DNA of 64,000 bases from Olsenella sp. KH3B4 (lineage in GTDB: Bacteria > Actinomycetota > Coriobacteriia > Coriobacteriales > Atopobiaceae), in NCBI GenBank assembly GCA_900111695.1, contig FOHD01000002.1:248001-312000 (forward strand). The letters run 5' to 3'. Under the pieces are notes generated by a model. The model saw only the letters and a program-made list of their open reading frames with translations, had not been told where the DNA came from and ran no database searches. How positions within the stretch are numbered: the first letter of the stretch is position 1; every line of letters starts with the position of its first letter. This document shows, in pieces, positions 1 to 64,000 of the stretch. The position numbers and the translations under genes were made by a program.

Positions 1-795
1 CGCGCCCTCGAAGGCCTCCTCCATGGAGTGCGCCTGGGTGAACGTGGCGCCGGACTCCTGGGCGTAGACGCCGGCCTGCTTGACAAGCTCGGGCATGAGG
101 TCGTAGCCCTCGGGGTGCGCCAGGGTAACGTTCATGCCAAAGCGGGTGAGCAGCATGATGAGCGACTGCGGGCAGGAGAGCGGCTTACCGTAGGAGGGGC
201 TGTAGGCCCAGGTAACGGCGACCTTCTTGCCCTTGAGGTTCTCAAGACCGCCAAACTCGTTGATGAGGTAGAGCAGGTCTGCAGAGGACTGCGTGGGGTG
301 GTCGGAGTCGGACTGCAGCGAGACGAGCGTGGGACGGTGGTCCAGGATGCCGTCGGCATAGGACTGCGCCACGGACTCCGAGACCTCCTTCATGTACGCG
401 TCGCCCTCGCCGATGAACTTGTCGTCGCGGATGCCGATGACGTCAGCCATGAAGCTGATCATCGTGGCGGTCTCGCGCACGGTCTCGCCGTGGGCGATCT
501 GTGACTTGGACTCGTCGAGGTCCTGGAGCTGCAGGCCCAGCATATTGGTGCCGGAGGCAAACGAGAAGCGCGTGCGCGTGGAGTTGTCGCGGAAGTTGGA
601 GACCGCGAGGCCCGAGTCGAAGATGCGCGTGGAGATGTTGCGCTCACGCAGGTTGCGAAGGGCGTCGGCAACCAGGTAGAGAGCGCGGAGCTCGTCGGTG
701 GTCTTATCCCACGTGTGCAGGAAGTCGCTGTTATACATCTTGGAGTAGTCGAGCTTCTCGAGCTGGTCGAGGTAGTTCTGGAACTTTGCGTCCAT
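1..795 (-). CDS. ygeW: Knotted carbamoyltransferase YgeW (3' end cut by window edge)
   Basis: The frame stays open from an ATG at 795 to the left edge, giving 265 codons without a stop, so the C-terminus is missing. The translation carries the carbamoyl-phosphate loop DNSTRTRFSFA (around residue 70) and reads like an aspartate/ornithine transcarbamylase with YgeW-type features such as HPTQSSADLLYL. YgeW-family enzymes are trimeric knotted transcarbamylases found in purine/selenium-linked clusters; the physiological substrate is unsettled, and in the purine pathway it is thought to handle a carbamoylated ring-opening product. It follows ygeY after 109 bp in the same direction. The neighbours ygeY and ygeX strongly support the name. 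Confidence 0.9.
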   Translation of the reverse strand, partial: MDAKFQNYLDQLEKLDYSKMYNSDFLHTWDKTTDELRALYLVADALRNLRERNISTRIFDSGLAVSNFRDNSTRTRFSFASGTNMLGLQLQDLDESKSQIAHGETVRETATMISFMADVIGIRDDKFIGEGDAYMKEVSESVAQSYADGILDHRPTLVSLQSDSDHPTQSSADLLYLINEFGGLENLKGKKVAVTWAYSPSYGKPLSCPQSLIMLLTRFGMNVTLAHPEGYDLMPELVKQAGVYAQESGATFTQAHSMEEAFEGA

Positions 796-867
796 TCTCG
801 TTTCCCTTTCTTGATTCTTGGCCTGCTGGGTCTTCCCGATGACCGCTGGGTCTACGTGCAAGGGCCC

Positions 868-899
868 CGGCCGCGACGATGCGCCGCGACCGGGACGCG
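868..899 (-). other. Hairpin between ygeY and ygeW
   Basis: GC-rich inverted repeat with a stem of about ten pairs (CCCGGTCGCG against CGCGGCCGGG, one wobble) in the 109-bp gap after the ygeY stop. No T-run follows, so it is more likely an RNA-stability or attenuation element than a full terminator. Confidence 0.4.
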
Positions 900-904
900 G
901 TTAA

Positions 905-2287
905 CTACTTGATGTCGTTGCCGGTGAGGCTGGCGCGGAACTCGGTGGCGTCGCCGGTTGCCTGGCTGGGGTCGTAGAGGTTCACGGCCGCAACGTAAAG
1001 GGCAGCGCACGTGGAGAGGTCCTGCTTGTAGGTGACCTCGTTGGGCGCGTGTGCCTGGGACTCGGCGCCGGGGCCAAAGCCCACGCAGGGGATGCCGTAG
1101 CGGCCCTGGATGGAGACGCAGTTCGTCGAGAAGGTCCACTTGTCGCACAGAGGCCTGCCCTCGCGCTTGTCCATGGACTTGGGGCAGCCGATGCGCTTGT
1201 CGCCAAAGAGGGCCTTGTGCGCGTCGACGAGTGCCTTGACGTGGGGTGCAGACTCCTTGTTGATCCACGTGGGGAAGTACGCCTCGGTCTCGTAGACCTC
1301 GCCGGTCCAGCTGGGACGGTCGTACATGTACATGGAGACCTTCACGTCGTCGCCGTACTTCTTGACGGCGGGGAGGTTGCGGACCTCCTCGAGGCAGGAC
1401 TCGTAGGTCTCGCCAGCGGTCATGCGGCGGTCGATGGAGATGGCACAAGAGTCAGCCACAGCGCAGCGCGAGGGGCTGGTGTAGAAGATCTGGGAGACGG
1501 TGCAGGTGCCGCGACCCAGGAAGCGGGCGTCCTCATAGTGCTCGGGGTTGTACTTGGGATCGAGCATCTTGACGAGACCCTTGATGGAGGTGGACTCGTC
1601 GCAGCCGTTGTTGTTGAGGGCACGCACGTCGTTCACGATGTCGGCCATCTTGTAGATGGCGTTGTCGCCGCGCTCGGGCGCGGAGCCGTGGCAGGAGACG
1701 CCGTGGACGTCGACCCTAATCTCCATGCGGCCGCGGTGACCACGGTAGATGCCGCCGTCGGTGGGCTCGGTGGAGATGACGAACTCGGGCTTGATGCCGT
1801 CCTTGTTGTAGATGTACTGCCAGCACATGCCGTCGCAGTCCTCTTCCTGGACGGAGCCCACGACCATGATCTTGTAGCCCTCGGGGATGAGGTCCATGTC
1901 CTTCATCATCTTGGCCGCGTAGGTAGCGGAGGCAACGCCGCCCTCCTGGTCGGAGCCGCCACGGCCACCGATAAGCTGGTCGTCCTCGAAGCCCTTGTAG
2001 GGGTCGAAGTCCCAGTTGTCGCGGTTGCCGATGCCAACGGTATCGATGTGGCCGTCGATGGCGATGATCTTGTCGCCCGTGCCCATGAAGCCCATCACGT
2101 TGCCGAGGCCGTCCACCTTGACCTCGTCGAAGCCGAGCTTCTCCATCTCGGCCTTGATGCAAGCCACAACGTCACCCTCCTCGCAGGACTCGCTGGGGTG
2201 GGAGATCATGGCGCGCAGGAACGCGGTCATGTCCGCGTTGTAGGCCTTCGCTGCTTCCTTGATCTTGTCGTAGTCGAGTTCCTTCAT
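905..2287 (-). CDS. ygeY: YgeY family M20 metallohydrolase
   Basis: 460 residues, the usual length for YgeY. It is an M20-family zinc amidohydrolase: the first metal motif is IDGHIDTVG (near residue 78) and the acidic EEDCDG motif (near residue 149) supplies the general base and metal ligand. The family is annotated as selenium-metabolism-linked, but genetic work in gut anaerobes ties it to purine/urate breakdown, where it would cleave an amide or ureido bond of an opened purine ring. AAGGAGG lies just before the ATG. It leads a ygeY-ygeW unit and has an operator-like palindrome at 2353-2367. The exact substrate cannot be read from the sequence. Confidence 0.92.
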
Positions 2288-2352
2288 TGGGTCCTCCTTG
2301 CATCGAGCGACGTTCTTGCTGGCTTGGTACCGTAAACAATAAGTCTGCTTAC

Positions 2353-2367
2353 CAAACTTTTTGTTTG
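2353..2367. promoter_or_regulatory. Purine-island operator, site 1 (upstream of ygeY)
   Basis: CAAAC-TTTTT-GTTTG, extended to a 19-bp palindrome at 2351-2369. It lies 65 bp before the ygeY ATG. A possible -10 (TATTGT, minus strand) follows 11 nt downstream. It is a member of the CWAAC-N5-GTTWG family described in the findings. Confidence 0.6.
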
Positions 2368-2556
2368 GTTGACCTAATTAAAGCACGTGCGAGAGGGAAT
2401 TCAAGGGCCTTTGCCAAACTGCTGATTTTTGTCGCAGACGGTACTCTTGGCGCGGTGGACGGCGGGGCGCGAGGGCGACGCCGGGGGGGTGACGCCGGAG
2501 GCGAGGGCCGGAGGCGAGGGGTAACGCCGCAGAAACGCCCCCTCCGGCGCCGGGGT

Positions 2557-2612
2557 GGCGCCACAGCGAGGGTTTCGTACGCAGTTGCTGCGGGAGCGCG
2601 CCCTCCGGCACC
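2557..2612. repeat. 56-nt GGCGCCACAG repeat, copy 1
   Basis: Begins GGCGCCACAGCGAGGG and ends CCTCCGGCACC, with the core TTTCGTACGC and TTGCTGC. The ends form an imperfect inverted repeat. Related copies are at 22670-22725, 62323-62376 and 62384-62439. Confidence 0.7.
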
Positions 2613-2723
2613 AAGCTGTGACGGTCTTCTCGCCGATGCCGCGTCATTTCGCCATTTAAGGGTGCCTAACCGTTCGAGAAAAGCCTAAACGGCGAGAATC
2701 CGCGGCATCGGCCCCAGAGGTCA

Positions 2724-2748
2724 GCGGAGAATATCGCTTTTCTTTAAA
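2724..2748. repeat. 24-nt repeat, copy A (inverted)
   Basis: GCGGAGAATATCGCTTTT followed by TCTTTAAA. It is the reverse complement (with a few changes) of the copies at 2784-2808 and 3488-3511, so copies A and B form an inverted pair. Confidence 0.6.
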
Positions 2749-2783
2749 TGCAAATCGCGTTTGCCCAGTTGGCGAGTACAACT

Positions 2784-2808
2784 TTTAAGAAATAGCGATA
2801 TTCTTCGC
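2784..2808. repeat. 24-nt repeat, copy B
   Basis: TTTAAGAAATAGCGATATTC followed by TTCGC. It is in direct orientation with the copy at 3488-3511, and together they flank the kinase fragment and the 49-nt repeat. Confidence 0.65.
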
Positions 2809-2898
2809 AGGCCTCTCCGAGGAAGAGCTCCGGGCGCGGGGGGCGCCGCAGCCGGCGCGGGTCCAGCGCATGGGGCAAGCCGGCGGTCCATCTCTCTG

Positions 2899-3120
2899 GT
2901 GGTGCGACGGGTGATGGGCGTGACCTCCGTGAGCGTCGAGGATTACTACAGCCCCACCGCGCAACCGAGCTTTGAGGATGGGCTGCCGCAGACGACGAAG
3001 GCCGACAAGGCCAATCACGGATTTGGCATGCGGTCCATGCGTGCAATTGTCGAGCGATACGGCGGGACGCTCGTGGCACGGGCCGAAGATGGGGTCTTCC
3101 ACCTGGACATCATGCTGTAA
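2899..3120 (+). pseudogene. C-terminal fragment of a GHKL-type sensor histidine kinase
   Basis: About 70 residues end at a stop at 3118-3120. They include SVEDYYSP, then TTKADKANHGFGMRSM and AIVERYGGTL, which match the G-box end of an AgrC/ComD-like HATPase domain (GxG followed by an amphipathic helix and a closing strand). No H-box, N-box or membrane part is present upstream; the reading frame before 2899 is low-complexity repeat-like sequence. It is therefore a remnant, not a working kinase. It lies on the strand opposite to the nearby two-component system and is not derived from that kinase, which has a different architecture. Confidence 0.6.
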
Positions 3121-3325
3121 GTTGGATCGCGGCGGGCTGTTCGGCGAACCCCCGCTCGCCTGTTCAGCTGCTAAGGCGGGATGACAGCACCGAGGTCACA
3201 ACGGGACAGCCACAGGCTGCTGGACGCGGGCGAAATCCGCGCCGCAGACCCCGGCGGCAGACACCCGGCGGCAGGGCCCGGCGACAATAACGCACGCGAA
3301 AACGATTCGGTCTTCTCGCCAGGCG

Positions 3326-3374
3326 CGTTTTCCCAGGAAACTGGTAGTAACCGGTCGTTTTCGTGTGCGCTTTT
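3326..3374. repeat. 49-nt dispersed repeat, copy 1
   Basis: Starts CGTTTTCCCAGGAAACTGG and ends TTCGTGTGCGCTTTT. It is identical over 49 nt to 39756-39804, 36 kb away. Both copies are intergenic. Confidence 0.85.
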
Positions 3375-3487
3375 TTGGAAGGCGGGACACGGCGCCGACC
3401 CCGACGCCACCGCCCGGGCGTGGGACGCGGAGTTTATCGCCATTTTGTAAACTCGGCCATCGCGACCTGCGGAAACGCAACCAGCGA

Positions 3488-3511
3488 TTAAGAAATAGCG
3501 ATATTCTCCGC
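3488..3511. repeat. 24-nt repeat, copy C
   Basis: TTAAGAAATAGCGATATTCT followed by CCGC, in direct orientation with copy B and about 700 bp from it. Confidence 0.65.
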
Positions 3512-3562
3512 GATGCAAGCGTTAGGTGGGACGAGAAGAACGTGGCGCCTCCCGCCGCGCCC

Positions 3563-5629
3563 CTACAGCGAGCGACGCGTGGTGCGCACGGACGCGCGCA
3601 CGATCCCGTGCGCCATGCGGTACGTGAGCGCGAGGTACCCGCCGTACACCAGGGCAAACAGCGCCAGCCCCAGGGTCATGTTGCCAATCATGTCGCTGTA
3701 GCCCAGCACGCTCACCAGCTCGTTGATCGCCCCAAGAGCGCACAGCGAGTGCGCCATCCCCACGGCCAGCGGCAGGACAAACGCCATGGCGACCTGCGTC
3801 CTCAGCGAGCCAAAGATCAGGCGTTCGGAACAACCCAGCTCAGAGAGGGTCCGGTAGCTCGCCGAGGCGTCGCTGGCGGAGGAGAGCTGCTGGATGGCGA
3901 GAATGGCGGCGCACGCAATGACGAGAACAAACCCAATGTAGATGGCCATGTACGAGATGAGTCCCGTGGTGGAGGTGCCGTCTGCGAGCACGTCTGTGGC
4001 GGTCTGCACGCCCACCATGGCAGCGCGCCCATCCAGGTTGCTCGCAAGCGCGGCTTCCAATCCCTTGAGCGCGGCGTCGCCCTCCTCGGTCGATCCCTTG
4101 TACATGATGTTGATGATGGCGCTGTACTCCGGGGTGATTGACTTGGCGACGTCGTCGGGCACGACGTACGTGCCAGGCGTGAGGCCACCGGCGCTGTCCT
4201 GAAGGACCGCGGAGGCGTCGTCAATCACCGTGGATCGCTCCGGCGAGAGCGTGACCCCGTCAACGTCCAGGGTGAATCCCTCCTCGAGCGCCTTATTCAC
4301 AAACCCCTTCGCGTTGTCCATGTTGCACAGCATGAGGTAGTGGCCGTCCTCCAGGGAAACGGGCTCCAGCCCCAGCAGGGAGCGCATGGCATTGTAGTCC
4401 GAGATGCCCACCGCCTCGCAGAGCACGACGTGCTCGTAGCCCTTGGGCACGCTCTCGCCGGTGAGCTGAGACATGCGCTGGTATGCGGAGGTGTCGCCCC
4501 GGAGCTCCGACTCGATGAGCGCGACCCTCATGCTTGCGTGCCGACCCACCCCAGAGAGGTCGACGCCCGCCTTGGCAACCTCTGCCTTGAGGTCGATGGC
4601 GTCCGTCGAGTCGCCCGCGGGCGTCACCGAGATGGACGCGCTGTACGGTATCCCCTGCCTGGTCACGCTGTTGATAGTGCCGCAGATGCTCATGCCCGTG
4701 GTCACCGCGGTCATGGCAAGAAAGAGGATGAGCGCGATGACGCCCATGGAGAGAGCCGTGGTGTTCACGCGCGAGGCAATCTGGCGCGTCGTGAACATGT
4801 GCAGGTCTCGCCAGTAGAAGCCCCTGAGGTGCGTGATCAGCGCGGTAAGCGCACCGGCGAGCCCGTAGAAGAGGACGAAGGTCCCCACTATCACCATGGC
4901 CGTCGTGATAAGAAAGTCATTCCGGGACTCGGCAGAGCCGGACGTGGGGAACCCGTCCCTGGTCAGCCGCACGTACGCGACGCCGATAAGGGCAAGGCCG
5001 GCCACGGTGAGAATAACCGCGAAGGGCAGCTTACGTACGAACTGCCGCTCGTTGTGGCGGGCGGCGCCCATGAGCTCGATGAGCCTCACACGGCGCAGCG
5101 TAAGCCAGTTGAAGACCATCATCACCGCAAAGATCACGCCGAAGCACCGGAGGGTAAGCAGGAAGGCATCGGTCGAGAAGAAGAACGAGAAGTGCTGAAC
5201 GGTGGTCTCGAACATGCGCGCGGTGACAAAGAGCAGAACCTGCGAGAGAAGCGCCCCTAGGGCGATTCCCACTCCAAACGAGATCGCGGCCACCAGCAGC
5301 GTCTCCAGCGCGAGAACCACGGTAACCTGCCCCGTGCGCATGCCCAGCACCTGGTAGAGGCCAAGTTCCTTCTTGCGCCTGCGCATGAGGAAGTTGTTTG
5401 CATACACCATGAGAAACCCCAGGACCACGGCGAGAAACACGGTGACGCCGTCGAGGACCTGGCCTGCCGCACCAAGCATCTCGCCCACGTCGCCACGGAG
5501 GAAGTCGCCCTGCACGCTGATCGTGTTGAACGCGTAGAACACGGCCACGCCCAAAACCAGCGTGAGAAAGTACACGGCGTAGTCGTGAAGGAGCTTGCGC
5601 ATGTTGCCAAAGGCGAGCTTAGCGAGCAT
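3563..5629 (-). CDS. FtsX-family ABC permease (BceB-like)
   Basis: 688 residues from the ATG at 5629, which has GGAGGGG seven bases before it and overlaps the end of the ATPase gene by 11 bp. Several hydrophobic segments are visible, including one at the N-terminus (VYFLTLVLGVAVFYAF) and a set at the C-terminus around IYIGFVLVIACAAILAI, with a large extracytoplasmic region between about residues 320 and 540. This is the plan of BceB/FtsX permeases, which move or release peptide antibiotics and signal to a partner kinase. The frame is open further upstream but that part is antisense to nothing and merely overlaps the ATPase gene. Together with the ATPase, kinase and regulator it forms a Bce-type module. 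The ligand is unknown. Confidence 0.85.
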   Translation of the reverse strand: MLAKLAFGNMRKLLHDYAVYFLTLVLGVAVFYAFNTISVQGDFLRGDVGEMLGAAGQVLDGVTVFLAVVLGFLMVYANNFLMRRRKKELGLYQVLGMRTGQVTVVLALETLLVAAISFGVGIALGALLSQVLLFVTARMFETTVQHFSFFFSTDAFLLTLRCFGVIFAVMMVFNWLTLRRVRLIELMGAARHNERQFVRKLPFAVILTVAGLALIGVAYVRLTRDGFPTSGSAESRNDFLITTAMVIVGTFVLFYGLAGALTALITHLRGFYWRDLHMFTTRQIASRVNTTALSMGVIALILFLAMTAVTTGMSICGTINSVTRQGIPYSASISVTPAGDSTDAIDLKAEVAKAGVDLSGVGRHASMRVALIESELRGDTSAYQRMSQLTGESVPKGYEHVVLCEAVGISDYNAMRSLLGLEPVSLEDGHYLMLCNMDNAKGFVNKALEEGFTLDVDGVTLSPERSTVIDDASAVLQDSAGGLTPGTYVVPDDVAKSITPEYSAIINIMYKGSTEEGDAALKGLEAALASNLDGRAAMVGVQTATDVLADGTSTTGLISYMAIYIGFVLVIACAAILAIQQLSSASDASASYRTLSELGCSERLIFGSLRTQVAMAFVLPLAVGMAHSLCALGAINELVSVLGYSDMIGNMTLGLALFALVYGGYLALTYRMAHGIVRASVRTTRRSL

Positions 5630-6431
5630 CGTCAACCCCTCCCTGCACGGCCACGACCTGCATGATCCGCTCGAAGAAGGCGTGACGGGAATCGGCACCG
5701 CGGTCAAGCTCGGTGAAGACCCTGCCATCGCGAATGAAGAGCACGCGTCGGCAGTAGCTAGCGGCGGTCTCGTCGTGGGTGACCATGAGGACCGTGGCGC
5801 CTCTCGCCTGGTTGATGGACTCGAGGCTCTCGAGCAAGAGCTTTGCGTTCTTGGAATCAAGTGCGCCGGTGGGCTCGTCGGCAAGTACCAGCTGCGGGTT
5901 GGTGACAAGCGCCCTCGCCGCGGCCACGCGCTGACGCTGGCCGCCGGACATCTGGTAGGGGTACTTGTCGAGCACTTCCTCGATGCCAAGCGAGGATGCG
6001 GCCGCAACCACGCCCGTCTCGATCTGGGCCGCCGGCACGCGTCCAATGGTCAGCGGCAGCGCGATGTTCTCGCGCGCGGTGAGGCTGTCCAGAAGGTTGG
6101 AGTCCTGGAAGATGAAGCCCAGCTTCTCTCGGCGAAAGTCTGCAAGGCGCGAGCGAGAGATGCGCGAGACGTCCGTCCCGCCGAGCATGATGGTTCCCGA
6201 AGTGGGCGCGTCAATCGTGGCGATGCAGTTGAGCAGCGTGGACTTGCCCGAGCCCGAAGGCCCCATGAGGGCGACGAACTCCCCTGCGGCAATGGTGAGG
6301 CTAATGCCGTTGAGCGCATGGGTCGTGGCGCTGTGACCACCGTAGGTTTTCGTTACGTCCCACACCTCGAGCACGGGTGTCGAGGCGCTGTGCGCTATGC
6401 TCGCGCTGCCGCTGTCCATATGGCGTGCCAT
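5619..6431 (-). CDS. ABC transporter ATP-binding protein (BceA/LolD-like)
   Basis: 270 residues from the ATG at 6431, chosen because AAGGAG precedes it; an open frame continues upstream without a comparable ribosome-binding site. Walker A is GPSGSGKST, the signature is MSGGQRQRVAAARAL, Walker B is LVLADEPTGALDS. The LolD/MacB/BceA subfamily partners with FtsX-type permeases, which is exactly what follows. It starts about 156 bp after the histidine kinase gene ends, with a candidate response-regulator site between them. Confidence 0.9.
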   Translation of the reverse strand: MARHMDSGSASIAHSASTPVLEVWDVTKTYGGHSATTHALNGISLTIAAGEFVALMGPSGSGKSTLLNCIATIDAPTSGTIMLGGTDVSRISRSRLADFRREKLGFIFQDSNLLDSLTARENIALPLTIGRVPAAQIETGVVAAASSLGIEEVLDKYPYQMSGGQRQRVAAARALVTNPQLVLADEPTGALDSKNAKLLLESLESINQARGATVLMVTHDETAASYCRRVLFIRDGRVFTELDRGADSRHAFFERIMQVVAVQGGVDDAR

Positions 6432-6546
6432 GTGTGGCTCCTTCTCGTGTTGGTGTGGGCGGCCGATGTAGCCGCCCGCCGCGTGGCTGCGAGATACATG
6501 GTGGACCGCCGGCATCTGGGCTGCCATCGATTGCCATGACACAACC

Positions 6547-6565
6547 TTACGTTTGCGTCACGTTT
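6547..6565 (-). promoter_or_regulatory. Candidate response-regulator direct repeat
   Basis: TTACGTTT at 6547-6554 and TCACGTTT at 6558-6565 repeat with an 11-bp period, as OmpR-family regulators prefer. It lies between the kinase stop and the ATPase start, where BceR-type regulators bind. No experimental support. Confidence 0.4.
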
Positions 6566-6587
6566 GGCATCATGCGAGAACCGCCTG

Positions 6588-7640
6588 CTAGACGGCGCGA
6601 GAGCGCTCCCTTGGGAAGGCGATGTCGATGGTGGTCCCAATGCCTGCGGCACTTCTCGCCCCCACGGCGAGCCCCATCTTCTCGCAGAGCGTCCGCACGA
6701 GGTAGAGCCCCATGCCGGTCGAGCGCTCGTGCGTCCTGCCGTTGGTGCCGGTGAAGCCACGCTCGAAGATGCGGCCAAGGTCGGCCTCGGAGATGCCACA
6801 CCCGTTGTCGGCCACGTGGAGCACCACGCGCTCCTCGGCACTGCCCGTGCCCTCAACACTGGCCGAGAAGCACAGGCGCGCCTGGCGCCCGTCACGCTCG
6901 GGAACGGCGCGATAGCGCACGGCGTTGTCGATGAGCTGCCCCAGGATGAAGGTCATCCACTTTGGGTCGCAGTAGGCCCAGAGGCCCTTCTCGCCTTCAA
7001 GTCCTGCCAGGTCGACGGCCACGTGGGCTTCGATGAGCGAGCGGGCGCGGGACTTCACCGCGTCGCGGGCAAGCTCCCCCAGATCGCACCTGCGCAGAAG
7101 GTAGTCCTTGTCAACCGAGGTGCTGCGGGCGTAGTAGAGCGCGTTCTCGACGTCAGCCTCCACGCGCGCGACCTCGCGCGAGAGGGTACGGGCATCCTCG
7201 CCGTGGCTGTTGGCCAACGTGAGGTTCATGGCTGCGAGCGGCGTCTTTATCTCGTGAACCCAGAGTTCGACGTAGCGGCGGTACTCCTGCATCTGTTGCT
7301 TAAGCCCCGCCTCTCTGCGACGTGACGTGCGCACGACGCCCTGGATGGCCTCCCAGGCAAGCTCACCCTCGGGGTAGTCGGGCTCCGGAAGGGTGGCGGC
7401 AACGTCGAGCGCGTCCTCCTCGCCCTCGGCAAGGCGCGCGAGCCCCCGCGCAAACGAGCGCCCGCGCAGCCACTCCCAGACGAGCCCCGTCACCTCGAGC
7501 ACGGTGACGAGAAGCATGACCAGCTCGGTGGCCCCCCTCTCCACGCCAACCACGGGCAGCATCACGGCGAGCAGGGCAACCACCGCCACGGAGCAGACCA
7601 CGCGAACCGCGTGGCTTCTCAGGTACGCGCGGAGGCTCAT
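6588..7640 (-). CDS. Sensor histidine kinase, BceS-like (intramembrane-sensing type)
   Basis: 350 residues. Two hydrophobic segments lie close together at the N-terminus (about 12-32 and 38-55) with almost no external loop. The H-box is VHEIKTPLAAMNL with His129, the N-box is QLIDNAVRY, followed by DNGCGIS and GMGLYLVRTL. The short two-helix sensor is typical of kinases that sense through a partner ABC permease instead of binding the ligand themselves. Its ATG overlaps the response-regulator TGA (ATGA), so the two are translationally coupled. Confidence 0.9.
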   Translation of the reverse strand: MSLRAYLRSHAVRVVCSVAVVALLAVMLPVVGVERGATELVMLLVTVLEVTGLVWEWLRGRSFARGLARLAEGEEDALDVAATLPEPDYPEGELAWEAIQGVVRTSRRREAGLKQQMQEYRRYVELWVHEIKTPLAAMNLTLANSHGEDARTLSREVARVEADVENALYYARSTSVDKDYLLRRCDLGELARDAVKSRARSLIEAHVAVDLAGLEGEKGLWAYCDPKWMTFILGQLIDNAVRYRAVPERDGRQARLCFSASVEGTGSAEERVVLHVADNGCGISEADLGRIFERGFTGTNGRTHERSTGMGLYLVRTLCEKMGLAVGARSAAGIGTTIDIAFPRERSRAV

Positions 7641-8314
7641 GCGCCCTCCACCCGCAGCGAGTAGCCCATGCCGCGATGGGTCACGACGGCATGCGGCAGC
7701 CCAATCCTGCCAAGCGCCTGGCGCAGGCGGGTAACGTTGACCGTGAGGGTGTTGTCGTCCACGAAGGCGTCTGTTGCCCAAAGCGCCTCCATGAGGTCCT
7801 CACGAGACACAATGGCACCCGGCTGACGCATGAGACACTCAAGGATGCGCAGCTCGTTGCGGGAAAGCTCGACCGTCTTGCCGCCAAAGCTTGCCTCTGC
7901 ACGCACAGCGTCGAGGGAGAGGCCGCCCGCATGGACAACGGAGGCGCGCGCCGGCTGCCTGCGCCGGAGGAGGGCCTCAAGGTGAGCCAGGATAAGCTGC
8001 GGATTCGCGGACTTTGCTACAAAGTCGTCGGCCCCAACGGAGAGGCTCATGAGCTCGTCCAGCTCGGAGGTGCGGCTGGTGAGCACCATGATGGGTACGT
8101 CGCTTTGCTGCCGCAGGGCTCGCGCCACGTACTGGCCGTCGGTCCCGGGAAGGCCCAGGTCGAGCACGACGGCATCGGGCGAGGCGGCGGTGATGTCCTC
8201 TACCAGGCGGTCAAAGCGCGTGGCGCACTGGACGTGGTGGCCCGCGTTTGCGAGAAGCACCGACAGCTGCTCACGCACACCGGGGTCGTCCTCCACAAGG
8301 TAGAGATTGGCCAT
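7637..8314 (-). CDS. OmpR-family response regulator, BceR-like
   Basis: 225 residues from the ATG at 8314. The receiver has the acidic pair E8-D9-D10, phosphoacceptor Asp52 in VVLDLGLPG and the conserved Lys in DDFVAKS. The C-terminal winged helix includes SRNELRILECLM and ends with HRGMGYSL. It is the first gene of the RR-HK-ATPase-permease series. The likely role is to induce the transporter when a membrane-active peptide is present; this is inferred from family and gene order. Confidence 0.9.
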   Translation of the reverse strand: MANLYLVEDDPGVREQLSVLLANAGHHVQCATRFDRLVEDITAASPDAVVLDLGLPGTDGQYVARALRQQSDVPIMVLTSRTSELDELMSLSVGADDFVAKSANPQLILAHLEALLRRRQPARASVVHAGGLSLDAVRAEASFGGKTVELSRNELRILECLMRQPGAIVSREDLMEALWATDAFVDDNTLTVNVTRLRQALGRIGLPHAVVTHRGMGYSLRVEGA

Positions 8315-8390
8315 CAAAGCCTCCGCATCCAAACTGGTTGCCGCGTATGGACATTCTTCGCGTATGGGCAATCTTAGCATCGAGAAGGAC

Positions 8391-8442
8391 GCGGCCGGCA
8401 CGCCTGCGCGCACCGGCCGCTGTAGCCCTGGGAGGCAGGGCT
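8391..8442 (-). terminator. Paired hairpins after ygeX
   Basis: GCGGCCGG (8391-8398) pairs with CCGGCCGC (8413-8420), and AGCCCTG pairs with CAGGGCT in 8423-8442. They fill the gap between the ygeX stop and the response-regulator start. There is no strong T-run, so termination is only a guess. Confidence 0.35.
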
Positions 8443-8480
8443 CGTCCTTTGCAATGACGCCCTCAGGCGTTGAGGTGGCC

Positions 8481-9704
8481 CTACTCGGCGTCCGCGCTCT
8501 GCCATGCGCCGTTCCAGACGATCTGGCGGTAGCGGACGGGATCGGTGTCGCCCTCGGTCGAGAAGAGCAGGACCTGGGAATCGGGACCGAGCTCGAGCGC
8601 CTCGCGGAACTCGGCGTAGGCGGGGTCGCACATGATGGTGGAGATGACGCCCATGCCGACGGCGCCGGACTCGCCAGACGTGACCGCGGGGTCGCCCTTG
8701 ACGGGGGCGGCCAGCATGCGCATGCCCTTGGCGCTGACCCAGTCCGGGCAGCTCACGAACGCGTCCGCGTGGTTGCGCAGGATGTCCCAGCCGATGGTGT
8801 TGGGCTCGCCGCACGCGAGGCCGGCCATGATGGTCTTAAGGTCTCCGCCCACGATGCGCGGGTCGCCGTCGGCCGCGACGGCGCCCTGGTAGAGGCAGTC
8901 GGCGGCGCCGGCCTCCATGATCACGAACTTGGGTGGGTTGCTCGGGAAGAGGTTGGAGAAGAAGCCGACCATGGAGCTTGCGAGCGAGCCCACGCCAGCC
9001 TGGACAAAGACGTGGGTGGGACGGTTGACCTCAAGCTGGCGCAGCTGGTCCGCTGCCTCAGCGGCCATGGTGCCGTAGCCCTGCATGATCCACGACGGGA
9101 TCTTGGTGTAGCCCTCCCACGCGGTGTCCTGCACGATCACGCCATGCTCGGTCTGCTCGGCCTCCTTGGCGGCAAGGCGCACGCAGTCGTCGTAGTTGAG
9201 CTCCTCGACCGTGACCTTGGCGCCCTCCTTGGCGATGTTGTCGAAGCGGGTCTTCGTGGAGCCCTTGGGCATGTGCACCACAGCGTTCTGGTGCAGGCGG
9301 TGGGCAGCCCATGCCACGCCGCGACCGTGGTTGCCATCGGTTGCGGTGAAGAAGGTCGCGTGGCCAAAGTCGTGCTCGAGCTGGTCGGACGTGAGGTAGT
9401 CAAAGTCGCAGTCCGCCACGTCGCGGCCGGTCTCCTCGGCGATGTAGCGTGCCATGGCAAAGGAGCCACCGAGCACCTTGAACGCGTTGAGGCCAAAGCG
9501 GTAGCTCTCGTCCTTCACGTAGAGGCCGCCCAGGCCAAGGCGACTGGCCATGCCGGAGAGGTTGGCGAGCGGAGTCACGGAGTACTGCGGGAAGCTCTTG
9601 TGGAACGCGCGGGCCTTGGCAACGTTCTCCAGGCTCATGACCTGCAGGTTCTTGTCCTCGCTCTTGGGCATGTGGTTGGTGACCCACTTGAACTTAGGCT
9701 CCAT
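8481..9704 (-). CDS. ygeX: 2,3-Diaminopropionate ammonia-lyase YgeX
   Basis: 407 residues, close to E. coli YgeX (about 398). A fold-type II PLP enzyme: the cofactor lysine is Lys76 in GLNAFKVLGG, and TDGNHGRGVAW and ESGAVGMGVI provide substrate/phosphate binding. It splits 2,3-diaminopropionate into pyruvate and two ammonia molecules. In gut anaerobes that use urate, this is the proposed last step releasing pyruvate and nitrogen from the purine skeleton. GAGGGGAG precedes the ATG. It is separated from ygeY by the Bce-like module, and an operator-like palindrome is at 9773-9787. Confidence 0.95.
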   Translation of the reverse strand: MEPKFKWVTNHMPKSEDKNLQVMSLENVAKARAFHKSFPQYSVTPLANLSGMASRLGLGGLYVKDESYRFGLNAFKVLGGSFAMARYIAEETGRDVADCDFDYLTSDQLEHDFGHATFFTATDGNHGRGVAWAAHRLHQNAVVHMPKGSTKTRFDNIAKEGAKVTVEELNYDDCVRLAAKEAEQTEHGVIVQDTAWEGYTKIPSWIMQGYGTMAAEAADQLRQLEVNRPTHVFVQAGVGSLASSMVGFFSNLFPSNPPKFVIMEAGAADCLYQGAVAADGDPRIVGGDLKTIMAGLACGEPNTIGWDILRNHADAFVSCPDWVSAKGMRMLAAPVKGDPAVTSGESGAVGMGVISTIMCDPAYAEFREALELGPDSQVLLFSTEGDTDPVRYRQIVWNGAWQSADAE

Positions 9705-9772
9705 GGTGCTCCCCTCTCTACGCGCCGATCCCGGCGCCCAATGGACTAGAAAAAGAAAAACTGTCTTACTGC

Positions 9773-9787
9773 CTAACTATTTGTTAG
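9773..9787. promoter_or_regulatory. Purine-island operator, site 2 (between ygeX and guaD)
   Basis: CTAAC-TATTT-GTTAG, a clean palindrome 69 bp before the ygeX ATG and 177 bp before the divergent guanine deaminase. It could serve both genes. Confidence 0.65.
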
Positions 9788-9868
9788 CACACCAATTACA
9801 CCACTTCCGGGGCACATTGCAAGGGCTATTGTCGCCCCGCCGGCAAAAGGTCGGTCGCGGCCTTTGGA

Positions 9869-9915
9869 CGGGACGGATGAGACAAAGGGACAGTCCCTTT
9901 GTCTCATCCGTCCCG
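9869..9915. repeat. TGAGACAAAGGGAC palindrome, copy 1 (longest)
   Basis: A perfect 23-bp inverted repeat with a single central A: CGGGACGGATGAGACAAAGG, then GAC, then the mirror half. It is the only copy not at a convergent 3' end; it lies 48 nt before the guaD start. Confidence 0.9.
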
Positions 9916-9927
9916 ACTCGCTAGACT
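9899..9927 (+). promoter_or_regulatory. Candidate guaD promoter partly inside the palindrome
   Basis: TTGTCT (9899-9904) and TAGACT (9922-9927) are 17 bp apart and each match the sigma-70 consensus at four of six positions. The -35 would be supplied by the repeat element. Confidence 0.35.
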
Positions 9928-9963
9928 CGTTGGTGCGTAGGCAACAAAGGAGAGGTCGGCGGC

Positions 9964-11331
9964 ATGGCAGCAGACGTTCGGCAGGCATTTCTCGGCTCGT
10001 TTTTCCACACGCCCACGTATGGCGCGTTTGAGTACCTGGAAAACGCGCTTATCGAGGTTGACGCCAACGGCACGATTGCGCGCGTGCTGCGTGCCGACGA
10101 TCCCCGCCATGACGAGCTCGTGCGCGCCTACCAAGAGTCCGGCGTCCTTGTTGAGCTGGGCGAGGGGCGCTATGGCCTCCCCGGCTTTGTAGACCTGCAC
10201 GTGCACGCGTGTCAGTGGCCGCAGGCGGGCATTGCGTTGGACGAGCCGCTCAACCGCTGGCTTCTCGAGCGCACGTTCCCGCTTGAGGCAAAGTTCGCAG
10301 ACGTCGAGTTCGCCCGCCTGGTCTACGGCGACCTTGTGCGCCAGCTTCTGTCGCGTGGCACCACGACCGTGGTCTACTTTGGCAGCGCGCACCTCCCGGC
10401 CACGGTGGAGCTTGCCCGTGCCTGCGTTGACGCAGGTCAGCGTGGCCTTGTGGGCAAGACCGTGATGGACGACCCCGCCGCGAACCCCACCTACTACCGC
10501 GACGCGTCCCCCACGGAGGCCGTCAGGCAGACGGCCCAGCTCATCCGCGAGGTCGAGTCCATGCGGCCGGACGCGCCCCAGGGCGTCTGGCCAGTGATCA
10601 CACCCCGCTTCATTCCAAGCTGCACCGACGAGGTCCTTCGCGGGCTTGGCGACCTTGCTGCGGAGCACGACGCCTACGTTCAGAGCCACTGCAACGAGGG
10701 CCAGTGGGAGCACGACACGGTGCTTGCGCGCTTTGGCAAGGAGGACCCCTACGCCCTGCGCGACTTTGGCCTTCTCCGCGAGCACTCGATCATGGCGCAC
10801 TGCACCTTTCTCACGCCGGACGAGGGCGCGCTCTTTGCGCAGGTGGGTGCCGGTATTGCCCACTGTCCCATCTCCAACGCGTACTTTGCGAGCAGCGTCC
10901 TGCCGGTTAAGCGCCTGCGCGCGCAGGGCGTGCACATTGGCCTGGGCACGGATATCTCGGGCGGGTTTAGCCCCAACATGTACGACGACATTCGACAGGC
11001 GGTCATGGCCTCGCGCATGCTCGAGACGGGCGTCGATGCGCAGAGGCCTGAGGCGGAGCGCGGAGCGGGGAACGCACGCATCTCGGTTGTAGAGGCGCTC
11101 TACCTGGCTACGGCCGGCGGTGCGGAGGCGCTTGGCCTGCCCGTGGGAACCTTTGAGCCCGGGCGTGCCTTTGACCTGCAGGTTGTTGATACGCGCCTGC
11201 CATATGCGGACCTCACCGGCTTTGGCGTCTTCGATGCGCCGGAAGATCGTCTGGCGCGCATCCTCTACCTCTCCACGCCCGACAACATCCGCCAGGTCTA
11301 CGTGCAGGGACGCCGAGTCATCGAAAAATGA
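9964..11331 (+). CDS. guaD: Guanine deaminase (amidohydrolase superfamily), paralogue 1
   Basis: 455 residues, usual for the GuaD amidohydrolase family. The metal motif is FVDLHVHACQWP with His79 and His81; later ligands lie in VQSHCNEG, AHCTFLT and GLGTDISGG. It converts guanine to xanthine plus ammonia in the cytoplasm, feeding the xanthine dehydrogenases. AAAGGAGAGG precedes the ATG. It is the only plus-strand gene in this part of the island. Its TGA is the first part of a palindromic repeat (11328-11358). A second, diverged paralogue lies at 19479-20762. Confidence 0.92.
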   Translation: MAADVRQAFLGSFFHTPTYGAFEYLENALIEVDANGTIARVLRADDPRHDELVRAYQESGVLVELGEGRYGLPGFVDLHVHACQWPQAGIALDEPLNRWLLERTFPLEAKFADVEFARLVYGDLVRQLLSRGTTTVVYFGSAHLPATVELARACVDAGQRGLVGKTVMDDPAANPTYYRDASPTEAVRQTAQLIREVESMRPDAPQGVWPVITPRFIPSCTDEVLRGLGDLAAEHDAYVQSHCNEGQWEHDTVLARFGKEDPYALRDFGLLREHSIMAHCTFLTPDEGALFAQVGAGIAHCPISNAYFASSVLPVKRLRAQGVHIGLGTDISGGFSPNMYDDIRQAVMASRMLETGVDAQRPEAERGAGNARISVVEALYLATAGGAEALGLPVGTFEPGRAFDLQVVDTRLPYADLTGFGVFDAPEDRLARILYLSTPDNIRQVYVQGRRVIEK

Positions 11332-11358
11332 GACAAAGGGACAGTCCCTTTGTCTCAT
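11328..11358. repeat. TGAGACAAAGGGAC palindrome, copy 2
   Basis: ATGAGACAAAGGGAC, one A, then the exact inverse. It supplies the TGA stop of guaD and lies between convergent guaD and the purine permease gene, so it may act as a bidirectional 3' end element. Confidence 0.9.
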
Positions 11359-11423
11359 CGACGCCGCCTCGCAGGCAATCCTGCGGGGCGGTGAGCTTTT
11401 TGGTGCAGGTTGTGCTACGGGAA

Positions 11424-12818
11424 TTACTTCTCGTCACTCGAGCCGTTGCCGCCATTCCGGAGCGGCCTGAGGTTGCGCTGCTCGGGCGTGTTGTCCTCGG
11501 GCGGCAGAACGCTGTTCAAGATGATTGCCATGACGGCGCAGGGCGTGATGGCCGAGGTACCAAAGATCGTGGAGATCCACTCGGGCATACCAGGGCCGGC
11601 GAGCGAGCCAGAGACCTGCGCGATACCAATGCCAAAAGCCACCGAGATGCCAAAGACGGTGCAGGCGCGCGGCGTGAGGCCGTCCTTCACGAGGATTCGG
11701 ATGCCGTTCAGGGTGATGGTGCCAAAGACGCTGATGGTTGCGCCGCCAATGACGGGCTGCGGAATCATGAGGAGCAGCGCCGAGAGCTTGGGGCATAGGC
11801 CAGCGGCGAGAAACACGAACGCCGCTCCGCCAAAGACCCACTTGTTGATGACTTTGGTGCTCACGATGATACCCACGTTCTGGCCGAAGGCCGAGGTGGG
11901 AAGGCCACCAAAGAAGGACGAGATGATGCTCACCAGACCCTGCGCCTTGATGGCGCCGCCAATCTCGCGCTCGGTGGGCATGCGGTCCATCGAGCCGGCG
12001 GATGCCGCGGAGAGGTCGCCGATCAGCTGCACGTTGACCATCACGTAGACCACGCCGAGCGTGATGCACGCGGCGGGGTTGAACTCGATGGCGTACGGCA
12101 TGAACTGTGGGAGCGAGAACCACCCAGCGCTGAGCACCTCGGAGCCATCAACCATGCCAAACGGGATAGCAACGACGCAGCCGATGATGATGCCAAAGAA
12201 GATGGAGCCGAGCTTGAGCACGCCCTTCCCAAAGTTAGCCAGCGCAAAGACCACAGCAAAGGTGATGAGGCCAACAACCCAGTTGTAGATGCCGCCAAAG
12301 TTTGCCGAACCAGCGCCGCCCGCCATGTACTTGATGGCCGTGGGATACAGCGAGACGCCGATGGTGAAGATTACGGTACCGGTTACCAGCGGCGGGAAGA
12401 GGCTGCGCACCTTGCTGTAGAAGACGCCAAAGAGAATGGCCACGATACCGCCCACGAGCTCGGCGCCGAGAAGCACCGAGAAGCCAAACTGCGCGCCAAC
12501 CGCCTGGAACGCAGGCAGGAAGGCAAACGACACACCGGTGAGGATGGGAAGCCCCGCGCCGATGCGGCCAAACAGCGGGAACTGTTGGAGCAGTGTGTCG
12601 ATGGCGGAGAGAATCAGCGCCACTTGGATGATGGCGGTCTCCTGCTCCTGCGTAAATCCGCAGGTAGTAGCTATCATCATGGCCGGCGTGATGACGCCTG
12701 CGAACGACGCAAGCACGTGCTGCAGAAACATGGGAACGAGCGACCCAATTGGCGGCAGTCCGTCTCGCCTGAAGAGCGATTCGTCGAGCTCCCGCTCCGC
12801 CTGTGCCTGCGCTGCCAT
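11424..12818 (-). CDS. NCS2-family purine (xanthine/urate) permease
   Basis: 464 residues from the ATG at 12818 (GGGGAGG before it). A hydrophobic protein with about 12-14 membrane segments, the NCS2 N-terminal motif QHVLASFAG and the substrate-region motif FGGLPTSAFGQNVG. This is the nucleobase:cation symporter-2 family of XanQ, UacT, PbuX and PucK; the ASFAG and GQNVG forms fit xanthine or uric acid uptake better than uracil, but specificity cannot be fixed by eye. E. coli has xanQ and uacT in the equivalent cluster. The operator-like palindrome at 12919-12933 precedes it. Confidence 0.88.
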   Translation of the reverse strand: MAAQAQAERELDESLFRRDGLPPIGSLVPMFLQHVLASFAGVITPAMMIATTCGFTQEQETAIIQVALILSAIDTLLQQFPLFGRIGAGLPILTGVSFAFLPAFQAVGAQFGFSVLLGAELVGGIVAILFGVFYSKVRSLFPPLVTGTVIFTIGVSLYPTAIKYMAGGAGSANFGGIYNWVVGLITFAVVFALANFGKGVLKLGSIFFGIIIGCVVAIPFGMVDGSEVLSAGWFSLPQFMPYAIEFNPAACITLGVVYVMVNVQLIGDLSAASAGSMDRMPTEREIGGAIKAQGLVSIISSFFGGLPTSAFGQNVGIIVSTKVINKWVFGGAAFVFLAAGLCPKLSALLLMIPQPVIGGATISVFGTITLNGIRILVKDGLTPRACTVFGISVAFGIGIAQVSGSLAGPGMPEWISTIFGTSAITPCAVMAIILNSVLPPEDNTPEQRNLRPLRNGGNGSSDEK

Positions 12819-12913
12819 GCGAGCCTCCCCCGAGCGCCTCCGCGCTCCACCGGATGTCCTTGACGTGCTCAAGCGTGCCATAGGCCGCTTTGCCGCGACA
12901 AATTATTAGTCTG

Positions 12914-12938
12914 ATTGCCATACAATTTGTTTGGCAAT
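12914..12938. promoter_or_regulatory. Purine-island operator, site 3 (upstream of NCS2 permease)
   Basis: Core CATAC-AATTT-GTTTG at 12919-12933, embedded in a 25-bp near-perfect palindrome with ATTGCC/GGCAAT arms. A minus-strand -10-like TAATAA follows 10 nt from the core and about 90 bp before the ATG. Confidence 0.6.
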
Positions 12939-13050
12939 CGAGCAGGCACCGCAGGCGGTAGCATTTCGCCCGCGAACGGGGCGGTTCACCCCTCTCCCAT
13001 TTTTCTTCTCGTCTCGCTCCGCCCTTGCCTCCCCGAACCGCGCCGGTCCG

Positions 13051-13202
13051 TGCCCAAAATTTGCGGTTGACGGCCCATTTTGGGCGAATCGTCGAGTACG
13101 AGGACCTTTACTTTTTACAGACCCGCAGGTAGGAAAATGGCACCTCCGAGGTGATACTAAGCGGAACCCCCGAAAAAGGCCGTCAACCGCAAATTTTGGG
13201 CA
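13051..13202. repeat. Inverted repeat with 25-bp perfect arms
   Basis: TGCCCAAAATTTGCGGTTGA plus CGGCC (13051-13075) is exactly inverted at 13178-13202, with partial similarity continuing inwards. The roughly 100-bp centre has a small CACCTCCGAGGTG hairpin. It could be a MITE-like element or a bidirectional terminator. Confidence 0.7.
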
Positions 13203-13259
13203 GAGGGGCCGGGCAACCAGCGGCTGCACGGCCCCCAATAGGACAAATGCTGCAAACGC

Positions 13260-14543
13260 CTAGATCATCTCGAGGAACGCCTGGATGCGCGTTGTGAGCT
13301 GGCCGTCTCCCTCGGCGGAATAGTCGGTCGAGAGGTGCATGTAGGGAATGCCCGCATCCTGCGCGGCCTTCTCCATGTCGAACGCCTCCATCTCGTAGAT
13401 GGTGCAGAACGAAAGGGACGCGTCGATGATGCCGTCAGCGTGGAGATCGCGCGCCATGCGGATGACGTCGTCGCGACGGCCCTGGTTGGGCGTGAAGATG
13501 GCGCACTGGATGTTGAGGTAGCGGTCGGCTATGTTGTCGAGCATCTCGTCGACGGTCGCACCGTCCTCGGGCACCAGATCCTTGTAGTAGCGGCTGCCGG
13601 TGCAGCACTCCTCGCCAACCACCACGCCGCCGGCCTTCTCGATGATGTTGAAGAGCTTCCAGTTGGGCACTGCCATCGGCGTGCCCGTGTAGAGGATGCG
13701 CTTGGCGCCCTTGGGAGCAGCGCCAACCCCCTCGGCCACGCGCTGCTCGCACTCATCGGCCATCTTGTTGATGGCGTCGGTCAGGCGCGCGGAATCATCC
13801 ATAAAGGCGGCCTGCACGGTAAGAAGCGAGTCAAGGCCAGAGATGGGCACGGGATCGGCCGCGCGCGTGGCCGAAAGGCGCTGCAGTGCGCGACGCTTGT
13901 CGTTGGCAAGCTTGATGGCTGCGCGCAGGCTCTCCTCGGTAATCTTCTGACCGGTCTCCTCCTCGATGCGAGCGGCAAGCGCGTGGACCTCGTGGCGCCA
14001 CTGGAGCTTAGTGTCCTCGTTACGCACGTGCGGCACGTCCATGATGTACATGGGCTTGAGCTTCGAGAACTGCTCGTAGGCCTTCTTCTTGCCGTCGCAG
14101 GTGTTCTCGCCCACCACGAGGTCGGCGCTCTCGATGTACGGGCACACGCGCCCCAGCTTGAAGCCCATAAAGCCCTTGATGAGCGGGCAGGTGTTGCGCG
14201 GCACGTACTTCTCGGCGACCTCGGGCGCCCACTCGGCGCCGGCGCACAGGCCAACCTCCACGGCACCGGCCGCGGTCACGACCTCCTCGGGCACGTACAG
14301 GCAGAAGCTGCCGATGATCTTCTTGGGATCTCCCTCGCTACGGCCGTCCACCATCTCGCGGATGCGCCCCGAGTGCAGGTTTGCGGCAACGCCGTCCAGG
14401 TAGGACGTTGAGGCAGGCCTGTTCTCCTGCGTGAGGTACATGCTCTGGTACATCTGGCCGACAACGCCCAAAAGGCCATCGTGTGCCTCGACGTCCATGC
14501 CCAGATCGCCCCACATCTTGTGGTAGTCGTACTCGTCTGCCAT
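13260..14543 (-). CDS. 2-Hydroxyacyl-CoA dehydratase D-component / double-cubane-cluster-like protein
   Basis: 427 residues from the ATG at 14543. It belongs to the HgdB/FldC/DCCP superfamily: cysteines at 81, 100, 119, 134 and 149 (NTCPLIKG, GENTCDGKKK) and at 313-314 (GEECCTGSRYY), 347 and 380 (FCTIYEME) are spaced as cluster ligands in this group. Members hold [4Fe-4S] or double-cubane [8Fe-9S] clusters and use an ATP-driven archerase partner for very low-potential reductions. No activating ATPase is next to it. Its own ModE-like box and operator-like site place it in the purine regulon, so a role in reductive chemistry on a purine intermediate is possible but unproven. E. coli YjiM is a comparable protein. 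Confidence 0.82.
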   Translation of the reverse strand: MADEYDYHKMWGDLGMDVEAHDGLLGVVGQMYQSMYLTQENRPASTSYLDGVAANLHSGRIREMVDGRSEGDPKKIIGSFCLYVPEEVVTAAGAVEVGLCAGAEWAPEVAEKYVPRNTCPLIKGFMGFKLGRVCPYIESADLVVGENTCDGKKKAYEQFSKLKPMYIMDVPHVRNEDTKLQWRHEVHALAARIEEETGQKITEESLRAAIKLANDKRRALQRLSATRAADPVPISGLDSLLTVQAAFMDDSARLTDAINKMADECEQRVAEGVGAAPKGAKRILYTGTPMAVPNWKLFNIIEKAGGVVVGEECCTGSRYYKDLVPEDGATVDEMLDNIADRYLNIQCAIFTPNQGRRDDVIRMARDLHADGIIDASLSFCTIYEMEAFDMEKAAQDAGIPYMHLSTDYSAEGDGQLTTRIQAFLEMI

Positions 14544-14690
14544 GGTGACTCCTCTCCTGCGTCCACGCACGGCCGACGTCCTCACGTCCAGGCAGAACCT
14601 TGCGAAAGACCTTCTTGACTGCAGCTTGCGTCCGTCTGGGGGCGTCCTCACGCCAACCCTGTCCCTGGCAGACAACTCTCATATATGCAC

Positions 14691-14714
14691 CGTTATCCCT
14701 TTCCTTGCATAACG
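14691..14714. promoter_or_regulatory. ModE-like box 1 (upstream of the dehydratase-like gene)
   Basis: CGTTAT-N12-ATAACG, 24 bp, with arms extended by GCAC/GTGC (14687-14718). The length and half-sites equal those of the E. coli modA operator. It lies 147 bp before the ATG at 14543. Confidence 0.6.
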
Positions 14715-14730
14715 GTGCAGCAATCAAATC

Positions 14731-14745
14731 ATAACTGTTTGTTAG
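14731..14745. promoter_or_regulatory. Purine-island operator, site 4
   Basis: ATAAC-TGTTT-GTTAG, 16 bp upstream of ModE-like box 1 with respect to the minus-strand gene. Confidence 0.55.
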
Positions 14746-14909
14746 GATGTCATTACAAATTATTTGGCGTGGGCCGATGAGCGGCAACCCTGCGCCCCCA
14801 AGCGAACTGTCCCCTGCGCAGAAGCACATCGCGGTATTATCGGCTCAGTGAAACCCCGCGTCCTGTCAGGCGCGCCGCCTTTGACGCGGCACCCCGGAAC
14901 GGAGAAATC

Positions 14910-15416
14910 ATGGACGAGATTAATACCAAGATTCCGCAGCCCACGGAGCTCATCCCCGCCGAGGAGGCCCGTGCCCTCACCGCGTCGGCCAAGCCCGGCC
15001 GCTCGCAGGCCGAGGCCGATACCCTTGCCGCAAACGCCCTGCGCTGGGCCATGCACAACGCGGAAGGCCAGACCAGTACGCGCATCCGCACGTACGCCAT
15101 GTACGGCAGGACCTCGGTGATGCTCAAGTTTGCGCCTGGCGAGACGGACTGCGCCGGAGCCGGAAACGCGTTCTACAACGACCTTCTCGCCAACAGCAAC
15201 GTGCTGGTTGCCGACGCCATCTCGAGCATCATCCACGGCCGGCCGCAGGGACTTATCTCTCCCCTGCAGGAGATGCGTCTGCTCAACGAGTACAACGCCA
15301 AGCTCGTTGCCTTCCTGCGGCGCCTGCGCCGTGCCGGCTACGACGTGAAGGCGGGCGAGGAGCTTGCCGCCGAGGGCGTGCACGACAACAGCACCGTCGT
15401 GGTGAGCTGGGCATAG
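14910..15416 (+). CDS. Conserved-looking hypothetical protein, 168 aa
   Basis: I do not recognise this protein. It starts at an ATG with GGAG upstream, ends at a TAG, and is followed by a strong rho-independent terminator, so it is very likely expressed. It has no signal peptide or membrane segment. The N-terminal 50 residues are Ala- and Glu-rich (EEARALTASAKPGRS); a basic patch (TRIRTYAMYGR) comes next, then a Phe/Asn-rich middle (GNAFYNDLLANSN) and a helical C-terminus (EMRLLNEYNAKLVAFLRRLR). It is transcribed away from the dehydratase-like gene across a region with ModE-like and purine operators, and towards xdhC. Its function is unknown. Confidence 0.7.
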   Translation: MDEINTKIPQPTELIPAEEARALTASAKPGRSQAEADTLAANALRWAMHNAEGQTSTRIRTYAMYGRTSVMLKFAPGETDCAGAGNAFYNDLLANSNVLVADAISSIIHGRPQGLISPLQEMRLLNEYNAKLVAFLRRLRRAGYDVKAGEELAAEGVHDNSTVVVSWA

Positions 15417-15421
15417 GGAGC

Positions 15422-15474
15422 CGAGAAGCCCGCCTCGAGGGAATCCGAGACGGGCTTCTCGCAACGCGTTTTTT
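15422..15474 (+). terminator. Rho-independent terminator after the 168-aa gene
   Basis: CGAGAAGCCCG (15422-15432) pairs perfectly with CGGGCTTCTCG (15451-15461) and a run of six T follows at 15469-15474. Confidence 0.8.
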
Positions 15475-15505
15475 CGTAGTTCTGTGAGAGAGGGCGCGCC
15501 GCTAG

Positions 15506-15536
15506 ATGAGACAAAGGGACTGTCCCTTTGTCTCAT
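15506..15536. repeat. TGAGACAAAGGGAC palindrome, copy 3
   Basis: ATGAGACAAAGGGAC, one T, then the inverse. Its right arm provides the TGA stop of xdhC on the minus strand. It lies between convergent genes. Confidence 0.9.
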
Positions 15537-16027
15537 GCGCTCTCGCCCACGACGCCGTCCATCACGTCGACGGCCTTCTCGACGGCGTTCACGATGTTCT
15601 GGTAACCCGTGCAGCGGCACAGGTGGCCCGAGAGCTGCTTGCGGATCTCGTCGCGCGTGTAGGTCTTGCCCGTACGCTCCATCTCGAGGGCGCTCATGAT
15701 GATGCCGGGGATGCAGAAGCCGCACTGTACGGCGAACTCGTCAATGAAGGCCTGCTGAACGGGGTCAAGCGAGCCATCTGCCTTCTGGACGCCCTCGATG
15801 GTGAGAATGTCCTTGCCCTGAGCCCAGTCGGTAAGGTAGAGGCAGGAGTCGGTTGCCACACCGTCGATGAGGACGGTGCACGCACCGCACTCGCCGACCT
15901 CGCAGCCGCGCTTGGTGCCCGTGAGGTGAAGCCTGTCGCGCAGCGTGTCGAGCAGGGACTCGCGCGGATCGTAGCCAACCTCAACCGGCTTGCCGTTGAT
16001 GGTGCAGTTGAGAATGCGCATTGCCAT
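15533..16027 (-). CDS. xdhC: Xanthine dehydrogenase [2Fe-2S] subunit XdhC
   Basis: 164 residues, as in E. coli XdhC (159). Two iron-sulfur sites are evident: the plant-ferredoxin type CEVGECGACTVLIDG (Cys 41, 46, 49) with a further Cys downstream, and the helical type CGFCIPG with CRCTG. It carries electrons from the molybdenum centre to FAD in the xanthine to urate reaction (or the reverse under strongly reducing conditions). The ATG overlaps the xdhB stop by one base (TAATG). The C-terminal stop is contributed by a palindromic repeat. Confidence 0.95.
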   Translation of the reverse strand: MAMRILNCTINGKPVEVGYDPRESLLDTLRDRLHLTGTKRGCEVGECGACTVLIDGVATDSCLYLTDWAQGKDILTIEGVQKADGSLDPVQQAFIDEFAVQCGFCIPGIIMSALEMERTGKTYTRDEIRKQLSGHLCRCTGYQNIVNAVEKAVDVMDGVVGESA

Positions 16028-16908
16028 TAGATATCAGCCCCTCCCTTGCGCGCGGCCTCAATGAGCGAGCGGCGCGACATCTCGCCAATAAGCTGCAGGC
16101 GGAAGTCCTTCGACGCGCGCCAGGAGTCGCGCGGGTGCGTCTCGGCCTGGGCGAGCTCGCCAATCTTGTCGACCGCCTCGGCCACGGAAAGGCCGCGCAC
16201 AGCGTCCTCGGCACCCGTAGCGCGCATGGGCGTGGGGGCGGCGACGCCAAAGGCAAGGCGAATGTCATCGATCGTGGACTTGTCTGCGGCGAGCTTGACC
16301 AGGCAGCAGCAGCCCATGGTTGCGATCTCGAGCGCGCGGCGCTTGCCGTACTTGAAGTAGTGGCCGGTGAAGCCCTCATAGTGGTCGCGCGGGATGCGAA
16401 TCTTGACCAGAACCTCGTCGCGCTCCCGGTAGGAGCGGCCGGGGCCCGCGTACCACTCCTCGATGGGAATGGTGCGCTTACCACGCGTGCTCACCACGTC
16501 GAGCAGAGCACCGTAGGCAAAGAGCGTCGAGGCGCTGTCCGCCGAGGTGGCGGCGTTGCACACGTTGCCGCCGATGGTGCCCGAGACGCGTAGCTGCGGG
16601 CCACCCGGGGTGTCGCAGGCCTCGCCCAGCGTGGGGACCGTGGCCTGGATGACGGGGCTCGTGGTGACGTGGTGGAACCACGTGATGGGGCCAATCTCCA
16701 CGGTACCGTCGTCGGCAAGCGTCACGCCGTCCAGCTCGTCATGCAGGTTGTGAATCGAGACCAGGTGCGCACCCGCAAGCTTGCCTCCGCGCACCTTCAC
16801 GAGCACGTCGGTGCCGCCGGCAATAACGATGGCCTGGGGGTCCTCGGCCAGGGCACGGCAGGCGTCCTCGACGCTTGTGGCCTCGTACAGGGATTCAATG
16901 TCGTACAT
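16027..16908 (-). CDS. xdhB: Xanthine dehydrogenase FAD-binding subunit XdhB
   Basis: 293 residues, equal to E. coli XdhB (292). The FAD-binding motif IVIAGGTDVLVK (near residue 30) and the second FAD loop (TIGGNVCNAATSAD, near residue 110) are clear; the CO-dehydrogenase flavoprotein C-terminal domain follows. It passes electrons from XdhC to NAD or another acceptor. Overlaps xdhA by one base (TGATG) and xdhC by one base, so the three subunits are translationally coupled. Confidence 0.94.
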   Translation of the reverse strand: MYDIESLYEATSVEDACRALAEDPQAIVIAGGTDVLVKVRGGKLAGAHLVSIHNLHDELDGVTLADDGTVEIGPITWFHHVTTSPVIQATVPTLGEACDTPGGPQLRVSGTIGGNVCNAATSADSASTLFAYGALLDVVSTRGKRTIPIEEWYAGPGRSYRERDEVLVKIRIPRDHYEGFTGHYFKYGKRRALEIATMGCCCLVKLAADKSTIDDIRLAFGVAAPTPMRATGAEDAVRGLSVAEAVDKIGELAQAETHPRDSWRASKDFRLQLIGEMSRRSLIEAARKGGADI

Positions 16909-19250
16909 CAGATCAGCCCCTCCCTCTTGAAGCCCTCAACAAGACGCTGCGGGGTCATGGGCATGTGGTAGAACTTCACGCCGGTGGCGTCGAGAATGGC
17001 GTCACGGATGGCGGGCGCCGGGGAGATGATGGGGGTCTCGCCAACTGCCTTGTTGCCATAGGGGCCCGTCGGGTCGTCGGACTCGACGAAGTCCGCCTTG
17101 AGGTCGGGCAGATCCATCATCGTGGGAATCTTGTAGTCGAGCAGGGTGTCATTGAGCACGCGGCCGGTCTTGGGGTCCACCTGGACCTCCTCGGAGAGGC
17201 CAAAGCCAATGGACTGACCCATGCCACCGTGCACCTGCTGCTCCACCAGCTTGGGGTTGATGAGGCGGCCGTTGTCCTGCACGGAGATGATCCTGTTGAC
17301 CGTCACCTGGCCGAGCGGCATGTCCACTGTGACGTCTGCGAAGGTGCAGCCCGTAGCGATGGCGTTGGTGTGGACGTTGGCGGTGGCGTAGGCGCTCAGC
17401 TGGTCGTTTGCGTCCACGTTGTAGTAAGCCTCGAGAGCGAGCGAGGCAAGCGTGCATACCTGGCGGCCGGTGGCGTCCCAGATGGCGTGGTCGTGCAGGT
17501 CGAGGTTCTCGCCGGCGGCCGGGTACAGGCGGTGCGCAAAGGCGAGAATCTTCTCGCGCAGCTCAAGCCCTGCCTTCTTGACGGCCGTGCCCGAGACATA
17601 GGTCTGGCGCGATGCGTAGGCGCCGGCGTCATACGGCGTGACGTCGGTGTCCTGGAACGAGACGATGTGGACGTCCTCGGTGTCGATGCCAATGGCCTCG
17701 GCGGCCATCTGCGAGAAGACCGTGTCGGCTCCCTGGCCAATCTCGGTGGCGCCCATCTGGAGCTGCACCGTACCATCCTGGTTGAGCGTGACGCGCGACG
17801 TCGCCGTCTCGAGCGCGAACGGTGCGACGGCCGTCTTGTACACGAAGAACGCGACGCCCACGCCATGGCGGATGGGGCCGGTCTCGTTTGCGTACTCGCG
17901 CTTCTTCTCGTCCCAGTGGATCCACTCCTTGCCCTTCTCCACGCACTGCGGGAGCGTGCAGGTGTGGGCAGCAACGGCACCGCCGGGCGTGAACTCGTCC
18001 ACGAAGCCCTCGCGGATGCAGTTCTTGAGACGGAACTCGACGCCGTCCCAGCCGTTGTCGTGGGCGATGTCGCCCATGAGGCACTCGGCCGTCCAGACAC
18101 CCTCGGGCACGCCGTAGGCACGCATGGCGCCCGTGTGCGGGCCGTTGGTATAGACGGTCCACGCCTCGCTGCGGGAGGCAACCTCGTTGGTGTGGTAGAG
18201 CCAACGGAAGGAGTTCACCGAGTTGAGCACCAGCGCGTGCCCGTGGTGGATGTAGCCACCGGTGTTGGACCAACCGCGGATGGAGCGGGCGTGCAGCAGC
18301 ATGTCGTCGCCGTAGGATGCCTCGACATCGAAGGACTTGGGCTGACGGCCCGAGGTGTCCCAGAAAAGCTCCTCGCGCGAGAGCTCGAGGCGCACGCAGC
18401 GCCCGCCGAGCTGCTGGCAAATCCAGGCGTTGAGCGGCTCGTAGTGGATGTCCTGCTTGGTGCCAAAGCCGCCGCCGATGTAGGGCTTGATCACGCGCAC
18501 GTCGCCCCAGGGAATGCCCAGCGCCTGGCCAATGACGCGGCGCATGATGTGCGGGATCTGGGTGGAGGCCACGCAGACGATCTTGCCGCCCTCCATGTAG
18601 CAGAACGAGGTGCAGGTCTCAATGTGGACCTGGGACTGCTCGCCCGTCTCGGTGTGGATGGCAATGTGGTGGTACGCAGGGTCGTTGATGGCGTCGTCCA
18701 CCGTCTTGTAACCGTACTTTGCGAGGTTCTCCGGACTCGTGAGGGCGCAGGTGTGGGCAACCAGGTTGTCGGGCTTGATGTCTTGGACCGGGTGCTCGGT
18801 ACCCTTGAGAGACTCCTTGGGGTCGTAGACGACGGGCCACTCCTCGTACTCGACCTTGATCTTGCGCAGGGCGCGGTCGCACGCCACAGTGTCCTCGGCC
18901 ACGACTACGGCGATGTTGTCGCCGTAGATGCGGATGCGGTCGTCGAGGAGCTTTCTGTCCGCAAGGTCACGCTTCTCGGCGTGGCTGTCGGCGTACCAGG
19001 GGTGACCGGCCACGGGATAGGGCCTGTCTGGTACGTCAAAGCAGGTGAAGACCGCAACCACGCCCGGGACCTTCTTGGCCTCGGAGGTGTCGATCGAGAG
19101 CACCCGCCCGTTACCGATTGTCGAGTGGAGGATCCTCGCCTCAAGGCAGGGCTTGGGGCAGAGGTCGTCGGTGAACATGGCACGTCCCGTGACCTTGTCG
19201 TACGCGTCGACGCGCGTGATGGGACGTCCGACCTCCCTCAGCTTTTCCAT
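16908..19250 (-). CDS. xdhA: Xanthine dehydrogenase molybdenum-binding subunit XdhA
   Basis: 780 residues, the size of the XdhA large subunit. The N-terminal a/b hammerhead domain (residues about 10-130) is followed by molybdopterin-binding segments: GGGFGTKQD, GAMRAYGVPEG, and near the end VGETPIISPAPAIRDAI with the conserved active-site Glu in GETP. It hydroxylates xanthine (and probably hypoxanthine). GGAGAGGGAG precedes the ATG. It is first in xdhABC and has an operator-like palindrome only 36 bp upstream. The cytosine-ligand form of the cofactor and its sulfido or selenido ligand would need maturation genes that are not in this window. Confidence 0.95.
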   Translation of the reverse strand: MEKLREVGRPITRVDAYDKVTGRAMFTDDLCPKPCLEARILHSTIGNGRVLSIDTSEAKKVPGVVAVFTCFDVPDRPYPVAGHPWYADSHAEKRDLADRKLLDDRIRIYGDNIAVVVAEDTVACDRALRKIKVEYEEWPVVYDPKESLKGTEHPVQDIKPDNLVAHTCALTSPENLAKYGYKTVDDAINDPAYHHIAIHTETGEQSQVHIETCTSFCYMEGGKIVCVASTQIPHIMRRVIGQALGIPWGDVRVIKPYIGGGFGTKQDIHYEPLNAWICQQLGGRCVRLELSREELFWDTSGRQPKSFDVEASYGDDMLLHARSIRGWSNTGGYIHHGHALVLNSVNSFRWLYHTNEVASRSEAWTVYTNGPHTGAMRAYGVPEGVWTAECLMGDIAHDNGWDGVEFRLKNCIREGFVDEFTPGGAVAAHTCTLPQCVEKGKEWIHWDEKKREYANETGPIRHGVGVAFFVYKTAVAPFALETATSRVTLNQDGTVQLQMGATEIGQGADTVFSQMAAEAIGIDTEDVHIVSFQDTDVTPYDAGAYASRQTYVSGTAVKKAGLELREKILAFAHRLYPAAGENLDLHDHAIWDATGRQVCTLASLALEAYYNVDANDQLSAYATANVHTNAIATGCTFADVTVDMPLGQVTVNRIISVQDNGRLINPKLVEQQVHGGMGQSIGFGLSEEVQVDPKTGRVLNDTLLDYKIPTMMDLPDLKADFVESDDPTGPYGNKAVGETPIISPAPAIRDAILDATGVKFYHMPMTPQRLVEGFKREGLI

Positions 19251-19285
19251 GACAAGCTCCCTCTCCTAGAAACCTGTATTGCTGC

Positions 19286-19300
19286 ATAACAAAATGTTAG
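19286..19300. promoter_or_regulatory. Purine-island operator, site 5 (upstream of xdhA)
   Basis: ATAAC-AAAAT-GTTAG, 36 bp before the xdhA ATG. On the minus strand it is followed by GCAG and CAATAC, resembling the GCAG-TAAGAC that follows site 2. Confidence 0.6.
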
Positions 19301-19442
19301 TGACCCCGCGAGGGTCAGAGTCGCGGCAGCGGCGAATGGTCACAAACCGCTGCCGACCGTTCATCCGTACGTAATGGTCTCACATGCCCTCTGAGCTGGT
19401 CGTTATTCACGAAGAAAAGCAACGGCTCCAGCAAGGCCGAGA

Positions 19443-19471
19443 GGCGCCGGGCACCCAGGATGCCCGGCGCC
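19443..19471 (-). terminator. Hairpin after the second guanine deaminase gene
   Basis: GGCGCCGGGCA and TGCCCGGCGCC form a perfect 11-bp stem with a 7-nt loop, starting 8 bp after the stop. The T-rich stretch comes only about 20 nt later, so it may be a weak terminator or a 3' stabiliser. Confidence 0.55.
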
Positions 19472-19478
19472 AACGCGC

Positions 19479-20762
19479 TTACAGCACGCGTGCACCAGCC
19501 ACGTACTTCTCGACGAGGCGACCGCCCTCCTCGGCGAGGTACATATAGCGCTCCACGCGCTCCGCCGGGTTGCACTCGAGCGTCGTACGCAGGCCGGAGT
19601 CGTCCAGAACCAGGACGTCCGCCTCGTATCCCTGCTCGAAGGTGCCCACCTTGCCAAAGAACGCGCCACCGCCAACCGTGGCGATATAGAACGCCTCAGC
19701 GGTAGAGAGGGGCTTGAGGTTCTGGTCCACCAGACGCCAGCGGAGCTTTGAGCAGCCCACCAGGTCTGCCACCGCGCGGAACATCGAGAGGGACGCGCCG
19801 CCAGCGACGTCGGTGCCAAGGCCAACGTTCATGCCCTCGACCAGGTAGCGGCGGATGGGGGCAATGCCCGAGGACAGCTGCATGTTGGACTGCGGGCACG
19901 TTGCGACAAAGACGTTGTGCTTCTTGAGGATGGCAATCTCCTCGTCCGTGGAGTAGTTGCAGTGGGCCATGACGGTCTTGCCCTCACCGTCGAGCTGGCC
20001 AAAGTGCTCGTAGGTCTCGCCGTAGCAGGTAGACCACGGAGCCAGCCCATGCACCCAGTCAATCTCGGAAAGGTTCTCCGAGAGGTGCGACTGCAGCGGC
20101 AGCCCCCTCTCCTGCTTGAGCTTGCCCAACCCCTCCATGAGCTCGTCGGAGCAGGTGGGGGTGAAGCGCGGCGTCAGGATGGGCCTGGTGTTGGCGTAGC
20201 CCTTGGCCTCGACGTCGTTGAGCCAGCGCACCGTGTCGGCAAGCGACGTGGCCGCGTCCTTCTCGCACAGGTAATCGGGGCTGTTGCGGTCCATGTTGAC
20301 CTTGCCCACATAGGTCTTGAGGCCGGTTGCCTCGAGCTTGTCCATGAGGAGCTCGGTGGGCTCCACGTGCATGGTGCCAAAGACAACCGCGCGCGTGGTG
20401 GGCGAGTGGAGCAGGTCGTCGCTAAAGATGTCGTAGGCGCGCTCGGCATAGGAGAGGTCGGCGTACTTGCTCTCCTCCGGGAAGGTGTGGGTGTTGAGCC
20501 ACTCGAGGAGCTCGAGGTCCATGCCCATGCCACGGAAGCTGTACTGCGGCGCGTGGACGTGGATGTCGTTCATGCCGGGGATGACGAGCTTGCCTGTGTG
20601 GTCAACAATGCGAATGCCCTCGTACTCGGCAGGGAGCTCCTGGTAGACGCCCTGGACGATGCCGTCGACAACTACCAGGTAGCCGTCCTTAGCCCAGGAG
20701 AGCGTGTGGTTGTGGCGCGACCAGACAATGTCGCCCTTGATTGCAAATACGTTCTCGTTCAT
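19479..20762 (-). CDS. Guanine deaminase-like amidohydrolase, paralogue 2
   Basis: 427 residues. The metal motif is MNDIHVHAPQYSFRG (His68, His70), with further ligands in PLQSHLSEN, MAHCNYST and GLGTDVAGG, the same arrangement as the first guanine deaminase, and it keeps the GuaD-type GTMH segment. It most likely deaminates guanine to xanthine, though a related aminopurine or pterin is possible. It is 44 bp behind the AzgA-type permease gene in the same direction, so uptake and deamination are probably co-expressed. GGGGAG precedes the ATG. Confidence 0.85.
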   Translation of the reverse strand: MNENVFAIKGDIVWSRHNHTLSWAKDGYLVVVDGIVQGVYQELPAEYEGIRIVDHTGKLVIPGMNDIHVHAPQYSFRGMGMDLELLEWLNTHTFPEESKYADLSYAERAYDIFSDDLLHSPTTRAVVFGTMHVEPTELLMDKLEATGLKTYVGKVNMDRNSPDYLCEKDAATSLADTVRWLNDVEAKGYANTRPILTPRFTPTCSDELMEGLGKLKQERGLPLQSHLSENLSEIDWVHGLAPWSTCYGETYEHFGQLDGEGKTVMAHCNYSTDEEIAILKKHNVFVATCPQSNMQLSSGIAPIRRYLVEGMNVGLGTDVAGGASLSMFRAVADLVGCSKLRWRLVDQNLKPLSTAEAFYIATVGGGAFFGKVGTFEQGYEADVLVLDDSGLRTTLECNPAERVERYMYLAEEGGRLVEKYVAGARVL

Positions 20763-20806
20763 GACGTACTCCCCTCACGTAAGGCGCACAGCACGTGTGC
20801 CGTCGA

Positions 20807-22189
20807 CTAGATGAAGAAATACTTGATGCAGAACAGCACGAACAGAACCCACATCACGCCAGAGATCTTCTTGCGGTTCTCTGCGCCAGAGCAGGCGTTG
20901 ATTGCCACGTAGGAGATGATGCCAAGAGAGATGCCCTCGGCGATAGAGTACATGAAGGGCATGGCGACAATGGCGACAAACGCGGGCAGGGCCTCGGTCG
21001 CGGTGCCCCAGTCGATCTGCGTGACGGCGCCGAACATCATGAAGCCAACAATGACGAGGGCAGGTGCCGTGGCAAACGAGGGAATGGCCAGGAAGATCGG
21101 CGAGAGGAACAGCGACAGCAGGAACAGGACGGCCGTGGTGATGCCGGTGAGGCCGGTGCGACCACCCTGGGCGATGCCGGCAGTGCACTCAACGGCGGTT
21201 GCGGTGGAAGAGGTGCCGATGAGACCAGCGAACGTGGTAGCCAGGGACTCCGCGAGCAGGGCGCCCTTCACGTTGGGGAGCTTGCCGTTCTCGTCGAGGA
21301 GGCCTGCCTTGGATGCAGAGCCAATCAGCGTGCCAATGGTGTCGAAGAGGTTGGTAAACAGGAACGCGAAGACCACAGAGGCAAAGCCAACCGAGAAGAA
21401 GTTGGAGAAGTCCAGCTTAAAGGCAATGGGGGCAATCGAAGGAACCGAGAGGCCATGCGAGAAGTCGGGCAGGAGGCTCGCAAAGCCGGCGTCGGGGTTG
21501 GGCACGTAGACACCCGTGAGCTGGCACACAATGCCGATGCCCCAGGTGATGAGGATGCCCAGGAGGATGTTGCCGCGCACGTTGTTGCACACGAGGATAG
21601 CGGTGATGATGATGCCGATAAGCGCGAGAAGCGCCGAGATGCCGGCGGTCGAGAAGGTCCCGGCCTCGATGGAGCCATGGAACGAGAACATCGAGATGAG
21701 CGTGGCCTCGTTAGAAATCACCAGGCCGGAGTTCTTGAGGCCGATGATCGTGATGAAGAGGCCGACGCCTGCGGTGATTGCATACTTGAGGTTCATGGGG
21801 ATGGCGTTGAAGATGGCCTCGCGCACGTTGGTGAGCGAGAGGATCACAAAGATGATGCCCTCAACAAAGATTGCGGTGAGCGCCGTCTGCCAGGAGTAAC
21901 CCATGCCCAGGCATACCGTGTAGGCAAAGTAGGCATTGATGCCCATGCCCGGTGCCAGGATGAACGGGTAGTTGGTGAGGAACGCCATCATCAGAGTGCC
22001 GATGGTCGAGATGAGGACCGTCGCGGTAAAGAGGGAGTCCTGTGGCATGCCTGTTGCCGAGAGGACCGAGGGGTTCACCGCGAGGATGTACGCCGCGGTG
22101 ATGAAGGTCGTAAGGCCGGCGAGAAGCTCGGTCCTTACCGAGGTTCCACGCTCCTTGAGGTGGAAGAACTTATCGAGTGCACTCTCCAT
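20807..22189 (-). CDS. AzgA-family (NCS2-like) purine permease, GhxQ/PbuG type
   Basis: 460 residues from the ATG at 22189; upstream codons are open but the Shine-Dalgarno match is weak everywhere. About 12-14 hydrophobic segments. Diagnostic motifs are LAGLTTFITAAYILAVNP near the start, APGMGINAYFAY, and GTSSTATAVECTAGIAQGG, which is the AzgA form of the substrate site. AzgA proteins import hypoxanthine, guanine and adenine with protons. Paired with the guanine deaminase paralogue 2. Together with the NCS2 permease and the nucleoside ABC system it gives the cell three purine uptake routes. Confidence 0.9.
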   Translation of the reverse strand: MESALDKFFHLKERGTSVRTELLAGLTTFITAAYILAVNPSVLSATGMPQDSLFTATVLISTIGTLMMAFLTNYPFILAPGMGINAYFAYTVCLGMGYSWQTALTAIFVEGIIFVILSLTNVREAIFNAIPMNLKYAITAGVGLFITIIGLKNSGLVISNEATLISMFSFHGSIEAGTFSTAGISALLALIGIIITAILVCNNVRGNILLGILITWGIGIVCQLTGVYVPNPDAGFASLLPDFSHGLSVPSIAPIAFKLDFSNFFSVGFASVVFAFLFTNLFDTIGTLIGSASKAGLLDENGKLPNVKGALLAESLATTFAGLIGTSSTATAVECTAGIAQGGRTGLTGITTAVLFLLSLFLSPIFLAIPSFATAPALVIVGFMMFGAVTQIDWGTATEALPAFVAIVAMPFMYSIAEGISLGIISYVAINACSGAENRKKISGVMWVLFVLFCIKYFFI

Positions 22190-22463
22190 GTCACACACCA
22201 CTTTCTCGTAGTTGGATGCCAACACGTACTGCCCGCAGGCGAGCTTTTCTCGCCGGAGGGTTGGTTCCACGCTTGATGTGTGTCTGAAGGTGCCGCGCTC
22301 TTAGCGAGCCATCGGGGATCGCTGATGCAGCCAACGTGACTGCCGGCAGGTGCGCGGTTGAACTGACATTCGGGGTAGGTCGCTTGCTGGAAGGTCTTCT
22401 CGGCTCGTCCCATTTAATGCGGCACAGGGTGCCGATGGGAGCGCCAGGGACACTGCATTCCTG

Positions 22464-22495
22464 CCAACAAGTTTTGTTGTCACACTATTTGTTTT
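22464..22495. promoter_or_regulatory. Weak purine-island operator, site 6
   Basis: CAAC-AAGTTTT-GTTG (22465-22479) and CACAC-TATTT-GTTTT (22481-22495) adjoin. Neither matches the consensus fully, but the TATTT centre and GTTT arm equal those of site 2. They lie about 280 bp before the AzgA-type permease gene. Confidence 0.35.
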
Positions 22496-22669
22496 TTGTA
22501 ATGTCGATATTAAGGGCGCATTTCAGATTGGTGTCGTCACTCCCGCAGGCGGTAGGCACTGTTCCGCAAGCGGCTGCATATTATCCAGAGATTGATAAGG
22601 CGTTATGCATATCAATACCTATCGGAGGGTTACATATCGCTATTAGGCGAGAAGTGAGGGCGCCGTGGC

Positions 22670-22725
22670 GGTGCCACAGCGAGGGTTTCGCACGCGCTTG
22701 CTGCGGAAACGGGCCTTCCGGCGCC
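22670..22725. repeat. 56-nt GGCGCCACAG repeat, copy 2
   Basis: GGTGCCACAGCGAGGGTTTC at the start and CCTTCCGGCGCC at the end; about 85% like copy 1 by eye. Its right arm pairs with the following CGCCGGAAGGCC. Confidence 0.7.
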
Positions 22726-22744
22726 AGAATCTCGCCGGAAGGCC
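22712..22744 (-). terminator. Hairpin after the first BMP lipoprotein gene
   Basis: GGCCTTCCGGCG and CGCCGGAAGGCC form a perfect 12-bp stem with a 9-nt loop. It uses the end of the 56-nt repeat. No T-run follows. Confidence 0.45.
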
Positions 22745-22778
22745 CCGCCAGATGGCCCGCGTCCCTCACCTCATGCTA

Positions 22779-23867
22779 CTAAAGCGTAGCCTTTACGGCA
22801 TCGACCTCGTCGTCGGTAAGGAAGGTGTCGCCCTTGATCTGCTCGGTGTACTCCGCGACCTTGTCCTGAACCTCCTGCGAGACCTTGTCGGAGTAGCTCC
22901 CCAGGTAGACGCCACCGTTATCCATGTTTGCCTCGATCACGGCGCCGTTTCCGAACGAGCCCGCCTCGACCTCGTCCATGGCCTGGCCAAACATCCAGTC
23001 GGTGACGGTGGACGTGATCACGCTGGGGTTGTCGGCCCCAACCGAGTCGATAGGCTGTGCAATGTCGAAGTGCGTGTCGACACCTGCTTCCTCAAGCGCC
23101 TGGCGCGCGCCATTATCTACGGCAGACGCGTCGCCCCACATGACGTCGACGTTGTTGGAGGCGATCCACTGGTTAGTGATATTGGTGCCAAAGGACGCAT
23201 CGGTGAAGCCGGCATCAAAGTTGTAATGACCCTCGACCTGCGGGTTCACCTTCTGTGCTGCCGCGAGGTAGGCGGCGTACTTGGTGAGCGTGGTAGGCAG
23301 GCGCATGCCACCGATGAAACCAATCTGACCAGTGCTGGTCATGAGGCCAGCCACCACGCCGGCGAGGGCGCCGGTCTGCTTAAGGTTCACCTGGACCGTC
23401 TCGACCTTCTCGAGAGTCTCGTAGTCGGCGAGGTCGGTGGTGGGGTCGGTATTGGTCATGAGGAAGTGAACGTTGGGGTTAGACTCCGCCGCCTCGGCCA
23501 CCACGTCGCCCCACGCCGAGACAAACTCGTTGCCAGCGGCGATGATGAGGTCGACGTCCTGGTCAACATAGGACTGCGCTGCAGAAGCCGCGTCCGCCGA
23601 GGCGGTGTTCTCCTTGGGCTCGAGCATCTCCCAGTTGGGGTGAGACTCGATGGCCTTGGTGAGAGACTCGTAGTGACCCTGGCCCCAACCGCCATCGTTC
23701 TTGGGACCGCTGATGACCATTGCCACCTTGTAGCTGGTCTTCTCGGCGGTGCTATTGCTAGAGCCGCTCGACGAGGAACCGCATCCCGCAAGCGTGAGCC
23801 CGCATGCAGCTGCAGCGCCTCCCAGGCCAAGCGTAATGGCATCTCTGCGCGTAACGTTCGCTGACAT
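22779..23867 (-). CDS. BMP-family nucleoside-binding lipoprotein, paralogue A
   Basis: 362 residues from the ATG at 23867 (GGGAGGAAG before it). The N-terminus has TRRD, a hydrophobic stretch and a lipobox LAGC with Cys29, then a Ser/Gly linker, so it is an anchored extracellular lipoprotein. The body is the PnrA/BmpA fold: KVAMVISG, DGGWGQGHYESL, DVDLIIAAGNEF, IGGM and DVMWGDASAVDNGA. Such proteins bind purine nucleosides for a NupOPQ-type ABC importer. It follows the deaminase gene by 37 bp. It is a close paralogue of the lipoprotein at 24486-25610 and lies at the end of the transporter operon. Confidence 0.9.
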   Translation of the reverse strand: MSANVTRRDAITLGLGGAAAACGLTLAGCGSSSSGSSNSTAEKTSYKVAMVISGPKNDGGWGQGHYESLTKAIESHPNWEMLEPKENTASADAASAAQSYVDQDVDLIIAAGNEFVSAWGDVVAEAAESNPNVHFLMTNTDPTTDLADYETLEKVETVQVNLKQTGALAGVVAGLMTSTGQIGFIGGMRLPTTLTKYAAYLAAAQKVNPQVEGHYNFDAGFTDASFGTNITNQWIASNNVDVMWGDASAVDNGARQALEEAGVDTHFDIAQPIDSVGADNPSVITSTVTDWMFGQAMDEVEAGSFGNGAVIEANMDNGGVYLGSYSDKVSQEVQDKVAEYTEQIKGDTFLTDDEVDAVKATL

Positions 23868-23904
23868 AGCTTCCTCCCTCTCCAAGCAAGCCCCCATGCT
23901 TGCC

Positions 23905-24402
23905 CTAGTCCCAATACCCCTCGTGAACTGCCGCCGCCTCGGCCTCTAGCTCGGGGAATGGTCCCACGACCTCGATGGGCTTCTGCCCGGCAGCGAAGAT
24001 CTTCCTACACGGCAGGTCAAACGTGGGGTTCTGCTCGTTGGAGCCGGTGAGCTCCAAGAGCCTGCGCTCGGTCATGGCGTAGACCACGCGACCGACGTTT
24101 CCCCAGTAGATGGCACCAGAGCACATCGAGCAGGGCTCGGCCGACGTGTACAGCGAGCAGTCCCAGAGGTAGCCCTTCTCGTACAGCTGGCTCGCGCGCT
24201 CCATGAGCTGCGTCTCCGCATGCCCAGTGCACTTGTGCGTCTCTATCTCGACGTTCTCCTGCTCGAGAAGGACTTCGCCATCGGGCGAGACGAGAATCGC
24301 CCCAAAGGGCGTATTGCCATGCTCGCGCGAGCTTCTGGAAACCTCTATGGCCCTTCTCAGCAGCGCCACGTCCTCATCGTGCGAGAACTCCTTGCGCGCC
24401 AT
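23905..24402 (-). CDS. CDA-fold nucleoside/guanine deaminase
   Basis: 165 residues from the ATG at 24402. A cytidine-deaminase-fold zinc enzyme: HAE motif with His61 and catalytic Glu63, and PCSMC with Cys91 and Cys94. The length and the motif order match the nucleoside-deaminase group that includes Bacillus-type guanine deaminase and TadA. A tRNA-editing TadA role is unlikely because it sits between two nucleoside-binding lipoprotein genes; deamination of imported guanine, guanosine or adenosine fits the setting. It would be a third, unrelated guanine/purine deaminase in the island. Confidence 0.8.
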   Translation of the reverse strand: MARKEFSHDEDVALLRRAIEVSRSSREHGNTPFGAILVSPDGEVLLEQENVEIETHKCTGHAETQLMERASQLYEKGYLWDCSLYTSAEPCSMCSGAIYWGNVGRVVYAMTERRLLELTGSNEQNPTFDLPCRKIFAAGQKPIEVVGPFPELEAEAAAVHEGYWD

Positions 24403-24435
24403 GCACCCTCCCCCTTTTCCTGCCTCTCGAATACC

Positions 24436-24470
24436 AAAAGAGGCCGCCCCCAAAACACGGAGACGGCCTC
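24436..24470 (-). terminator. Terminator after the second BMP lipoprotein gene
   Basis: On the minus strand GAGGCCG pairs with CGGCCTC and TTTT follows. It separates the lipoprotein B gene from the deaminase gene and may reduce read-through. Confidence 0.6.
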
Positions 24471-24485
24471 GGAACGTTGGCTGTT

Positions 24486-25610
24486 TTACAGCGTGTTCTG
24501 GATGGCAGAGACTTCGTCGTCGGTGATGAACGAGCCGGCCTTGATCTGCTCGGCGTACTCGTTGATCTTGTCCTGGACGTCCTTCGAGACCTTGTCGGAG
24601 AACTTGCCCAGCGAGATGCCGCCGTTGTCCATGTTGCCGGTGATGGCCTTGCCGCCGCCGAAGGAGCCGGACTCGACCTCGTCCATGGCCTGGCCAATCA
24701 TCCAGTCGGTGACGGTGGAGGTCACAACGGTGGGCTGGTCGTCGCCCACGATGTCGATGGGCTGTGCGATGTCGAAGTGGGTGTCGGCACCGGCGGCCTC
24801 GAGGGCCTGGCGCGCGCCGTTGTCGACGGCGGAGGCGTCGCCCCACATGACGTCGACGTTGTTGGAGGCAATCCACTGCTGCGTGAGGTTGGTGCCGAGA
24901 GAGGCGTCGGTGAAGCCGGCCTCGAAGTTGTACTGGCCCTGGATGGACGGGTCAATCTTCTGCGCGGCGGCTAGGTACGCGGAGTACTTGGTGAGCGTGG
25001 AGGGGAGCTTCATGCCGCCGATGAAGCCGATGCTCTTGGTCTGCGTCATGAGGCCAGCGACCACACCGGCGAGGGCGCCCGTCTGCTTGAAGTCGGGCAG
25101 TACCGTCTCGACGGGATCGAGGGTCTCGTAGTCCGCCATCTCGGCGGTGGGGTCGGTGTTGGTGATCAGGAAGTGAACCTTGGGGTGGCTGTCGGCGGCG
25201 TCCGCGACGACCTCAGCCCAGTCGGAGGCAAACTGGTTCCCATTGCCGATGATGAGGTCAACGTCCTGGTCAACGTAGGTCTGAGCTGCGGTGGCAGCGT
25301 CGGCGTCGGCCGTGTTCTCCTTGGGTTCGAGCATGGTCCACTTGGGGTGGGACTCAAGCGCCCTCTTGAGGGACTCGTAGTGGCCCTGATCCCAGCCGCC
25401 GTCGGTGATGATGCCGCTCATGATCATGGCGACCTTGTAGCTGCTCTGCTCAGAATCGGACCCAGAAGCGGAGCTGTCGGACGAGCTGGAGCTGGAGCCA
25501 GAGCCGCCGCAGCCCGCAAGGGCGAGCGCGCCCATGCTGCCAAGACCCAAAGCGATGGCCTGACGCCTGTCGAGCATGGCGGCGGACAGAGACTTCTTGA
25601 TTTCACTCAT
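24486..25610 (-). CDS. BMP-family nucleoside-binding lipoprotein, paralogue B
   Basis: 374 residues from the ATG at 25610 (GGAGGAAGG upstream). The signal region has DRRQ, a hydrophobic segment and lipobox LAGC with Cys34, followed by a long Ser/Gly/Asp linker. The mature part repeats the PnrA/BmpA motifs (DGGWDQGHYESL, DVDLIIGNGNQF, DVMWGDASAVDNGA) and is about 70% like paralogue A by eye, which indicates tandem duplication. It is the presumed primary binding protein of the importer, following nupQ after a 157-bp gap that contains a CCCCAAGC/GCTTGGGG hairpin. Confidence 0.92.
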   Translation of the reverse strand: MSEIKKSLSAAMLDRRQAIALGLGSMGALALAGCGGSGSSSSSSDSSASGSDSEQSSYKVAMIMSGIITDGGWDQGHYESLKRALESHPKWTMLEPKENTADADAATAAQTYVDQDVDLIIGNGNQFASDWAEVVADAADSHPKVHFLITNTDPTAEMADYETLDPVETVLPDFKQTGALAGVVAGLMTQTKSIGFIGGMKLPSTLTKYSAYLAAAQKIDPSIQGQYNFEAGFTDASLGTNLTQQWIASNNVDVMWGDASAVDNGARQALEAAGADTHFDIAQPIDIVGDDQPTVVTSTVTDWMIGQAMDEVESGSFGGGKAITGNMDNGGISLGKFSDKVSKDVQDKINEYAEQIKAGSFITDDEVSAIQNTL

Positions 25611-25675
25611 GATGTGCCCTTTCCTTCCTCCGTTACGAGAAGCGCAGGTTGCGCCCCTCATCCCTGAAACCCTCC

Positions 25676-25707
25676 CCCAAGCACGCTACACGGATAGCTT
25701 GGGGATG
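25676..25707 (-). other. Hairpin between nupQ and lipoprotein B
   Basis: CCCCAAGC and GCTTGGGG form an 8-bp stem in the gap between the permease and lipoprotein genes. There is no T-run; it may protect the lipoprotein transcript from decay so that more lipoprotein than permease is made. Confidence 0.45.
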
Positions 25708-25767
25708 AACCAAAGAGTAGCGTAAGCGGCACTCGGTGTTCGGTGACGGGCCGAGCGCCGCCGGGAA

Positions 25768-26700
25768 CTATCGCTGCTCGCGGAAGTACGGCTGCCCGTT
25801 TGCCTTGGGGCCAGCGTGCTTGGAGCCAAAGAAGATAAGAGCGACGATGGTGAAGATGTACGGAATCATCTTGAAGAACATGACCGGCGCCGCCTGGAAC
25901 TGGGCCTGGAGTGCCACGTTGAGGCCGTCGAAGAAGCCAAACAGGAGGCTTGCGCCCAGGACGCCAAGCGCGCTCCAGCGGCCAAAGATCACCGTTGCCA
26001 GAGCAATGAAGCCGCGTCCCATCACGATGCCGTCGGTATAGATGGGGGTGTAGCACAGGGTGAGGAACGCGCCTCCCGCGGCGGTGAGCGCACCGCACAC
26101 GATGCAAGCAAGGTACTTAACGCGCACAACGTCGATGCCCAGGGTCTCGGCGGCGTGGGGGTTCTCGCCCACGGAGCGGAAGGAGAGGCCCGCGCGGAAG
26201 TGCTTGAAGAAGTAGCGCACAAGCGGGACCAGGATAAACGCCAGGTAGGCAAGAAGCGTCTGGTTGAAGAACGCATTGCCTATGAAGGGGATGTCCGAGA
26301 GCCCGGGGATGGCGATGCTTTCCATCTGGGCACCCGTCGCGTTGGCGGAGTTCGAGCCCACGAAGAGGTTGTAGCCAAAGAGCGCGATGGCGGGAGCCAG
26401 GATGTTGATGGCCATGCCGGTGACCACCTGGTCGGCGCAGAGCGTGACCGTGCAGAAGGCGTAGAGCATGTTGACCAGAACGCCAGCGACCATGCCGGCG
26501 AGAAGGCCAACCCAAAGGTTGCCGGTCATCTTGCCAACGGCGAAGCCCACAAAGGCGCCGATGGCCATGACGCCCTCGAGGCCAATGTTCACGAGGCCAG
26601 CCCGCTCTGAGAAGACCTCGCCAAGCGCCGCCAGCAGAATAGGCACGGCGCCCATGGTCATGGCCTTGAGAATCGTGGGAAGTGCAGTCATGAAGTCCAT
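25768..26700 (-). CDS. nupQ: Nucleoside ABC transporter permease NupQ
   Basis: 310 residues, mostly hydrophobic with about eight to ten membrane segments. It matches the branched-chain-amino-acid/BMP-type permease family: PILLAALGEVFSERAGLVNIGLEGVM near the start and GVNPHAAETLGI-like cytoplasmic coupling segment (SVGENPHAAETLGID). Its ATG overlaps the nupP stop by one base (TAATG). It forms the membrane channel with NupP. Confidence 0.9.
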   Translation of the reverse strand: MDFMTALPTILKAMTMGAVPILLAALGEVFSERAGLVNIGLEGVMAIGAFVGFAVGKMTGNLWVGLLAGMVAGVLVNMLYAFCTVTLCADQVVTGMAINILAPAIALFGYNLFVGSNSANATGAQMESIAIPGLSDIPFIGNAFFNQTLLAYLAFILVPLVRYFFKHFRAGLSFRSVGENPHAAETLGIDVVRVKYLACIVCGALTAAGGAFLTLCYTPIYTDGIVMGRGFIALATVIFGRWSALGVLGASLLFGFFDGLNVALQAQFQAAPVMFFKMIPYIFTIVALIFFGSKHAGPKANGQPYFREQR

Positions 26701-27791
26701 TACGCGTTCACCTCGGCCTTCTTGGCCTTTGCGTCCAGCCTTGCGGCGACGTAGGCCTTGATCTTGGGGAGCTTGACGGCGGCCATGCCGGCGACGGCAA
26801 AGATGATGATGAGGCCGCGGATGATCTCGACGATGGCGGTGGGAACGCCAATGACGCTCTGCATCATGGTTCCGCCCGTGGAGAGGACACCAAAGAAGAA
26901 CGCCACGAAGATGGCAGCGATGGGGTTGAGCTGCGCGATGAGGGCAATTGCCACGCCGTCAAAGCCAAAGCCCGAGCCAAAGCCGTCGGCAAGGCGGTAC
27001 GGGGTCTTGCCAAGGAGCTCGACGGCTCCGCCCAGGCCGGCAATGGCACCCGAGAGGATGAAGGCGAGCAGAACCAGGCGACGGACAGGGAAGCCGTTCA
27101 CCCTCGAGGCGATGGGGTTCATGCCAACCGCGCGGATCTTGAAGCCAAAGGAGGTGCGGAAGATGACGTACCAGATGAAGATGCCCAGCACGATGGCGAG
27201 AATCACGCCCACGTGCGTGCCAAGGACCTCGGGGAGACGTGCAGACTGCGGGATGGCGATGGTCTTGGGCAGGCCGTTATCGGAGTAGACGTTCTTGTAG
27301 ATGTACTCCATGAAGTACATGGCCACGTAGTTGAGCATGATCGTGGTGATCATCTCGTTGAGGCCGCGGGTGATCTTCATGATGCCCGGGAGAAGCCCCC
27401 AGATGGCGCCAGCCACAATGCCGGCGAGAAGCCCCAACGCAAGACCGGCGGGGCCCTCGAGCCCCAGGCCGAGGACGCACGTTGCGGTGGCGCAGCCGCC
27501 CATGATGAACTGACCCTCGCCGCCGAGGTTAAAGACGCCGCACTTGTAGGCGAACGCCGCGCACAGACCAGTGAAGATCAGCGGGCAGGCACGCTCGAGG
27601 GTCTTGCTCAGCTTGGCGCCATCGCCCAGGGAACCCTGGATCATGGCCGCATAGCCCTCAAACGGGTTCTTCCCAAGGCACGCGATGATGATCGCGCCAA
27701 TGATCAGAGCCAGGAGCACGGCGATGACCGGCGTGAGGATCATCATGCGCCTCTCGCTGCGCTCCTCCGGGCTCAGAGCCTTCTTTGCCAC
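26700..27791 (-). CDS. nupP: Nucleoside ABC transporter permease NupP
   Basis: 363 residues with a basic N-terminus (LSPEERSERRMM), then about eight to ten membrane segments. The family motifs FTGLCAAFAYKCGVFNLGGEGQF and the coupling segment AVGMNPIASRVNGF are clear. A charged C-terminal tail (ARLDAKAKKAEV) is present. It pairs with NupQ; the 12-bp gap after nupO and one-base overlap with nupQ indicate one operon. Confidence 0.9.
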   Translation of the reverse strand: MAKKALSPEERSERRMMILTPVIAVLLALIIGAIIIACLGKNPFEGYAAMIQGSLGDGAKLSKTLERACPLIFTGLCAAFAYKCGVFNLGGEGQFIMGGCATATCVLGLGLEGPAGLALGLLAGIVAGAIWGLLPGIMKITRGLNEMITTIMLNYVAMYFMEYIYKNVYSDNGLPKTIAIPQSARLPEVLGTHVGVILAIVLGIFIWYVIFRTSFGFKIRAVGMNPIASRVNGFPVRRLVLLAFILSGAIAGLGGAVELLGKTPYRLADGFGSGFGFDGVAIALIAQLNPIAAIFVAFFFGVLSTGGTMMQSVIGVPTAIVEIIRGLIIIFAVAGMAAVKLPKIKAYVAARLDAKAKKAEVNA

Positions 27792-27803
27792 GTTTACCCC
27801 CTC

Positions 27804-29315
27804 CTACTTTCCTGCCATGGCGAGCGAGATCTCCTTGATGGGAGGGTTCGCGCCCGGATACGTACCCATGATCTGGCCCTCGAAGAGAACCACGATGCGG
27901 TCGGAGAGCTTGAGCACCTCGTCGAAGTCGGCCGAGATGAGAAGCACTGCGCATCCGGCGTCACGCTGGGCCACAATCTGGTTGTGGATGAACTCGGTGG
28001 CGCCAATGTCAAGGCCACGGGTGGGATAGACCGCCACCAGGAGCTTGGGATGTCCCTCGAGCTCACGGGCGAGAATGACCTTCTGCTGGTTGCCGCCAGA
28101 GAGGCTGCGAGCAGTCTGGTCGACGGAGGTGCAGCGGATGTCGTTCTCCTCGCGCAGGCGCTCGGCGTAGGAGTGAATCTCGCCCATCTTGAGCCACTTG
28201 CCGTGACCGAGGGAGAACTGATCGGACTCGGTCTGCTTGAGCACGAGGTTCTCGGCGATGGTCATATCGCCCACGAGGCCCATCTTGTTGCGGTCCTCGG
28301 GAATGTTGCCCAGGCCGGCGTCGATGAAGGTCTCGGGCGAGAAGACGGCGATCTCGTTCCCATCAGGGCCGATGACCTTGCCGGAGTCCGGCTTGACGAG
28401 GCCGGTCACGACCTCGGCCAGGGGGGTCTGGCCGTTGCCGTCGATACCTGCGACGCCCAGAATCTCGCCCTTGTGGATGGTAAGAGAGACGTCCTTCAGT
28501 CCACCGTGCTTTATCTCGGGGTGGTACGAGACGTTCTGGAGGATAAACTCGTCCTTGGTAGCGTTGGTGACCTTCTCGTAGGTGTTCTCGACGAACTTCT
28601 GGCCAATCATGAGGTCGGCCAGCTCCTGCTCGGTGGTGTCGGCAACGCGCACCGTCTCGACCGTCTCGCCGCGGCGAAGCACTGTGACGCGGTCGGAGAT
28701 GCGCATGACCTCGCGCATCTTGTGGGAGATGAAGATGATGCCCTTGCCCTCGGCGGTAAGCGAACGCATGATGTCAAAGAGGCCCTCGACCTCGAGGTCG
28801 GTGAGGACGGCCGTGGGTTCGTCAAGGACGAGCAGATCGGCGCCGCGGAACAGCACCTTCATGATCTCCACGCGCTGCTGCATGCCAATGGACATGTCGC
28901 CGACCTTCTCGTCGAGGTCGATCTCAAGGCCATAGCGGTCCATGATCTCCTCGACGGCCTTGCGGTCCTCGCCCTCCTGCAGCAGAGGCGAATTGTGGCG
29001 CTTGTCGCCCAGGATGATGTTCTCGAGGCCCGTCATGTCCTCGATGAGCATGAAGTGCTGGTGGACCATGCCGATGCCCTGTTCAACGGCAATGCGCGGC
29101 GAGGAGATGCCCACCTCCTTGCCATGCATGAAGATCTTGCCTTCGGTGGGTTGGTAGAGCCCAATAAGGACGTTCATGAGCGTGGACTTGCCCGCGCCGT
29201 TCTCGCCCAGAAGGGTGTGCACCTCCCCCTCCTGAACATCTAAAGTCACGTTCTTGTTCGCGTAGAACGAACCGAAGCGCTTGCTGATGTTCTCCATTCT
29301 CAGCAACTCGGCCAT
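27804..29315 (-). CDS. nupO: Nucleoside ABC transporter ATPase NupO
   Basis: 503 residues with two ABC domains. Domain 1 has Walker A GENGAGKST, signature MSIGMQQRVEI and Walker B LLVLDEPTAVL. Domain 2 has a degenerate Walker A (GIDGNGQT, lacking the Lys) and a canonical signature SLSGGNQQKVI; this asymmetry is normal for RbsA/NupO-type ATPases. It energises NupPQ for uptake of purine nucleosides such as guanosine and inosine. It is the first gene of the operon nupO-nupP-nupQ-lipoprotein B-deaminase-lipoprotein A. Confidence 0.92.
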   Translation of the reverse strand: MAELLRMENISKRFGSFYANKNVTLDVQEGEVHTLLGENGAGKSTLMNVLIGLYQPTEGKIFMHGKEVGISSPRIAVEQGIGMVHQHFMLIEDMTGLENIILGDKRHNSPLLQEGEDRKAVEEIMDRYGLEIDLDEKVGDMSIGMQQRVEIMKVLFRGADLLVLDEPTAVLTDLEVEGLFDIMRSLTAEGKGIIFISHKMREVMRISDRVTVLRRGETVETVRVADTTEQELADLMIGQKFVENTYEKVTNATKDEFILQNVSYHPEIKHGGLKDVSLTIHKGEILGVAGIDGNGQTPLAEVVTGLVKPDSGKVIGPDGNEIAVFSPETFIDAGLGNIPEDRNKMGLVGDMTIAENLVLKQTESDQFSLGHGKWLKMGEIHSYAERLREENDIRCTSVDQTARSLSGGNQQKVILARELEGHPKLLVAVYPTRGLDIGATEFIHNQIVAQRDAGCAVLLISADFDEVLKLSDRIVVLFEGQIMGTYPGANPPIKEISLAMAGK

Positions 29316-29360
29316 GCCTACCGCCTTTCGCCGACAGACGCTATCAAACCGTCATCTGAA

Positions 29361-29375
29361 CAAACAATAGTTTTG
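29361..29375. promoter_or_regulatory. Purine-island operator, site 7 (upstream of nupO)
   Basis: CAAAC-AATAG-TTTTG, 46 bp before the nupO ATG and just past the stop of the XdhD-like gene. Confidence 0.5.
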
Positions 29376-29385
29376 CATCAAAGTG

Positions 29386-32184
29386 TTAACGGGACTTTTC
29401 CGCCTCCTTGCCGGCCGTCTTCTTGCGGGAATATGGCGTCCCCTCAAGGGGGAGCTTGGTACGAAGCACACCGTCAACCCGGTGATAGGCGTTCTGGATG
29501 GCGGGAGCCGTGGGGATGGTGGCAATCTCGCCAATGCCCTTGCCGCCATACGCAACCGGAAGGAGGTGTTCCTTCTCGACGTAGATGGCATCGATGTGCG
29601 GAATCTGGTTGGCGCGAAGAAGCCCCAGGGTGCCGTAGTGCGCCTGAGGGACGCAGTCCTTGAGCGGGAAGTCCTCAGTAAGCGCGTAGCCCATGCTCAT
29701 GAGGACGCCGCCCTCAATCTGGCCCTGGATGGCAATGGGGTTCACGACCTTGCCCGAGTCATGAGCCGCGTAGACCTCGCTCACGCAGCGGTCCTTGTCG
29801 AGAATCACGCAGGTAGTGGCATAGCCATAGCACACGTGGCTCTTGGGGTTGGGCTTGTCGGCACCCAGCTTGTCTGTGGGCTCGAAGTAGACGTAGCGGA
29901 ACTCGTGGCCCTCGAGCGCGGCAAGTGCCGCAACGGGGTCGTGCGGCACCACGGCGTGTCCGGCCGTGAGGTCACCCGGGTGGTTGTCCACGTAGGGGGT
30001 GTCGTCGTCGTACTCGATGGTGGCGCCGTCACCGTGGGCGCACACGGGAGTTGCGGGAACCTCCCGGCCTCCCTCGACGGCGAGCATGGCATCGCGCAGC
30101 AGGAAGGCAGCACCGCGTACAGCCTCGCCGGTGATGACGGTCTGACGAGATCCCGAGGTGGTACCGGAGTCCGGAGCGGCCTCGGTGGAGCACTCGCCAT
30201 TCTCGATGGCGGACTTGGGCAGCCCCGTTGCCTCAGCGACGTCCTGCTGGAAGACGGTGTTGCAGCCCTGGCCGATGTCGGAGGTGGCCGAGTAGATCAC
30301 GGCGCGACCGCCCTCGACGCGGATGTTGGCGCGACCGGCGTCGGGCAGGCCCACGCCCACACCGGAGTTCTTCATAGCGCAGGCGAGACCAGCGTGGTCG
30401 GCGTTCTTCTCGTACACGTCCTTCACCGCAAGCAAGGTCTCCTTGAGGGCGGTGGAGCAGTCGGCAATCTGGCCGTTGGGCAGCGCCTCGCCGGGCTCGA
30501 TGGCGTTGCGGTAGCGAATCTCCCAGGGAGAGATACCGACCTCGTCGGCGAGAAGGTCGATAAGGCACTCGAGGGCAAACTCGCTCTGGCAGACGCCAAA
30601 GCCGCGGAAGGCACCGGCGGGCGGGTTGTTGGTGTAGTACCCGTAGCCGCGGATGTCGGTGTTCTGGTAGGTGTAGGGGCCAACTGCGTGGGTGCAGGCG
30701 CGCTCGAGCACCGGGCCGCAGAGGCTCGCATAGGCGCCGGTATCGAAGTTGATCTCGCAGTCCAGGCCCGTGAACTTGCCGTCCTTGTCACAGCCCAGGG
30801 TGAAGGTGCCCACCATGGCGTGGCGCTTGGGGTGGAAGTCGATGGACTCCTGGCGCGTGAAGCGGCACTTCACCGCGCGCTTGAAGCGGTAGGCGGCAAG
30901 GGCGGCGAGGTGCTGGGCAGAGACGTCCTCCTTACCACCAAAGCCACCGCCCACGAGCATGGTCTGGACCACCACGCGCTCGGGGGTCTTGTCCCAGCCA
31001 AACATGTGGGCAACTTCCTTGCGCGTGTCGTAGGCGCCCTGGTCGGTCGAGAAGATCTTCACGCCGTCCTTGTAGGGAATGGCGACGGCGCACTCAGGCT
31101 CGAGGAAGGCGTGCTCGGTGAAGGGTGTCTCGAAGGTGTGCGTGACCACGTGGGCCGAGTTCGCAAGGGCCTCCTTGGCGTTGCCACGGGTCACGTGGCG
31201 GCTCTGGCAGACGTTGTCGTGCAGCTCCACGAGGTTGCCAAAGGCGTTAAAGCTCTTGTGGATGATGGGGGCACCCGGCGCCTTTGCCTCGGCAATGTTG
31301 CGCACCGGCTCCAGGGGCTCGTAGTCAACGTGCACAAGGCGCTTGGCGCGCTCGAGGGTCTTGGTGTCCTCGGCAACAACCAGGCAGATGGCGTCACCCA
31401 CAAAGCGGGTGATGTCGCCCTCGGCGATGAAGACGTCCCAGTCCTGGATGAGGTGGCCAACCTGGTTCACCGGCACGTCCTTGGCGGTAAGCACACCAAG
31501 GACCCCCGGCAGGGCCTCTGCCTTGGTGGCGTCGATCTTGAGGACGCGGGCACGCGGGTACTTGGAGCGCACGGCAGACGCGTACGCCATATCAGGGAAG
31601 TCGCGCTCGTCGAGGTCATCGGGGTACTTGCCGTAGCCCAGGACCTTGCGGCGCACGTCCACGCGAAAGGCGCGCTTGCCCACGCCATAGTCGTCACCGT
31701 GCTCGAGGTCCTCGTCAATCTGCGCGTCACCGCGCAGGACGGCGGCGGCGAGCTGGATGCCCTCGATGATCTTCTTGTAGCCGGTGCAGCGGCACACGTT
31801 GCCGCGAATGGCCCAACGGACCTCCTCCTCGGTGGGGTTGGGATTCTGGCGCACCAGGGCGGCACCGCTCATCACCATGCCGGGGATGCAGAAGCCGCAC
31901 TGCACGGCGCCCACGGCGCCAAACGCATAGACGAACGCCTCCTGCTCCTCGTGGGTAAGGCCCTCGACGGTGAGGATCTGCTTGCCCTGGGCAAGCTTGG
32001 TGGTCATGACGCAGCCCTTGGTGGCGATGCCGTCGATGACCACGGTGCAGGTACCGCAGGCACCCTCCGAGCAGCCATCCTTCACGGAGGTGAGATGCAG
32101 GTCATCGCGCAGGAAGCGCAGGAGCGACTTGTTCTCCTCGGTCGTGACCTCGCGACCATTCACATAGAAGCTGTAGGTTGCCAT
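29386..32184 (-). CDS. xdhD: XdhD-like fused iron-sulfur/molybdenum hydroxylase
   Basis: 932 residues, like E. coli XdhD (about 956). Residues 1-165 are the two [2Fe-2S] domains (CSEGACGTCTVVIDG, then CGFCIPG and CRCTG); the remainder is the molybdopterin-binding large subunit (GGGFGGKED, AFRGFGVCQSE, and GIGEIATIPTAPAI with the active-site Glu). It lacks a FAD domain, so electrons must leave through a partner. In E. coli the FAD protein YgfM is adjacent; here a four-cluster ferredoxin is next door instead. The family is often annotated as selenium-dependent xanthine dehydrogenase; hypoxanthine or another purine is the likely substrate. Confidence 0.92.
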   Translation of the reverse strand: MATYSFYVNGREVTTEENKSLLRFLRDDLHLTSVKDGCSEGACGTCTVVIDGIATKGCVMTTKLAQGKQILTVEGLTHEEQEAFVYAFGAVGAVQCGFCIPGMVMSGAALVRQNPNPTEEEVRWAIRGNVCRCTGYKKIIEGIQLAAAVLRGDAQIDEDLEHGDDYGVGKRAFRVDVRRKVLGYGKYPDDLDERDFPDMAYASAVRSKYPRARVLKIDATKAEALPGVLGVLTAKDVPVNQVGHLIQDWDVFIAEGDITRFVGDAICLVVAEDTKTLERAKRLVHVDYEPLEPVRNIAEAKAPGAPIIHKSFNAFGNLVELHDNVCQSRHVTRGNAKEALANSAHVVTHTFETPFTEHAFLEPECAVAIPYKDGVKIFSTDQGAYDTRKEVAHMFGWDKTPERVVVQTMLVGGGFGGKEDVSAQHLAALAAYRFKRAVKCRFTRQESIDFHPKRHAMVGTFTLGCDKDGKFTGLDCEINFDTGAYASLCGPVLERACTHAVGPYTYQNTDIRGYGYYTNNPPAGAFRGFGVCQSEFALECLIDLLADEVGISPWEIRYRNAIEPGEALPNGQIADCSTALKETLLAVKDVYEKNADHAGLACAMKNSGVGVGLPDAGRANIRVEGGRAVIYSATSDIGQGCNTVFQQDVAEATGLPKSAIENGECSTEAAPDSGTTSGSRQTVITGEAVRGAAFLLRDAMLAVEGGREVPATPVCAHGDGATIEYDDDTPYVDNHPGDLTAGHAVVPHDPVAALAALEGHEFRYVYFEPTDKLGADKPNPKSHVCYGYATTCVILDKDRCVSEVYAAHDSGKVVNPIAIQGQIEGGVLMSMGYALTEDFPLKDCVPQAHYGTLGLLRANQIPHIDAIYVEKEHLLPVAYGGKGIGEIATIPTAPAIQNAYHRVDGVLRTKLPLEGTPYSRKKTAGKEAEKSR

Positions 32185-32196
32185 CTCTCCTCCTCC

Positions 32197-32667
32197 CTAG
32201 AGGCCCTTGGCAATGACGCCGAAGACGTCGTGGATGACCCCGCGCGGGCACTTGGACGCACACATGCCGCAGGAGATGCAGTCCTGCTGGTCGATAACCG
32301 CAAGGTTGTCGGTCACGTGGACCGCATCCGACGTGCAGGCCCGCTCGCAGGCACCGCAGGCGATGCAGCTTACCTGGCACACCGCGCGCACCGCAGAACC
32401 AATCTCGTGGTTGGAGCAGAGCACCTGGATGCGCTGGTGACGCGGAACAATGTCGATGATGTGCTGCTCGCACATGCGGGCGCACAGGCCGCAGCCAATG
32501 CAGGCATCGCGGTTCACGTGCGCCACGCCGTTCTCGTTGAGCTCGATCGCGTGCATGCGGCAGGCGGCAACACACGCGCCACACCCAATGCACCCATATG
32601 AACAGCGGTCGGGCGCGGGTCCCCCTGCGCACCGCACAACCGCAACCATATCCTTCTTACGTGCCAT
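32197..32667 (-). CDS. YgfS-like four-cluster ferredoxin
   Basis: 156 residues with four [4Fe-4S] motifs of the CxxCxxC...C type: CIGCGACVAAC, CIGCGLCARMC, CIACGACERAC and CISCGMCASKC. E. coli YgfS has a similar length and sits in the corresponding purine cluster. It is 12 bp ahead of the xdhD-like gene and 76 bp after ygfK, so it probably carries electrons between XdhD and YgfK or a cellular electron carrier. No FAD-binding subunit is found with this hydroxylase. Confidence 0.88.
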   Translation of the reverse strand: MARKKDMVAVVRCAGGPAPDRCSYGCIGCGACVAACRMHAIELNENGVAHVNRDACIGCGLCARMCEQHIIDIVPRHQRIQVLCSNHEIGSAVRAVCQVSCIACGACERACTSDAVHVTDNLAVIDQQDCISCGMCASKCPRGVIHDVFGVIAKGL

Positions 32668-32691
32668 ACCTCAGTCCCCCGTATGCGTTAC

Positions 32692-32719
32692 GGCGGGACG
32701 GCCACGCAGCCGCCCCGCC
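32692..32719 (-). other. Hairpin between ygfK and the ferredoxin gene
   Basis: GGCGGGACGGC and GCCGCCCCGCC form an 11-bp stem with one mismatch and a 6-nt loop. No T-run follows on the minus strand; it may modulate read-through inside the operon. Confidence 0.45.
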
Positions 32720-32743
32720 CGTGTGTTTCTCGTGGCTCCGCGC

Positions 32744-35737
32744 TTACTTAGCGAGCAGGTAGCCGTAGCTGTCACGAACCGCCACGATGGTGGCACGCAC
32801 CGCCTCGGGAAGACCGCAGGCAACGTCATCCACATCGTAGATCGCAGTAGTGCCGTCGAGCCTCACGAGCATGCCGCCCTCAGCGGGAAGGAAGCCCTCG
32901 TTCTGGGAGTTATCGAAGTCCTCCTTGCTCCAGAACAGCGTGAGCTTGTCGCGGTACGGCCTGCCTTCGGAGTATGGGCAGAACACCGCGCAGTTGCCGC
33001 ACTCGTTGCACATGCCGTCCACGTGGACAATCTGGCGCTCGCGCATGCCGGGCACGCTGATGGCAACGTTCGCGCGGTTGGGGCAGACCTCGCAGCAGGT
33101 CTCGCACACGGTGGCGCAGCCAAGGCAGCGCGTGTGGACAAGCGACGCGACGTCGGCCTCAAGGGTGCCGCGGGACGCGAGGGGCTTCTCGTAGCTGGGG
33201 TCGACGTTCGACGCACCCTTTGCGTCGAACGTTGCGCCGGTGATGGCGGTGGTGACGGTCATGGCGTCGGCAATGGCCTTGACCACAGTGGCAGGGCCAC
33301 GGCGAGCGTCGCCCGCGGCGAAGACATGCGGCACGCTAGTCTCGAGGGAATCCGACACCACAGGGCGGCCCTTCTCGTCCAGCTCGCAGCCGGTGGCCTG
33401 GTAGAGGCCCTGCTCGATGCGCTCGCCCACGGCCGTGATGACGGCGGTGGCGGGCACGACTACGGTCTCGCCCGTGGGCTCGGGGGCGCGGCGACCGGAG
33501 GCATCGGGGGCACCAAGGCGCATGACCTCGCAGGTCAGCGCACCGTCGGCAAGATCGCCCGGCGAGAGGAGCTCCATGAACTCAACGCCGTCCTCAAGCG
33601 CCATGACAAGCTCTTCCTCGTCGGCAGGCATGTAACGGCGGGTGCGGCGGTAGACCAGTCGCACGTGCTCGACGCCGGGCACGCGCTTTGCGGCACGGGC
33701 CACGTCCATGGCCGTGTTGCCACCGCCAATGACCACCACGTCAGAGCCGAGCTTGCACTGCGCGGGGTCTTCCTTGAAGTCACGCAGGAAGTCGATGGCG
33801 TCGAGCGCCTCGCCGCTGCGAAGAGCCGGACGGCCCGGAGCCCAGGCGCCAATGGCAACCACGACGTCGGTGAAGCCCTGGTCGAGAAGGTCGCGCGCGT
33901 TGGTGACCTCGACGCCCGTCTTGAACGTGGCGCCATATACTGAGCAGAGCTCCACGTCGTGGTCGATGGCCTCGTCAGAGATGCGGAAGCCGGGAATCAC
34001 GTGGCGCACGATGCCGCCAAGCTGGCCGGTGCGCTCGAATACGGTGACGTCAACGCCGGCGCGCGAGAGGAACGATGCCGCGGCAAGGCCAGCGGGTCCG
34101 GCGCCCACGACGGCCACCTTGCGACCAGTCACGGAGCCACGCGAGGAGAGCGTGGGCAGAACCTCTGCCAGGCCCTTCTCGGCAGCCAGGAGCTTGAACT
34201 CGCGGATGTGCACGTGCTCCTCGTAGTAGTTGCGCATGCAGGAGTTGCCGCAGGTGTGCGGGCAGATGGTGCCCGTGGTGAAGGGCAGGGCGTTGCGCTC
34301 GAGGATGATGTTGAGGGCGTCGGCGTAGCGACCCTCCTCGCAAGCGCGAAGATAGCCGGGGATGTCCTGCTCGATGGGGCAGTCCTCGCGGCAGGGAGCC
34401 GTGAAGCAGTCAACGAGCGGCAGCTCATGGCCAACGTGACGCTCGGGCATGGGCTTGACGGGCTTGCGGTAGCGGGGGTTGGTGAGGGCATCGTCCACGA
34501 TGGCGGAAACCTTAGCGGGGTCGACGCCCGAGAAGGGCTTCTCGTCGATGCCTGCAAGGGCCTCGTCAATCTGTCCAAGATGCTGGTAGCCACCGGGCTT
34601 GAGAAGCGTGGTTGCCACCGTGACGGGCCAGATGCCTGCGTCGACGAGCGAGCGCACGTTAAGGGCATCCGCACCACCGGAGAAGGAGATGCGCAGGCTG
34701 CCGTCGAACTCGTCGGCGATGCGCTTGGCAAGCGAGACGGTGAGCGGATAGAGCGAGCGGCCAGACATGTACATCTCGTTGCTGGGCAGCTCGGAGCGGG
34801 TGACGTCTACCGGGAAGGTGTTGGTGAGCTTGACGCCAAACTCTAGCCCGCGATCCGCCGCCAGGGCGATGAGACGCTTGAGCATGGGCACGGCGTCGGC
34901 CCACTGCAGGTCCTCGTTGAAATGGTGCTCGTCGAAGACGATGTAATCAAAGCCCAGCGAGTCCAGGGTCTTGCGCGCGTACTCATAGCCCAAGAGCGTG
35001 GGGTTGCACTTGATGTAGGTGTTCAAGCCCTTCTCGGTAATGAGGTGGGTGGCAATGCGCTCAATCTCGGCAGGCGGGCAGCCATGGAGCGTGGACTCGG
35101 TGACCGAGCAGGAGACGCGCGGAGAGATGGAGTCGACAAAGGCGGCGTCCACGTTCTGGAAGCGGTCGAGATTGGCCTTTGCCCAGGCAATGGCCTCCTG
35201 GAAGACGGGGGTGTTGGAGGCGTCCTTCATGTTGTTGATGTAGGTGTCGACCTTCTCGCCCTTGATGCCCTCGAGGTCGTAGCCAACCGACATGTTGAAG
35301 ACGAAGCCGTCCGGGTCGCCGAAGCCAAACTCGCGGGCGAGGAGCTTGCAGGCAACCCAGGCCTTGACGTACTCGTTGAAGGCGTCGGGCACGGTGAGCT
35401 CGGTGGACCACTCGCAGTTGTAGCCCTCGTCGGCAGCCAGGATGCAGGGCTTGTTCACGCAGGCCGAGAGCTCGGCACCGTCCATCTTCTGGACGGTCTT
35501 GAGCTCGAAGAACCGCGCGCCCGTGACGTAGGCGGCGATGATGTTCTGTGCGAGCTGGGTGTTGGGACCGGCGGCTGGGCCAACGGGCGATTCGACCTTC
35601 TCGCCAAAGATGGGGCGGGCGTGGCCGCCGAGCTTGGCGAGACGAGACTCGCCGAAGATGGTTCCCTGGGTCTTCTTCTCGGTAAGAATCCAGTCCATGA
35701 GCTGGTCGAACGGGATGGGACGCATGATGTCGCTCAT
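32744..35737 (-). CDS. ygfK: YgfK flavoprotein (so-called selenate reductase subunit)
   Basis: 997 residues from the ATG at 35737 (GAGAGGAAT before it). The N-terminal third is a dihydroorotate-dehydrogenase-like TIM barrel (IKCNPTLLGYEY; ISFSGGADALNV). The middle is a glutamate-synthase small-chain-type flavoprotein with the Fe-S entry CREDCPIEQDIPGYL, FAD motif VVGAGPAGLAAASF and NAD(P) motif VVIGGGNTAMDVARAA. The C-terminus has ferredoxin motifs (CLGCATVCETCCEVCP and CNECGNCAVFCP). This DHOD-plus-GltD plan resembles dihydropyrimidine dehydrogenase, so reduction of a purine-ring intermediate is a reasonable proposal. It lies between ssnA and the ferredoxin gene. Confidence 0.93.
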   Translation of the reverse strand: MSDIMRPIPFDQLMDWILTEKKTQGTIFGESRLAKLGGHARPIFGEKVESPVGPAAGPNTQLAQNIIAAYVTGARFFELKTVQKMDGAELSACVNKPCILAADEGYNCEWSTELTVPDAFNEYVKAWVACKLLAREFGFGDPDGFVFNMSVGYDLEGIKGEKVDTYINNMKDASNTPVFQEAIAWAKANLDRFQNVDAAFVDSISPRVSCSVTESTLHGCPPAEIERIATHLITEKGLNTYIKCNPTLLGYEYARKTLDSLGFDYIVFDEHHFNEDLQWADAVPMLKRLIALAADRGLEFGVKLTNTFPVDVTRSELPSNEMYMSGRSLYPLTVSLAKRIADEFDGSLRISFSGGADALNVRSLVDAGIWPVTVATTLLKPGGYQHLGQIDEALAGIDEKPFSGVDPAKVSAIVDDALTNPRYRKPVKPMPERHVGHELPLVDCFTAPCREDCPIEQDIPGYLRACEEGRYADALNIILERNALPFTTGTICPHTCGNSCMRNYYEEHVHIREFKLLAAEKGLAEVLPTLSSRGSVTGRKVAVVGAGPAGLAAASFLSRAGVDVTVFERTGQLGGIVRHVIPGFRISDEAIDHDVELCSVYGATFKTGVEVTNARDLLDQGFTDVVVAIGAWAPGRPALRSGEALDAIDFLRDFKEDPAQCKLGSDVVVIGGGNTAMDVARAAKRVPGVEHVRLVYRRTRRYMPADEEELVMALEDGVEFMELLSPGDLADGALTCEVMRLGAPDASGRRAPEPTGETVVVPATAVITAVGERIEQGLYQATGCELDEKGRPVVSDSLETSVPHVFAAGDARRGPATVVKAIADAMTVTTAITGATFDAKGASNVDPSYEKPLASRGTLEADVASLVHTRCLGCATVCETCCEVCPNRANVAISVPGMRERQIVHVDGMCNECGNCAVFCPYSEGRPYRDKLTLFWSKEDFDNSQNEGFLPAEGGMLVRLDGTTAIYDVDDVACGLPEAVRATIVAVRDSYGYLLAK

Positions 35738-35780
35738 TGCGATTCCTCTCCAGAAACGCATTTCCGTGGGGACGTGAGGC

Positions 35781-35850
35781 GTGCGCGGCGCCACGGGATC
35801 CGCGCACGTCATGGCAGTGGCGCCTCAGGCGTCCTGCCGGGAAGACGCCT
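35781..35850 (-). other. Hairpins between ssnA and ygfK
   Basis: AGGCGTC/GACGCCT (35827-35850) touches the ssnA stop, and GTGCGCGG/CCGCGCAC (35781-35807) follows in the 111-bp gap. Neither has a T-run; they may adjust the ssnA:ygfK ratio. Confidence 0.4.
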
Positions 35851-37204
35851 AGTACTCGCGGTCGTTGAGCTCTCCCCAGAGCTTCTTGGACTGGTCGAGC
35901 ACGAAGGCGTCAATCCTATCCTTGTCGATGTCCGTGAACTCACGGTCACGGTAGACCACGCGGCCGTTCACGATGGTGGTACGGCAGTCGTGCCCCTCGA
36001 CGCCAAAGAGGATGTGGCCGTCGATGTTCTCCGCACCGATGGGCGTGGGCGCCGGGTAGTCGAACACGGCGACGTCTGCGGCGGCGCCGGGCGCAAGCAC
36101 GCCCAGGGGCTTGCCCTGCGGTTTTGAAGCAAAGTACATGTTGGCGACCTCGGCGTTGTTCTTGAAGAGCATGGTCATGGCCTCGCCCCAGGCCACGTTG
36201 GGCAGCGTGGAGTTGAGGCGCTGCAGGGGCACGAAAGCCTTGAGGGACTGCAGCATGTCGTGGGTGTAGGCGTCGGTGCCCATGGTCACGGTGATGCCAC
36301 GCTTGAAGAACTCGAGCACCGGTGCGGTGCCCACGGCGTTGTTGGCGTTGGACTGCGGGTTGTTGACGATCTTGGTGTGGGTCTCGGCAACAACTTCCAT
36401 GTCAGCGGGGGTGATGTGGATGCAGTGGCCGAGCATGGTCTTCTCGCCCAGGATGCCATGGTCCAGGAGGCGATGGATTGAGGTGCAGCCGTGCTTCTGT
36501 GCGGAGTCGTAGACGTCGTTCATGCCCTCGCACACGTGGATGTGGAAGCCGGTGAGGCCGTTGTTCGCCTCGACCATGCGGTCGAGCGCCTCGTCCGGCA
36601 GCGTGAAGAGGGCGTGACCGCCAAACATGGCGGCAATCATGTCGGAATCCTGGCTGGCCGCCCAGCGGGCGAAGTCGGCGTTCTCCTGGATGGACTGGTC
36701 GAGCTTCTCCTTGCCGTCGCGGTCGGAGACCTCGTAGCACAGGCAGGCGCGCATGCCCATCTCCTGCGCCACGTCTTTGATGGCGAAGAGGGACCCGGGG
36801 ATCTCGCGGAAGCTCGCGTGGTGGTCGAAGAGGGTGGTCACGCCGTTGCGGAACGACTCCATCATGGTCACGTACGCGCAGGCGCGCGTACCGTCGAGCG
36901 TGAGGTGACGATCAATGTTCCACCACTGCTGCTCGAGGTTCTCGAGGAAGTTGGTGGGGTTGCAGCCCTTGATGGCAAGGCCGCGCGCCAGGCCAGAGTA
37001 GATGTGGGTGTGGCAGTTGATGAGACCCGGCATGATGAGACCGCCATGGGCATCAATGAACTCGGCCTTGGGGTAGGCGGCGTCCATTTCGGCACGCGTC
37101 CCAACGGCCACGATCTTGTCGTGGTCGATAACAACGGCACCATCCTCAATGAAGGGCATCTGGGGGTCCCTGGTTACGACCCGACCGTTTCCAACAAGTA
37201 GCAT
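35849..37204 (-). CDS. ssnA: Putative aminohydrolase SsnA
   Basis: 451 residues from the ATG at 37204, with AGGAGGAGAGG upstream. An amidohydrolase-superfamily enzyme: N-terminal metal motif INCHTHIYSG (His65, His67), then FHIHVCEG, GHCIHITP and MGTDAYTHDM. SsnA belongs to the ATZ/TRZ chlorohydrolase-like group and is always linked with ygfK; its true substrate is not established, with deamination or ring opening of a purine derivative suspected. First gene of ssnA-ygfK-ferredoxin-xdhD, with an operator-like site 225 bp upstream and a ModE-like box further out. Confidence 0.93.
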   Translation of the reverse strand: MLLVGNGRVVTRDPQMPFIEDGAVVIDHDKIVAVGTRAEMDAAYPKAEFIDAHGGLIMPGLINCHTHIYSGLARGLAIKGCNPTNFLENLEQQWWNIDRHLTLDGTRACAYVTMMESFRNGVTTLFDHHASFREIPGSLFAIKDVAQEMGMRACLCYEVSDRDGKEKLDQSIQENADFARWAASQDSDMIAAMFGGHALFTLPDEALDRMVEANNGLTGFHIHVCEGMNDVYDSAQKHGCTSIHRLLDHGILGEKTMLGHCIHITPADMEVVAETHTKIVNNPQSNANNAVGTAPVLEFFKRGITVTMGTDAYTHDMLQSLKAFVPLQRLNSTLPNVAWGEAMTMLFKNNAEVANMYFASKPQGKPLGVLAPGAAADVAVFDYPAPTPIGAENIDGHILFGVEGHDCRTTIVNGRVVYRDREFTDIDKDRIDAFVLDQSKKLWGELNDREY

Positions 37205-37258
37205 AGGACCTCTCCTCCTTGCTACATGCCGCAGATCAGCTACGGCCCAACCTGTGTT

Positions 37259-37284
37259 CGTCACGGCCCTCTCATGCCGTGACG
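37259..37284 (-). other. Hairpin in the ssnA leader
   Basis: CGTCACGGC and GCCGTGACG with an 8-nt loop, 55 bp before the ssnA ATG. It could be part of a structured leader; I could not match it to a known riboswitch. Confidence 0.4.
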
Positions 37285-37428
37285 GCCGGGCGTTGCGCGA
37301 ACGCGACTGCGCCGCATGGGCACCCGACTACCCAGCTGCAAACGAAGCGCAGGTACGAGGTACTTCCCCGTTAGCCTCTCCCTGCGAATCACCCCTTTGG
37401 CGAATCTTCGCACTTCTTGTAATACAAC

Positions 37429-37443
37429 CTAACAAATATTTTG
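37429..37443. promoter_or_regulatory. Purine-island operator, site 8 (upstream of ssnA)
   Basis: CTAAC-AAATA-TTTTG. On the minus strand it is followed by GTTG and TATTAC, a -10-like hexamer at the same 4-nt spacing seen after sites 2 and 5. Confidence 0.5.
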
Positions 37444-37516
37444 CTTCAAAATGGCGTCTGGCTCGTCGCGGTCTGGAGAACATCGGCGTACGGTCGATTG
37501 CCGGTGTGGACGGTAA

Positions 37517-37540
37517 CGTTATATTTTTAAGAATATAACG
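37517..37540. promoter_or_regulatory. ModE-like box 2 (ssnA/regulator region)
   Basis: CGTTATATT-N6-AATATAACG within a 26-bp palindrome (37516-37541) having one mismatched pair. This is the best match of the three to the E. coli ModE half-sites CGTTATAT and ATAACG at identical total length. Confidence 0.65.
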
Positions 37541-37711
37541 TGTCGCCATGCGCTTGGCGCCGTGGGAATCCAATGGCTGAAGATGGCTCTCAACTGGCGT
37601 TTATTCTCATCCACCCGAGTCCTCCGAGAAACGCCGCTGGGCGGCGGAGTCATACCGTCCGCCCCGTTGCACCCGCCACTCTCCCGCTGCCCGACAGAAT
37701 AATCATCCAAC

Positions 37712-37743
37712 CTAACAATTTGTTAGATTTCAGGTGCTAGTAT
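37712..37743 (+). promoter_or_regulatory. Purine-island operator site 9 with extended -10 of the regulator gene
   Basis: CTAAC-AATTT-GTTAG (37712-37726) is the most perfect palindrome of the family. An extended -10 (TGC-TAGTAT, 37735-37743) follows 11 nt later; no good -35 is seen, so the operator occupies the -35 position and suggests autoregulation. Confidence 0.6.
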
Positions 37744-37854
37744 TTGCTCGTTGTAGGTTTTCCTGTCCATCGCAACCGTACCCCGTAGTAGTACCCGTCG
37801 CGCCACCAGGTGCACGGCCAAGAGGCGGACCCGCCAGAAAGGGGTCGAGCAATC

Positions 37855-38508
37855 ATGAAGAAGTCTGAGGTCGAGTTTCTCTCTCGCCTTGCGAAGGGCA
37901 TCGCTGCTCAGTTTGGAAGCAACTGCGAGGTCGTTGTACACGACCTCGAGTCCGATGACCCCGACAGCACCATCGTCGCAATAGAGAATGGCCAGGTCTC
38001 CGGCAGAAAGCTCGGCGACGGCCCATCCAACGTGGTGCTCAAGGCCTTGAGCTCTGACCCGGACAAGCTCCAAGATCATTTTGCCTACCACACGCGCACC
38101 GAGGACGGACGCGAGCTGCGCTCGAGCACGGTCTTCTTCCGCGACGAGACGGGCAAGCCGGTTGCCATCTTCGCCATCAACTACGACTCCACGCCCATCA
38201 TGGCACTCCAGAACATGCTCAAAGACTTCACCTCGCTTGCCAGCCCCTCGACCGACGAGCCGGACGTCATCCCTCACAACGTGAACGACCTTCTCGACGA
38301 GCTCATAGACCAGAGCGTACGCCTGGTGGGCAAGCCTGTTGCCCTCATGACCAGGGAGGACAAGGTCAAGGCGATAGGGTTCCTCAACAGCTCCGGCGCC
38401 TTCCTCATCACCAAAGCGGGGCAGAAGGTCTGCAACTACTTTGGCATCTCGAAGTACACGCTCTATAGCTATATGGACGAGGCCAAGGAGCAGAAGAAGG
38501 AGGGGTAG
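37855..38508 (+). CDS. YheO-like PAS/helix-turn-helix transcriptional regulator
   Basis: 217 residues from the ATG at 37855. The N-terminal half is a YheO-type PAS domain (FGSNCEVVVHDLES, residues about 15-110, with FAINYDSTP near 100), and the C-terminal part is an HTH of the HTH_22 group (KVKAIGFLNSSGAFLITKAG, then YFGISKYTLYSYMDEAK). PAS-HTH regulators of this family sense small metabolites and regulate adjacent catabolic genes. It is transcribed divergently from ssnA-ygfK and followed after 4 bp by an M20 hydrolase gene. It is the only obvious DNA-binding protein in the purine island, so it is the prime candidate to bind the CWAAC-N5-GTTWG sites; this is inference. Confidence 0.85.
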   Translation: MKKSEVEFLSRLAKGIAAQFGSNCEVVVHDLESDDPDSTIVAIENGQVSGRKLGDGPSNVVLKALSSDPDKLQDHFAYHTRTEDGRELRSSTVFFRDETGKPVAIFAINYDSTPIMALQNMLKDFTSLASPSTDEPDVIPHNVNDLLDELIDQSVRLVGKPVALMTREDKVKAIGFLNSSGAFLITKAGQKVCNYFGISKYTLYSYMDEAKEQKKEG

Positions 38509-38512
38509 GCGC

Positions 38513-39739
38513 ATGTGCGAGAAGCGCCACACCGACGACGAGGCAACGCGGCTCACGTCACAGCTCGTGGGCATCGAGAGCACGGATCCCGGAACGTTTG
38601 AGGGTCATATCGAGGAGTTTGTCCGCGCGTGGCTTGAGGAGCGGCGCATGCGCGCGGGCAAGCTTGCAGAAGCCGTGCGCATCGAGGAGCTCGAGGCGCT
38701 GCCAGGACGCAGTTGCCTGAGGGCGCTGATTCCCGCTGCGAGCTCACGTGGCCACGCTACCGCCCCCGCCGACCTCACGCTCCTCTGCCACATGGACACC
38801 GTGCGCGTTGGCGCCGGCTGGAGCAAAGACACGCCGGCCTTCTCGCCCGTCCTGCGAAACGGCGAGCTCTACGGCCGCGGCTCGTGCGACATGAAGGGTG
38901 GCCTGGCCTGCGCGCTTCTCGCCTTCTCCGACGCCCTTGACGAGGTGGGCAGGCGCGGTTGCCTGCCGGAACGCTCGTTGGCGCTTGTCTGCACCGTGGA
39001 CGAGGAGGACGAGATGCGCGGCTCCGAGGCAGCCATCCGTGCGGGTTGGCTGGGAGCCACCGGGTGGGTTCTCGACACGGAGCCCACTGATGGCCGCGCA
39101 CGGGGCTCGCACAAGGGTCGTACCTGGTACGTCATCGACATGCACGGCGTCACCGCACACGCCAGCACGCCGTGGCGCGGCGCGGACGCCATTGCTGCCA
39201 TGGCGGAAGCCGTCTGCCGCATTCGAGGCGCCATAGCCGAGCTGCCCGCCCACCCCGAACTTGGCCACTCGACCGTCACGTTTGGGCAGATCGCGGGCGG
39301 ATACAGCCCCTACGTGGTACCGGACGAGTGCCACGTGACCATCGACATGCGGCTTGTTCCGCCCACGGGCTCGGCTGATGCCGAGAAGATCGTGCGTGAC
39401 GCCTGCTCCGCAGCCGAGGCGGCCGTACCCGGCACACACGCCGACGTACGCTGCACCGGAGACCGGCCACCCATCGAGCTTGACCCCGCATCGCCGCTGC
39501 TCGCAGCCCTTGCGCACGCAAGCGCGGAGGAATGGGGCGAGACGCCGGCAACGGACGTCTTCACCGGCTACACCGACTCAGCCGTGGTGGCAGGCACCTG
39601 TGGAAACCCCACGTGCCTCTCATACGGTCCGGGCAGCCTCGAGCTTGCCCACAAGCCCAACGAGCACGTTCCCGTGGCAGACCTCGCGCGCGTGCGCGCA
39701 GTTCTCTCGCGCCTTGCAGCCAATACGCTGTGGAGCTAG
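38513..39739 (+). CDS. M20-family peptidase/deacylase (ArgE/DapE-like)
   Basis: 408 residues from the ATG at 38513 with GAAGGAGGGG before it, 4 bp after the regulator. Zinc motifs: LLCHMDTVR (near residue 90), GRGSCDMKGGLA, the catalytic acidic pair in TVDEEDEM, and the C-terminal metal His in SLELAHKPNEHV. The dimerisation domain begins around HGVTAHAS. The family removes acyl, carbamoyl or succinyl groups from amino acids. Coupling to the purine regulator suggests a ureido or N-acyl intermediate of ring breakdown as substrate, but an ordinary N-acyl-amino-acid deacylase role is equally possible. Confidence 0.85.
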   Translation: MCEKRHTDDEATRLTSQLVGIESTDPGTFEGHIEEFVRAWLEERRMRAGKLAEAVRIEELEALPGRSCLRALIPAASSRGHATAPADLTLLCHMDTVRVGAGWSKDTPAFSPVLRNGELYGRGSCDMKGGLACALLAFSDALDEVGRRGCLPERSLALVCTVDEEDEMRGSEAAIRAGWLGATGWVLDTEPTDGRARGSHKGRTWYVIDMHGVTAHASTPWRGADAIAAMAEAVCRIRGAIAELPAHPELGHSTVTFGQIAGGYSPYVVPDECHVTIDMRLVPPTGSADAEKIVRDACSAAEAAVPGTHADVRCTGDRPPIELDPASPLLAALAHASAEEWGETPATDVFTGYTDSAVVAGTCGNPTCLSYGPGSLELAHKPNEHVPVADLARVRAVLSRLAANTLWS

Positions 39740-39755
39740 CGACCCTTCTCGGCAA

Positions 39756-39804
39756 CGTTTTCCCAGGAAACTGGTAGTAACCGGTCGTTTTCGTGTGCGC
39801 TTTT
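39756..39804. repeat. 49-nt dispersed repeat, copy 2
   Basis: Identical to 3326-3374. It begins 17 bp after the stop of the M20 gene. Confidence 0.85.
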
Positions 39805-39939
39805 GCGATGGGAATGCGCCCCCGGACGTGGGCAGTGCTCTCCGAGCGGGAGAGCAGCTCTCATAAATGCTACCAATCAAGTAGGGTATAAGACCTCCAG
39901 TGACCAAACCCGCAGTGCGGGCAAGCAGAGGAGAACCCC

Positions 39940-40800
39940 ATGCTCAGACACGCAACCAACGTCGTTAAGGGATATCGCACACAGGACGGCGCCGGAGTGA
40001 GTCTCGTACGGGTGCTGGGCGACCAGACTGCACGCGACTTTGACCCCTTCCTCATGTTGGACTCGTTCGACAGCGTCAATCCCAACGACTACACCGCGGG
40101 ATTCCCGCTCCACCCCCACCGAGGCATAGAGACCATAAGCTACCTGCGCGAAGGCGCGATGCACCATCGTGACACCATGGGGTTCGAGGACACCGTTGCC
40201 TCGGGCGAGGTGCAGTGGATGTGCGCCGGCTCGGGCGTGGAACACGAGGAGACCATTCCGGCCGCGCGACGCCTGCTTGGTGTGCAGCTGTGGCTCAACC
40301 TCCCCGCCTCCGACAAAATGGCACGGCCCACCTACCACGCCGTGAAGCGCGATGCCATCGAGTCCGTGCCGCTCGACGGCGCCGTGCTACGTCTGCTCAC
40401 CGGGCGATATGTGGACGGGAACGGCAAGGCCCACCAGGGGTTTGTTGGCGAGCACCTACCGCTTGACTACTACGAGCTCACCGTGGATGCAGGTCGTAGC
40501 ATCGAGGTCCCCGTGGGCGAGGACCGCTCGGTCCTGGCGTTCACGCTCGAGGGGCCTGCGCTTATCGGCGGCCTTCCGTTGGGCGAGAAGACCGCGGTCA
40601 AGCTTGTGGAAGGAGACCGCGTAGGCATCACCGCCACAGGCGAGAAGCCCTCGGTGGTGTTGCTCATGAGCTCCGTTGCCCTGCGCGAACCCATTGCATG
40701 GGGCGGGCCCATCGTGATGAATAGCACCACCGAGCTACGGCAGGCCTTCCGTGATCTGGACGAGGGAACCTTCATCAAAGAGGGCGTCCAGACCCTGTAG
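39940..40800 (+). CDS. Pirin family protein
   Basis: 286 residues. A bicupin with the pirin metal motif FPLHPHRGIETISYL, then AMHHRDTMG and the GSGVEHEE segment that closes the metal site. Bacterial pirins act as quercetinase-like dioxygenases or as redox and metabolic modulators; the role here is not evident. AGAGGAGAA precedes the ATG. It stands alone between the purine regulator unit and the molybdenum-cofactor operon, which ends convergently 34 bp away. Confidence 0.9.
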   Translation: MLRHATNVVKGYRTQDGAGVSLVRVLGDQTARDFDPFLMLDSFDSVNPNDYTAGFPLHPHRGIETISYLREGAMHHRDTMGFEDTVASGEVQWMCAGSGVEHEETIPAARRLLGVQLWLNLPASDKMARPTYHAVKRDAIESVPLDGAVLRLLTGRYVDGNGKAHQGFVGEHLPLDYYELTVDAGRSIEVPVGEDRSVLAFTLEGPALIGGLPLGEKTAVKLVEGDRVGITATGEKPSVVLLMSSVALREPIAWGGPIVMNSTTELRQAFRDLDEGTFIKEGVQTL

Positions 40801-40834
40801 GCACCAAGGCCCGAGCGCCGCACGCGGTCTGACG

Positions 40835-41374
40835 CTAGGAGCGCTCGGCCGCGCAGTCGGCAGGACCCCCGCGCAGGATGCGAAGCCCGTGCGCAATGGG
40901 CCCGATAACCGCAGAGATGTTCTCGCACGCAGCCTTGGGGCTACCGGGCAGGTTCACCACGAGCGTGCGGCCCAAGATACCCGCCGCCTCGCGCGAGAGA
41001 CACGCATGCGGCGTGATGGCCATCGATGCTGCACGCATGGCCTCGGGGATGCCGGGCGCCATGCGCTCGCACACGGCAGCGGTGGCCTCGGGCGTCACGT
41101 CGCGAGGCGAGAAGCCCGTGCCGCCCGTGGTAAGGACAAGCGCTACGTCGGCGGCAGCGGCCTCGCGGATGGCGTCCTCGATCTGCGGACGCTCGTCGGG
41201 TACCACGCTCGTGGAGACAATACGGTAGCCCCGCTCGCCGAGAAGCCCCGCAAGCGCCGGGCCAGATGCGTCCTCGCGCTCGCCGCGCGAGCATCGGTCG
41301 CTCACGGTAATGACTGCCGCAGTGTAGGTCTCACTGTCTGCTACCTGCGGTTTGTTTGTCTCGCTATGACTCAT
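40835..41374 (-). CDS. mog: Molybdenum cofactor protein MogA/MoaB
   Basis: 179 residues from the ATG at 41374 (GGAAAGTAGGAG upstream). The MPT-binding signature LVLTTGGTGFSPRDVTPEAT and the second loop NLPGSPKAACENI are present. It adenylylates molybdopterin before molybdate insertion. Last gene of the modABC-moa operon, 5 bp after the MoeA-like gene. MogA and MoaB are hard to tell apart; only the family is certain. Confidence 0.9.
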   Translation of the reverse strand: MSHSETNKPQVADSETYTAAVITVSDRCSRGEREDASGPALAGLLGERGYRIVSTSVVPDERPQIEDAIREAAAADVALVLTTGGTGFSPRDVTPEATAAVCERMAPGIPEAMRAASMAITPHACLSREAAGILGRTLVVNLPGSPKAACENISAVIGPIAHGLRILRGGPADCAAERS

Positions 41375-41379
41375 GTCTC

Positions 41380-42453
41380 CTACTTTCCAAATGGGCAGAC
41401 GGGGAAGGTGCACGGCGAGCAGTGCAGGCACAGGCCGCCCTCGCCCAGCTGCACCAGGTCACGACGGCGAACCTCCACGCCTGCCGCAAGGCGGGGCAGC
41501 ACCAGGTCGAAGACAGTGGCCGCGTTGTACATGACGCAGCCGGGCAGCCCTACCACGGGCACTGTTCGGGCCTCGCCTGCCGCGTCCTTCTCGTCAAAGT
41601 AGCCCACAAGAAGCATCGCGCCCGGCAGAACCGGCGCGCCGTAGGTCACGATGCGCGCACCGGCACGCTTGATGGCTCCGGGGGTGTTGTCATCGGGGTC
41701 AACGCTCATGCCGCCCGTGCACACCACCATGTCAACGCCAGTCGCGCGGGCCTCGTTGATGGCTGCTACCAGCGCGTCCATGTCATCGCCGGGCGTGGCG
41801 TGCCACGTGGCCTCGATGCCATAGCGCGCGAGCTTGCCCTCAACCACAGGCGTGAAGCGGTCCTCGATGAGCCCCTTGGCCACCTCGGAGCCGGTGGCGA
41901 TGATGGCCGCCGTCTTGAGACGCCACGGCTCCACGCACATGAGCGGCCCGTTTTTCTCGACGTCCGCCGCACGCTCCGCCGCCTCGACAACGGACTCCTT
42001 CACGACCAGCGGAATCACGCGCGTGCCGGCAAGGTCGTCACCCTGAGACACGGCAAAGCCGCCCTTGCGGGTGGCCACCATGACCTCCTCGCAATTGTTC
42101 ACGGCAACGAGGCGCTCGGAATCGACGAGAAACACGCCGTCACACGCCGCCTTGATGCCAATCTTGCCCTCACGGGGCTCGCCCGCAGCCACGCAGCCCG
42201 AGCCAAGGCAGAGCGCAGCCAAGCGCCGCGCGGCGTCGTCCTCGTGCAGCATGCCGGGACCGGCCTCCCACACGTAGAGGTGCTCCTTGCCCATGGAGAG
42301 CAGAACGGGGACATCCTCTGCGGTGACTACGTGTCCCTTCTTGAAGCGCGGCCCCTTGAAGCGCGGCGACCCCTTGCCGTCGCCGGGCAGAATCTGCGTC
42401 ATGTCGTGGCACAGAACGTGCCCCATAGCGTCCTCGGTTCTCACAAGCTTCAT
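41380..42453 (-). CDS. MoeA-like molybdopterin-binding protein
   Basis: 357 residues, shorter than MoeA (about 410). It keeps the MPT-binding domain ([44 protein letters not shown]) but its N-terminal half is not the usual MoeA domain. Such proteins accompany molybdenum hydroxylase clusters and probably take part in molybdate insertion or cofactor handling for them. A C-terminal [12 protein letters not shown] motif has four cysteines that could bind a metal. ATG overlaps the moaC stop by 4 bp. Confidence 0.85.
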
Positions 42454-43424
42454 GCCAATTCGTCCTCCCCCATCACGCGAACCTCGTCACCGGCGCGCAC
42501 GATGCCGCCACGCGTCACCACGCAGAAAATGCCATCGGTAGGCATGACGCACATGCCCGTAAGGCGTCGAATCTCGCAGTCGTTATGGCAGGTCTTGCCA
42601 ATCTGCGTCACCACCATGCGTGCCGGGCCAACTGCCACGGTGGTGCCCACGGGCAGGCTCTTGACATCAATGCCGCGCGTGAGCACGTTCTCGGCAAAGT
42701 CACCGGGCGCAAGGTCAATGCCCTTTGCGCGCATGAGGTCCACGGACTCGTCCGCCAGAAGACTCACCTGACGGTGCCAGGCGCCGGCATGGGCGTCGCC
42801 AGCGATTCCCTTGCCCACGACAAGCTCGATGGAGTCCACCGGGTGCTTGCGCGTGCCCTTCTTCTCCGAGATGCAAGTGGCGACCACAGTGCCGTGCGGC
42901 AGCTCTGGCGCAGCGGGTGCCACGGCCACACCCAGCGGCGCCGTGGGATCGTCGCCCTCGGCTCGTACGAAGTGGCCGGACTTGCCGCCGTCCTTCTCGA
43001 GCAGTCGCACCTCGGTGATCACCATGTCGCGCTGGTGGGCCTTGCACATGTCGTAGATGGTGAGGCCGGCAACGGACGCGGCCGTGAGCGCCTCCATCTC
43101 GACGCCCGTCTCGCCGCAGCAGCGCGTTGTTGCCGTGAAGGCAATGCCGTCCTTCTCGTACGCAAACGAGACGTCGACGCCCGTGAGCTGCACGGGATGG
43201 CACATGGGCACAAGCTCCCAGCAGCGCTTTGCCGCCATGATGCCCGCCACCTGCGCCACGGCAAGCACGTCTCCCTTGCGAACGCCGCCTGTGCGCACAA
43301 GCTCGAGCGTATCCGGACGCATGAGAACCTTGCCGGCGGCACAAGCCACCCGCTGGGTCTTGGGTTTCTCGGACACGTCCACCATGCGGGCGCGACCCTC
43401 CTCGTTGAAGTGCGTGAGCCCCAT
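42450..43424 (-). CDS. moaC: MoaC-MOSC fusion protein
   Basis: 324 residues. Residues 1-160 are MoaC (cyclic pyranopterin monophosphate synthase): [33 protein letters not shown] and the catalytic region [21 protein letters not shown]. Residues 175-324 are a MOSC domain (GIAGDAHAG, the Cys-containing [11 protein letters not shown], and [11 protein letters not shown]). MOSC domains bind molybdopterin and sulfur; joining one to MoaC links an early synthesis step with a late sulfuration-type function. The start has no strong ribosome-binding site but lies 3 bp after moaA. Confidence 0.9.
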
Positions 43425-43427
43425 GGC

Positions 43428-44375
43428 TCATCCCCCTATCTCGTTCATGGCGCGCAGCGAGTCGCTCGCACGCCCGTTGTCCATCCTGTGCCCACGCGGC
43501 TTTGCCGCGATGCCGGCGCGTATGGCCTCAGCCAGGTCCTGGCCAGAAAGGCCGCGCAAGTTGACCTCGGCCGCAGAGTGCAGGCAGGGCTTGAGGCGAC
43601 CATCTGCCGTCACGCGTATGCGGTCGCAGCTGCTGCAGAACCGGTGGGTCATGGGACGTATGAGACCCACGCTGCCCTTCCAGCCGGGCGCTTGGTACAG
43701 CTCGGAGACGCCCTGGCCGCCTACTCTCACAAGCTCCGGCACGGCCGAGAGAACCTCGTCTGCCGAGACGAAACGCCCCTTTGGCCAGCCGGCGCACTCC
43801 CCCATCCGCATGAGCTCGATGAAGCGCACGGTGAGGTCGCGGTCGCGCGCGAGCTCGGCCAAGGGCCGTAGCTCGTCATCGTTGACGCCTCCGATGAGGA
43901 CGCAGTTGATCTTGGTGTTGGCAAAGCCTGCGTCGTGGGCCGCCGCAAGGCCGGCCAGCGCGTCGGCAAGCGTTCCGCGACGCGTGATGGCCTTGTAGCG
44001 CGCAGCGTTGAGCGTGTCCAAGCTCACGTTGAGGCGTGTGAGCCCCGCATCCCGCAGGCTGGCCGCAACGGGCGCGAGCAGCGTGGCGTTGGTGGTCATG
44101 TCCACTTCGTCGATGCCCGGCACGGCTGCGACCATGCCCACCAAATCAACGATGCCACGTCTCACCAGGGGCTCTCCGCCCGTGAGGCGCACCTTGCGCA
44201 CACCCAGCGATGCCGCCGCGGCTACAATGTCGCGCATCTCCTCGAAGGAAAGGATGTCGGCGTGCGAGAGCATGGGCACGCCGTTTTCTGGCATGCAGTA
44301 TACGCAGCGGCAGTTGCAGCGGTCGGTCACCGAGAGGCGCAGGTAGCGTATGTCGCGTCCAAACTCATCGCGCAT
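43428..44375 (-). CDS. moaA: GTP 3',8-cyclase MoaA
   Basis: 315 residues from the ATG at 44375, overlapping modC by 11 bp. A radical SAM enzyme with the N-terminal cluster motif CNCRCVYC (Cys20, 24, 27), the C-terminal cluster FCSSCDRIRV plus a later Cys in KPCLHS, and the terminal Gly-Gly that is needed for activity. It catalyses the first step of molybdenum cofactor synthesis from GTP. The overlap with modC couples cofactor synthesis to molybdate uptake. Confidence 0.95.
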   Translation of the reverse strand: MRDEFGRDIRYLRLSVTDRCNCRCVYCMPENGVPMLSHADILSFEEMRDIVAAAASLGVRKVRLTGGEPLVRRGIVDLVGMVAAVPGIDEVDMTTNATLLAPVAASLRDAGLTRLNVSLDTLNAARYKAITRRGTLADALAGLAAAHDAGFANTKINCVLIGGVNDDELRPLAELARDRDLTVRFIELMRMGECAGWPKGRFVSADEVLSAVPELVRVGGQGVSELYQAPGWKGSVGLIRPMTHRFCSSCDRIRVTADGRLKPCLHSAAEVNLRGLSGQDLAEAIRAGIAAKPRGHRMDNGRASDSLRAMNEIGG

Positions 44376-45510
44376 GTGACGCGCCTCCGATCTCTTCGTT
44401 ATCCATAGCGATTGTGTCATTCATCTTGTCGTTACTTGCCGAGACAAGCGGCATGACCGTCTGGGGCGGTGCCACGAGCACCAGCTGTGCGGGGTTGCCC
44501 AGCGCGGCCCACGCGCCCTTCTCGCACTCGTAGCGAAGCAGGGCCCCGCCTGGCGTGCGCGCCATCACGATTGTCGAGAACGTCGAGTCGATCACGCGCT
44601 CCACGGTGCAGGGAATCGCGTTCCCGCCAAGAGCGCCTGCCGCAACGTCACCCGCCGCATGTGCCTCAAAGTAGTGAGCGCGAATGCCCACGTGCGTGAC
44701 GCCCTCGGGCACGGGCAGTGAGGTTCTCAGCGCAACGCCCCAGTCCTCGCACGCAAGCAGGCCCGGACCCGCCACATGCGCGCGGCTCACGTTCTTGCAG
44801 CCGCTGATGAGCGCCGCCGCAAGCGTGGCCGGCGAGGCAAAGAGTTCGTGCACGCTCACCTTTGCGTCCGAGCGACCACAATCAAGCACGCAGACCGTGT
44901 CGCACATGCGGTAGACCTCGTCGCGGTTGTGCGAGACGTAGACCGCCCCGCCGGGAAACCCGCGCAGGACGTCTGTCAGCTCAAGCTCGAGCTGCCAACG
45001 CAGGTACCCATCAAGCGCCGAGAAGGGCTCGTCCAGAAGGATGAGCTTCGGATTACTCGCGAGGATGCGCGCCATGGCGCAGCGCTGCTGCTGGCCACCG
45101 GAGAGCTGGGCGGGCTTGTGGTGCTCGAGACCACCCAGACGCATGGCGGCAATCTCCCTCGCCGCTCGCTCCGCGCGCTCCTCCCGCGTGGAGCCTGCCG
45201 CGCCGGCGCGCACGTTCTGCTCGACGGTCATGGTGGGAAAGAGCGCGTAGCTCTGGAAGAGGTAGCCCACGTGGCGCTGCTGCGGCGGCAGATTGATGTG
45301 CGCGCTGGAGTCGAAGAGCGTGCGCCCGCCCAGCACGATGCGCCCCGCATCCGGTCGCTCGATACCCGCGATGCACTTGAGGGTCATGGACTTGCCGCAG
45401 CCAGAGGGGCCAAGCAGCGCCATGATCTCGTCCGGGCGCTCGATGGAGAACGAGACGTCCAGCGAGAAGGACCCAAGCCGCTTGGTGATGTCGACCTCGA
45501 GCACCGTCAT
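44365..45510 (-). CDS. modC: Molybdate ABC transporter ATPase ModC
   Basis: 381 residues. Walker [10 protein letters not shown] (unusual Met where Thr/Ser is normal), signature [15 protein letters not shown], Walker [14 protein letters not shown]. The roughly 130-residue C-terminal region looks like the Mop/TOBE molybdate-sensing domain of ModC. ATG overlaps the modB stop by 4 bp. Confidence 0.92.
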
Positions 45511-46190
45511 GCCGCAGACCCCCTAACGCGGGCAGAGCGCGAACGCGCCTCCAGCATGTTCATGGCGAGAAGCACCACGGCGCTTATCGCCAGGTTCACG
45601 AGGACCCACTGGAAGGCCAACCCGTCCTCGCCCGTACGCCAGAGCTGGTAGACCGTCGTGGATATGGTTGCGGTGGCACCAGGGGTGTAGCCGGCAACCA
45701 TCGAGGTTGCGCCGTACTCGCCCAGCGCCCGCGCGAAGGCCAGGACCGAGCCCGCGATGATGCCCTGCCTGCAGGCCGGCATCTTAACGCGCCAGAACAC
45801 CCACACGTTGGATTTGCCCAGCGTGCGACCTGCATCGGCCAGACTCTGGTCAAAGCTCTCGAACGCCCCGCGCGCCGTACGGTACATGAGCGGGAAGCTC
45901 ACCACCACGGTGGCGAAGATCGCCGAGCACCACGTCATGGTGAGCCTCACGCCAAAGACGCCCATCACCCAGGCGCCAATGGGACGCCTGGGGCCGAGAA
46001 GCACCAGCAGGAGGTAGCCCACAACGGTGGGGGGCAGCACCAGGGGCAACGTGAGCACCACGTCGAGGATGCCCTTTACCACCCGAGGCGCACGCGCCAC
46101 CACGTCCGCGAGCCAGATGCCAAGAAGATAGACAACCACCGTGGAGATGGCAGCTATTCTCAGCGAGTTGAGGAGCGGATACCAGTCCAT
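45507..46190 (-). CDS. modB: Molybdate ABC transporter permease ModB
   Basis: 227 residues with five membrane segments and the EAA loop ADAGRTLGKSNVWVFWRVKMP, normal for ModB. Six bp separate it from modA. It forms the channel of ModABC. Confidence 0.93.
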   Translation of the reverse strand: MDWYPLLNSLRIAAISTVVVYLLGIWLADVVARAPRVVKGILDVVLTLPLVLPPTVVGYLLLVLLGPRRPIGAWVMGVFGVRLTMTWCSAIFATVVVSFPLMYRTARGAFESFDQSLADAGRTLGKSNVWVFWRVKMPACRQGIIAGSVLAFARALGEYGATSMVAGYTPGATATISTTVYQLWRTGEDGLAFQWVLVNLAISAVVLLAMNMLEARSRSARVRGSAA

Positions 46191-46196
46191 GCCGTG

Positions 46197-47087
46197 CTAC
46201 ACCTCGGCAAGCGGCGTGAAGCCAACCTTTTCGAAGCAGTCGCTGGCGTCCTTGGTCTTGAGGAAGTCAAGGAAGGACGCGGCCAGCTCGGGCTGGAGGG
46301 CGTTTTTGGTGGCTGCGGCCGGATAGACCACGCGGCCACACATCTCCTCGGTAGCCTCGTCCGCCATCGCGAGGTTTGCCGAGGTGGCGTCGGTCTTGTA
46401 GATAACACCGCAATCGACGGCCGCCTCAGAGACCTGTGAGGTGACCTCCTTCACGTTGGTGCCATAGGTGATACAACCAGCGTTGGCCAACTCGGTCTCG
46501 TCGAGGTTGTAGTAGGCAAGGATCTTCTGGGTGTACTGCCCCACGGGCACGTCTGAGTTGCCCATGCCCAGCAGGATGTCGTGTGCCTGGAGCTTCTGCG
46601 CCATGTCATCAAAGCCCTGGATGGCCTTGGGGTTGCCCTCGGGCACGCAGAGCGTGACCTTGTTCTCGAGGATGTCAAAGCGCGTGTCGTGGTTAATGAA
46701 GTCGAGGCCCTCGTCGTTGCCGGAGGCGGCGCCGGCGTCGAGCTGGTTCATCTGCTTCTGGCCGGCGGAGATGAAGACGTCGCAGTCTGCCCCCTCCTGG
46801 ATCTGGGTCTTGAGGGTACCCGACGAGTCGAAGTTGAAGCTTATGTCCACGCCATCATTTGTAGCCTTGAAGAGATCGCCCGCCTCGGTGAGCGACTCGG
46901 TGAGCGAAGCCGCTGCAAAGACGGTGAGCGTCTTGGGCTCTGCCGTGGACGTGGTGCCTGTCGCCACCGAACCCGTGGTCTGGGTCTGGGGCTGCGACTG
47001 TGTGCCTCCGCACGCCGCCAGTCCAAGGCCTGCCGCGGCAACCGCCGCCGACACAAACGAACGCCTGGTAATGCTGGAGCCTGCCAT
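46197..47087 (-). CDS. modA: Molybdate-binding lipoprotein ModA
   Basis: 296 residues from the ATG at 47087 with AAAGGAAAG upstream. A Tat-like TRRSF, a hydrophobic core and a lipobox LAAC at the N-terminus. The mature part is ModA: LTVFAAASLTESLTE, SSGTLKTQIQEG, then NKVTLCVPEGNP. It captures molybdate for the hydroxylases of this island. It heads the operon modA-modB-modC-moaA-moaC/MOSC-moeA-like-mog, with a ModE-like box and an operator-like palindrome upstream. Confidence 0.94.
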   Translation of the reverse strand: MAGSSITRRSFVSAAVAAAGLGLAACGGTQSQPQTQTTGSVATGTTSTAEPKTLTVFAAASLTESLTEAGDLFKATNDGVDISFNFDSSGTLKTQIQEGADCDVFISAGQKQMNQLDAGAASGNDEGLDFINHDTRFDILENKVTLCVPEGNPKAIQGFDDMAQKLQAHDILLGMGNSDVPVGQYTQKILAYYNLDETELANAGCITYGTNVKEVTSQVSEAAVDCGVIYKTDATSANLAMADEATEEMCGRVVYPAAATKNALQPELAASFLDFLKTKDASDCFEKVGFTPLAEV

Positions 47088-47213
47088 AGTGCTTTCCTTT
47101 CCCTCGGTGTGATGCCTGCCTGGGGCGCATCTCTGGTGCGATGCTTTTTGCGTACCGCCCATGTGGTGCCTGTGGGCATCGCCGACAAGGATGTGGTGCC
47201 TGTCCAATGACGG

Positions 47214-47237
47214 CGTTCTTGCTTACAAACTATAACG
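47214..47237. promoter_or_regulatory. ModE-like box 3 (upstream of modA)
   Basis: CGTTCT-N12-ATAACG, 24 bp, with outer arms ACGG/CCGT making an extended palindrome (47211-47240). A minus-strand -10 candidate TATAGT (47229-47234) lies inside the box, so binding would block the promoter, as ModE does at E. coli modA. Confidence 0.65.
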
Positions 47238-47240
47238 CCG

Positions 47241-47259
47241 TTCAAACAAAAAGTTTGAA
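47241..47259. promoter_or_regulatory. Purine-island operator, site 10 (upstream of modA)
   Basis: TTCAAAC-AAAAA-GTTTGAA, a 19-bp palindrome directly before ModE-like box 3 in the transcription direction. The core CAAAC-N5-GTTTG matches site 1. Confidence 0.6.
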
Positions 47260-47320
47260 AAAGCTGGTGGACGGGGCAGACGCGTCGCGGACGGCACGGG
47301 CGTGGCCGGGGAAACATAGC

Positions 47321-47674
47321 CTAGCTCGCCTCGCGCGAGCGCGTCTGGTCGTAGGCAAAGACCCACCAGAGCAGCTCCTCGGGCTGGCCCATCGCCGGAA
47401 CGGCGCTGCGCCGCTCGAGGTAGAGCTCCGTCTCGTGTCCGCCAAAGCGCACGCGGTAGCAGGCCTGCCTTCTCCCGCGCGTCTCGGCGCCAAACGCCCC
47501 CTCCTCCAGCACCTCATCGATCGCAAAGCTCCTCCCGTCCTTCCAGATGACCGCGACGGGCTCCAGGGAGCCGTCACGTCCAAAGCGCGCGACGACGTCC
47601 ACGTACTCACGGTGCACACGGCGCCGCGTCCCGTCTGTGAGCGTCCGATACTCCATGTCCCGAGAGTAGAACAT
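47321..47674 (-). CDS. Small conserved protein of the SOS cassette (DUF6504-like)
   Basis: 117 residues from the ATG at 47674, chosen for the AAGGA before it. The central VHREYVDVVARF, then AVIWKDGRSFAIDEVLEEG, and a terminal LLWWVFAYDQTR resemble small actinobacterial proteins found next to Y-family polymerases (DUF6504-like); this match is from memory and not certain. It is divergent from the polymerase gene, and a LexA-type box overlaps its start codon. Probably a damage-inducible accessory protein; its function is unknown. Confidence 0.65.
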   Translation of the reverse strand: MFYSRDMEYRTLTDGTRRRVHREYVDVVARFGRDGSLEPVAVIWKDGRSFAIDEVLEEGAFGAETRGRRQACYRVRFGGHETELYLERRSAVPAMGQPEELLWWVFAYDQTRSREAS

Positions 47675-47680
47675 GTGTTC
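47669..47680. promoter_or_regulatory. LexA-type SOS box 1
   Basis: GAACATGTGTTC, a perfect GAAC-N4-GTTC palindrome. It covers the ATG and the ribosome-binding region of the minus-strand gene. Confidence 0.75.
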
Positions 47681-47768
47681 CTTCTCGACAAGCGAACGAG
47701 TAGTGAATTCTCCGAGTGGCGCGCGCGTATTTGTGTCGCGTAGCCGTCGTATAACCATGCGTGAGGTA

Positions 47769-47780
47769 GAACATGTGTTC
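47769..47780. promoter_or_regulatory. LexA-type SOS box 2
   Basis: GAACATGTGTTC, identical to box 1 and exactly 100 bp away, 22 bp before the polymerase ATG. Confidence 0.75.
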
Positions 47781-47801
47781 TTAGCTGGAGATGGAGGAGC
47801 C

Positions 47802-49082
47802 ATGGCATCAGACACGCGGACGCCCGAGAAGACCTACCTGGCAATCGACCTCAAGTCGTTCTACGCGAGCGTGGAATGCGCCGACAGGGGTCTTGACCCC
47901 TTCACCACAGACCTCGTGGTGGCAGACCCAACGCGCAGTCCCAACACCATCTGCCTGGCCATCACGCCCGCGCTCAAGGCCAAGGGGGTGAAGAACCGCT
48001 GCCGCGTGCGCGAGATACCCCAAGGCATCCCCTACATCACCGCCATGCCCAGGATGCACCGCTACATGGAGGTCTCCGCGCAGGTGTACGCCATCTACCT
48101 GCGCTATGTGTCCAGCCAGGACGCATGGCCCTACAGCGTGGACGAAGCGTTTCTCGACGTGACGCCCTACCAGGCGCTCTATGGCCCTAACGCGCGTAGC
48201 CTCGCGCGGCGCATCACCACAACGGTGCGTGAGGAGACGGGCGTCTCGGCAACGGCAGGCATAGGACCCAACATGTTTCTCTGCAAGGTGGCACTCGATC
48301 TCATGGCCAAGCACGCCGCAGACGGCATAGGGCAGCTGGACGAGAAGACCTTCCGCCGCGACGTGTGGTTCCATCGCCCCATCACGGACATCTGGGGCAT
48401 TGGCCCTGGCATTGCGCGCAGGCTTGCGCGGGCAGGCGTATACGACCTCGCGGGCATCTGCGCTACGGACCCAACGTGGCTGCGCGGGGAGTTTGGCCGC
48501 AACGCCGAGTGGCTCATCGACCACGCCTGGGGGCTCGAGCCCTGCACCATCGCGGATGCCCGCGGCTACATACCCAAAGCGCGCTCGCTCTCCAACGGCC
48601 AGGTGCTCATGCGCGACTACGGCTTTGACGAGGCGCGCGTGGTGCTGCGCGAGATGGCCTGGCAGAGCTGTCTGGACTTGCGCCAGCAGGCGCTCGCATG
48701 CGACACGGTGGGACTCTACATAGGCTATTCGGGCCAGGCCGAGCTTTTTGGGCACGGCGGCGGGCAGAGGAGCCTTGGGCACCAGACTGCCAGCGAGCGG
48801 GAGGTGACAGACGCATTTCTCGCACTCTACGACCAGACGGTCGCGCGCGATCTGCCCATACGGCGCGTGTGCCTGTGGCTGGGCGGCGTTGTCCCGGCGG
48901 CCGCGGCAGCTCCCACGCTTTTTGACAACCCCCGGAAAGACGCGCGAGAAGTGCGGCTGGCCGGCGCCGTTGGCTGTGCGCGCCGACGCTTTGGGCCCAA
49001 CACCGTGTTTTCCGGCACGAGCCTCCTCCCCGCCGCCAACGCCCGCGAGCGCAACCTTCAGATTGGGGGTCACCGTGCGTGA
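47802..49082 (+). CDS. Y-family DNA polymerase (UmuC/UvrX-like)
   Basis: 426 residues from the ATG at 47802 (GGAGGAG before it). Palm motifs: LAIDLKSFYASVE with Asp16 and the steric-gate aromatic near residue 21, and YSVDEAFLD with the catalytic Asp114-Glu115. A helix-hairpin-helix thumb follows (IWGIGPGIARRL) and then the little-finger region. It performs translesion synthesis. The SOS boxes and the YolD-like partner place it with the UvrX/YqjW group of damage-inducible polymerases, not with housekeeping DinB. Confidence 0.92.
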   Translation: MASDTRTPEKTYLAIDLKSFYASVECADRGLDPFTTDLVVADPTRSPNTICLAITPALKAKGVKNRCRVREIPQGIPYITAMPRMHRYMEVSAQVYAIYLRYVSSQDAWPYSVDEAFLDVTPYQALYGPNARSLARRITTTVREETGVSATAGIGPNMFLCKVALDLMAKHAADGIGQLDEKTFRRDVWFHRPITDIWGIGPGIARRLARAGVYDLAGICATDPTWLRGEFGRNAEWLIDHAWGLEPCTIADARGYIPKARSLSNGQVLMRDYGFDEARVVLREMAWQSCLDLRQQALACDTVGLYIGYSGQAELFGHGGGQRSLGHQTASEREVTDAFLALYDQTVARDLPIRRVCLWLGGVVPAAAAAPTLFDNPRKDAREVRLAGAVGCARRRFGPNTVFSGTSLLPAANARERNLQIGGHRA

Positions 49083-49419
49083 AGACGTATTTCGCGAGAT
49101 AGAGAGCCTGCCCGCAACCACCTCGTGGCCAGATGCGAGCCAACAAGAGCAGGAGCGCAGGGAGAAGGTACTCAGGGGCATTGTCCGGCGCATCGTCGAG
49201 GACGGGCCGCACCGCGCCGTGGCCTCGGCCGAGCGGGGACGGCAGTTCATTCCATTCGCTGCGCTCCGCGGCTACGACGAGATGATCGAGGAGGTGGAAC
49301 GCCGCACCGCCAACGCCGAAGGGCGCGCTTCCACAGCCACGGCGGAGAGAAGCACGCCCCAGCACTTTCCAAACACCAACCTTGGCGGTCGGCATAGCCC
49401 CAACGTCGTGCACACATAG
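49075..49419 (+). CDS. YolD-like protein
   Basis: 114 residues, starting at a GTG (49075) inside the end of the polymerase gene with GGGGGT upstream; an 8-bp overlap indicates coupling. The segment GRQFIPFAALRGYDEMIEEVERR is the YolD signature (RxxQFxPFAALxGYD). YolD-family proteins accompany UvrX/UmuC-type polymerases in Firmicutes and phages and are thought to assist translesion synthesis. A disordered Ser/Thr/Asn-rich tail ends the protein. Confidence 0.8.
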   Translation: MREDVFREIESLPATTSWPDASQQEQERREKVLRGIVRRIVEDGPHRAVASAERGRQFIPFAALRGYDEMIEEVERRTANAEGRASTATAERSTPQHFPNTNLGGRHSPNVVHT

Positions 49420-49487
49420 GCAACGTATACTGTGTACTTGGCTTATTCGCCGCGAGGTACCTTGGCACTAGACTCGAAAGGAAACCC

Positions 49488-50543
49488 ATGAGCGAAGCAA
49501 AAGACCCCAAGAACACCTGCGTGCTCGTCACCGGTGGCGCCGGCTTCATTGGTAGCCACACGGTGGTGGAGCTTCTTCAGGATGGCTACAAGGTCGTCGT
49601 TGTCGACGATCTCTCCAACGCTTCCGAGAAGGTCATCGGCCGCATCAAGACCATCGTGGGGGACGCGGCTGCCGCCAACCTCACCTTCTATCGCGCCGAC
49701 GTGAATGACCGCGAGGCCATGAACGCCGTCTTTGACGAGAACCACATCGACCGCGTCATTCACTTCGCCGGCTTCAAGGCCGTGGGCGAGTCCGTGAGCA
49801 AGCCCATCGAGTACTACACCAACAACCTGGGCAACACCCTCACGCTCGTCGACGTGATGCGCAACCACGGCTGCAAGGACATCATCTTCTCCAGCTCCGC
49901 CACGGTCTACGGTGACCCGGACAAGCTCCCCCTCACCGAGGAGAGCCCCAAGAAGCCCGCAACCAACCCCTATGGCTGGACCAAGTGGATGATCGAGCAG
50001 ATCCTGACCGACCTCCACACGGCCGACCCCGAGTGGAACGTCGTGCTTCTCCGCTACTTCAACCCCATTGGAGCGCACCCCTCGGGACTCATGGGCGAGG
50101 ACCCCAAGGGCATCCCCAACAACCTCCTGCCCTACGTGGCGCAGGTGGCCATTGGCAAGCGTGAGTGCGTGCATGTCTTTGGCAACGACTACAACACGCC
50201 AGACGGCACGGGCGTGCGTGACTACATCCACGTGTGCGACCTGGGTACCGGTCACGCAGCGGCACTCAAGTGGATGAACGGTCATACGGGCGTCGAGATT
50301 TTCAACCTGGGCACCGGCAAGGGCACCTCGGTTCTCGAGATCATCAAGGCGTTTGGCAAGGCCTGCGGCAAGGAGATTCCCTACCAGATCGACCCGCGCC
50401 GCCCAGGCGACGTCGATGCCAACTACGCCGACTGTTCCAAGGCCAAGCGCGAAATGGGCTGGGAGGCCAAGTACACGATCGACGACATGTGCCGCGACTC
50501 CTGGAACTGGCAGTCCAAGAACCCCAACGGCTTCGAGGGCTAG
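49488..50543 (+). CDS. galE: UDP-glucose 4-epimerase GalE
   Basis: 351 residues. NAD motif VTGGAGFIGSH (residues 14-24), the Ser-rich FSSSATVYG, catalytic Tyr162 and Lys166 in YGWTK, and the RYFNPIGAHPSG substrate loop. It interconverts UDP-glucose and UDP-galactose. CGAAAGGAAA precedes the ATG. It is followed after 3 bp by the polyprenyl synthase gene, suggesting an envelope-precursor operon. Confidence 0.95.
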   Translation: MSEAKDPKNTCVLVTGGAGFIGSHTVVELLQDGYKVVVVDDLSNASEKVIGRIKTIVGDAAAANLTFYRADVNDREAMNAVFDENHIDRVIHFAGFKAVGESVSKPIEYYTNNLGNTLTLVDVMRNHGCKDIIFSSSATVYGDPDKLPLTEESPKKPATNPYGWTKWMIEQILTDLHTADPEWNVVLLRYFNPIGAHPSGLMGEDPKGIPNNLLPYVAQVAIGKRECVHVFGNDYNTPDGTGVRDYIHVCDLGTGHAAALKWMNGHTGVEIFNLGTGKGTSVLEIIKAFGKACGKEIPYQIDPRRPGDVDANYADCSKAKREMGWEAKYTIDDMCRDSWNWQSKNPNGFEG

Positions 50544-50546
50544 ACC

Positions 50547-51611
50547 ATGGCAGCAAGCAGCACCATGGGCACGGGTGACGGCGGCAAGCTCTTTGCGTCC
50601 TGGCTCGCCGAACGTCGGCCTCGCATCGAGGACTATATCTCTGCGCACCTTCCCGCCCCCGCGGCGGGACAGGGTGCCGCAGCCGACCTTTCGTGCTACC
50701 TCTACACCCCGCTCGCGCGCTTCACGCGCTCGGGCGGCAAGCGCACGCGCCCGGCGTTGGTGCTGCTTGGCTGCGAGGCCGTGGGCGGGGATGTCTCGCG
50801 TGCCCTTTCCTCCGCCGCCGCGATTGAGGACTTCCAGTCAGCGGCCCTCATCCACGACGACATCGCCGACGAGGGCGAGATGCGCCGCGGCCAGCCCTGC
50901 GTGCACCGCACCGAGGGCGTTGGCGTGGCCGTCAACGTGGGGGACCTTGGTATCGTCCGCACCTTTGCGGGCGTGCTCGAGGACGGCTCGCTTGATGGCG
51001 CAACCAAGCTGCGCGTGCTCGAAGAGTTCGCGCAGATGGAGCAGCGCACCGTGGAGGGACAGGCGCTTGACCTCGGCTGGGCGCGCGACGAGCGCTGGGA
51101 CGTCACGGTGAGCGACTACCTCACAATGGCAACGCACAAGACCGCGTTCTACTCTGCCGCCTCTCCGCTCTCCATCGGCGCCATCTGTGGCGGCGGCACG
51201 GACGAACAAGTGGAGGCGCTTGGCTCCTTTGGCATGGACGCTGGCCTTGCCTTCCAGCTGCAAGACGACCTTCTCAACCTCGTGGGTGACGCCGAGACAC
51301 AGGGCAAGGACTTCCGGAGCGACATCACCGAGGGCAAGCGCACCATGGTTGTGTGCTGGGCGCTGGAGCACCTTACGGGTGCCGAGAAGAACGAGCTTCT
51401 CGGCATTCTTTCGTCGCACGCAACGGACGCGCGGTCGCTTTCCCGCGCGGTCAGCCTCATGGAGAAGGCGGGCGCCATCGACGCCGTGCGCAGCTATGCA
51501 CGCGGACTTGCAGAAAGCGCGAAGGGGCACCTTGACGGCATCGAGCTCGCCGGGGACGCACGCGCAATTCTCGATTCTATGGCAGACTTCTTTGTGGAAC
51601 GCAGGGGCTAG
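50547..51611 (+). CDS. Polyprenyl diphosphate synthase
   Basis: 354 residues. First aspartate-rich motif LIHDDIADEGEMRRG (the DDxxD), second motif FQLQDDLLNLVGD (DDxxN). These are the metal-binding motifs of trans-isoprenyl diphosphate synthases (IspA/IspB/GGPPS type). Five residues after the first motif set no obvious chain-length block, so the product length cannot be given. It continues galE after 3 bp. Confidence 0.9.
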   Translation: MAASSTMGTGDGGKLFASWLAERRPRIEDYISAHLPAPAAGQGAAADLSCYLYTPLARFTRSGGKRTRPALVLLGCEAVGGDVSRALSSAAAIEDFQSAALIHDDIADEGEMRRGQPCVHRTEGVGVAVNVGDLGIVRTFAGVLEDGSLDGATKLRVLEEFAQMEQRTVEGQALDLGWARDERWDVTVSDYLTMATHKTAFYSAASPLSIGAICGGGTDEQVEALGSFGMDAGLAFQLQDDLLNLVGDAETQGKDFRSDITEGKRTMVVCWALEHLTGAEKNELLGILSSHATDARSLSRAVSLMEKAGAIDAVRSYARGLAESAKGHLDGIELAGDARAILDSMADFFVERRG

Positions 51612-51655
51612 GTTGGACGCCGCCTCACGCCCACGCTATCGAGGGGAACTAGGGT

Positions 51656-52573
51656 ATGGAACCAATTCGCGAGGGCGCGTCGGGCGCCGCCGTGGAAGAC
51701 ATCCAGGAGCGCCTGGGCTCGCTGGGATACAAGATTGATAAGAGCGAGACGGCCGAGAAGACCTTTGGCCACTCGACCTCCACAGCCGTTGCGCGCTTTA
51801 GGCTCGACCACGGCCTGTCGCTTGGCGACGTGGTTGACACGGCGACCTGGGCGACATTGGTCGACGAGTGCTATCAGCTTGGGGACCGCACCCTCTACCT
51901 GCGCCTTCCCAACTTCCACGGCAACGACGTCCGCCAGCTCCAGGAGCGGCTCAACGTGCTGGGCTTCTCCTGTGGAGCCGTTGACGGGCAGTACGGCGCC
52001 CACACCGAGGCTGCGGTCAAGCAGTTTCAGGAGAGCGTTGGGCTTCTGGCCGACGGCATGGCCTTCCCGGACACGTTCGACGCCATCGACCGCCTGAAGC
52101 ACGTCTGGGGCGGCAACCCCGCCGCCGGTCCGCACCCGCAGGGCGGCATGGGCTTTGCCCGTGCAGCCGGGGTGCTCGAGGTCGTCAAGCTGTGCATCAC
52201 CGGCGAGGATCCCATCTCGAGAAACGTCGCTGGTCGCATCTGGAACCTGGCAAGCGCAACAACCAACGCCTCTGGCCTCGAGCTCGTTGATTCCGCTTCG
52301 TCAGACGCCTGCAAAGACGCCCAGGCAGTGCTTGTGCTTTCTGCCGCGCCGCTGCCCGATGGCTCCACCACCTCAAACGTGATGATGGATGACGTGGACA
52401 CACTCCCGCTGCGCTTGCGCACCGCCGTGGAGAGCTCGCGCGACGCCGTGGCCGTGGTGCGCATCGAGCTGCCCGTGGGCCCCAACTTCGAGGGCACCTT
52501 CACCATCAGCGACGCCCAAACCTACGCTGTGCTGCTGCTCGACGCCATCTGCGCCGCCTTTGAGGGAATGTAG
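51656..52573 (+). CDS. Protein with two peptidoglycan-binding-1 domains
   Basis: 305 residues. Two PG_binding_1 repeats are clear: residues 1-65 (EPIREGASGAAVEDIQERLG ... FRLDHGLSLG) and 80-150 (DVRQLQERLNVLGFSCGAVDG ... VKQFQESVGL). The C-terminal 150 residues (from about GGNPAAG) contain TGEDPISRNVAGRIWNLA and LVLSAAPLP and look like an N-acetylmuramoyl-L-alanine amidase-like fold without clear zinc ligands. No signal peptide is seen, which is odd for a wall protein. It probably acts at the envelope or as a cytoplasmic sensor; its function is not known. Confidence 0.7.
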   Translation: MEPIREGASGAAVEDIQERLGSLGYKIDKSETAEKTFGHSTSTAVARFRLDHGLSLGDVVDTATWATLVDECYQLGDRTLYLRLPNFHGNDVRQLQERLNVLGFSCGAVDGQYGAHTEAAVKQFQESVGLLADGMAFPDTFDAIDRLKHVWGGNPAAGPHPQGGMGFARAAGVLEVVKLCITGEDPISRNVAGRIWNLASATTNASGLELVDSASSDACKDAQAVLVLSAAPLPDGSTTSNVMMDDVDTLPLRLRTAVESSRDAVAVVRIELPVGPNFEGTFTISDAQTYAVLLLDAICAAFEGM

Positions 52574-52583
52574 GGAAGGCCCG

Positions 52584-52612
52584 TGAGACAAAGGGACAGT
52601 CCCTTTGTCTCA
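52584..52612. repeat. TGAGACAAAGGGAC palindrome, copy 4
   Basis: TGAGACAAAGGGAC, one A, then the inverse, starting 10 bp after the stop of the peptidoglycan-binding gene. Confidence 0.9.
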
Positions 52613-52617
52613 TCCTT

Positions 52618-52646
52618 CAGGTGTCAGATATCCTCGTTGTACCAGC
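52618..52646 (-). pseudogene. Duplicate of the glgP 3' tail
   Basis: On the minus strand it reads CGCTGGTACAACGAGGATAT and then CTGA, nearly repeating the last codons of glgP (CGCCAGTACAACGAGGACAT). The four visible differences are all transitions. It lies between two palindromic repeats. Confidence 0.65.
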
Positions 52647-52677
52647 GCGAGGCAAAGGGACTGTCCCTTTGCCTCGC
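52647..52677. repeat. TGAGACAAAGGGAC palindrome, copy 5 (compensated variant)
   Basis: GCGAGGCAAAGGGAC, one T, GTCCCTTTGCCTCGC. Changes in one arm are matched in the other. A partial arm CTTTGTCTCA follows at 52677-52686, just before the glgP stop. Confidence 0.9.
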
Positions 52678-52686
52678 TTTGTCTCA

Positions 52687-54948
52687 CTAGAGGTGCCAGA
52701 TGTCCTCGTTGTACTGGCGGATGGTGCGATCGGACGAGAAGGTACCAGACTTTGCGATGTTTACCAGCGACTTCTTGCGCCAGACATCGCGGTTCTCGTA
52801 GTCGGCGAGCACCTGCTCCTTCTTCTGGATGTACTCCTCGATATCGAGAAGCGCCATGAACCAGTCCTTCCATGCCATGTCGTCGTGCAGGCGATGCAGG
52901 CGCTCTGCGTTGCCAAGCGCGAGGAAGGCAGGGTTGGTGATGAAGTCCACCAGAAGCTTTACGCCCGGACGCAGGTAGTGTGCGTGCGCGTCGTAGGCGT
53001 GCTCGGCGTACAGGCGCTCGACCTCCTTGGAGGAGGCGCCAAAGGTGTAGATGTTCTCGTCGCCCACAAGGTCGGCGATCTCGACGTTGGCGCCATCAAG
53101 CGTGCAGAGGGTCACGGCACCGTTGAGCATGAACTTCATGTTCGAGGTACCCGATGCCTCCTTGGAGGCAAGCGAGATCTGCTCGGAGATGTCGGCGGCG
53201 GGAATCACGCGCTCGGCAGCGCTCACGTTGTAGTTCTCGATCATGACCACCTGCAGGTGGGGCGAGACAACCGGATCTGCCGCAATCCAGCGGGAAAGCA
53301 GCAGGATGAGGTGGATGATGTCCTGCGCGATGGTGTAGGCAGGTGCCGCCTTGCCGCCAAAGATGATGGTGAGCGGACGCGCGGGAATGTTGCCGTTCTT
53401 GATGTCGAGGTACTTCCAGATGATATAGAGCGCAAGCATCTGCTGACGCTTGTACTCGTGGATGCGCTTCACCTGCACGTCGATGATGGCGTTCTCGGGA
53501 ATCCGCACGCCCTGCGTCTCCCAGAGGAACTCGCGCATGCTGGCCTTGGCCTGCGTCTTTGCATCATCCAGGCGAGCGAGAACCGCGTCGTCGTCCTTGA
53601 AGGCGAGAAGCCCCGAGAGGTCGCATGAGGTGCGCCAGTCGGTGCCCAGGACGTCATCGAGCACGCCGGAAAGTGCCGGGTTGGCATCCATGATCCAGCG
53701 GCGGAAGGTGATTCCGTTGGTCTTGTTGGAGAACTTCTCGGGATAGAGCTCATAGAAGGAGTGAAGCTCCGTGTCCTCGAGAATCTTGGTGTGCAGCGCT
53801 GCCACACCGTTGATCGAGAAGCCGTAGTGGATGGCCATGTGGGCCATGTGCACCACGCCGTCGCGCACGATAGCCACGGCGTCATCGCTACCGTTCTCGG
53901 CACGCTCCAGCTCGTCCAGCTTGACCACAATCTCGGCAATGCGCGGGGAGACGGTCTTGAGGCTCTCGAGGGGCCACTTCTCGAGCGCCTCCGCGAGGAT
54001 GGTGTGGTTGGTGTAGGCCACCATGCGACGCACCACCGAGACGGCCTCGTCAAACTCGAAGCCGTGAACGTCCACGAGCAGGCGCACCAGCTCGGGGATG
54101 ACCATCGAGGGATGCGTGTCGTTGATCTGCACAACGGCGTAGTCGGGCAGGTCGTGCAGGTTGGAGCCGCGCTCCATTGCCTCGTCGAGGATGAGCTGAG
54201 CCGCGTTGGAGACCATGAAGTACTCCTGGTATACGCGGAGCAGACGGCCGGCATCGTCGGAGTCATCGGGGTAGAGGAAGAGCGTGAGGTTCTTGGCGAG
54301 CTCGCCCTTGTCGAAGTCGATGGAGTTCACCGGCACCAGCGAGTCATCGACGCTCTCGAGGTCAAACAGGCGCAGGCGGTTCTTGGTCGTGCGCCCGTAG
54401 CCCAGAACGTCGATGTCATAGAGGCGCGACTTCACCGAGAAGCCGCCAAACTCCACGGTGTAGGCCTTCTCGTCCCTCACGAGCCAGTCCTGGCGGTCCA
54501 GCCAGCCATCGGGTTCGGCGGCCTGCTGCAGGTCAACAAAGCGCTGGTGGAAGAGGCCGTAGTGGTAGTTAAGGCCAACGCCGTCGCCAGGGAGTCCCAG
54601 CGTGGCGATGGAGTCCAGGAAGCACGCGGCGAGACGACCGAGGCCGCCGTTGCCCAGGGACGGCTCGACCTCGCGCTCCTCCACAGCACCCAGGTCGTGG
54701 CCGGCGCTAGCAAGCTGGGCCTTAACGTCTTCGTACACGCCAAGCTCGATGAGGTTGTTGGTGAGCAGACGGCCGATGAGGAACTCGGCCGAGAGGTAGT
54801 ACAGGCGGCGCTTGCCCTCGTTGAGGGGCATGGTTGCCGCGTGCTCGCGGACAATGTCCTCGAGCATGGTGCAGATGGTGGAGTCGTCAAGCTCGGCGAG
54901 CGGACGACCGTACTTCTCCTGGGAGCGAGCCTCAAGATCGATCTTCAT
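52687..54948 (-). CDS. glgP: Glycogen/maltodextrin phosphorylase GlgP
   Basis: 753 residues from the ATG at 54948 (GGAGG about 11 bases before it). Family GT35: N-terminal YYLSAEFLIGR, LGNGGLGRLAACFLDS, the glucose-site QINDTHPSM, and the PLP-lysine segment KEASGTSNMKFMLNG near residue 590. It releases glucose-1-phosphate from alpha-1,4-glucans. Slightly shorter than E. coli GlgP (815). It follows malQ after an 82-bp gap, the usual pair for maltodextrin breakdown. Its 3' tail has a fossil duplicate beyond the palindrome. Confidence 0.95.
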   Translation of the reverse strand: MKIDLEARSQEKYGRPLAELDDSTICTMLEDIVREHAATMPLNEGKRRLYYLSAEFLIGRLLTNNLIELGVYEDVKAQLASAGHDLGAVEEREVEPSLGNGGLGRLAACFLDSIATLGLPGDGVGLNYHYGLFHQRFVDLQQAAEPDGWLDRQDWLVRDEKAYTVEFGGFSVKSRLYDIDVLGYGRTTKNRLRLFDLESVDDSLVPVNSIDFDKGELAKNLTLFLYPDDSDDAGRLLRVYQEYFMVSNAAQLILDEAMERGSNLHDLPDYAVVQINDTHPSMVIPELVRLLVDVHGFEFDEAVSVVRRMVAYTNHTILAEALEKWPLESLKTVSPRIAEIVVKLDELERAENGSDDAVAIVRDGVVHMAHMAIHYGFSINGVAALHTKILEDTELHSFYELYPEKFSNKTNGITFRRWIMDANPALSGVLDDVLGTDWRTSCDLSGLLAFKDDDAVLARLDDAKTQAKASMREFLWETQGVRIPENAIIDVQVKRIHEYKRQQMLALYIIWKYLDIKNGNIPARPLTIIFGGKAAPAYTIAQDIIHLILLLSRWIAADPVVSPHLQVVMIENYNVSAAERVIPAADISEQISLASKEASGTSNMKFMLNGAVTLCTLDGANVEIADLVGDENIYTFGASSKEVERLYAEHAYDAHAHYLRPGVKLLVDFITNPAFLALGNAERLHRLHDDMAWKDWFMALLDIEEYIQKKEQVLADYENRDVWRKKSLVNIAKSGTFSSDRTIRQYNEDIWHL

Positions 54949-55030
54949 GTGTTGCGATACCTCCAAGTGTCGCGGTGACATGACGGAAAGGCGCATACCG
55001 CGCAAGGCGGGCGCGTGCCCAAGCACTTCC

Positions 55031-56539
55031 CTATTTGGGAAGCTCGGGTTCCTTCGTACCGGGGACCCGGTAATAGGTGGTGGTGAGGTCGGAGAGCTCT
55101 GCCTCCACCTCGGGCGTAATGGCCTCCGGCAGCATGCGCCAGCGCCAGTTCTTCCCGACGGTCGAGGGCGTGTTGATGCGAGCGGAGTTGTCCAGCCCGA
55201 GAAGGTCCTGCATGCGGAAGATGCAGGTGTCGCTCACCGAGGCGGCAATGGCGCGGTTGCAGCCCTGCGCCACGGTCTCGCCGGGGGCGAGGGCAAGGTA
55301 GCGCGTGGCCTTCTCGCGCACGTCAGGCGTGGCGGTGTCCTTGAACCATCCCATGGCCGTCTCGTTGTCGTGCGTGCCCACGTAAGCCACGGTATTTGCG
55401 ACGTAGTGGTGCGGAAGGTCGAGGGAGTCGCCCTCGGAGTCAAAGCCAAACTGCAGGATCTTCATGCCCGGGAAGCCCGTGTGCTCGCGCATGGCAATGA
55501 CCTCTGGCGTCATGAAGCCCAGGTCCTCCGCAATGATGGGCAGCTCGCCCAGATGCTCTGCCACGGCGTCGAAGACGTCTCCGCCGGGGCCCTTGGCCCA
55601 GCGCCCAAAGCTCGAGTCCGGCGCGCCAAAGGGCACGGACCAGTAGGACTCGAAGCCGCGGAAGTGATCGATGCGCAGGATGTCGTAGAGCTTGAGGCTT
55701 GCGCGCAGGCGCTCGACCCACCAGGCAAAGCCATCCTCAGCCATGCCCGCCCAGTCATAGATGGGGTTGCCCCAGTATTGACCGGTGGAAGAGAACTGGT
55801 CGGGCGGCGTTCCGGCAACGCACGTGGGGTTGCCGGTGGCGTCAACGCGGAAGAGCTCGGGCATGGCCCACATCTCCACGGAGTCGCGCGACACGTAGAT
55901 GGGGATGTCACCAATGACAAGGACGCCCCGCTTGTTCGCGTACGCCTTGAGGCGCTTCCAATGGCAGTAGAAGAAGTACTGAGTCATCTGGTGGTAGCGC
56001 ATGCGCTCGGGGCGCTTGGCGCACAGGGCGGCACTCGCCTTGCCACGGCTGCGGTACTCCATGGGCCACTCGTAGTAGGCCTTGAGGCCAAACTCCTCCT
56101 TGACCGTCATGAACTCGCAGTAGGGCTCAAGCCAGGAGTCGTTTGCCTGGCAGAAGGCCCCGAAGTCCGCTGGCGGCGCGGCCGAGAAGCTCGGCAGCGC
56201 CCGCTCGAGAAGCGCACGGTGACCACGGAAGAGCGTGCCGTAGTCAACGTTCGCGGGGTCGTCGCCAAAGGGCAGCACAACCAGGTCCTGCTCAGTGAGG
56301 TAACCCAGGCGGACAAGGTCCTCGATGTCAATGAAGTACGGGTTCCCCGCAAAGGCGGAGAAGGACTGGTAGGGCGAGTCACCAAAGCTTGTGGTGGTGA
56401 GGGGAAGAACTTGCCAGTAGCGCTGGTGAGTACGGGCCAGAAAGTCGACGAAGTCGTACGCCTCGCGGCCAAACGTGCCTATGCCCACAATGCCCGGAAG
56501 TGACGAGACGGGCATGAGAACGCCGCTTGCTCTCTCCAT
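55031..56539 (-). CDS. malQ: 4-alpha-glucanotransferase MalQ
   Basis: 502 residues, the Gram-positive GH77 length. Motifs: LPLTTTSFGDSPYQSFSAFA, LRIDHFRGFESYWSVP (with the nucleophile Asp), the acid/base Glu in IIAEDLGFMTPEV, and THDNETAMGW. It disproportionates maltodextrins so that GlgP can use them. GAGAAGGAGAC precedes the ATG. Confidence 0.95.
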   Translation of the reverse strand: MERASGVLMPVSSLPGIVGIGTFGREAYDFVDFLARTHQRYWQVLPLTTTSFGDSPYQSFSAFAGNPYFIDIEDLVRLGYLTEQDLVVLPFGDDPANVDYGTLFRGHRALLERALPSFSAAPPADFGAFCQANDSWLEPYCEFMTVKEEFGLKAYYEWPMEYRSRGKASAALCAKRPERMRYHQMTQYFFYCHWKRLKAYANKRGVLVIGDIPIYVSRDSVEMWAMPELFRVDATGNPTCVAGTPPDQFSSTGQYWGNPIYDWAGMAEDGFAWWVERLRASLKLYDILRIDHFRGFESYWSVPFGAPDSSFGRWAKGPGGDVFDAVAEHLGELPIIAEDLGFMTPEVIAMREHTGFPGMKILQFGFDSEGDSLDLPHHYVANTVAYVGTHDNETAMGWFKDTATPDVREKATRYLALAPGETVAQGCNRAIAASVSDTCIFRMQDLLGLDNSARINTPSTVGKNWRWRMLPEAITPEVEAELSDLTTTYYRVPGTKEPELPK

Positions 56540-56600
56540 GGTTGTCTCCTTCTCTCGTTCTGCGCTCTCGCGCAGGCCATTGCCACAACCGTCTCCCGCA

Positions 56601-56639
56601 AAAGGGCCCCGACCCGTCCGAGAAAGCGGGCCGGGGCCG
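56601..56639 (-). terminator. Terminator after the sugar ABC ATPase gene
   Basis: On the minus strand GGCCCCGGCCCG pairs with CGGGTCGGGGCC (one bulge) and is followed by TTTT. It separates the transporter genes from malQ-glgP. Confidence 0.65.
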
Positions 56640-56671
56640 CACCAAGCCGATGTCGCGGGAGGGAGGGAAGG

Positions 56672-57877
56672 CTACGGCTTGATGATGTTCTTACCGGACG
56701 CCTTGTCAAAGAAGTGGACAGCGTTCGGCTCGAACTTGAAGGAGATGGGTGCGCCGTCGGCGAAGGACCTGCCAAGGGCGCCGTCGAAATCGATGGTGGG
56801 GATGACCAGGACAAAGTCGTAGCCCTTGACGCTCGCGTGCACGTGGACCGTCGAGCCCATGAGCTCGGAGACGTCGATGGTGCCGGAGATGGCGCCCGGC
56901 TCGTCCGCGTTGGCAAGCTGAATCTGCTCGGGACGCACACCCGCGGTAACGTCGAGCGAGGTGACACCGGCGGTCTCGAGGTCCTTGCCCGTCTCGGGCG
57001 AAATGACAATACGGGTGTCGAGGGCCTGGAGCACATAGCCCGAGGCCGTCTTCTCGAGGTGGCCATCGAAGAAGTTCATCTGCGGCACACCAATGAAACC
57101 TGCAACGAAGAGGTTGGCGGGCTCGTTGAAGACCTCCTGCGGGGTGCCGACCTGCTGCACCACGCCGTCCTTCATGATCACGATGCGATCGCCCAGGGTC
57201 ATGGCCTCGGTCTGGTCGTGCGTAACGTAGACGAACGTCGCGTTGATGCGCTTGCGGAGCTTGATGATCTCGGCGCGCATCTGGTTGCGGAGCTTGGCGT
57301 CCAGGTTGGAGAGGGGCTCGTCCATGAGGAGCACCTTGGGGTCGCGCACAATGGCGCGCCCAATGGCCACGCGCTGCCGCTGGCCGCCGGAAAGCGCCTT
57401 GGGCTTGCGGTCAAGGTACTGGGTGATACCCAGGGTCTCCGCCGCCTGGCGAACCTTCTGATCAATCTGGTCCTCGGGAACTTTGCGGAGCTTCAGGGGG
57501 AAGGCCATGTTGTCGTACACGGTCATGTGGGGGTACAGGGCGTAGCTCTGGAAGACCATGGCGATGTCGCGGTCCTTGGGGGCTACCTCGTTCATGACCT
57601 TGCCGTCGATGGTGAGCTCACCGCCAGAGATGCTCTCGAGGCCGGCAATCATGCGCAGCGTCGTGGACTTGCCGCAGCCGGAGGGGCCGACAAGGACGAC
57701 AAACTCGCGGTCGGCGATGTCGAGGTTGAAGTCCTCAACGGCCACGACGCCCTCGTCGGTGACCTTGAGGTTGCTCTTCTTCTCGGGCTCGGCGGCCTTC
57801 TTGCCAAAGTGGTGCTTCTTGGTCTTCTCGATGTTCGGATAGATCTTGGTAATGTGCTTCAGGCTGACTTCTGCCAT
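56672..57877 (-). CDS. Sugar ABC transporter ATPase, MsmK/UgpC-like
   Basis: 401 residues. Walker [10 protein letters not shown], signature LSGGQRQRVAIGRAI, Walker B LLMDEPLSNLDA, then the C-terminal OB/TOBE region (residues 260-401) of the MalK group. An unusual charged insert (KKHHFGKKAAEPEKKSN) lies between beta strands 1 and 2 near residue 20. It powers carbohydrate importers; in many Gram-positives it serves several. The Lys-rich insert is not usual for MsmX. Confidence 0.9.
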   Translation of the reverse strand: MAEVSLKHITKIYPNIEKTKKHHFGKKAAEPEKKSNLKVTDEGVVAVEDFNLDIADREFVVLVGPSGCGKSTTLRMIAGLESISGGELTIDGKVMNEVAPKDRDIAMVFQSYALYPHMTVYDNMAFPLKLRKVPEDQIDQKVRQAAETLGITQYLDRKPKALSGGQRQRVAIGRAIVRDPKVLLMDEPLSNLDAKLRNQMRAEIIKLRKRINATFVYVTHDQTEAMTLGDRIVIMKDGVVQQVGTPQEVFNEPANLFVAGFIGVPQMNFFDGHLEKTASGYVLQALDTRIVISPETGKDLETAGVTSLDVTAGVRPEQIQLANADEPGAISGTIDVSELMGSTVHVHASVKGYDFVLVIPTIDFDGALGRSFADGAPISFKFEPNAVHFFDKASGKNIIKP

Positions 57878-57960
57878 GGTTCTCGGATTCCTTCCTTAGG
57901 TCGCAGCCGGGGCCCGCGTCCCCACGATAGGCTGCATGTCTTTGAGGAGGTCCCCCCTCC

Positions 57961-57983
57961 GCGGGACCCAGAGCGGGTCCCGC
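57961..57983 (-). other. Hairpin before the sugar ABC ATPase gene
   Basis: GCGGGACCC and GGGTCCCGC with a 5-nt loop, in the 155-bp gap between the malG-like gene and the ATPase gene. No T-run. Confidence 0.45.
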
Positions 57984-58032
57984 GAAGAGAGTGGGAAAGA
58001 GGGGGCAAACTCAGACGTGCCCGGTCGTTGGC

Positions 58033-58896
58033 CTAGCCCTTGACGGCGCCGGCGGCAACGCCCTTGATGATGTACTTCTGGCAGGAGAGGTAGAACACGA
58101 TGACGGGGATGATGGCCATGAGGATGATTGCCATGGTTGCACCCAGGTCGACCGTTCCGTAGCTGCCCTTGAGGTACTGGATCTGAATGGGAATCGTGCG
58201 GTACTGGTTGATGTCCAGGACCAGATACGGGAGAAGGTAGTCGTTCCAGACCCACATGATCTCGAGGATGCCAACGGAGATGAGCGTGGGCTTGAGCATG
58301 GGGAGCACAACCAGGAAGAAGGTGCGGATTGGGCCGCAGCCGTCGATTGCGGCAGCTTCCTCGATCTCAAGCGGAATGGACTTCACGAAGCCAACGAACA
58401 TGAAGATTGCAAGTCCGGCACCAAAGCCCAGGTAGACAATGGGGATGGTGAACGGCGTGTTGAGCTTCAGGGTGTCGGCCGTCTTGGACAGCGTGAACAT
58501 GACCATCTGGAAGGGCACGACCATCGAGAAGATGCAGAGCGTGTACAGGATCTTGCAGAACTTGGAGTCCACGCGGGCAATGTACCAGGCCGCCATGGAG
58601 CAGCAGATGAGAATCAGCGCGGTGGAGAGCACGGTGATCAGGGCGCTGTAGCCAAACGCACTCCAGAACGGGTAGTTACCAAAGGTCATGCCGGTAATGA
58701 AGTTGGACCATCCGGCAAAGCTCTCGTCGGTGGGGAGGGCGAACGTCTCGGTCTTAACGAAGGTGTTCAGCTTGAAGGAGTTGATCGCCACACACACAAC
58801 CGGGAGAACCCAGACAATGCAGATAATGGTAAAGACGATGGTCAGGATCTTCTTGTGACGCGCCTCGGATGCGAGCGTCTGTGGCTGGTTTGCCAT
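58033..58896 (-). CDS. Sugar ABC permease, MalG/CUT1 type
   Basis: 287 residues with six membrane segments and the EAA loop EIEEAAAIDGCGPIRTF near residue 185. Its ATG overlaps the malF-like stop by one base. It forms the inner-membrane channel with the MalF-like partner for a CUT1 oligosaccharide importer, probably maltodextrin or another glucan. Confidence 0.9.
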   Translation of the reverse strand: MANQPQTLASEARHKKILTIVFTIICIVWVLPVVCVAINSFKLNTFVKTETFALPTDESFAGWSNFITGMTFGNYPFWSAFGYSALITVLSTALILICCSMAAWYIARVDSKFCKILYTLCIFSMVVPFQMVMFTLSKTADTLKLNTPFTIPIVYLGFGAGLAIFMFVGFVKSIPLEIEEAAAIDGCGPIRTFFLVVLPMLKPTLISVGILEIMWVWNDYLLPYLVLDINQYRTIPIQIQYLKGSYGTVDLGATMAIILMAIIPVIVFYLSCQKYIIKGVAAGAVKG

Positions 58897-59798
58897 TACT
58901 GCTGCACCTCCCTCTTACGGGTGTACGAGAGCTGCGCGAGTCCCATGGCAGCGACAAGGACGAAGAATATGACCGCCTTGGCCTGGGCCACGCCGCGCGA
59001 CGCGCCGGTACCCGAGTAGAACGTGTTGTAGATGTTCAAGGCCATCATCTCGGTCGTGTTGATGGTCTTGCCGTCGGCGAGCTGCTCGTACGGCAGGCCA
59101 CCCGTGAGCGCGAGGTTCTGGTCGAAGAGCTTGAAGCCGTTGGTGAGCGAGAGGAACGTGCAAATCGTGATCGAGGGCATAACGTTGGGAATGATCACCT
59201 TGAAGAGGGTCTGCGCCTTGGTCGCGCCGTCGATCTTGGCTGCCTCGATCATGTCCTCGGGGACCGCCTGGATGCCGGCGATGTAGATGATCATCATGTA
59301 GCCGATCTGCTGCCAGCACATGAGGATAATCAGGCCCCAGAAGCCGTACTTGGTCTCGAGGACCACCGAGGTGCCGTACTGCTGGAGGATGCCGTCGAAG
59401 ATCATCGACCAGATGTAGCCGAGGACGATGCCGCCGATAAGGTTTGGCGCGAAGAAGATCGTGCGGAAGATGTTCGAGCCCTTGATGCCCTGCGTGAGCG
59501 CGTAGGCCACGGCGAACGCGATCACGTTGATGAGGACGAGGCACACGATGGCGGTGAGCGCCGTGTACCAGAAGGAGTGCTGGAAGGACTCGTCCGCGAA
59601 GGCGGAGGCGTAGTTGGAAAGACCGACGAACTTGGCGCTCGAAACGGTCTTAAATTTGCAGAAGGAAAGGTAGATGCCCTGGAAGAACGGCCACACGAAG
59701 CCAATGCAGAACGCGGCCGTCACGGGCAGAAGAAAGAGCCACCAGAAGCGTCTAGTCGATTTTATCTGGGAGCTCTGCTTTATGGCTTTGCTTTTCAT
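58896..59798 (-). CDS. Sugar ABC permease, MalF/CUT1 type
   Basis: 300 residues, six membrane segments, EAA loop EDMIEAAKIDGATKAQTL near residue 190. It follows the binding-protein gene after a 90-bp gap with a strong hairpin. Confidence 0.9.
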   Translation of the reverse strand: MKSKAIKQSSQIKSTRRFWWLFLLPVTAAFCIGFVWPFFQGIYLSFCKFKTVSSAKFVGLSNYASAFADESFQHSFWYTALTAIVCLVLINVIAFAVAYALTQGIKGSNIFRTIFFAPNLIGGIVLGYIWSMIFDGILQQYGTSVVLETKYGFWGLIILMCWQQIGYMMIIYIAGIQAVPEDMIEAAKIDGATKAQTLFKVIIPNVMPSITICTFLSLTNGFKLFDQNLALTGGLPYEQLADGKTINTTEMMALNIYNTFYSGTGASRGVAQAKAVIFFVLVAAMGLAQLSYTRKREVQQ

Positions 59799-59826
59799 GC
59801 TTTTCCACTCCCGCGTGAGAAAAGGA

Positions 59827-59863
59827 ACGGGGACCAGGCGCCGTAATAACGCCCGGCCCCCGT
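59827..59863 (-). terminator. Hairpin after the sugar-binding lipoprotein gene
   Basis: ACGGGG and CCCCGT close a longer GC-rich stem, followed on the minus strand by CCTTTTCTC. Probably a partial terminator or mRNA stabiliser that raises binding-protein levels over the permeases. Confidence 0.55.
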
Positions 59864-59887
59864 ATGCCAGTCAGAGGTCAGATGAGA

Positions 59888-61222
59888 CTAGGCGTTCTCG
59901 ATCTTGTAGTTCTGAGCCCAGCCGTCGACGAATGCAGTCTTGAAGGTATCCCAGTTGGCGTCGGACTGATCCGCCGTGTAGGCGTTGAGCGCGGACACCA
60001 GGCCCTTGCGGTACTGGTCAACGTTGGGCTGGTAGTTGGTAGCCCAGTCCATGGTGTAGTTGCCAGCCTTGGAGAGCTCCTCGGCCTTGTTGAGGTAGCC
60101 GTTGTCGCCCTTGGCAGCGTCGGTGTAGGGAAGGACGCCAAGCTGAGCGACCATTTCCTTGGAGGCCTCGGGGTCGGTGACGAGCCAGAGCCAGAAGTCC
60201 ATGGTGGCCTTCTTGTCCTCATCGGAGGCAGCGTCGTTGATGGCGAGGCGGTTCTCGGTACCGCTGTTGAGACCGGCCTTCTCCTCGCCGGACACGCCGC
60301 AGTAGTACGGAATCATCGTGGTGTTCTTCTGGGCAGCCGCGATGGTGGCGTAGTCCCAGGAGCCGGTGAAGAAGAATGCGGCCTTGCCGGAGGTGAACTC
60401 GGTCGCAGGATCGTGGCCGCCGGTGGAGAGGGTCGTGGGATCCTCGGCAGAGTTGTTGATGGCCAGGTCGAAGATCTTCTTGTAGTTGGGGAGGTAGGTG
60501 CCCTTGATGGTGGCGGGAGTGGCGTCCCAGCCGCCGTCGTCCTTCTCCTCGTAGTAGTACTCGAGGTTGGCGAGGTGGCCAGTCACGCGCCAGGACGAGG
60601 AGTCATCGAGGTCGGTGGCAGCGAAGGCGTCAAAGCCGAGGGTGGCGGCGTTCTTGTGGATGTCCTCGACGACGGTCTTCAGGGAGTCGAAGTCCTTGAT
60701 GTCATCAACGCTGTGGCCGGCCTTCTCAACCAGGTCTGCGTTCACGACGATGCCATAGGTCTCATAGCAGAGGCCGGCGCAGACCAGACGACCATCGGAA
60801 TCCTTGTAGGTGTAATCGGTGGTGGAGAGGGCCTTCTCGATGTCGGTGCCGGAGAGGTCCATGGCGCTGGAGCCCCACTCCTTGACGCCGGCGGTGGTGC
60901 CAATGTTGAAGAGGGTGGGGGCGTCGGTCTTGTCCATCTCGGAGGTCAGGGTCTGCTCGTAGGTGCCGGAAGCGGCAGTCTGAACCTTGACCTTGACGTT
61001 GGGGTACTTCTCCATGTAGGTCTTGGCGAGGGCCTGGGCGGTCTCGTCAAGCTCGGGCTTGAAGTTGAGCCAGTAGACGTTGCCGGAACGGTCATCAGTG
61101 CTGGAGCTGCTGGTGTCAGACGAGCTGTCGCTGCTGGAGCTGCTGCCGCAGCCAGCGAGGCCAAGGACCGCCGCCGACGCCGCACCGAGCGTGATGAACT
61201 GCTTCCTCGAAATGTTCCCCAT
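59888..61222 (-). CDS. Extracellular sugar-binding lipoprotein (CUT1 ABC)
   Basis: 444 residues from the ATG at 61222, with GGGAGGATC upstream. Signal: SRKQF, hydrophobic core, lipobox LAGC with Cys25, then a Ser/Asp linker of about 30 residues. The body is a solute-binding protein family 1 fold (KTYMEKYPNVKVKVQ; GKAAFFFTGSWDYA). Sugar specificity is not obvious; GlgP and MalQ downstream suggest maltodextrins, though trehalose or sucrose-like substrates are also handled by this family with GntR/UTRA control. A promoter with -35 TTGAAC and -10 TATTGT lies upstream. Confidence 0.9.
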   Translation of the reverse strand: MGNISRKQFITLGAASAAVLGLAGCGSSSSSDSSSDTSSSSTDDRSGNVYWLNFKPELDETAQALAKTYMEKYPNVKVKVQTAASGTYEQTLTSEMDKTDAPTLFNIGTTAGVKEWGSSAMDLSGTDIEKALSTTDYTYKDSDGRLVCAGLCYETYGIVVNADLVEKAGHSVDDIKDFDSLKTVVEDIHKNAATLGFDAFAATDLDDSSSWRVTGHLANLEYYYEEKDDGGWDATPATIKGTYLPNYKKIFDLAINNSAEDPTTLSTGGHDPATEFTSGKAAFFFTGSWDYATIAAAQKNTTMIPYYCGVSGEEKAGLNSGTENRLAINDAASDEDKKATMDFWLWLVTDPEASKEMVAQLGVLPYTDAAKGDNGYLNKAEELSKAGNYTMDWATNYQPNVDQYRKGLVSALNAYTADQSDANWDTFKTAFVDGWAQNYKIENA

Positions 61223-61577
61223 CGTGATCCTCCCGTTGCTTCCTGCTTGAACGACGTATCCCGTCGTTCTTGCACCTGTGCGGGGCCGGTGGAAGAGGTT
61301 TTCTCGGGCACCGCCCCGTTTCTTGCCTATGACAATAGCGTGATGAGCTTCTTGTTCAAACAAGTTTTGACTGAGCGGTATCTAATTTGTGGTGAACGGT
61401 AGGAATGAGTTGTACTCCGCGTATTGTTTGCGCAGGTAGATTGGTATATTTGTTAATGTGGTTACCGGTTACTCGTCCAACTGCCTTTCAGGAGGCCTAG
61501 GATATCTGATACCACCCATGTTCCGCTCACGCCACGGCCCTCTGGGGTCCGGCGTTCCGCAAGCGAGGAGATACCAC
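61223..61577. other. Divergent control region of the sugar operon
   Basis: 355 bp between the binding-protein gene and the GntR gene. Contains the promoter/operator at 61332-61370 and an AT-rich tract with GGTATATTTG and GGTTACCGGTTAC (61443-61476) that may bind the GntR regulator. No gene is seen. Confidence 0.5.
61332..61370 (-). promoter_or_regulatory. Promoter and operator candidate of the sugar operon
   Basis: On the minus strand TTGAAC (61354-61359) and TATTGT (61332-61337) have a 16-bp spacer. A palindrome TCAAA-CAAGT-TTTGA (61356-61370) covers the -35. It is close in look to the purine sites but differs in arm sequence. Confidence 0.5.
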
Positions 61578-62297
61578 ATGCCGAAGGCAATCTTTGAGGG
61601 CATCTACCGCGACCTCAAGGGGAAGATTCAAGAGGGAACCTACTCGTACCAGGAGCTTCTTCCCTCCGAAGGGGAGCTCACGGCCGAGTATGGATGCTCG
61701 CGCAACACGCTGCGCAGGGCGGTCTCCATGCTTGCCGATGACGCCTACGTACAGCCCATGCATGGTCGTGGCGTACGCGTGATATGGCAGCGTGAGGCGC
61801 ACAGCGCCCAAGGTTCGCTCGAAGGCGTGGAGTCTTTCGGTGAATATGCGAGAAGGAACGGCTTTGTCCCTGGTACGCAGGTCAAGTCATTTGAACATGT
61901 GACCTGCGGCGCAGGGCTGGCGCGGCGTACCGGCTTTGCCGAGGGCGTCGAGCTCGTGCGCGTGGTGCGCGTTCGCACGCTGGACGACGTCGCGCGCCAG
62001 ATCGACCACGACTACTTCCTTGCCTCGGCGGTTCCGGGACTCACGGCAGAGCAAGCCGAGAAGTCCGTCTACAGCTACCTCGAGAAGAACCTGGGCATGC
62101 GCATCCTCACGAGCCGACGCCGCATTACGGTGCAGCTTGCGACTGACGAGGACTGCAGCTACATGGACCTTGACCCCTACAACTGCGTGGCCGTTGTCGA
62201 GAGCCAGTCCTACAACTCCGACGGCGTGATGTTCGAGTACACGCAAGTGCGTCACCACCCGGAGCTCTTCTGCTTCACCACCGTGTCGAGGAGGTAG
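61578..62297 (+). CDS. GntR-family regulator with UTRA domain (TreR/HutC-like)
   Basis: 239 residues from the ATG at 61578 (GAGGAG before it). N-terminal winged helix: IYRDLKGKIQEGTYSYQELL, then GELTAEYGCSRNTLRRAVSML as the recognition region. The rest (about residues 90-239) is a UTRA effector domain. It is divergent from the sugar importer operon and is the likely repressor of it, perhaps sensing a phosphorylated sugar as TreR does. Confidence 0.9.
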   Translation: MPKAIFEGIYRDLKGKIQEGTYSYQELLPSEGELTAEYGCSRNTLRRAVSMLADDAYVQPMHGRGVRVIWQREAHSAQGSLEGVESFGEYARRNGFVPGTQVKSFEHVTCGAGLARRTGFAEGVELVRVVRVRTLDDVARQIDHDYFLASAVPGLTAEQAEKSVYSYLEKNLGMRILTSRRRITVQLATDEDCSYMDLDPYNCVAVVESQSYNSDGVMFEYTQVRHHPELFCFTTVSRR

Positions 62298-62488
62298 CGG
62301 CGAGCGCCACAAGGAAGGGGCAGCGCCACAGCAGCGGTTCCGTACGCGATTGCTGCGGGAACTGGCCCTGTGGCGCGGATTTGACGCCACAGCAGCGGTT
62401 TCGTACGCACTTGCTGCCAAAAGTGGCCCTATGGCGCCAGCCCAGCGCGCAAAGTGCACCGGCGCATCTCCGACGTGACGCGCGGCGG
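62298..62488. repeat. Two tandem copies of the 56-nt GGCGCCACAG repeat
   Basis: Copy 3 at 62323-62376 and copy 4 at 62384-62439, each starting CGCCACAGCAGCGGTT and ending in TGGCGC. The rest of the gap is plain sequence. Confidence 0.75.
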
Positions 62489-63124
62489 TTACAGCCACCC
62501 CGCAAGCAGGCCGATCACTGCGGCAACGCCCAAAACGAGAAGAGCTCCGTCCACCACGCCACCGGACTTGCACAGTCCCACCGACTGCCCCCTCGCAACA
62601 GGCCAAAAGAGTCGCTCCGGCATCTTGTTGAGAAGGTCAATCACCAGGTGCGAGCAATACCCCACCGTCAAGGCCAGAGCAATCTCCGGTACTGCCAGAT
62701 ACGCCCCGCCAAAGAGCAGCGCCGCAGCCACAAGCGAGTGCGAGAAGCCCCGATGCCCGGAGGCCCGTCCGCAGGCGAGTATGGCAACGATAACGGCTCC
62801 TCCAGCAACCTGGTACACGCCGGCAGTACGGACAAACGCCACTGTCTGCGCACCGAGGTCTAGTCCCAGCAGGGCGTCCGCCGCAAACGTCGCGGCTATC
62901 ACGGCGACGAGAAGCCACCACGCCCTTCTCAGCTGACGCGAAGCCTCGCTCGTCGACACATCGGCATCGGGGAGAAGTCCGCCCACCGCACCAGCGGCAA
63001 GACAGGCGAGCGTCGAAGCGTCCCCGGCAATCGTTGGCACCCCAGCTGTCAGCGCTGCAGGAACGTACTTCGCAACCGCAAGCGCGGCCGCGGCCCCAAC
63101 AGCAATGTGCGTCTTTCCCGTCAT
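62489..63124 (-). CDS. YdjM-like membrane metal-dependent hydrolase (DUF457 type)
   Basis: 211 residues with about five membrane segments. Starts MTGKTHIAVG, then GGLLPDADVS (Asp pair) and HRGFSHSL, the His/Asp motifs of the YdjM/LexA-regulated membrane hydrolase family, and GYCSHLVIDLLNK. The biochemical role of the family is unknown; some members are DNA-damage induced. The ribosome-binding site is weak. It follows the HAD gene after 21 bp. Confidence 0.85.
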   Translation of the reverse strand: MTGKTHIAVGAAAALAVAKYVPAALTAGVPTIAGDASTLACLAAGAVGGLLPDADVSTSEASRQLRRAWWLLVAVIAATFAADALLGLDLGAQTVAFVRTAGVYQVAGGAVIVAILACGRASGHRGFSHSLVAAALLFGGAYLAVPEIALALTVGYCSHLVIDLLNKMPERLFWPVARGQSVGLCKSGGVVDGALLVLGVAAVIGLLAGWL

Positions 63125-63145
63125 CGCGTCGCTAATCCGTTGGGC

Positions 63146-63955
63146 CTAGATAAGGCCCAGCTTGGCGAGGGCCGTCGCCACCCCGTCGTTACCAACCGTG
63201 TCGGTCACCATCGATGCCGCAGCCTTTACCTCCACAGAAGCGTTGCCCATGGCAATGGGCACGTCAACCTGCTCAAACAGGCTGAGGTCATTCTCGGAGT
63301 CACCAAACCCATAGGTGGTGCCCGCATCCCCCAGATAGTCGAGAATGGCTTTCACAGCACCACTCTTGCTGTTCTCCACAAGGCCGACCTCGCTGTTGCC
63401 AAGCTCGAGCTCCATGATCGAGAGGCCCACCGCCCCGGCAAGCCGGCTGACCACAAGCTTTGCCGCGGGCGTGGGCAGCACGACCTTGTGCGCGCGCCCA
63501 CCAGGAATGCGCTCAAGCGCTTCCGCAACGCTCGCAGGAGAAGGCCAGTGCGTCCCAGCCGTGCCCCCGCGCACGTCGACGGAACCACGCGCGGACTCCA
63601 AAAGCGCACCCATGCCCGTCTCGGCAAGCACCTCGTCCACGCAGGCAAGCACCTCGGGCGGCAAAGCCACGTCGCGAAGCACGACGTCCCCCACCTTCAC
63701 GTAGGCGCCCGCGAGGCATGCCATTCCCGAGAAGGGCAGGGCCGCCATCTTGGGATGAATGTCGAGCGGCGAGCGTCCCGAGCAGATGAACGCGCGATTG
63801 CCCGCTGCCGCAAAGCGCCTGATGGCATCGGCAACGACAGGGCTGGGGACCGGCGAGAGCTTGCGTTCCGCATCACTCATGAGCTCGCGAGCAACCGGGT
63901 CGGTCCACCCAAGGGTCCCATCGATATCGAAGAACGCCGTCGTACGCTCGCTCAC
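63146..63955 (-). CDS. HAD-IIB (Cof-type) phosphatase
   Basis: 269 residues starting at a GTG (63955). Motif I FFDIDGTLG (Asp near residue 9), motif II ICSGRS, a C2B cap (residues about 85-190), motif III Lys in VKAILDYLG, motif IV GFGDSENDLSLF. Cof-like enzymes dephosphorylate sugar phosphates or cofactors. The GTG overlaps the stop of an upstream gene by 4 bp (GTGA), so it is probably translated by coupling. Confidence 0.9.
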   Translation of the reverse strand: MSERTTAFFDIDGTLGWTDPVARELMSDAERKLSPVPSPVVADAIRRFAAAGNRAFICSGRSPLDIHPKMAALPFSGMACLAGAYVKVGDVVLRDVALPPEVLACVDEVLAETGMGALLESARGSVDVRGGTAGTHWPSPASVAEALERIPGGRAHKVVLPTPAAKLVVSRLAGAVGLSIMELELGNSEVGLVENSKSGAVKAILDYLGDAGTTYGFGDSENDLSLFEQVDVPIAMGNASVEVKAAASMVTDTVGNDGVATALAKLGLI

Positions 63956-64000
63956 GTCAGTCCACGCCTCTCACACCATGCGGCGGGATGCAGGCGGGCT
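63952..64000 (-). CDS. C-terminal end of an unidentified gene
   Basis: The frame reads ARLHPAAWCERRGLT and stops at a TGA that overlaps the GTG of the HAD gene. Only 15 codons lie inside the window, so the product cannot be identified. Confidence 0.4.
   Translation of the reverse strand, partial: ARLHPAAWCERRGLT

Follow-up and report, generated by a model that had tools for sequence, protein, structure and literature searches.

Gene content of the island and its palindromic sites

The window, that is, the whole 64,000-nucleotide stretch of Olsenella sp. KH3B4 DNA analysed here, carries a purine-catabolism island whose genes and upstream palindromes are given in Table 1. Its homologues of ssnA, ygfK, ygeX, ygeY and xdh are shared with the reductive uric acid pathway clusters, as far as these are described in the available part of PMC12507026. 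A sequence-only reading had reported that the palindrome CWAAC-N5-GTTWG precedes almost every purine unit, and all the palindromes it listed were present, including the one before a gene that it called dehydratase-like and that was matched here as a double-cubane anaerobic reductase. The site before azgA, which it described as weak, indeed needs two mismatches, as do those at 14731 and 29361. An ORF antisense to the guaD-like gene (9904..11358, minus strand) was dropped; it had no Pfam or NCBIfam match, whereas the plus-strand gene has one.

Table 1. Genes, palindromes and second boxes of the island (window coordinates; palindromes and boxes are candidate operators)
Feature	Position	Strand	Placement	Basis or score
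ygeY	905..2287	-		NF009555 (YgeY)
Second, weaker box	2333..2347		gene-proximal of 2353 (ygeY), offset 20	13.1 bits
Palindrome CAAACTTTTTGTTTG	2353..2367		66 bp before ygeY start	pattern scan
ygeX	8481..9704	-
Weak box	9753..9767		20 bp toward ygeX	5.8 bits
Palindrome CTAACTATTTGTTAG	9773..9787		between ygeX and amidohydrolase/guaD-like gene	pattern scan
Amidohydrolase/guaD-like gene	9964..11331	+
NCS2 permease	11424..12881	-
Second box	12899..12913		20 bp gene-proximal of 12919	13.8 bits
Palindrome CATACAATTTGTTTG	12919..12933		before NCS2 permease	pattern scan
Double-cubane anaerobic reductase	13260..14675	-		NF040772
Palindrome ATAACTGTTTGTTAG	14731..14745		before reductase gene	pattern scan and matrix
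Second box	14752..14766		far side, 21 bp from 14731	10.7 bits (distant-loci matrix), 16.0 (window matrix)
xdhABC	15533..19250	-
Weak box	19266..19280		20 bp toward xdhA, adjoining likely ribosome-binding site	4.0 bits
Palindrome ATAACAAAATGTTAG	19286..19300		36 bp before xdhA	pattern scan
azgA-like permease and guanine-deaminase-like genes	22270 down to 19479	-
Weak box	22461..22475		20 bp toward azgA	5.4 bits
Degenerate palindrome CACACTATTTGTTTT	22481..22495		before azgA-like unit	16.6 bits, distant-loci matrix
NupO-like ABC transporter genes	29315 down to 22779	-
Weak box	29341..29355		20 bp toward nupO	3.6 bits
Palindrome CAAACAATAGTTTTG	29361..29375		before NupO-like genes	pattern scan and matrix
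ssnA-ygfK	37264 down to 32744	-
Weak box	37409..37423		20 bp toward ssnA	3.8 bits
Palindrome CTAACAAATATTTTG	37429..37443		before ssnA-ygfK	pattern scan; kept in relatives
Palindrome CTAACAATTTGTTAG	37712..37726		before regulator gene	pattern scan; degraded in 3/7 close relatives
PAS_6 + HTH_22 (YheO-like) regulator	37855..38508	+		PF08348, PF13309
Mo-cofactor genes, after modABC	44420 down to 40835	-
modA (first of modABC)	46197..47207	-
Palindrome CAAACAAAAAGTTTG	47243..47257		before modA	pattern scan; kept in relatives

Specificity of the palindrome

With an unrestricted spacer, the pattern is weak evidence by itself and is only mildly enriched: at two mismatches or fewer the window contains 55 matches compared with 34.9 ± 5.9 in shuffled sequence (none of 100 shuffles reached 55), and at one mismatch or fewer it occurs at 114 places in the genome, 10 of them in the window, against 78 for the backward pattern. 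The specificity of the palindrome comes from its A/T spacer. Searched as CWAAC-W5-GTTWG with at most one mismatch, the 2.38-Mb genome contains eight places, while the backward pattern has none; seven of the eight (2353, 9773, 12919, 19286, 37429, 37712 and 47243) fall inside the window, which makes up 2.7% of the genome, and all seven stand before units concerned with purines, molybdenum or the regulator. The motif is thus concentrated on the island, and the genome scan proposed by the sequence-only reading as its check therefore gave no equal density before unrelated genes. Only one of the eight strong sites is outside the island. A perfect, conserved palindrome upstream of carA, outside the window, was absent from that reading. 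When two mismatches are allowed, the A/T form occurs at 26 genome places (12 in the window) and its backward control at 12.

A matrix was also built from seven sites at three distant loci; these were chosen with the window-derived pattern, so the matrix is only partly independent. It scored at least 12 bits at 13 window positions, all intergenic (12 distinct sites, since 37708 overlaps 37712), compared with a mean of 0.41 and a maximum of 2 in 100 runs of a Markov null. All 13 stand before units named in the sequence-only reading, and nowhere else in the window was a position of at least 12 bits found; that reading saw no site before galE or the SOS cassette (identities taken from it).

A weaker copy of the palindrome stands exactly 20 bp toward the gene in 7 of the 10 window operators, and on the far side in none of the 10. 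This second box had been overlooked in the earlier reading. The operator of the double-cubane reductase, with its box at 14752, is the exception to the gene-proximal polarity. Counted in other genomes with a matrix trained on the window's 10 sites, the second box was proximal only in 17, distal only in 3, on both sides in 2 and on neither in 17 of the 39 one-direction operators of 20 family genomes, and 6 of 16 divergent operators had none.

These data bear on whether the palindromes could be a chance product of AT-rich promoter DNA. The mild enrichment of the loose pattern and the backward count of 12 against 26 would fit that idea, but the backward-pattern control at one mismatch, the Markov null and the exact 20-bp spacing rule it out, and the motif was recovered in two phyla (see below), leaving it a negligible probability.

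The candidate regulator

The protein encoded at 37855 matches PAS_6 with 125 bits (gathering cut-off 27) and HTH_22 with 68.1 bits (gathering cut-off 29.6), and its start agrees with the alignment. In its structural model (pLDDT 81.7) a helical DNA-binding domain comes after a PAS fold, the arrangement of the two being uncertain because the pTM is 0.52. The PDB matches of the model, PAS/LOV and VqmA proteins, have low TM-scores, and by sequence no credible relative with a solved structure was found (16 weak matches, best E-value 0.032). The only other match to the regulator in the genome at 1e-10 (31% identical) has no palindrome in its 10 kb.

In E. coli, UacR (YgeV) is a sigma-54-type activator of urate genes. 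Both it and the window regulator are linked with genes of the reductive urate pathway; unlike UacR, the latter matched only PAS_6 and HTH_22, with no sigma-54 interaction (AAA) domain. The PAS_6 + HTH_22 architecture is common to the regulator and Campylobacter jejuni Cj1387c (CfiR), which is reported to repress its adjacent L-PSP (RidA-type) gene in the part of PMC4519771 available. Unlike Cj1387c as described there, the window regulator adjoins ssnA and an M20 peptidase-type gene, with no L-PSP gene beside it, and the candidate sites span many units. In its available part, PMC12507026 deals with enzymes and distribution, the string "pas" occurring 0 times and "regulat" twice. The literature searched, which was mainly open-access, showed neither this regulator nor this operator described.

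Conservation of the motif in two phyla

A de novo search was carried out for 15-bp palindromes only, in the 350 bp that precede the regulator gene and without the window's sites as input. The results showed the motif CTAACAAWTTGTTAG in the family (22 loci; log-likelihood 130.8, shuffles 27-30) and CTAAAAAWTTTTTAG in an Oscillospiraceae-type family (31 loci; 232.4, shuffles 34-47), and by its letters the second is a drifted form of the same palindrome in another phylum. Downstream control regions had enough unmasked bases at 17 of the 22 family loci and 28 of the 31 Oscillospiraceae-type loci, and gave unrelated patterns with log-likelihoods of 26.5 and 51.5, respectively. Eight of 30 family loci (seven of the window's genus and one of a near genus) had been left out as near duplicates, among them three species with a degraded regulator-side site; of the 22 kept, one (L064) has no site (-5.5 bits). 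In eight Oscillospiraceae-type genomes the drifted motif occurs at 18 places (control 10), 16 of which had loci: 6 between the regulator and ssnA, 3 located 118-132 bp before ygeX, and 7 elsewhere. On this comparison of sequences, two phyla have conserved the motif close to ssnA, to ygeX and to the regulator.

The window-trained matrix was applied, at a threshold of at least 14 bits, to 20 genomes out of the 67 in the family whose regulator match is at full strength; these 20 cover the 17 genera with such a match. Of the 97 sites, 77 stand no more than 350 bp before genes that match those of the window (38 kb, 5% of the DNA), 2 are inside such genes (352 kb) and the other 18 are outside both (364 kb). 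Sites accompany the regulator in 19 of 20 genomes and ssnA in 18 of 19, one divergent region often being common to both. Many orthologous units in other genomes lack a site: one precedes xdhA in 2 of 18 genomes and nupO in 3 of 16, and none was found before modA in one genome (G018).

Among 140 family genomes, SsnA and the regulator occur together in 57, SsnA alone in 1, the regulator alone in 10 and neither in 72. In those 10 SsnA is below the cut-off; six show partial matches to SsnA, which are split or lie at the ends of contigs, and four (G034, G035, G037 and G099) lack even these. Summed motif counts were 353 against a control of 78 in genomes with the regulator, and 149 against 123 in those without. 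By genus group, the mean motif excess was 4.2 with the regulator and 0.3 without (17 and 25 groups, p = 4e-6); one genus (g18) opposes the correlation and another (g16) is tied.

In seven close relatives the ssnA-side site is preserved throughout (at least 14 bits), and the regulator-side site is intact only in L026, weak in L031, L032 and L033 (15.1-15.5 bits) and degraded in L028, L029 and L030 (at most 6.6 bits), although these last three keep the ssnA and modA sites. Autoregulation of the regulator gene, which site 37712 likely serves, is thus not constant, given that the site is weak or degraded in six of the seven. Its loss in three relatives slightly reduces our confidence in binding.

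The same loss, together with the off-island site at carA, might suggest that the palindromes belong to a different and perhaps global regulator, with the YheO-like gene as only one of the targets it binds. However, only one strong site in eight is off the island, the motif excess tracks the presence of the regulator gene, and the regulator's upstream region carries a site in nearly all the family genomes sampled and, in drifted form, in another phylum; we consider this explanation improbable. The suggestion of the sequence-only reading that a single YheO-like regulator may control the island gains support, at the level of sequence, from the concentration of the motif on the island, the de novo motif, the motif excess that follows the regulator across genomes and genus groups, and the second homologue without a site.

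Proposed regulatory mechanism

The most likely account is a conserved regulon of the PAS_6/HTH_22 protein with predicted operators, and we put the probability that the protein encoded at 37855..38508 binds the palindromes at roughly 0.86. Dimers of the protein would occupy the sites, in many cases as a neighbouring pair spaced by 20 bp, and would keep both the purine-catabolism island and the regulator gene repressed until released by a purine, the predicted ligand of the PAS domain. With this probable binding site shared, the island as a whole would be under the on-off control of one protein.

As to the sign of control, we lean towards repression rather than activation. The weak box at xdhA touches the likely ribosome-binding site, so that a bound protein would probably cover the promoter core, too near the gene for the usual position of an activator; moreover, the YheO-type relative Cj1387c is a repressor according to the available part of PMC4519771. 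Alternatively, the same regulator might activate from the same sites, a strong distal dimer anchoring a weaker one beside RNA polymerase and a purine strengthening the second contact. Such an arrangement would agree with the gene-proximal polarity of the second box, in the window and in the one-direction operators elsewhere, and by eye the candidate -10 boxes have no TTGACA-like -35 in front of them. When a -10 at constant distance downstream of the sites was sought, the best offset, 19, held in 6 of 51. We regard activation as rather unlikely, and repression by the YheO-like protein as the preferred reading.

A broader proposal is put forward tentatively, that the PAS_6 protein may be the dedicated purine sensor for anaerobic urate degradation in Actinomycetota and Bacillota, sensing either urate or 2,8-dioxopurine, to which urate is reduced, and acting through a directional strong-weak tandem operator with a fixed 20-bp phasing, and that in the Olsenella lineage the switch may also have captured molybdate uptake, cofactor synthesis and the double-cubane reductase.

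Gut bacteria that degrade urate without oxygen affect host urate. No account of how urate genes are switched in Gram-positive lineages was found in the open literature searched, and with a candidate regulator and a defined operator this switching becomes testable. The motif can be used to look for more genes of the pathway, for which carA and the double-cubane reductase are candidates, and the system might provide a purine-responsive switch for laboratory use. If the switch did capture molybdenum supply and the reductase in the Olsenella lineage, then enzyme, metal and electron supply would rise together.

Genes of the island

Gene families were assigned by Pfam and NCBIfam, and several of the genes match the reductive uric acid pathway enzymes set out in PMC12507026. 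The M20 peptidase-type gene lies directly 3′ of the PAS_6/HTH_22 regulator gene and is possibly co-transcribed with it; M20 matches also occur near the regulator in many relatives. A pirin-type gene separates this pair from the molybdenum cofactor genes. A cytidine-deaminase-like frame with a putative start (23905-24876) lies between two Bmp-type genes and overlaps the next listed frame.

Gene families of the purine island (Pfam and NCBIfam assignments)
Feature	Position	Strand	Remark
YgeY	905-2287	-	
YgeX	8481-9704	-	
Amidohydrolase	9964-11331	+	
NCS2 permease	11424-12881	-	
Double-cubane reductase	13260-14675	-	
FAD and iron-sulphur subunits beside XdhA	15533-16908	-	
XdhA	16908-19250	-	
Guanine-deaminase-like	19479-20762	-	Score under the model's cut-off
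Second permease	20807-22270	-	
Bmp-type binding proteins and ABC subunits	22779-29315	-	
Selenium-type XDH	29386-32184	-	
YgfK	32744-35812	-	
SsnA	35849-37264	-	
PAS_6/HTH_22 regulator	ORF 37810-38508	+	Start 37855
M20 peptidase-type	ORF 38441-39739	+	
Pirin	39940-40800	+	
Mo-cofactor genes	40835-44420	-	
modABC	44365-47207	-	

Palindromic motif associated with the regulator

All the palindromes that the sequence-only reading had listed upstream of purine units were found in the window. The loose pattern CWAAC-N5-GTTWG was mildly enriched there (55 matches versus 34.9 in shuffles), and across the genome (2.38 Mb, 22 contigs) it matched 114 times with at most one mismatch, versus 78 for the pattern read backwards. 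With an A/T spacer (CWAAC-W5-GTTWG), at most one mismatch left eight places genome-wide, seven of them inside the window, and at most two mismatches gave 26, 12 of them within the window (backward control, 12). A matrix built from seven sites of three distant loci (L034, L035 and L037) ranked the previously listed sites top in the window and found 13 intergenic hits (12 distinct) of at least 12 bits and none in genes, against a null of 0.41; using the window's pattern to choose its seven sites makes this test independent only in part.

A palindrome search on the regulator upstream regions of 22 family loci, to which the window's sites were not input, yielded CTAACAAWTTGTTAG. The same type of search on 31 loci, all but one from the Oscillospiraceae-type family (a label taken from locus L036), returned the drifted form CTAAAAAWTTTTTAG; shuffled and downstream control regions stayed far below both. 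Of 250 genomes sampled in that family, 60 had a regulator match at 1e-40. The drifted form matched 18 places in eight of its genomes versus 10 for the control, and among 16 loci it lay between regulator and ssnA in six and 118-132 bp before ygeX in three.

In the family of Olsenella, 70 of 140 genomes had a regulator match at 1e-10 (67 full-strength, three weak only) and 58 had SsnA above cut-off; 57 genomes had both, one (G106) had only SsnA, 10 had only the regulator and 72 had neither. Motif counts at up to one mismatch summed to 353 versus 78 for the control in regulator-bearing genomes, and to 149 versus 123 in the others. Because the genomes are related to one another, they were grouped by genus, which gave a mean excess of 4.2 in 17 groups with the regulator versus 0.3 in 25 without it (p = 4e-6); among seven genera holding both kinds of genome, five agreed, one tied (g16) and one disagreed (g18). 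Our genome holds one second regulator-like match at 1e-10 (31% identical), and no site of at least 12 bits was found within its 10 kb.

Second box and mode of action

Among site pairs up to 60 bp apart in regions of 20 genomes around the regulator, 15 of 27 were spaced by exactly 20 bp. The 88 flanks of 44 primary sites held a 12-bit site at offset 20 in 17 cases, and no other offset between 15 and 60 had more than two. In the window, a weaker box (at least 3 bits; background 0.48% of 1260 positions) stands exactly 20 bp gene-proximal to seven of 10 operators and on the far side of none. The exceptions are the double-cubane gene (second box at 21 bp, far side), the regulator operator (no second box) and modA (4.7-bit box at 21 bp toward the gene). 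The 39 one-direction operators of the 20 genomes comprised 17 with a proximal box only, three distal only, two with both and 17 with neither, and 10 of 16 divergent operators had a second box. Since the spacing is exact and close to two helical turns, two regulator dimers may bind one face of the DNA. The double-cubane reductase, which may supply electrons for urate reduction, carries an operator in the window and also in L034 (gene L034:39-1364), there as two boxes 20 bp apart, at 1433 and 1453.

The C-terminal stretch FGISKYT is invariant in a 38-protein alignment and is likely part of the recognition helix. A PAS-plus-helix model reached pLDDT 81.7 with pTM 0.52, so the domains are credible and their arrangement is not; its PDB matches were generic PAS/LOV proteins and VqmA. 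The palindrome before xdhA is centred 43 bp from the start codon, with its weak box abutting the likely ribosome-binding site, an arrangement that favours blocking; the YheO-type protein Cj1387c is described in PMC4519771 as a repressor of its neighbour. The regulator, bound to its palindromes, would repress, for example by blocking at xdhA, a reading to which we give a probability of about 60%. Activation by the same protein, which the polarity of the second box would also fit, is the distinctly less probable reading in view of the xdhA geometry and Cj1387c. In a search of promoter geometry for a constant -10 position, the best downstream offset, 19, recurred in six of 51 cases.

Conservation and extent of the candidate regulon

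Regions of up to 40 kb around the regulator were taken from 20 of the 67 genomes, covering 17 genera, two being shorter at contig ends. They held 97 sites of at least 14 bits: 77 within 350 bp upstream of window-matching genes, two inside such genes and 18 elsewhere. The regulator was preceded by a site in 19 of 20 cases and ssnA in 18 of 19, the two often being divergent neighbours with sites in common; the counts were, for ygeX (5/7), ygeY (2/4), ncs2 (4/9), azgA (3/8), nupO (3/16), m20 (3/15), xdhA (2/18), bmp1 (1/12), xdh2 (1/18) and modA (2/2), as given in brackets. The region between regulator and ssnA is therefore a constant core, the other units being variable. modA lacks a site in G018, which has its molybdenum genes ~30 kb away; molybdate control is probably lineage-specific.

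Twelve regulator-bearing loci were fetched from relatives, the closest being mostly Olsenella and Tractidigestivibacter. The modA site was kept with at most one mismatch in all eight close loci (L026-L033) and the ssnA site with at most two in all seven that reach ssnA. The regulator-side site, compared in L026 and L028-L033 (L027 stops short of it), scores 25.9 bits and is intact in L026; in L031-L033 it is weak, at 15.1-15.5 bits, and in L028-L030 it has degraded to 6.6 bits or less. In these last three, the palindrome ~121 bp before the regulator match has decayed to CTTACATTCAATAAG with ssnA and modA sites kept; the species may have lost autoregulation. Sites also occur near the regulator in the distant L034, L035 and L037 (Eubacteriaceae; three sites), whose regulators are 74, 61 and 52% identical. 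L036, cut at a contig end, has none at up to two mismatches and one 13.3-bit site by matrix.

Outside the window, the one strong site, a perfect CAAACATATTGTTTG (L001:1501-1515; contig C9:262831), precedes a carA frame (PF00988, 172 bits) by ~245 bp. It is identical in five of seven genus relatives, changed in G118 and outside the alignment in G120; because it is kept in these five, carA may belong to the regulon. A stretch at L001:1540-1660, also upstream of carA, is ~69-91% identical to many other places in the genus, like a short dispersed repeat. Of 10 other off-window places inspected, a subset of the matches, seven fall inside script-picked reading frames and three between frames.

A search of the open-access literature found no description of the regulator or its operator. 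One-component regulators that control a local regulon are already known as a kind; what appears to be new is this particular member and the link of it to anaerobic urate degradation.
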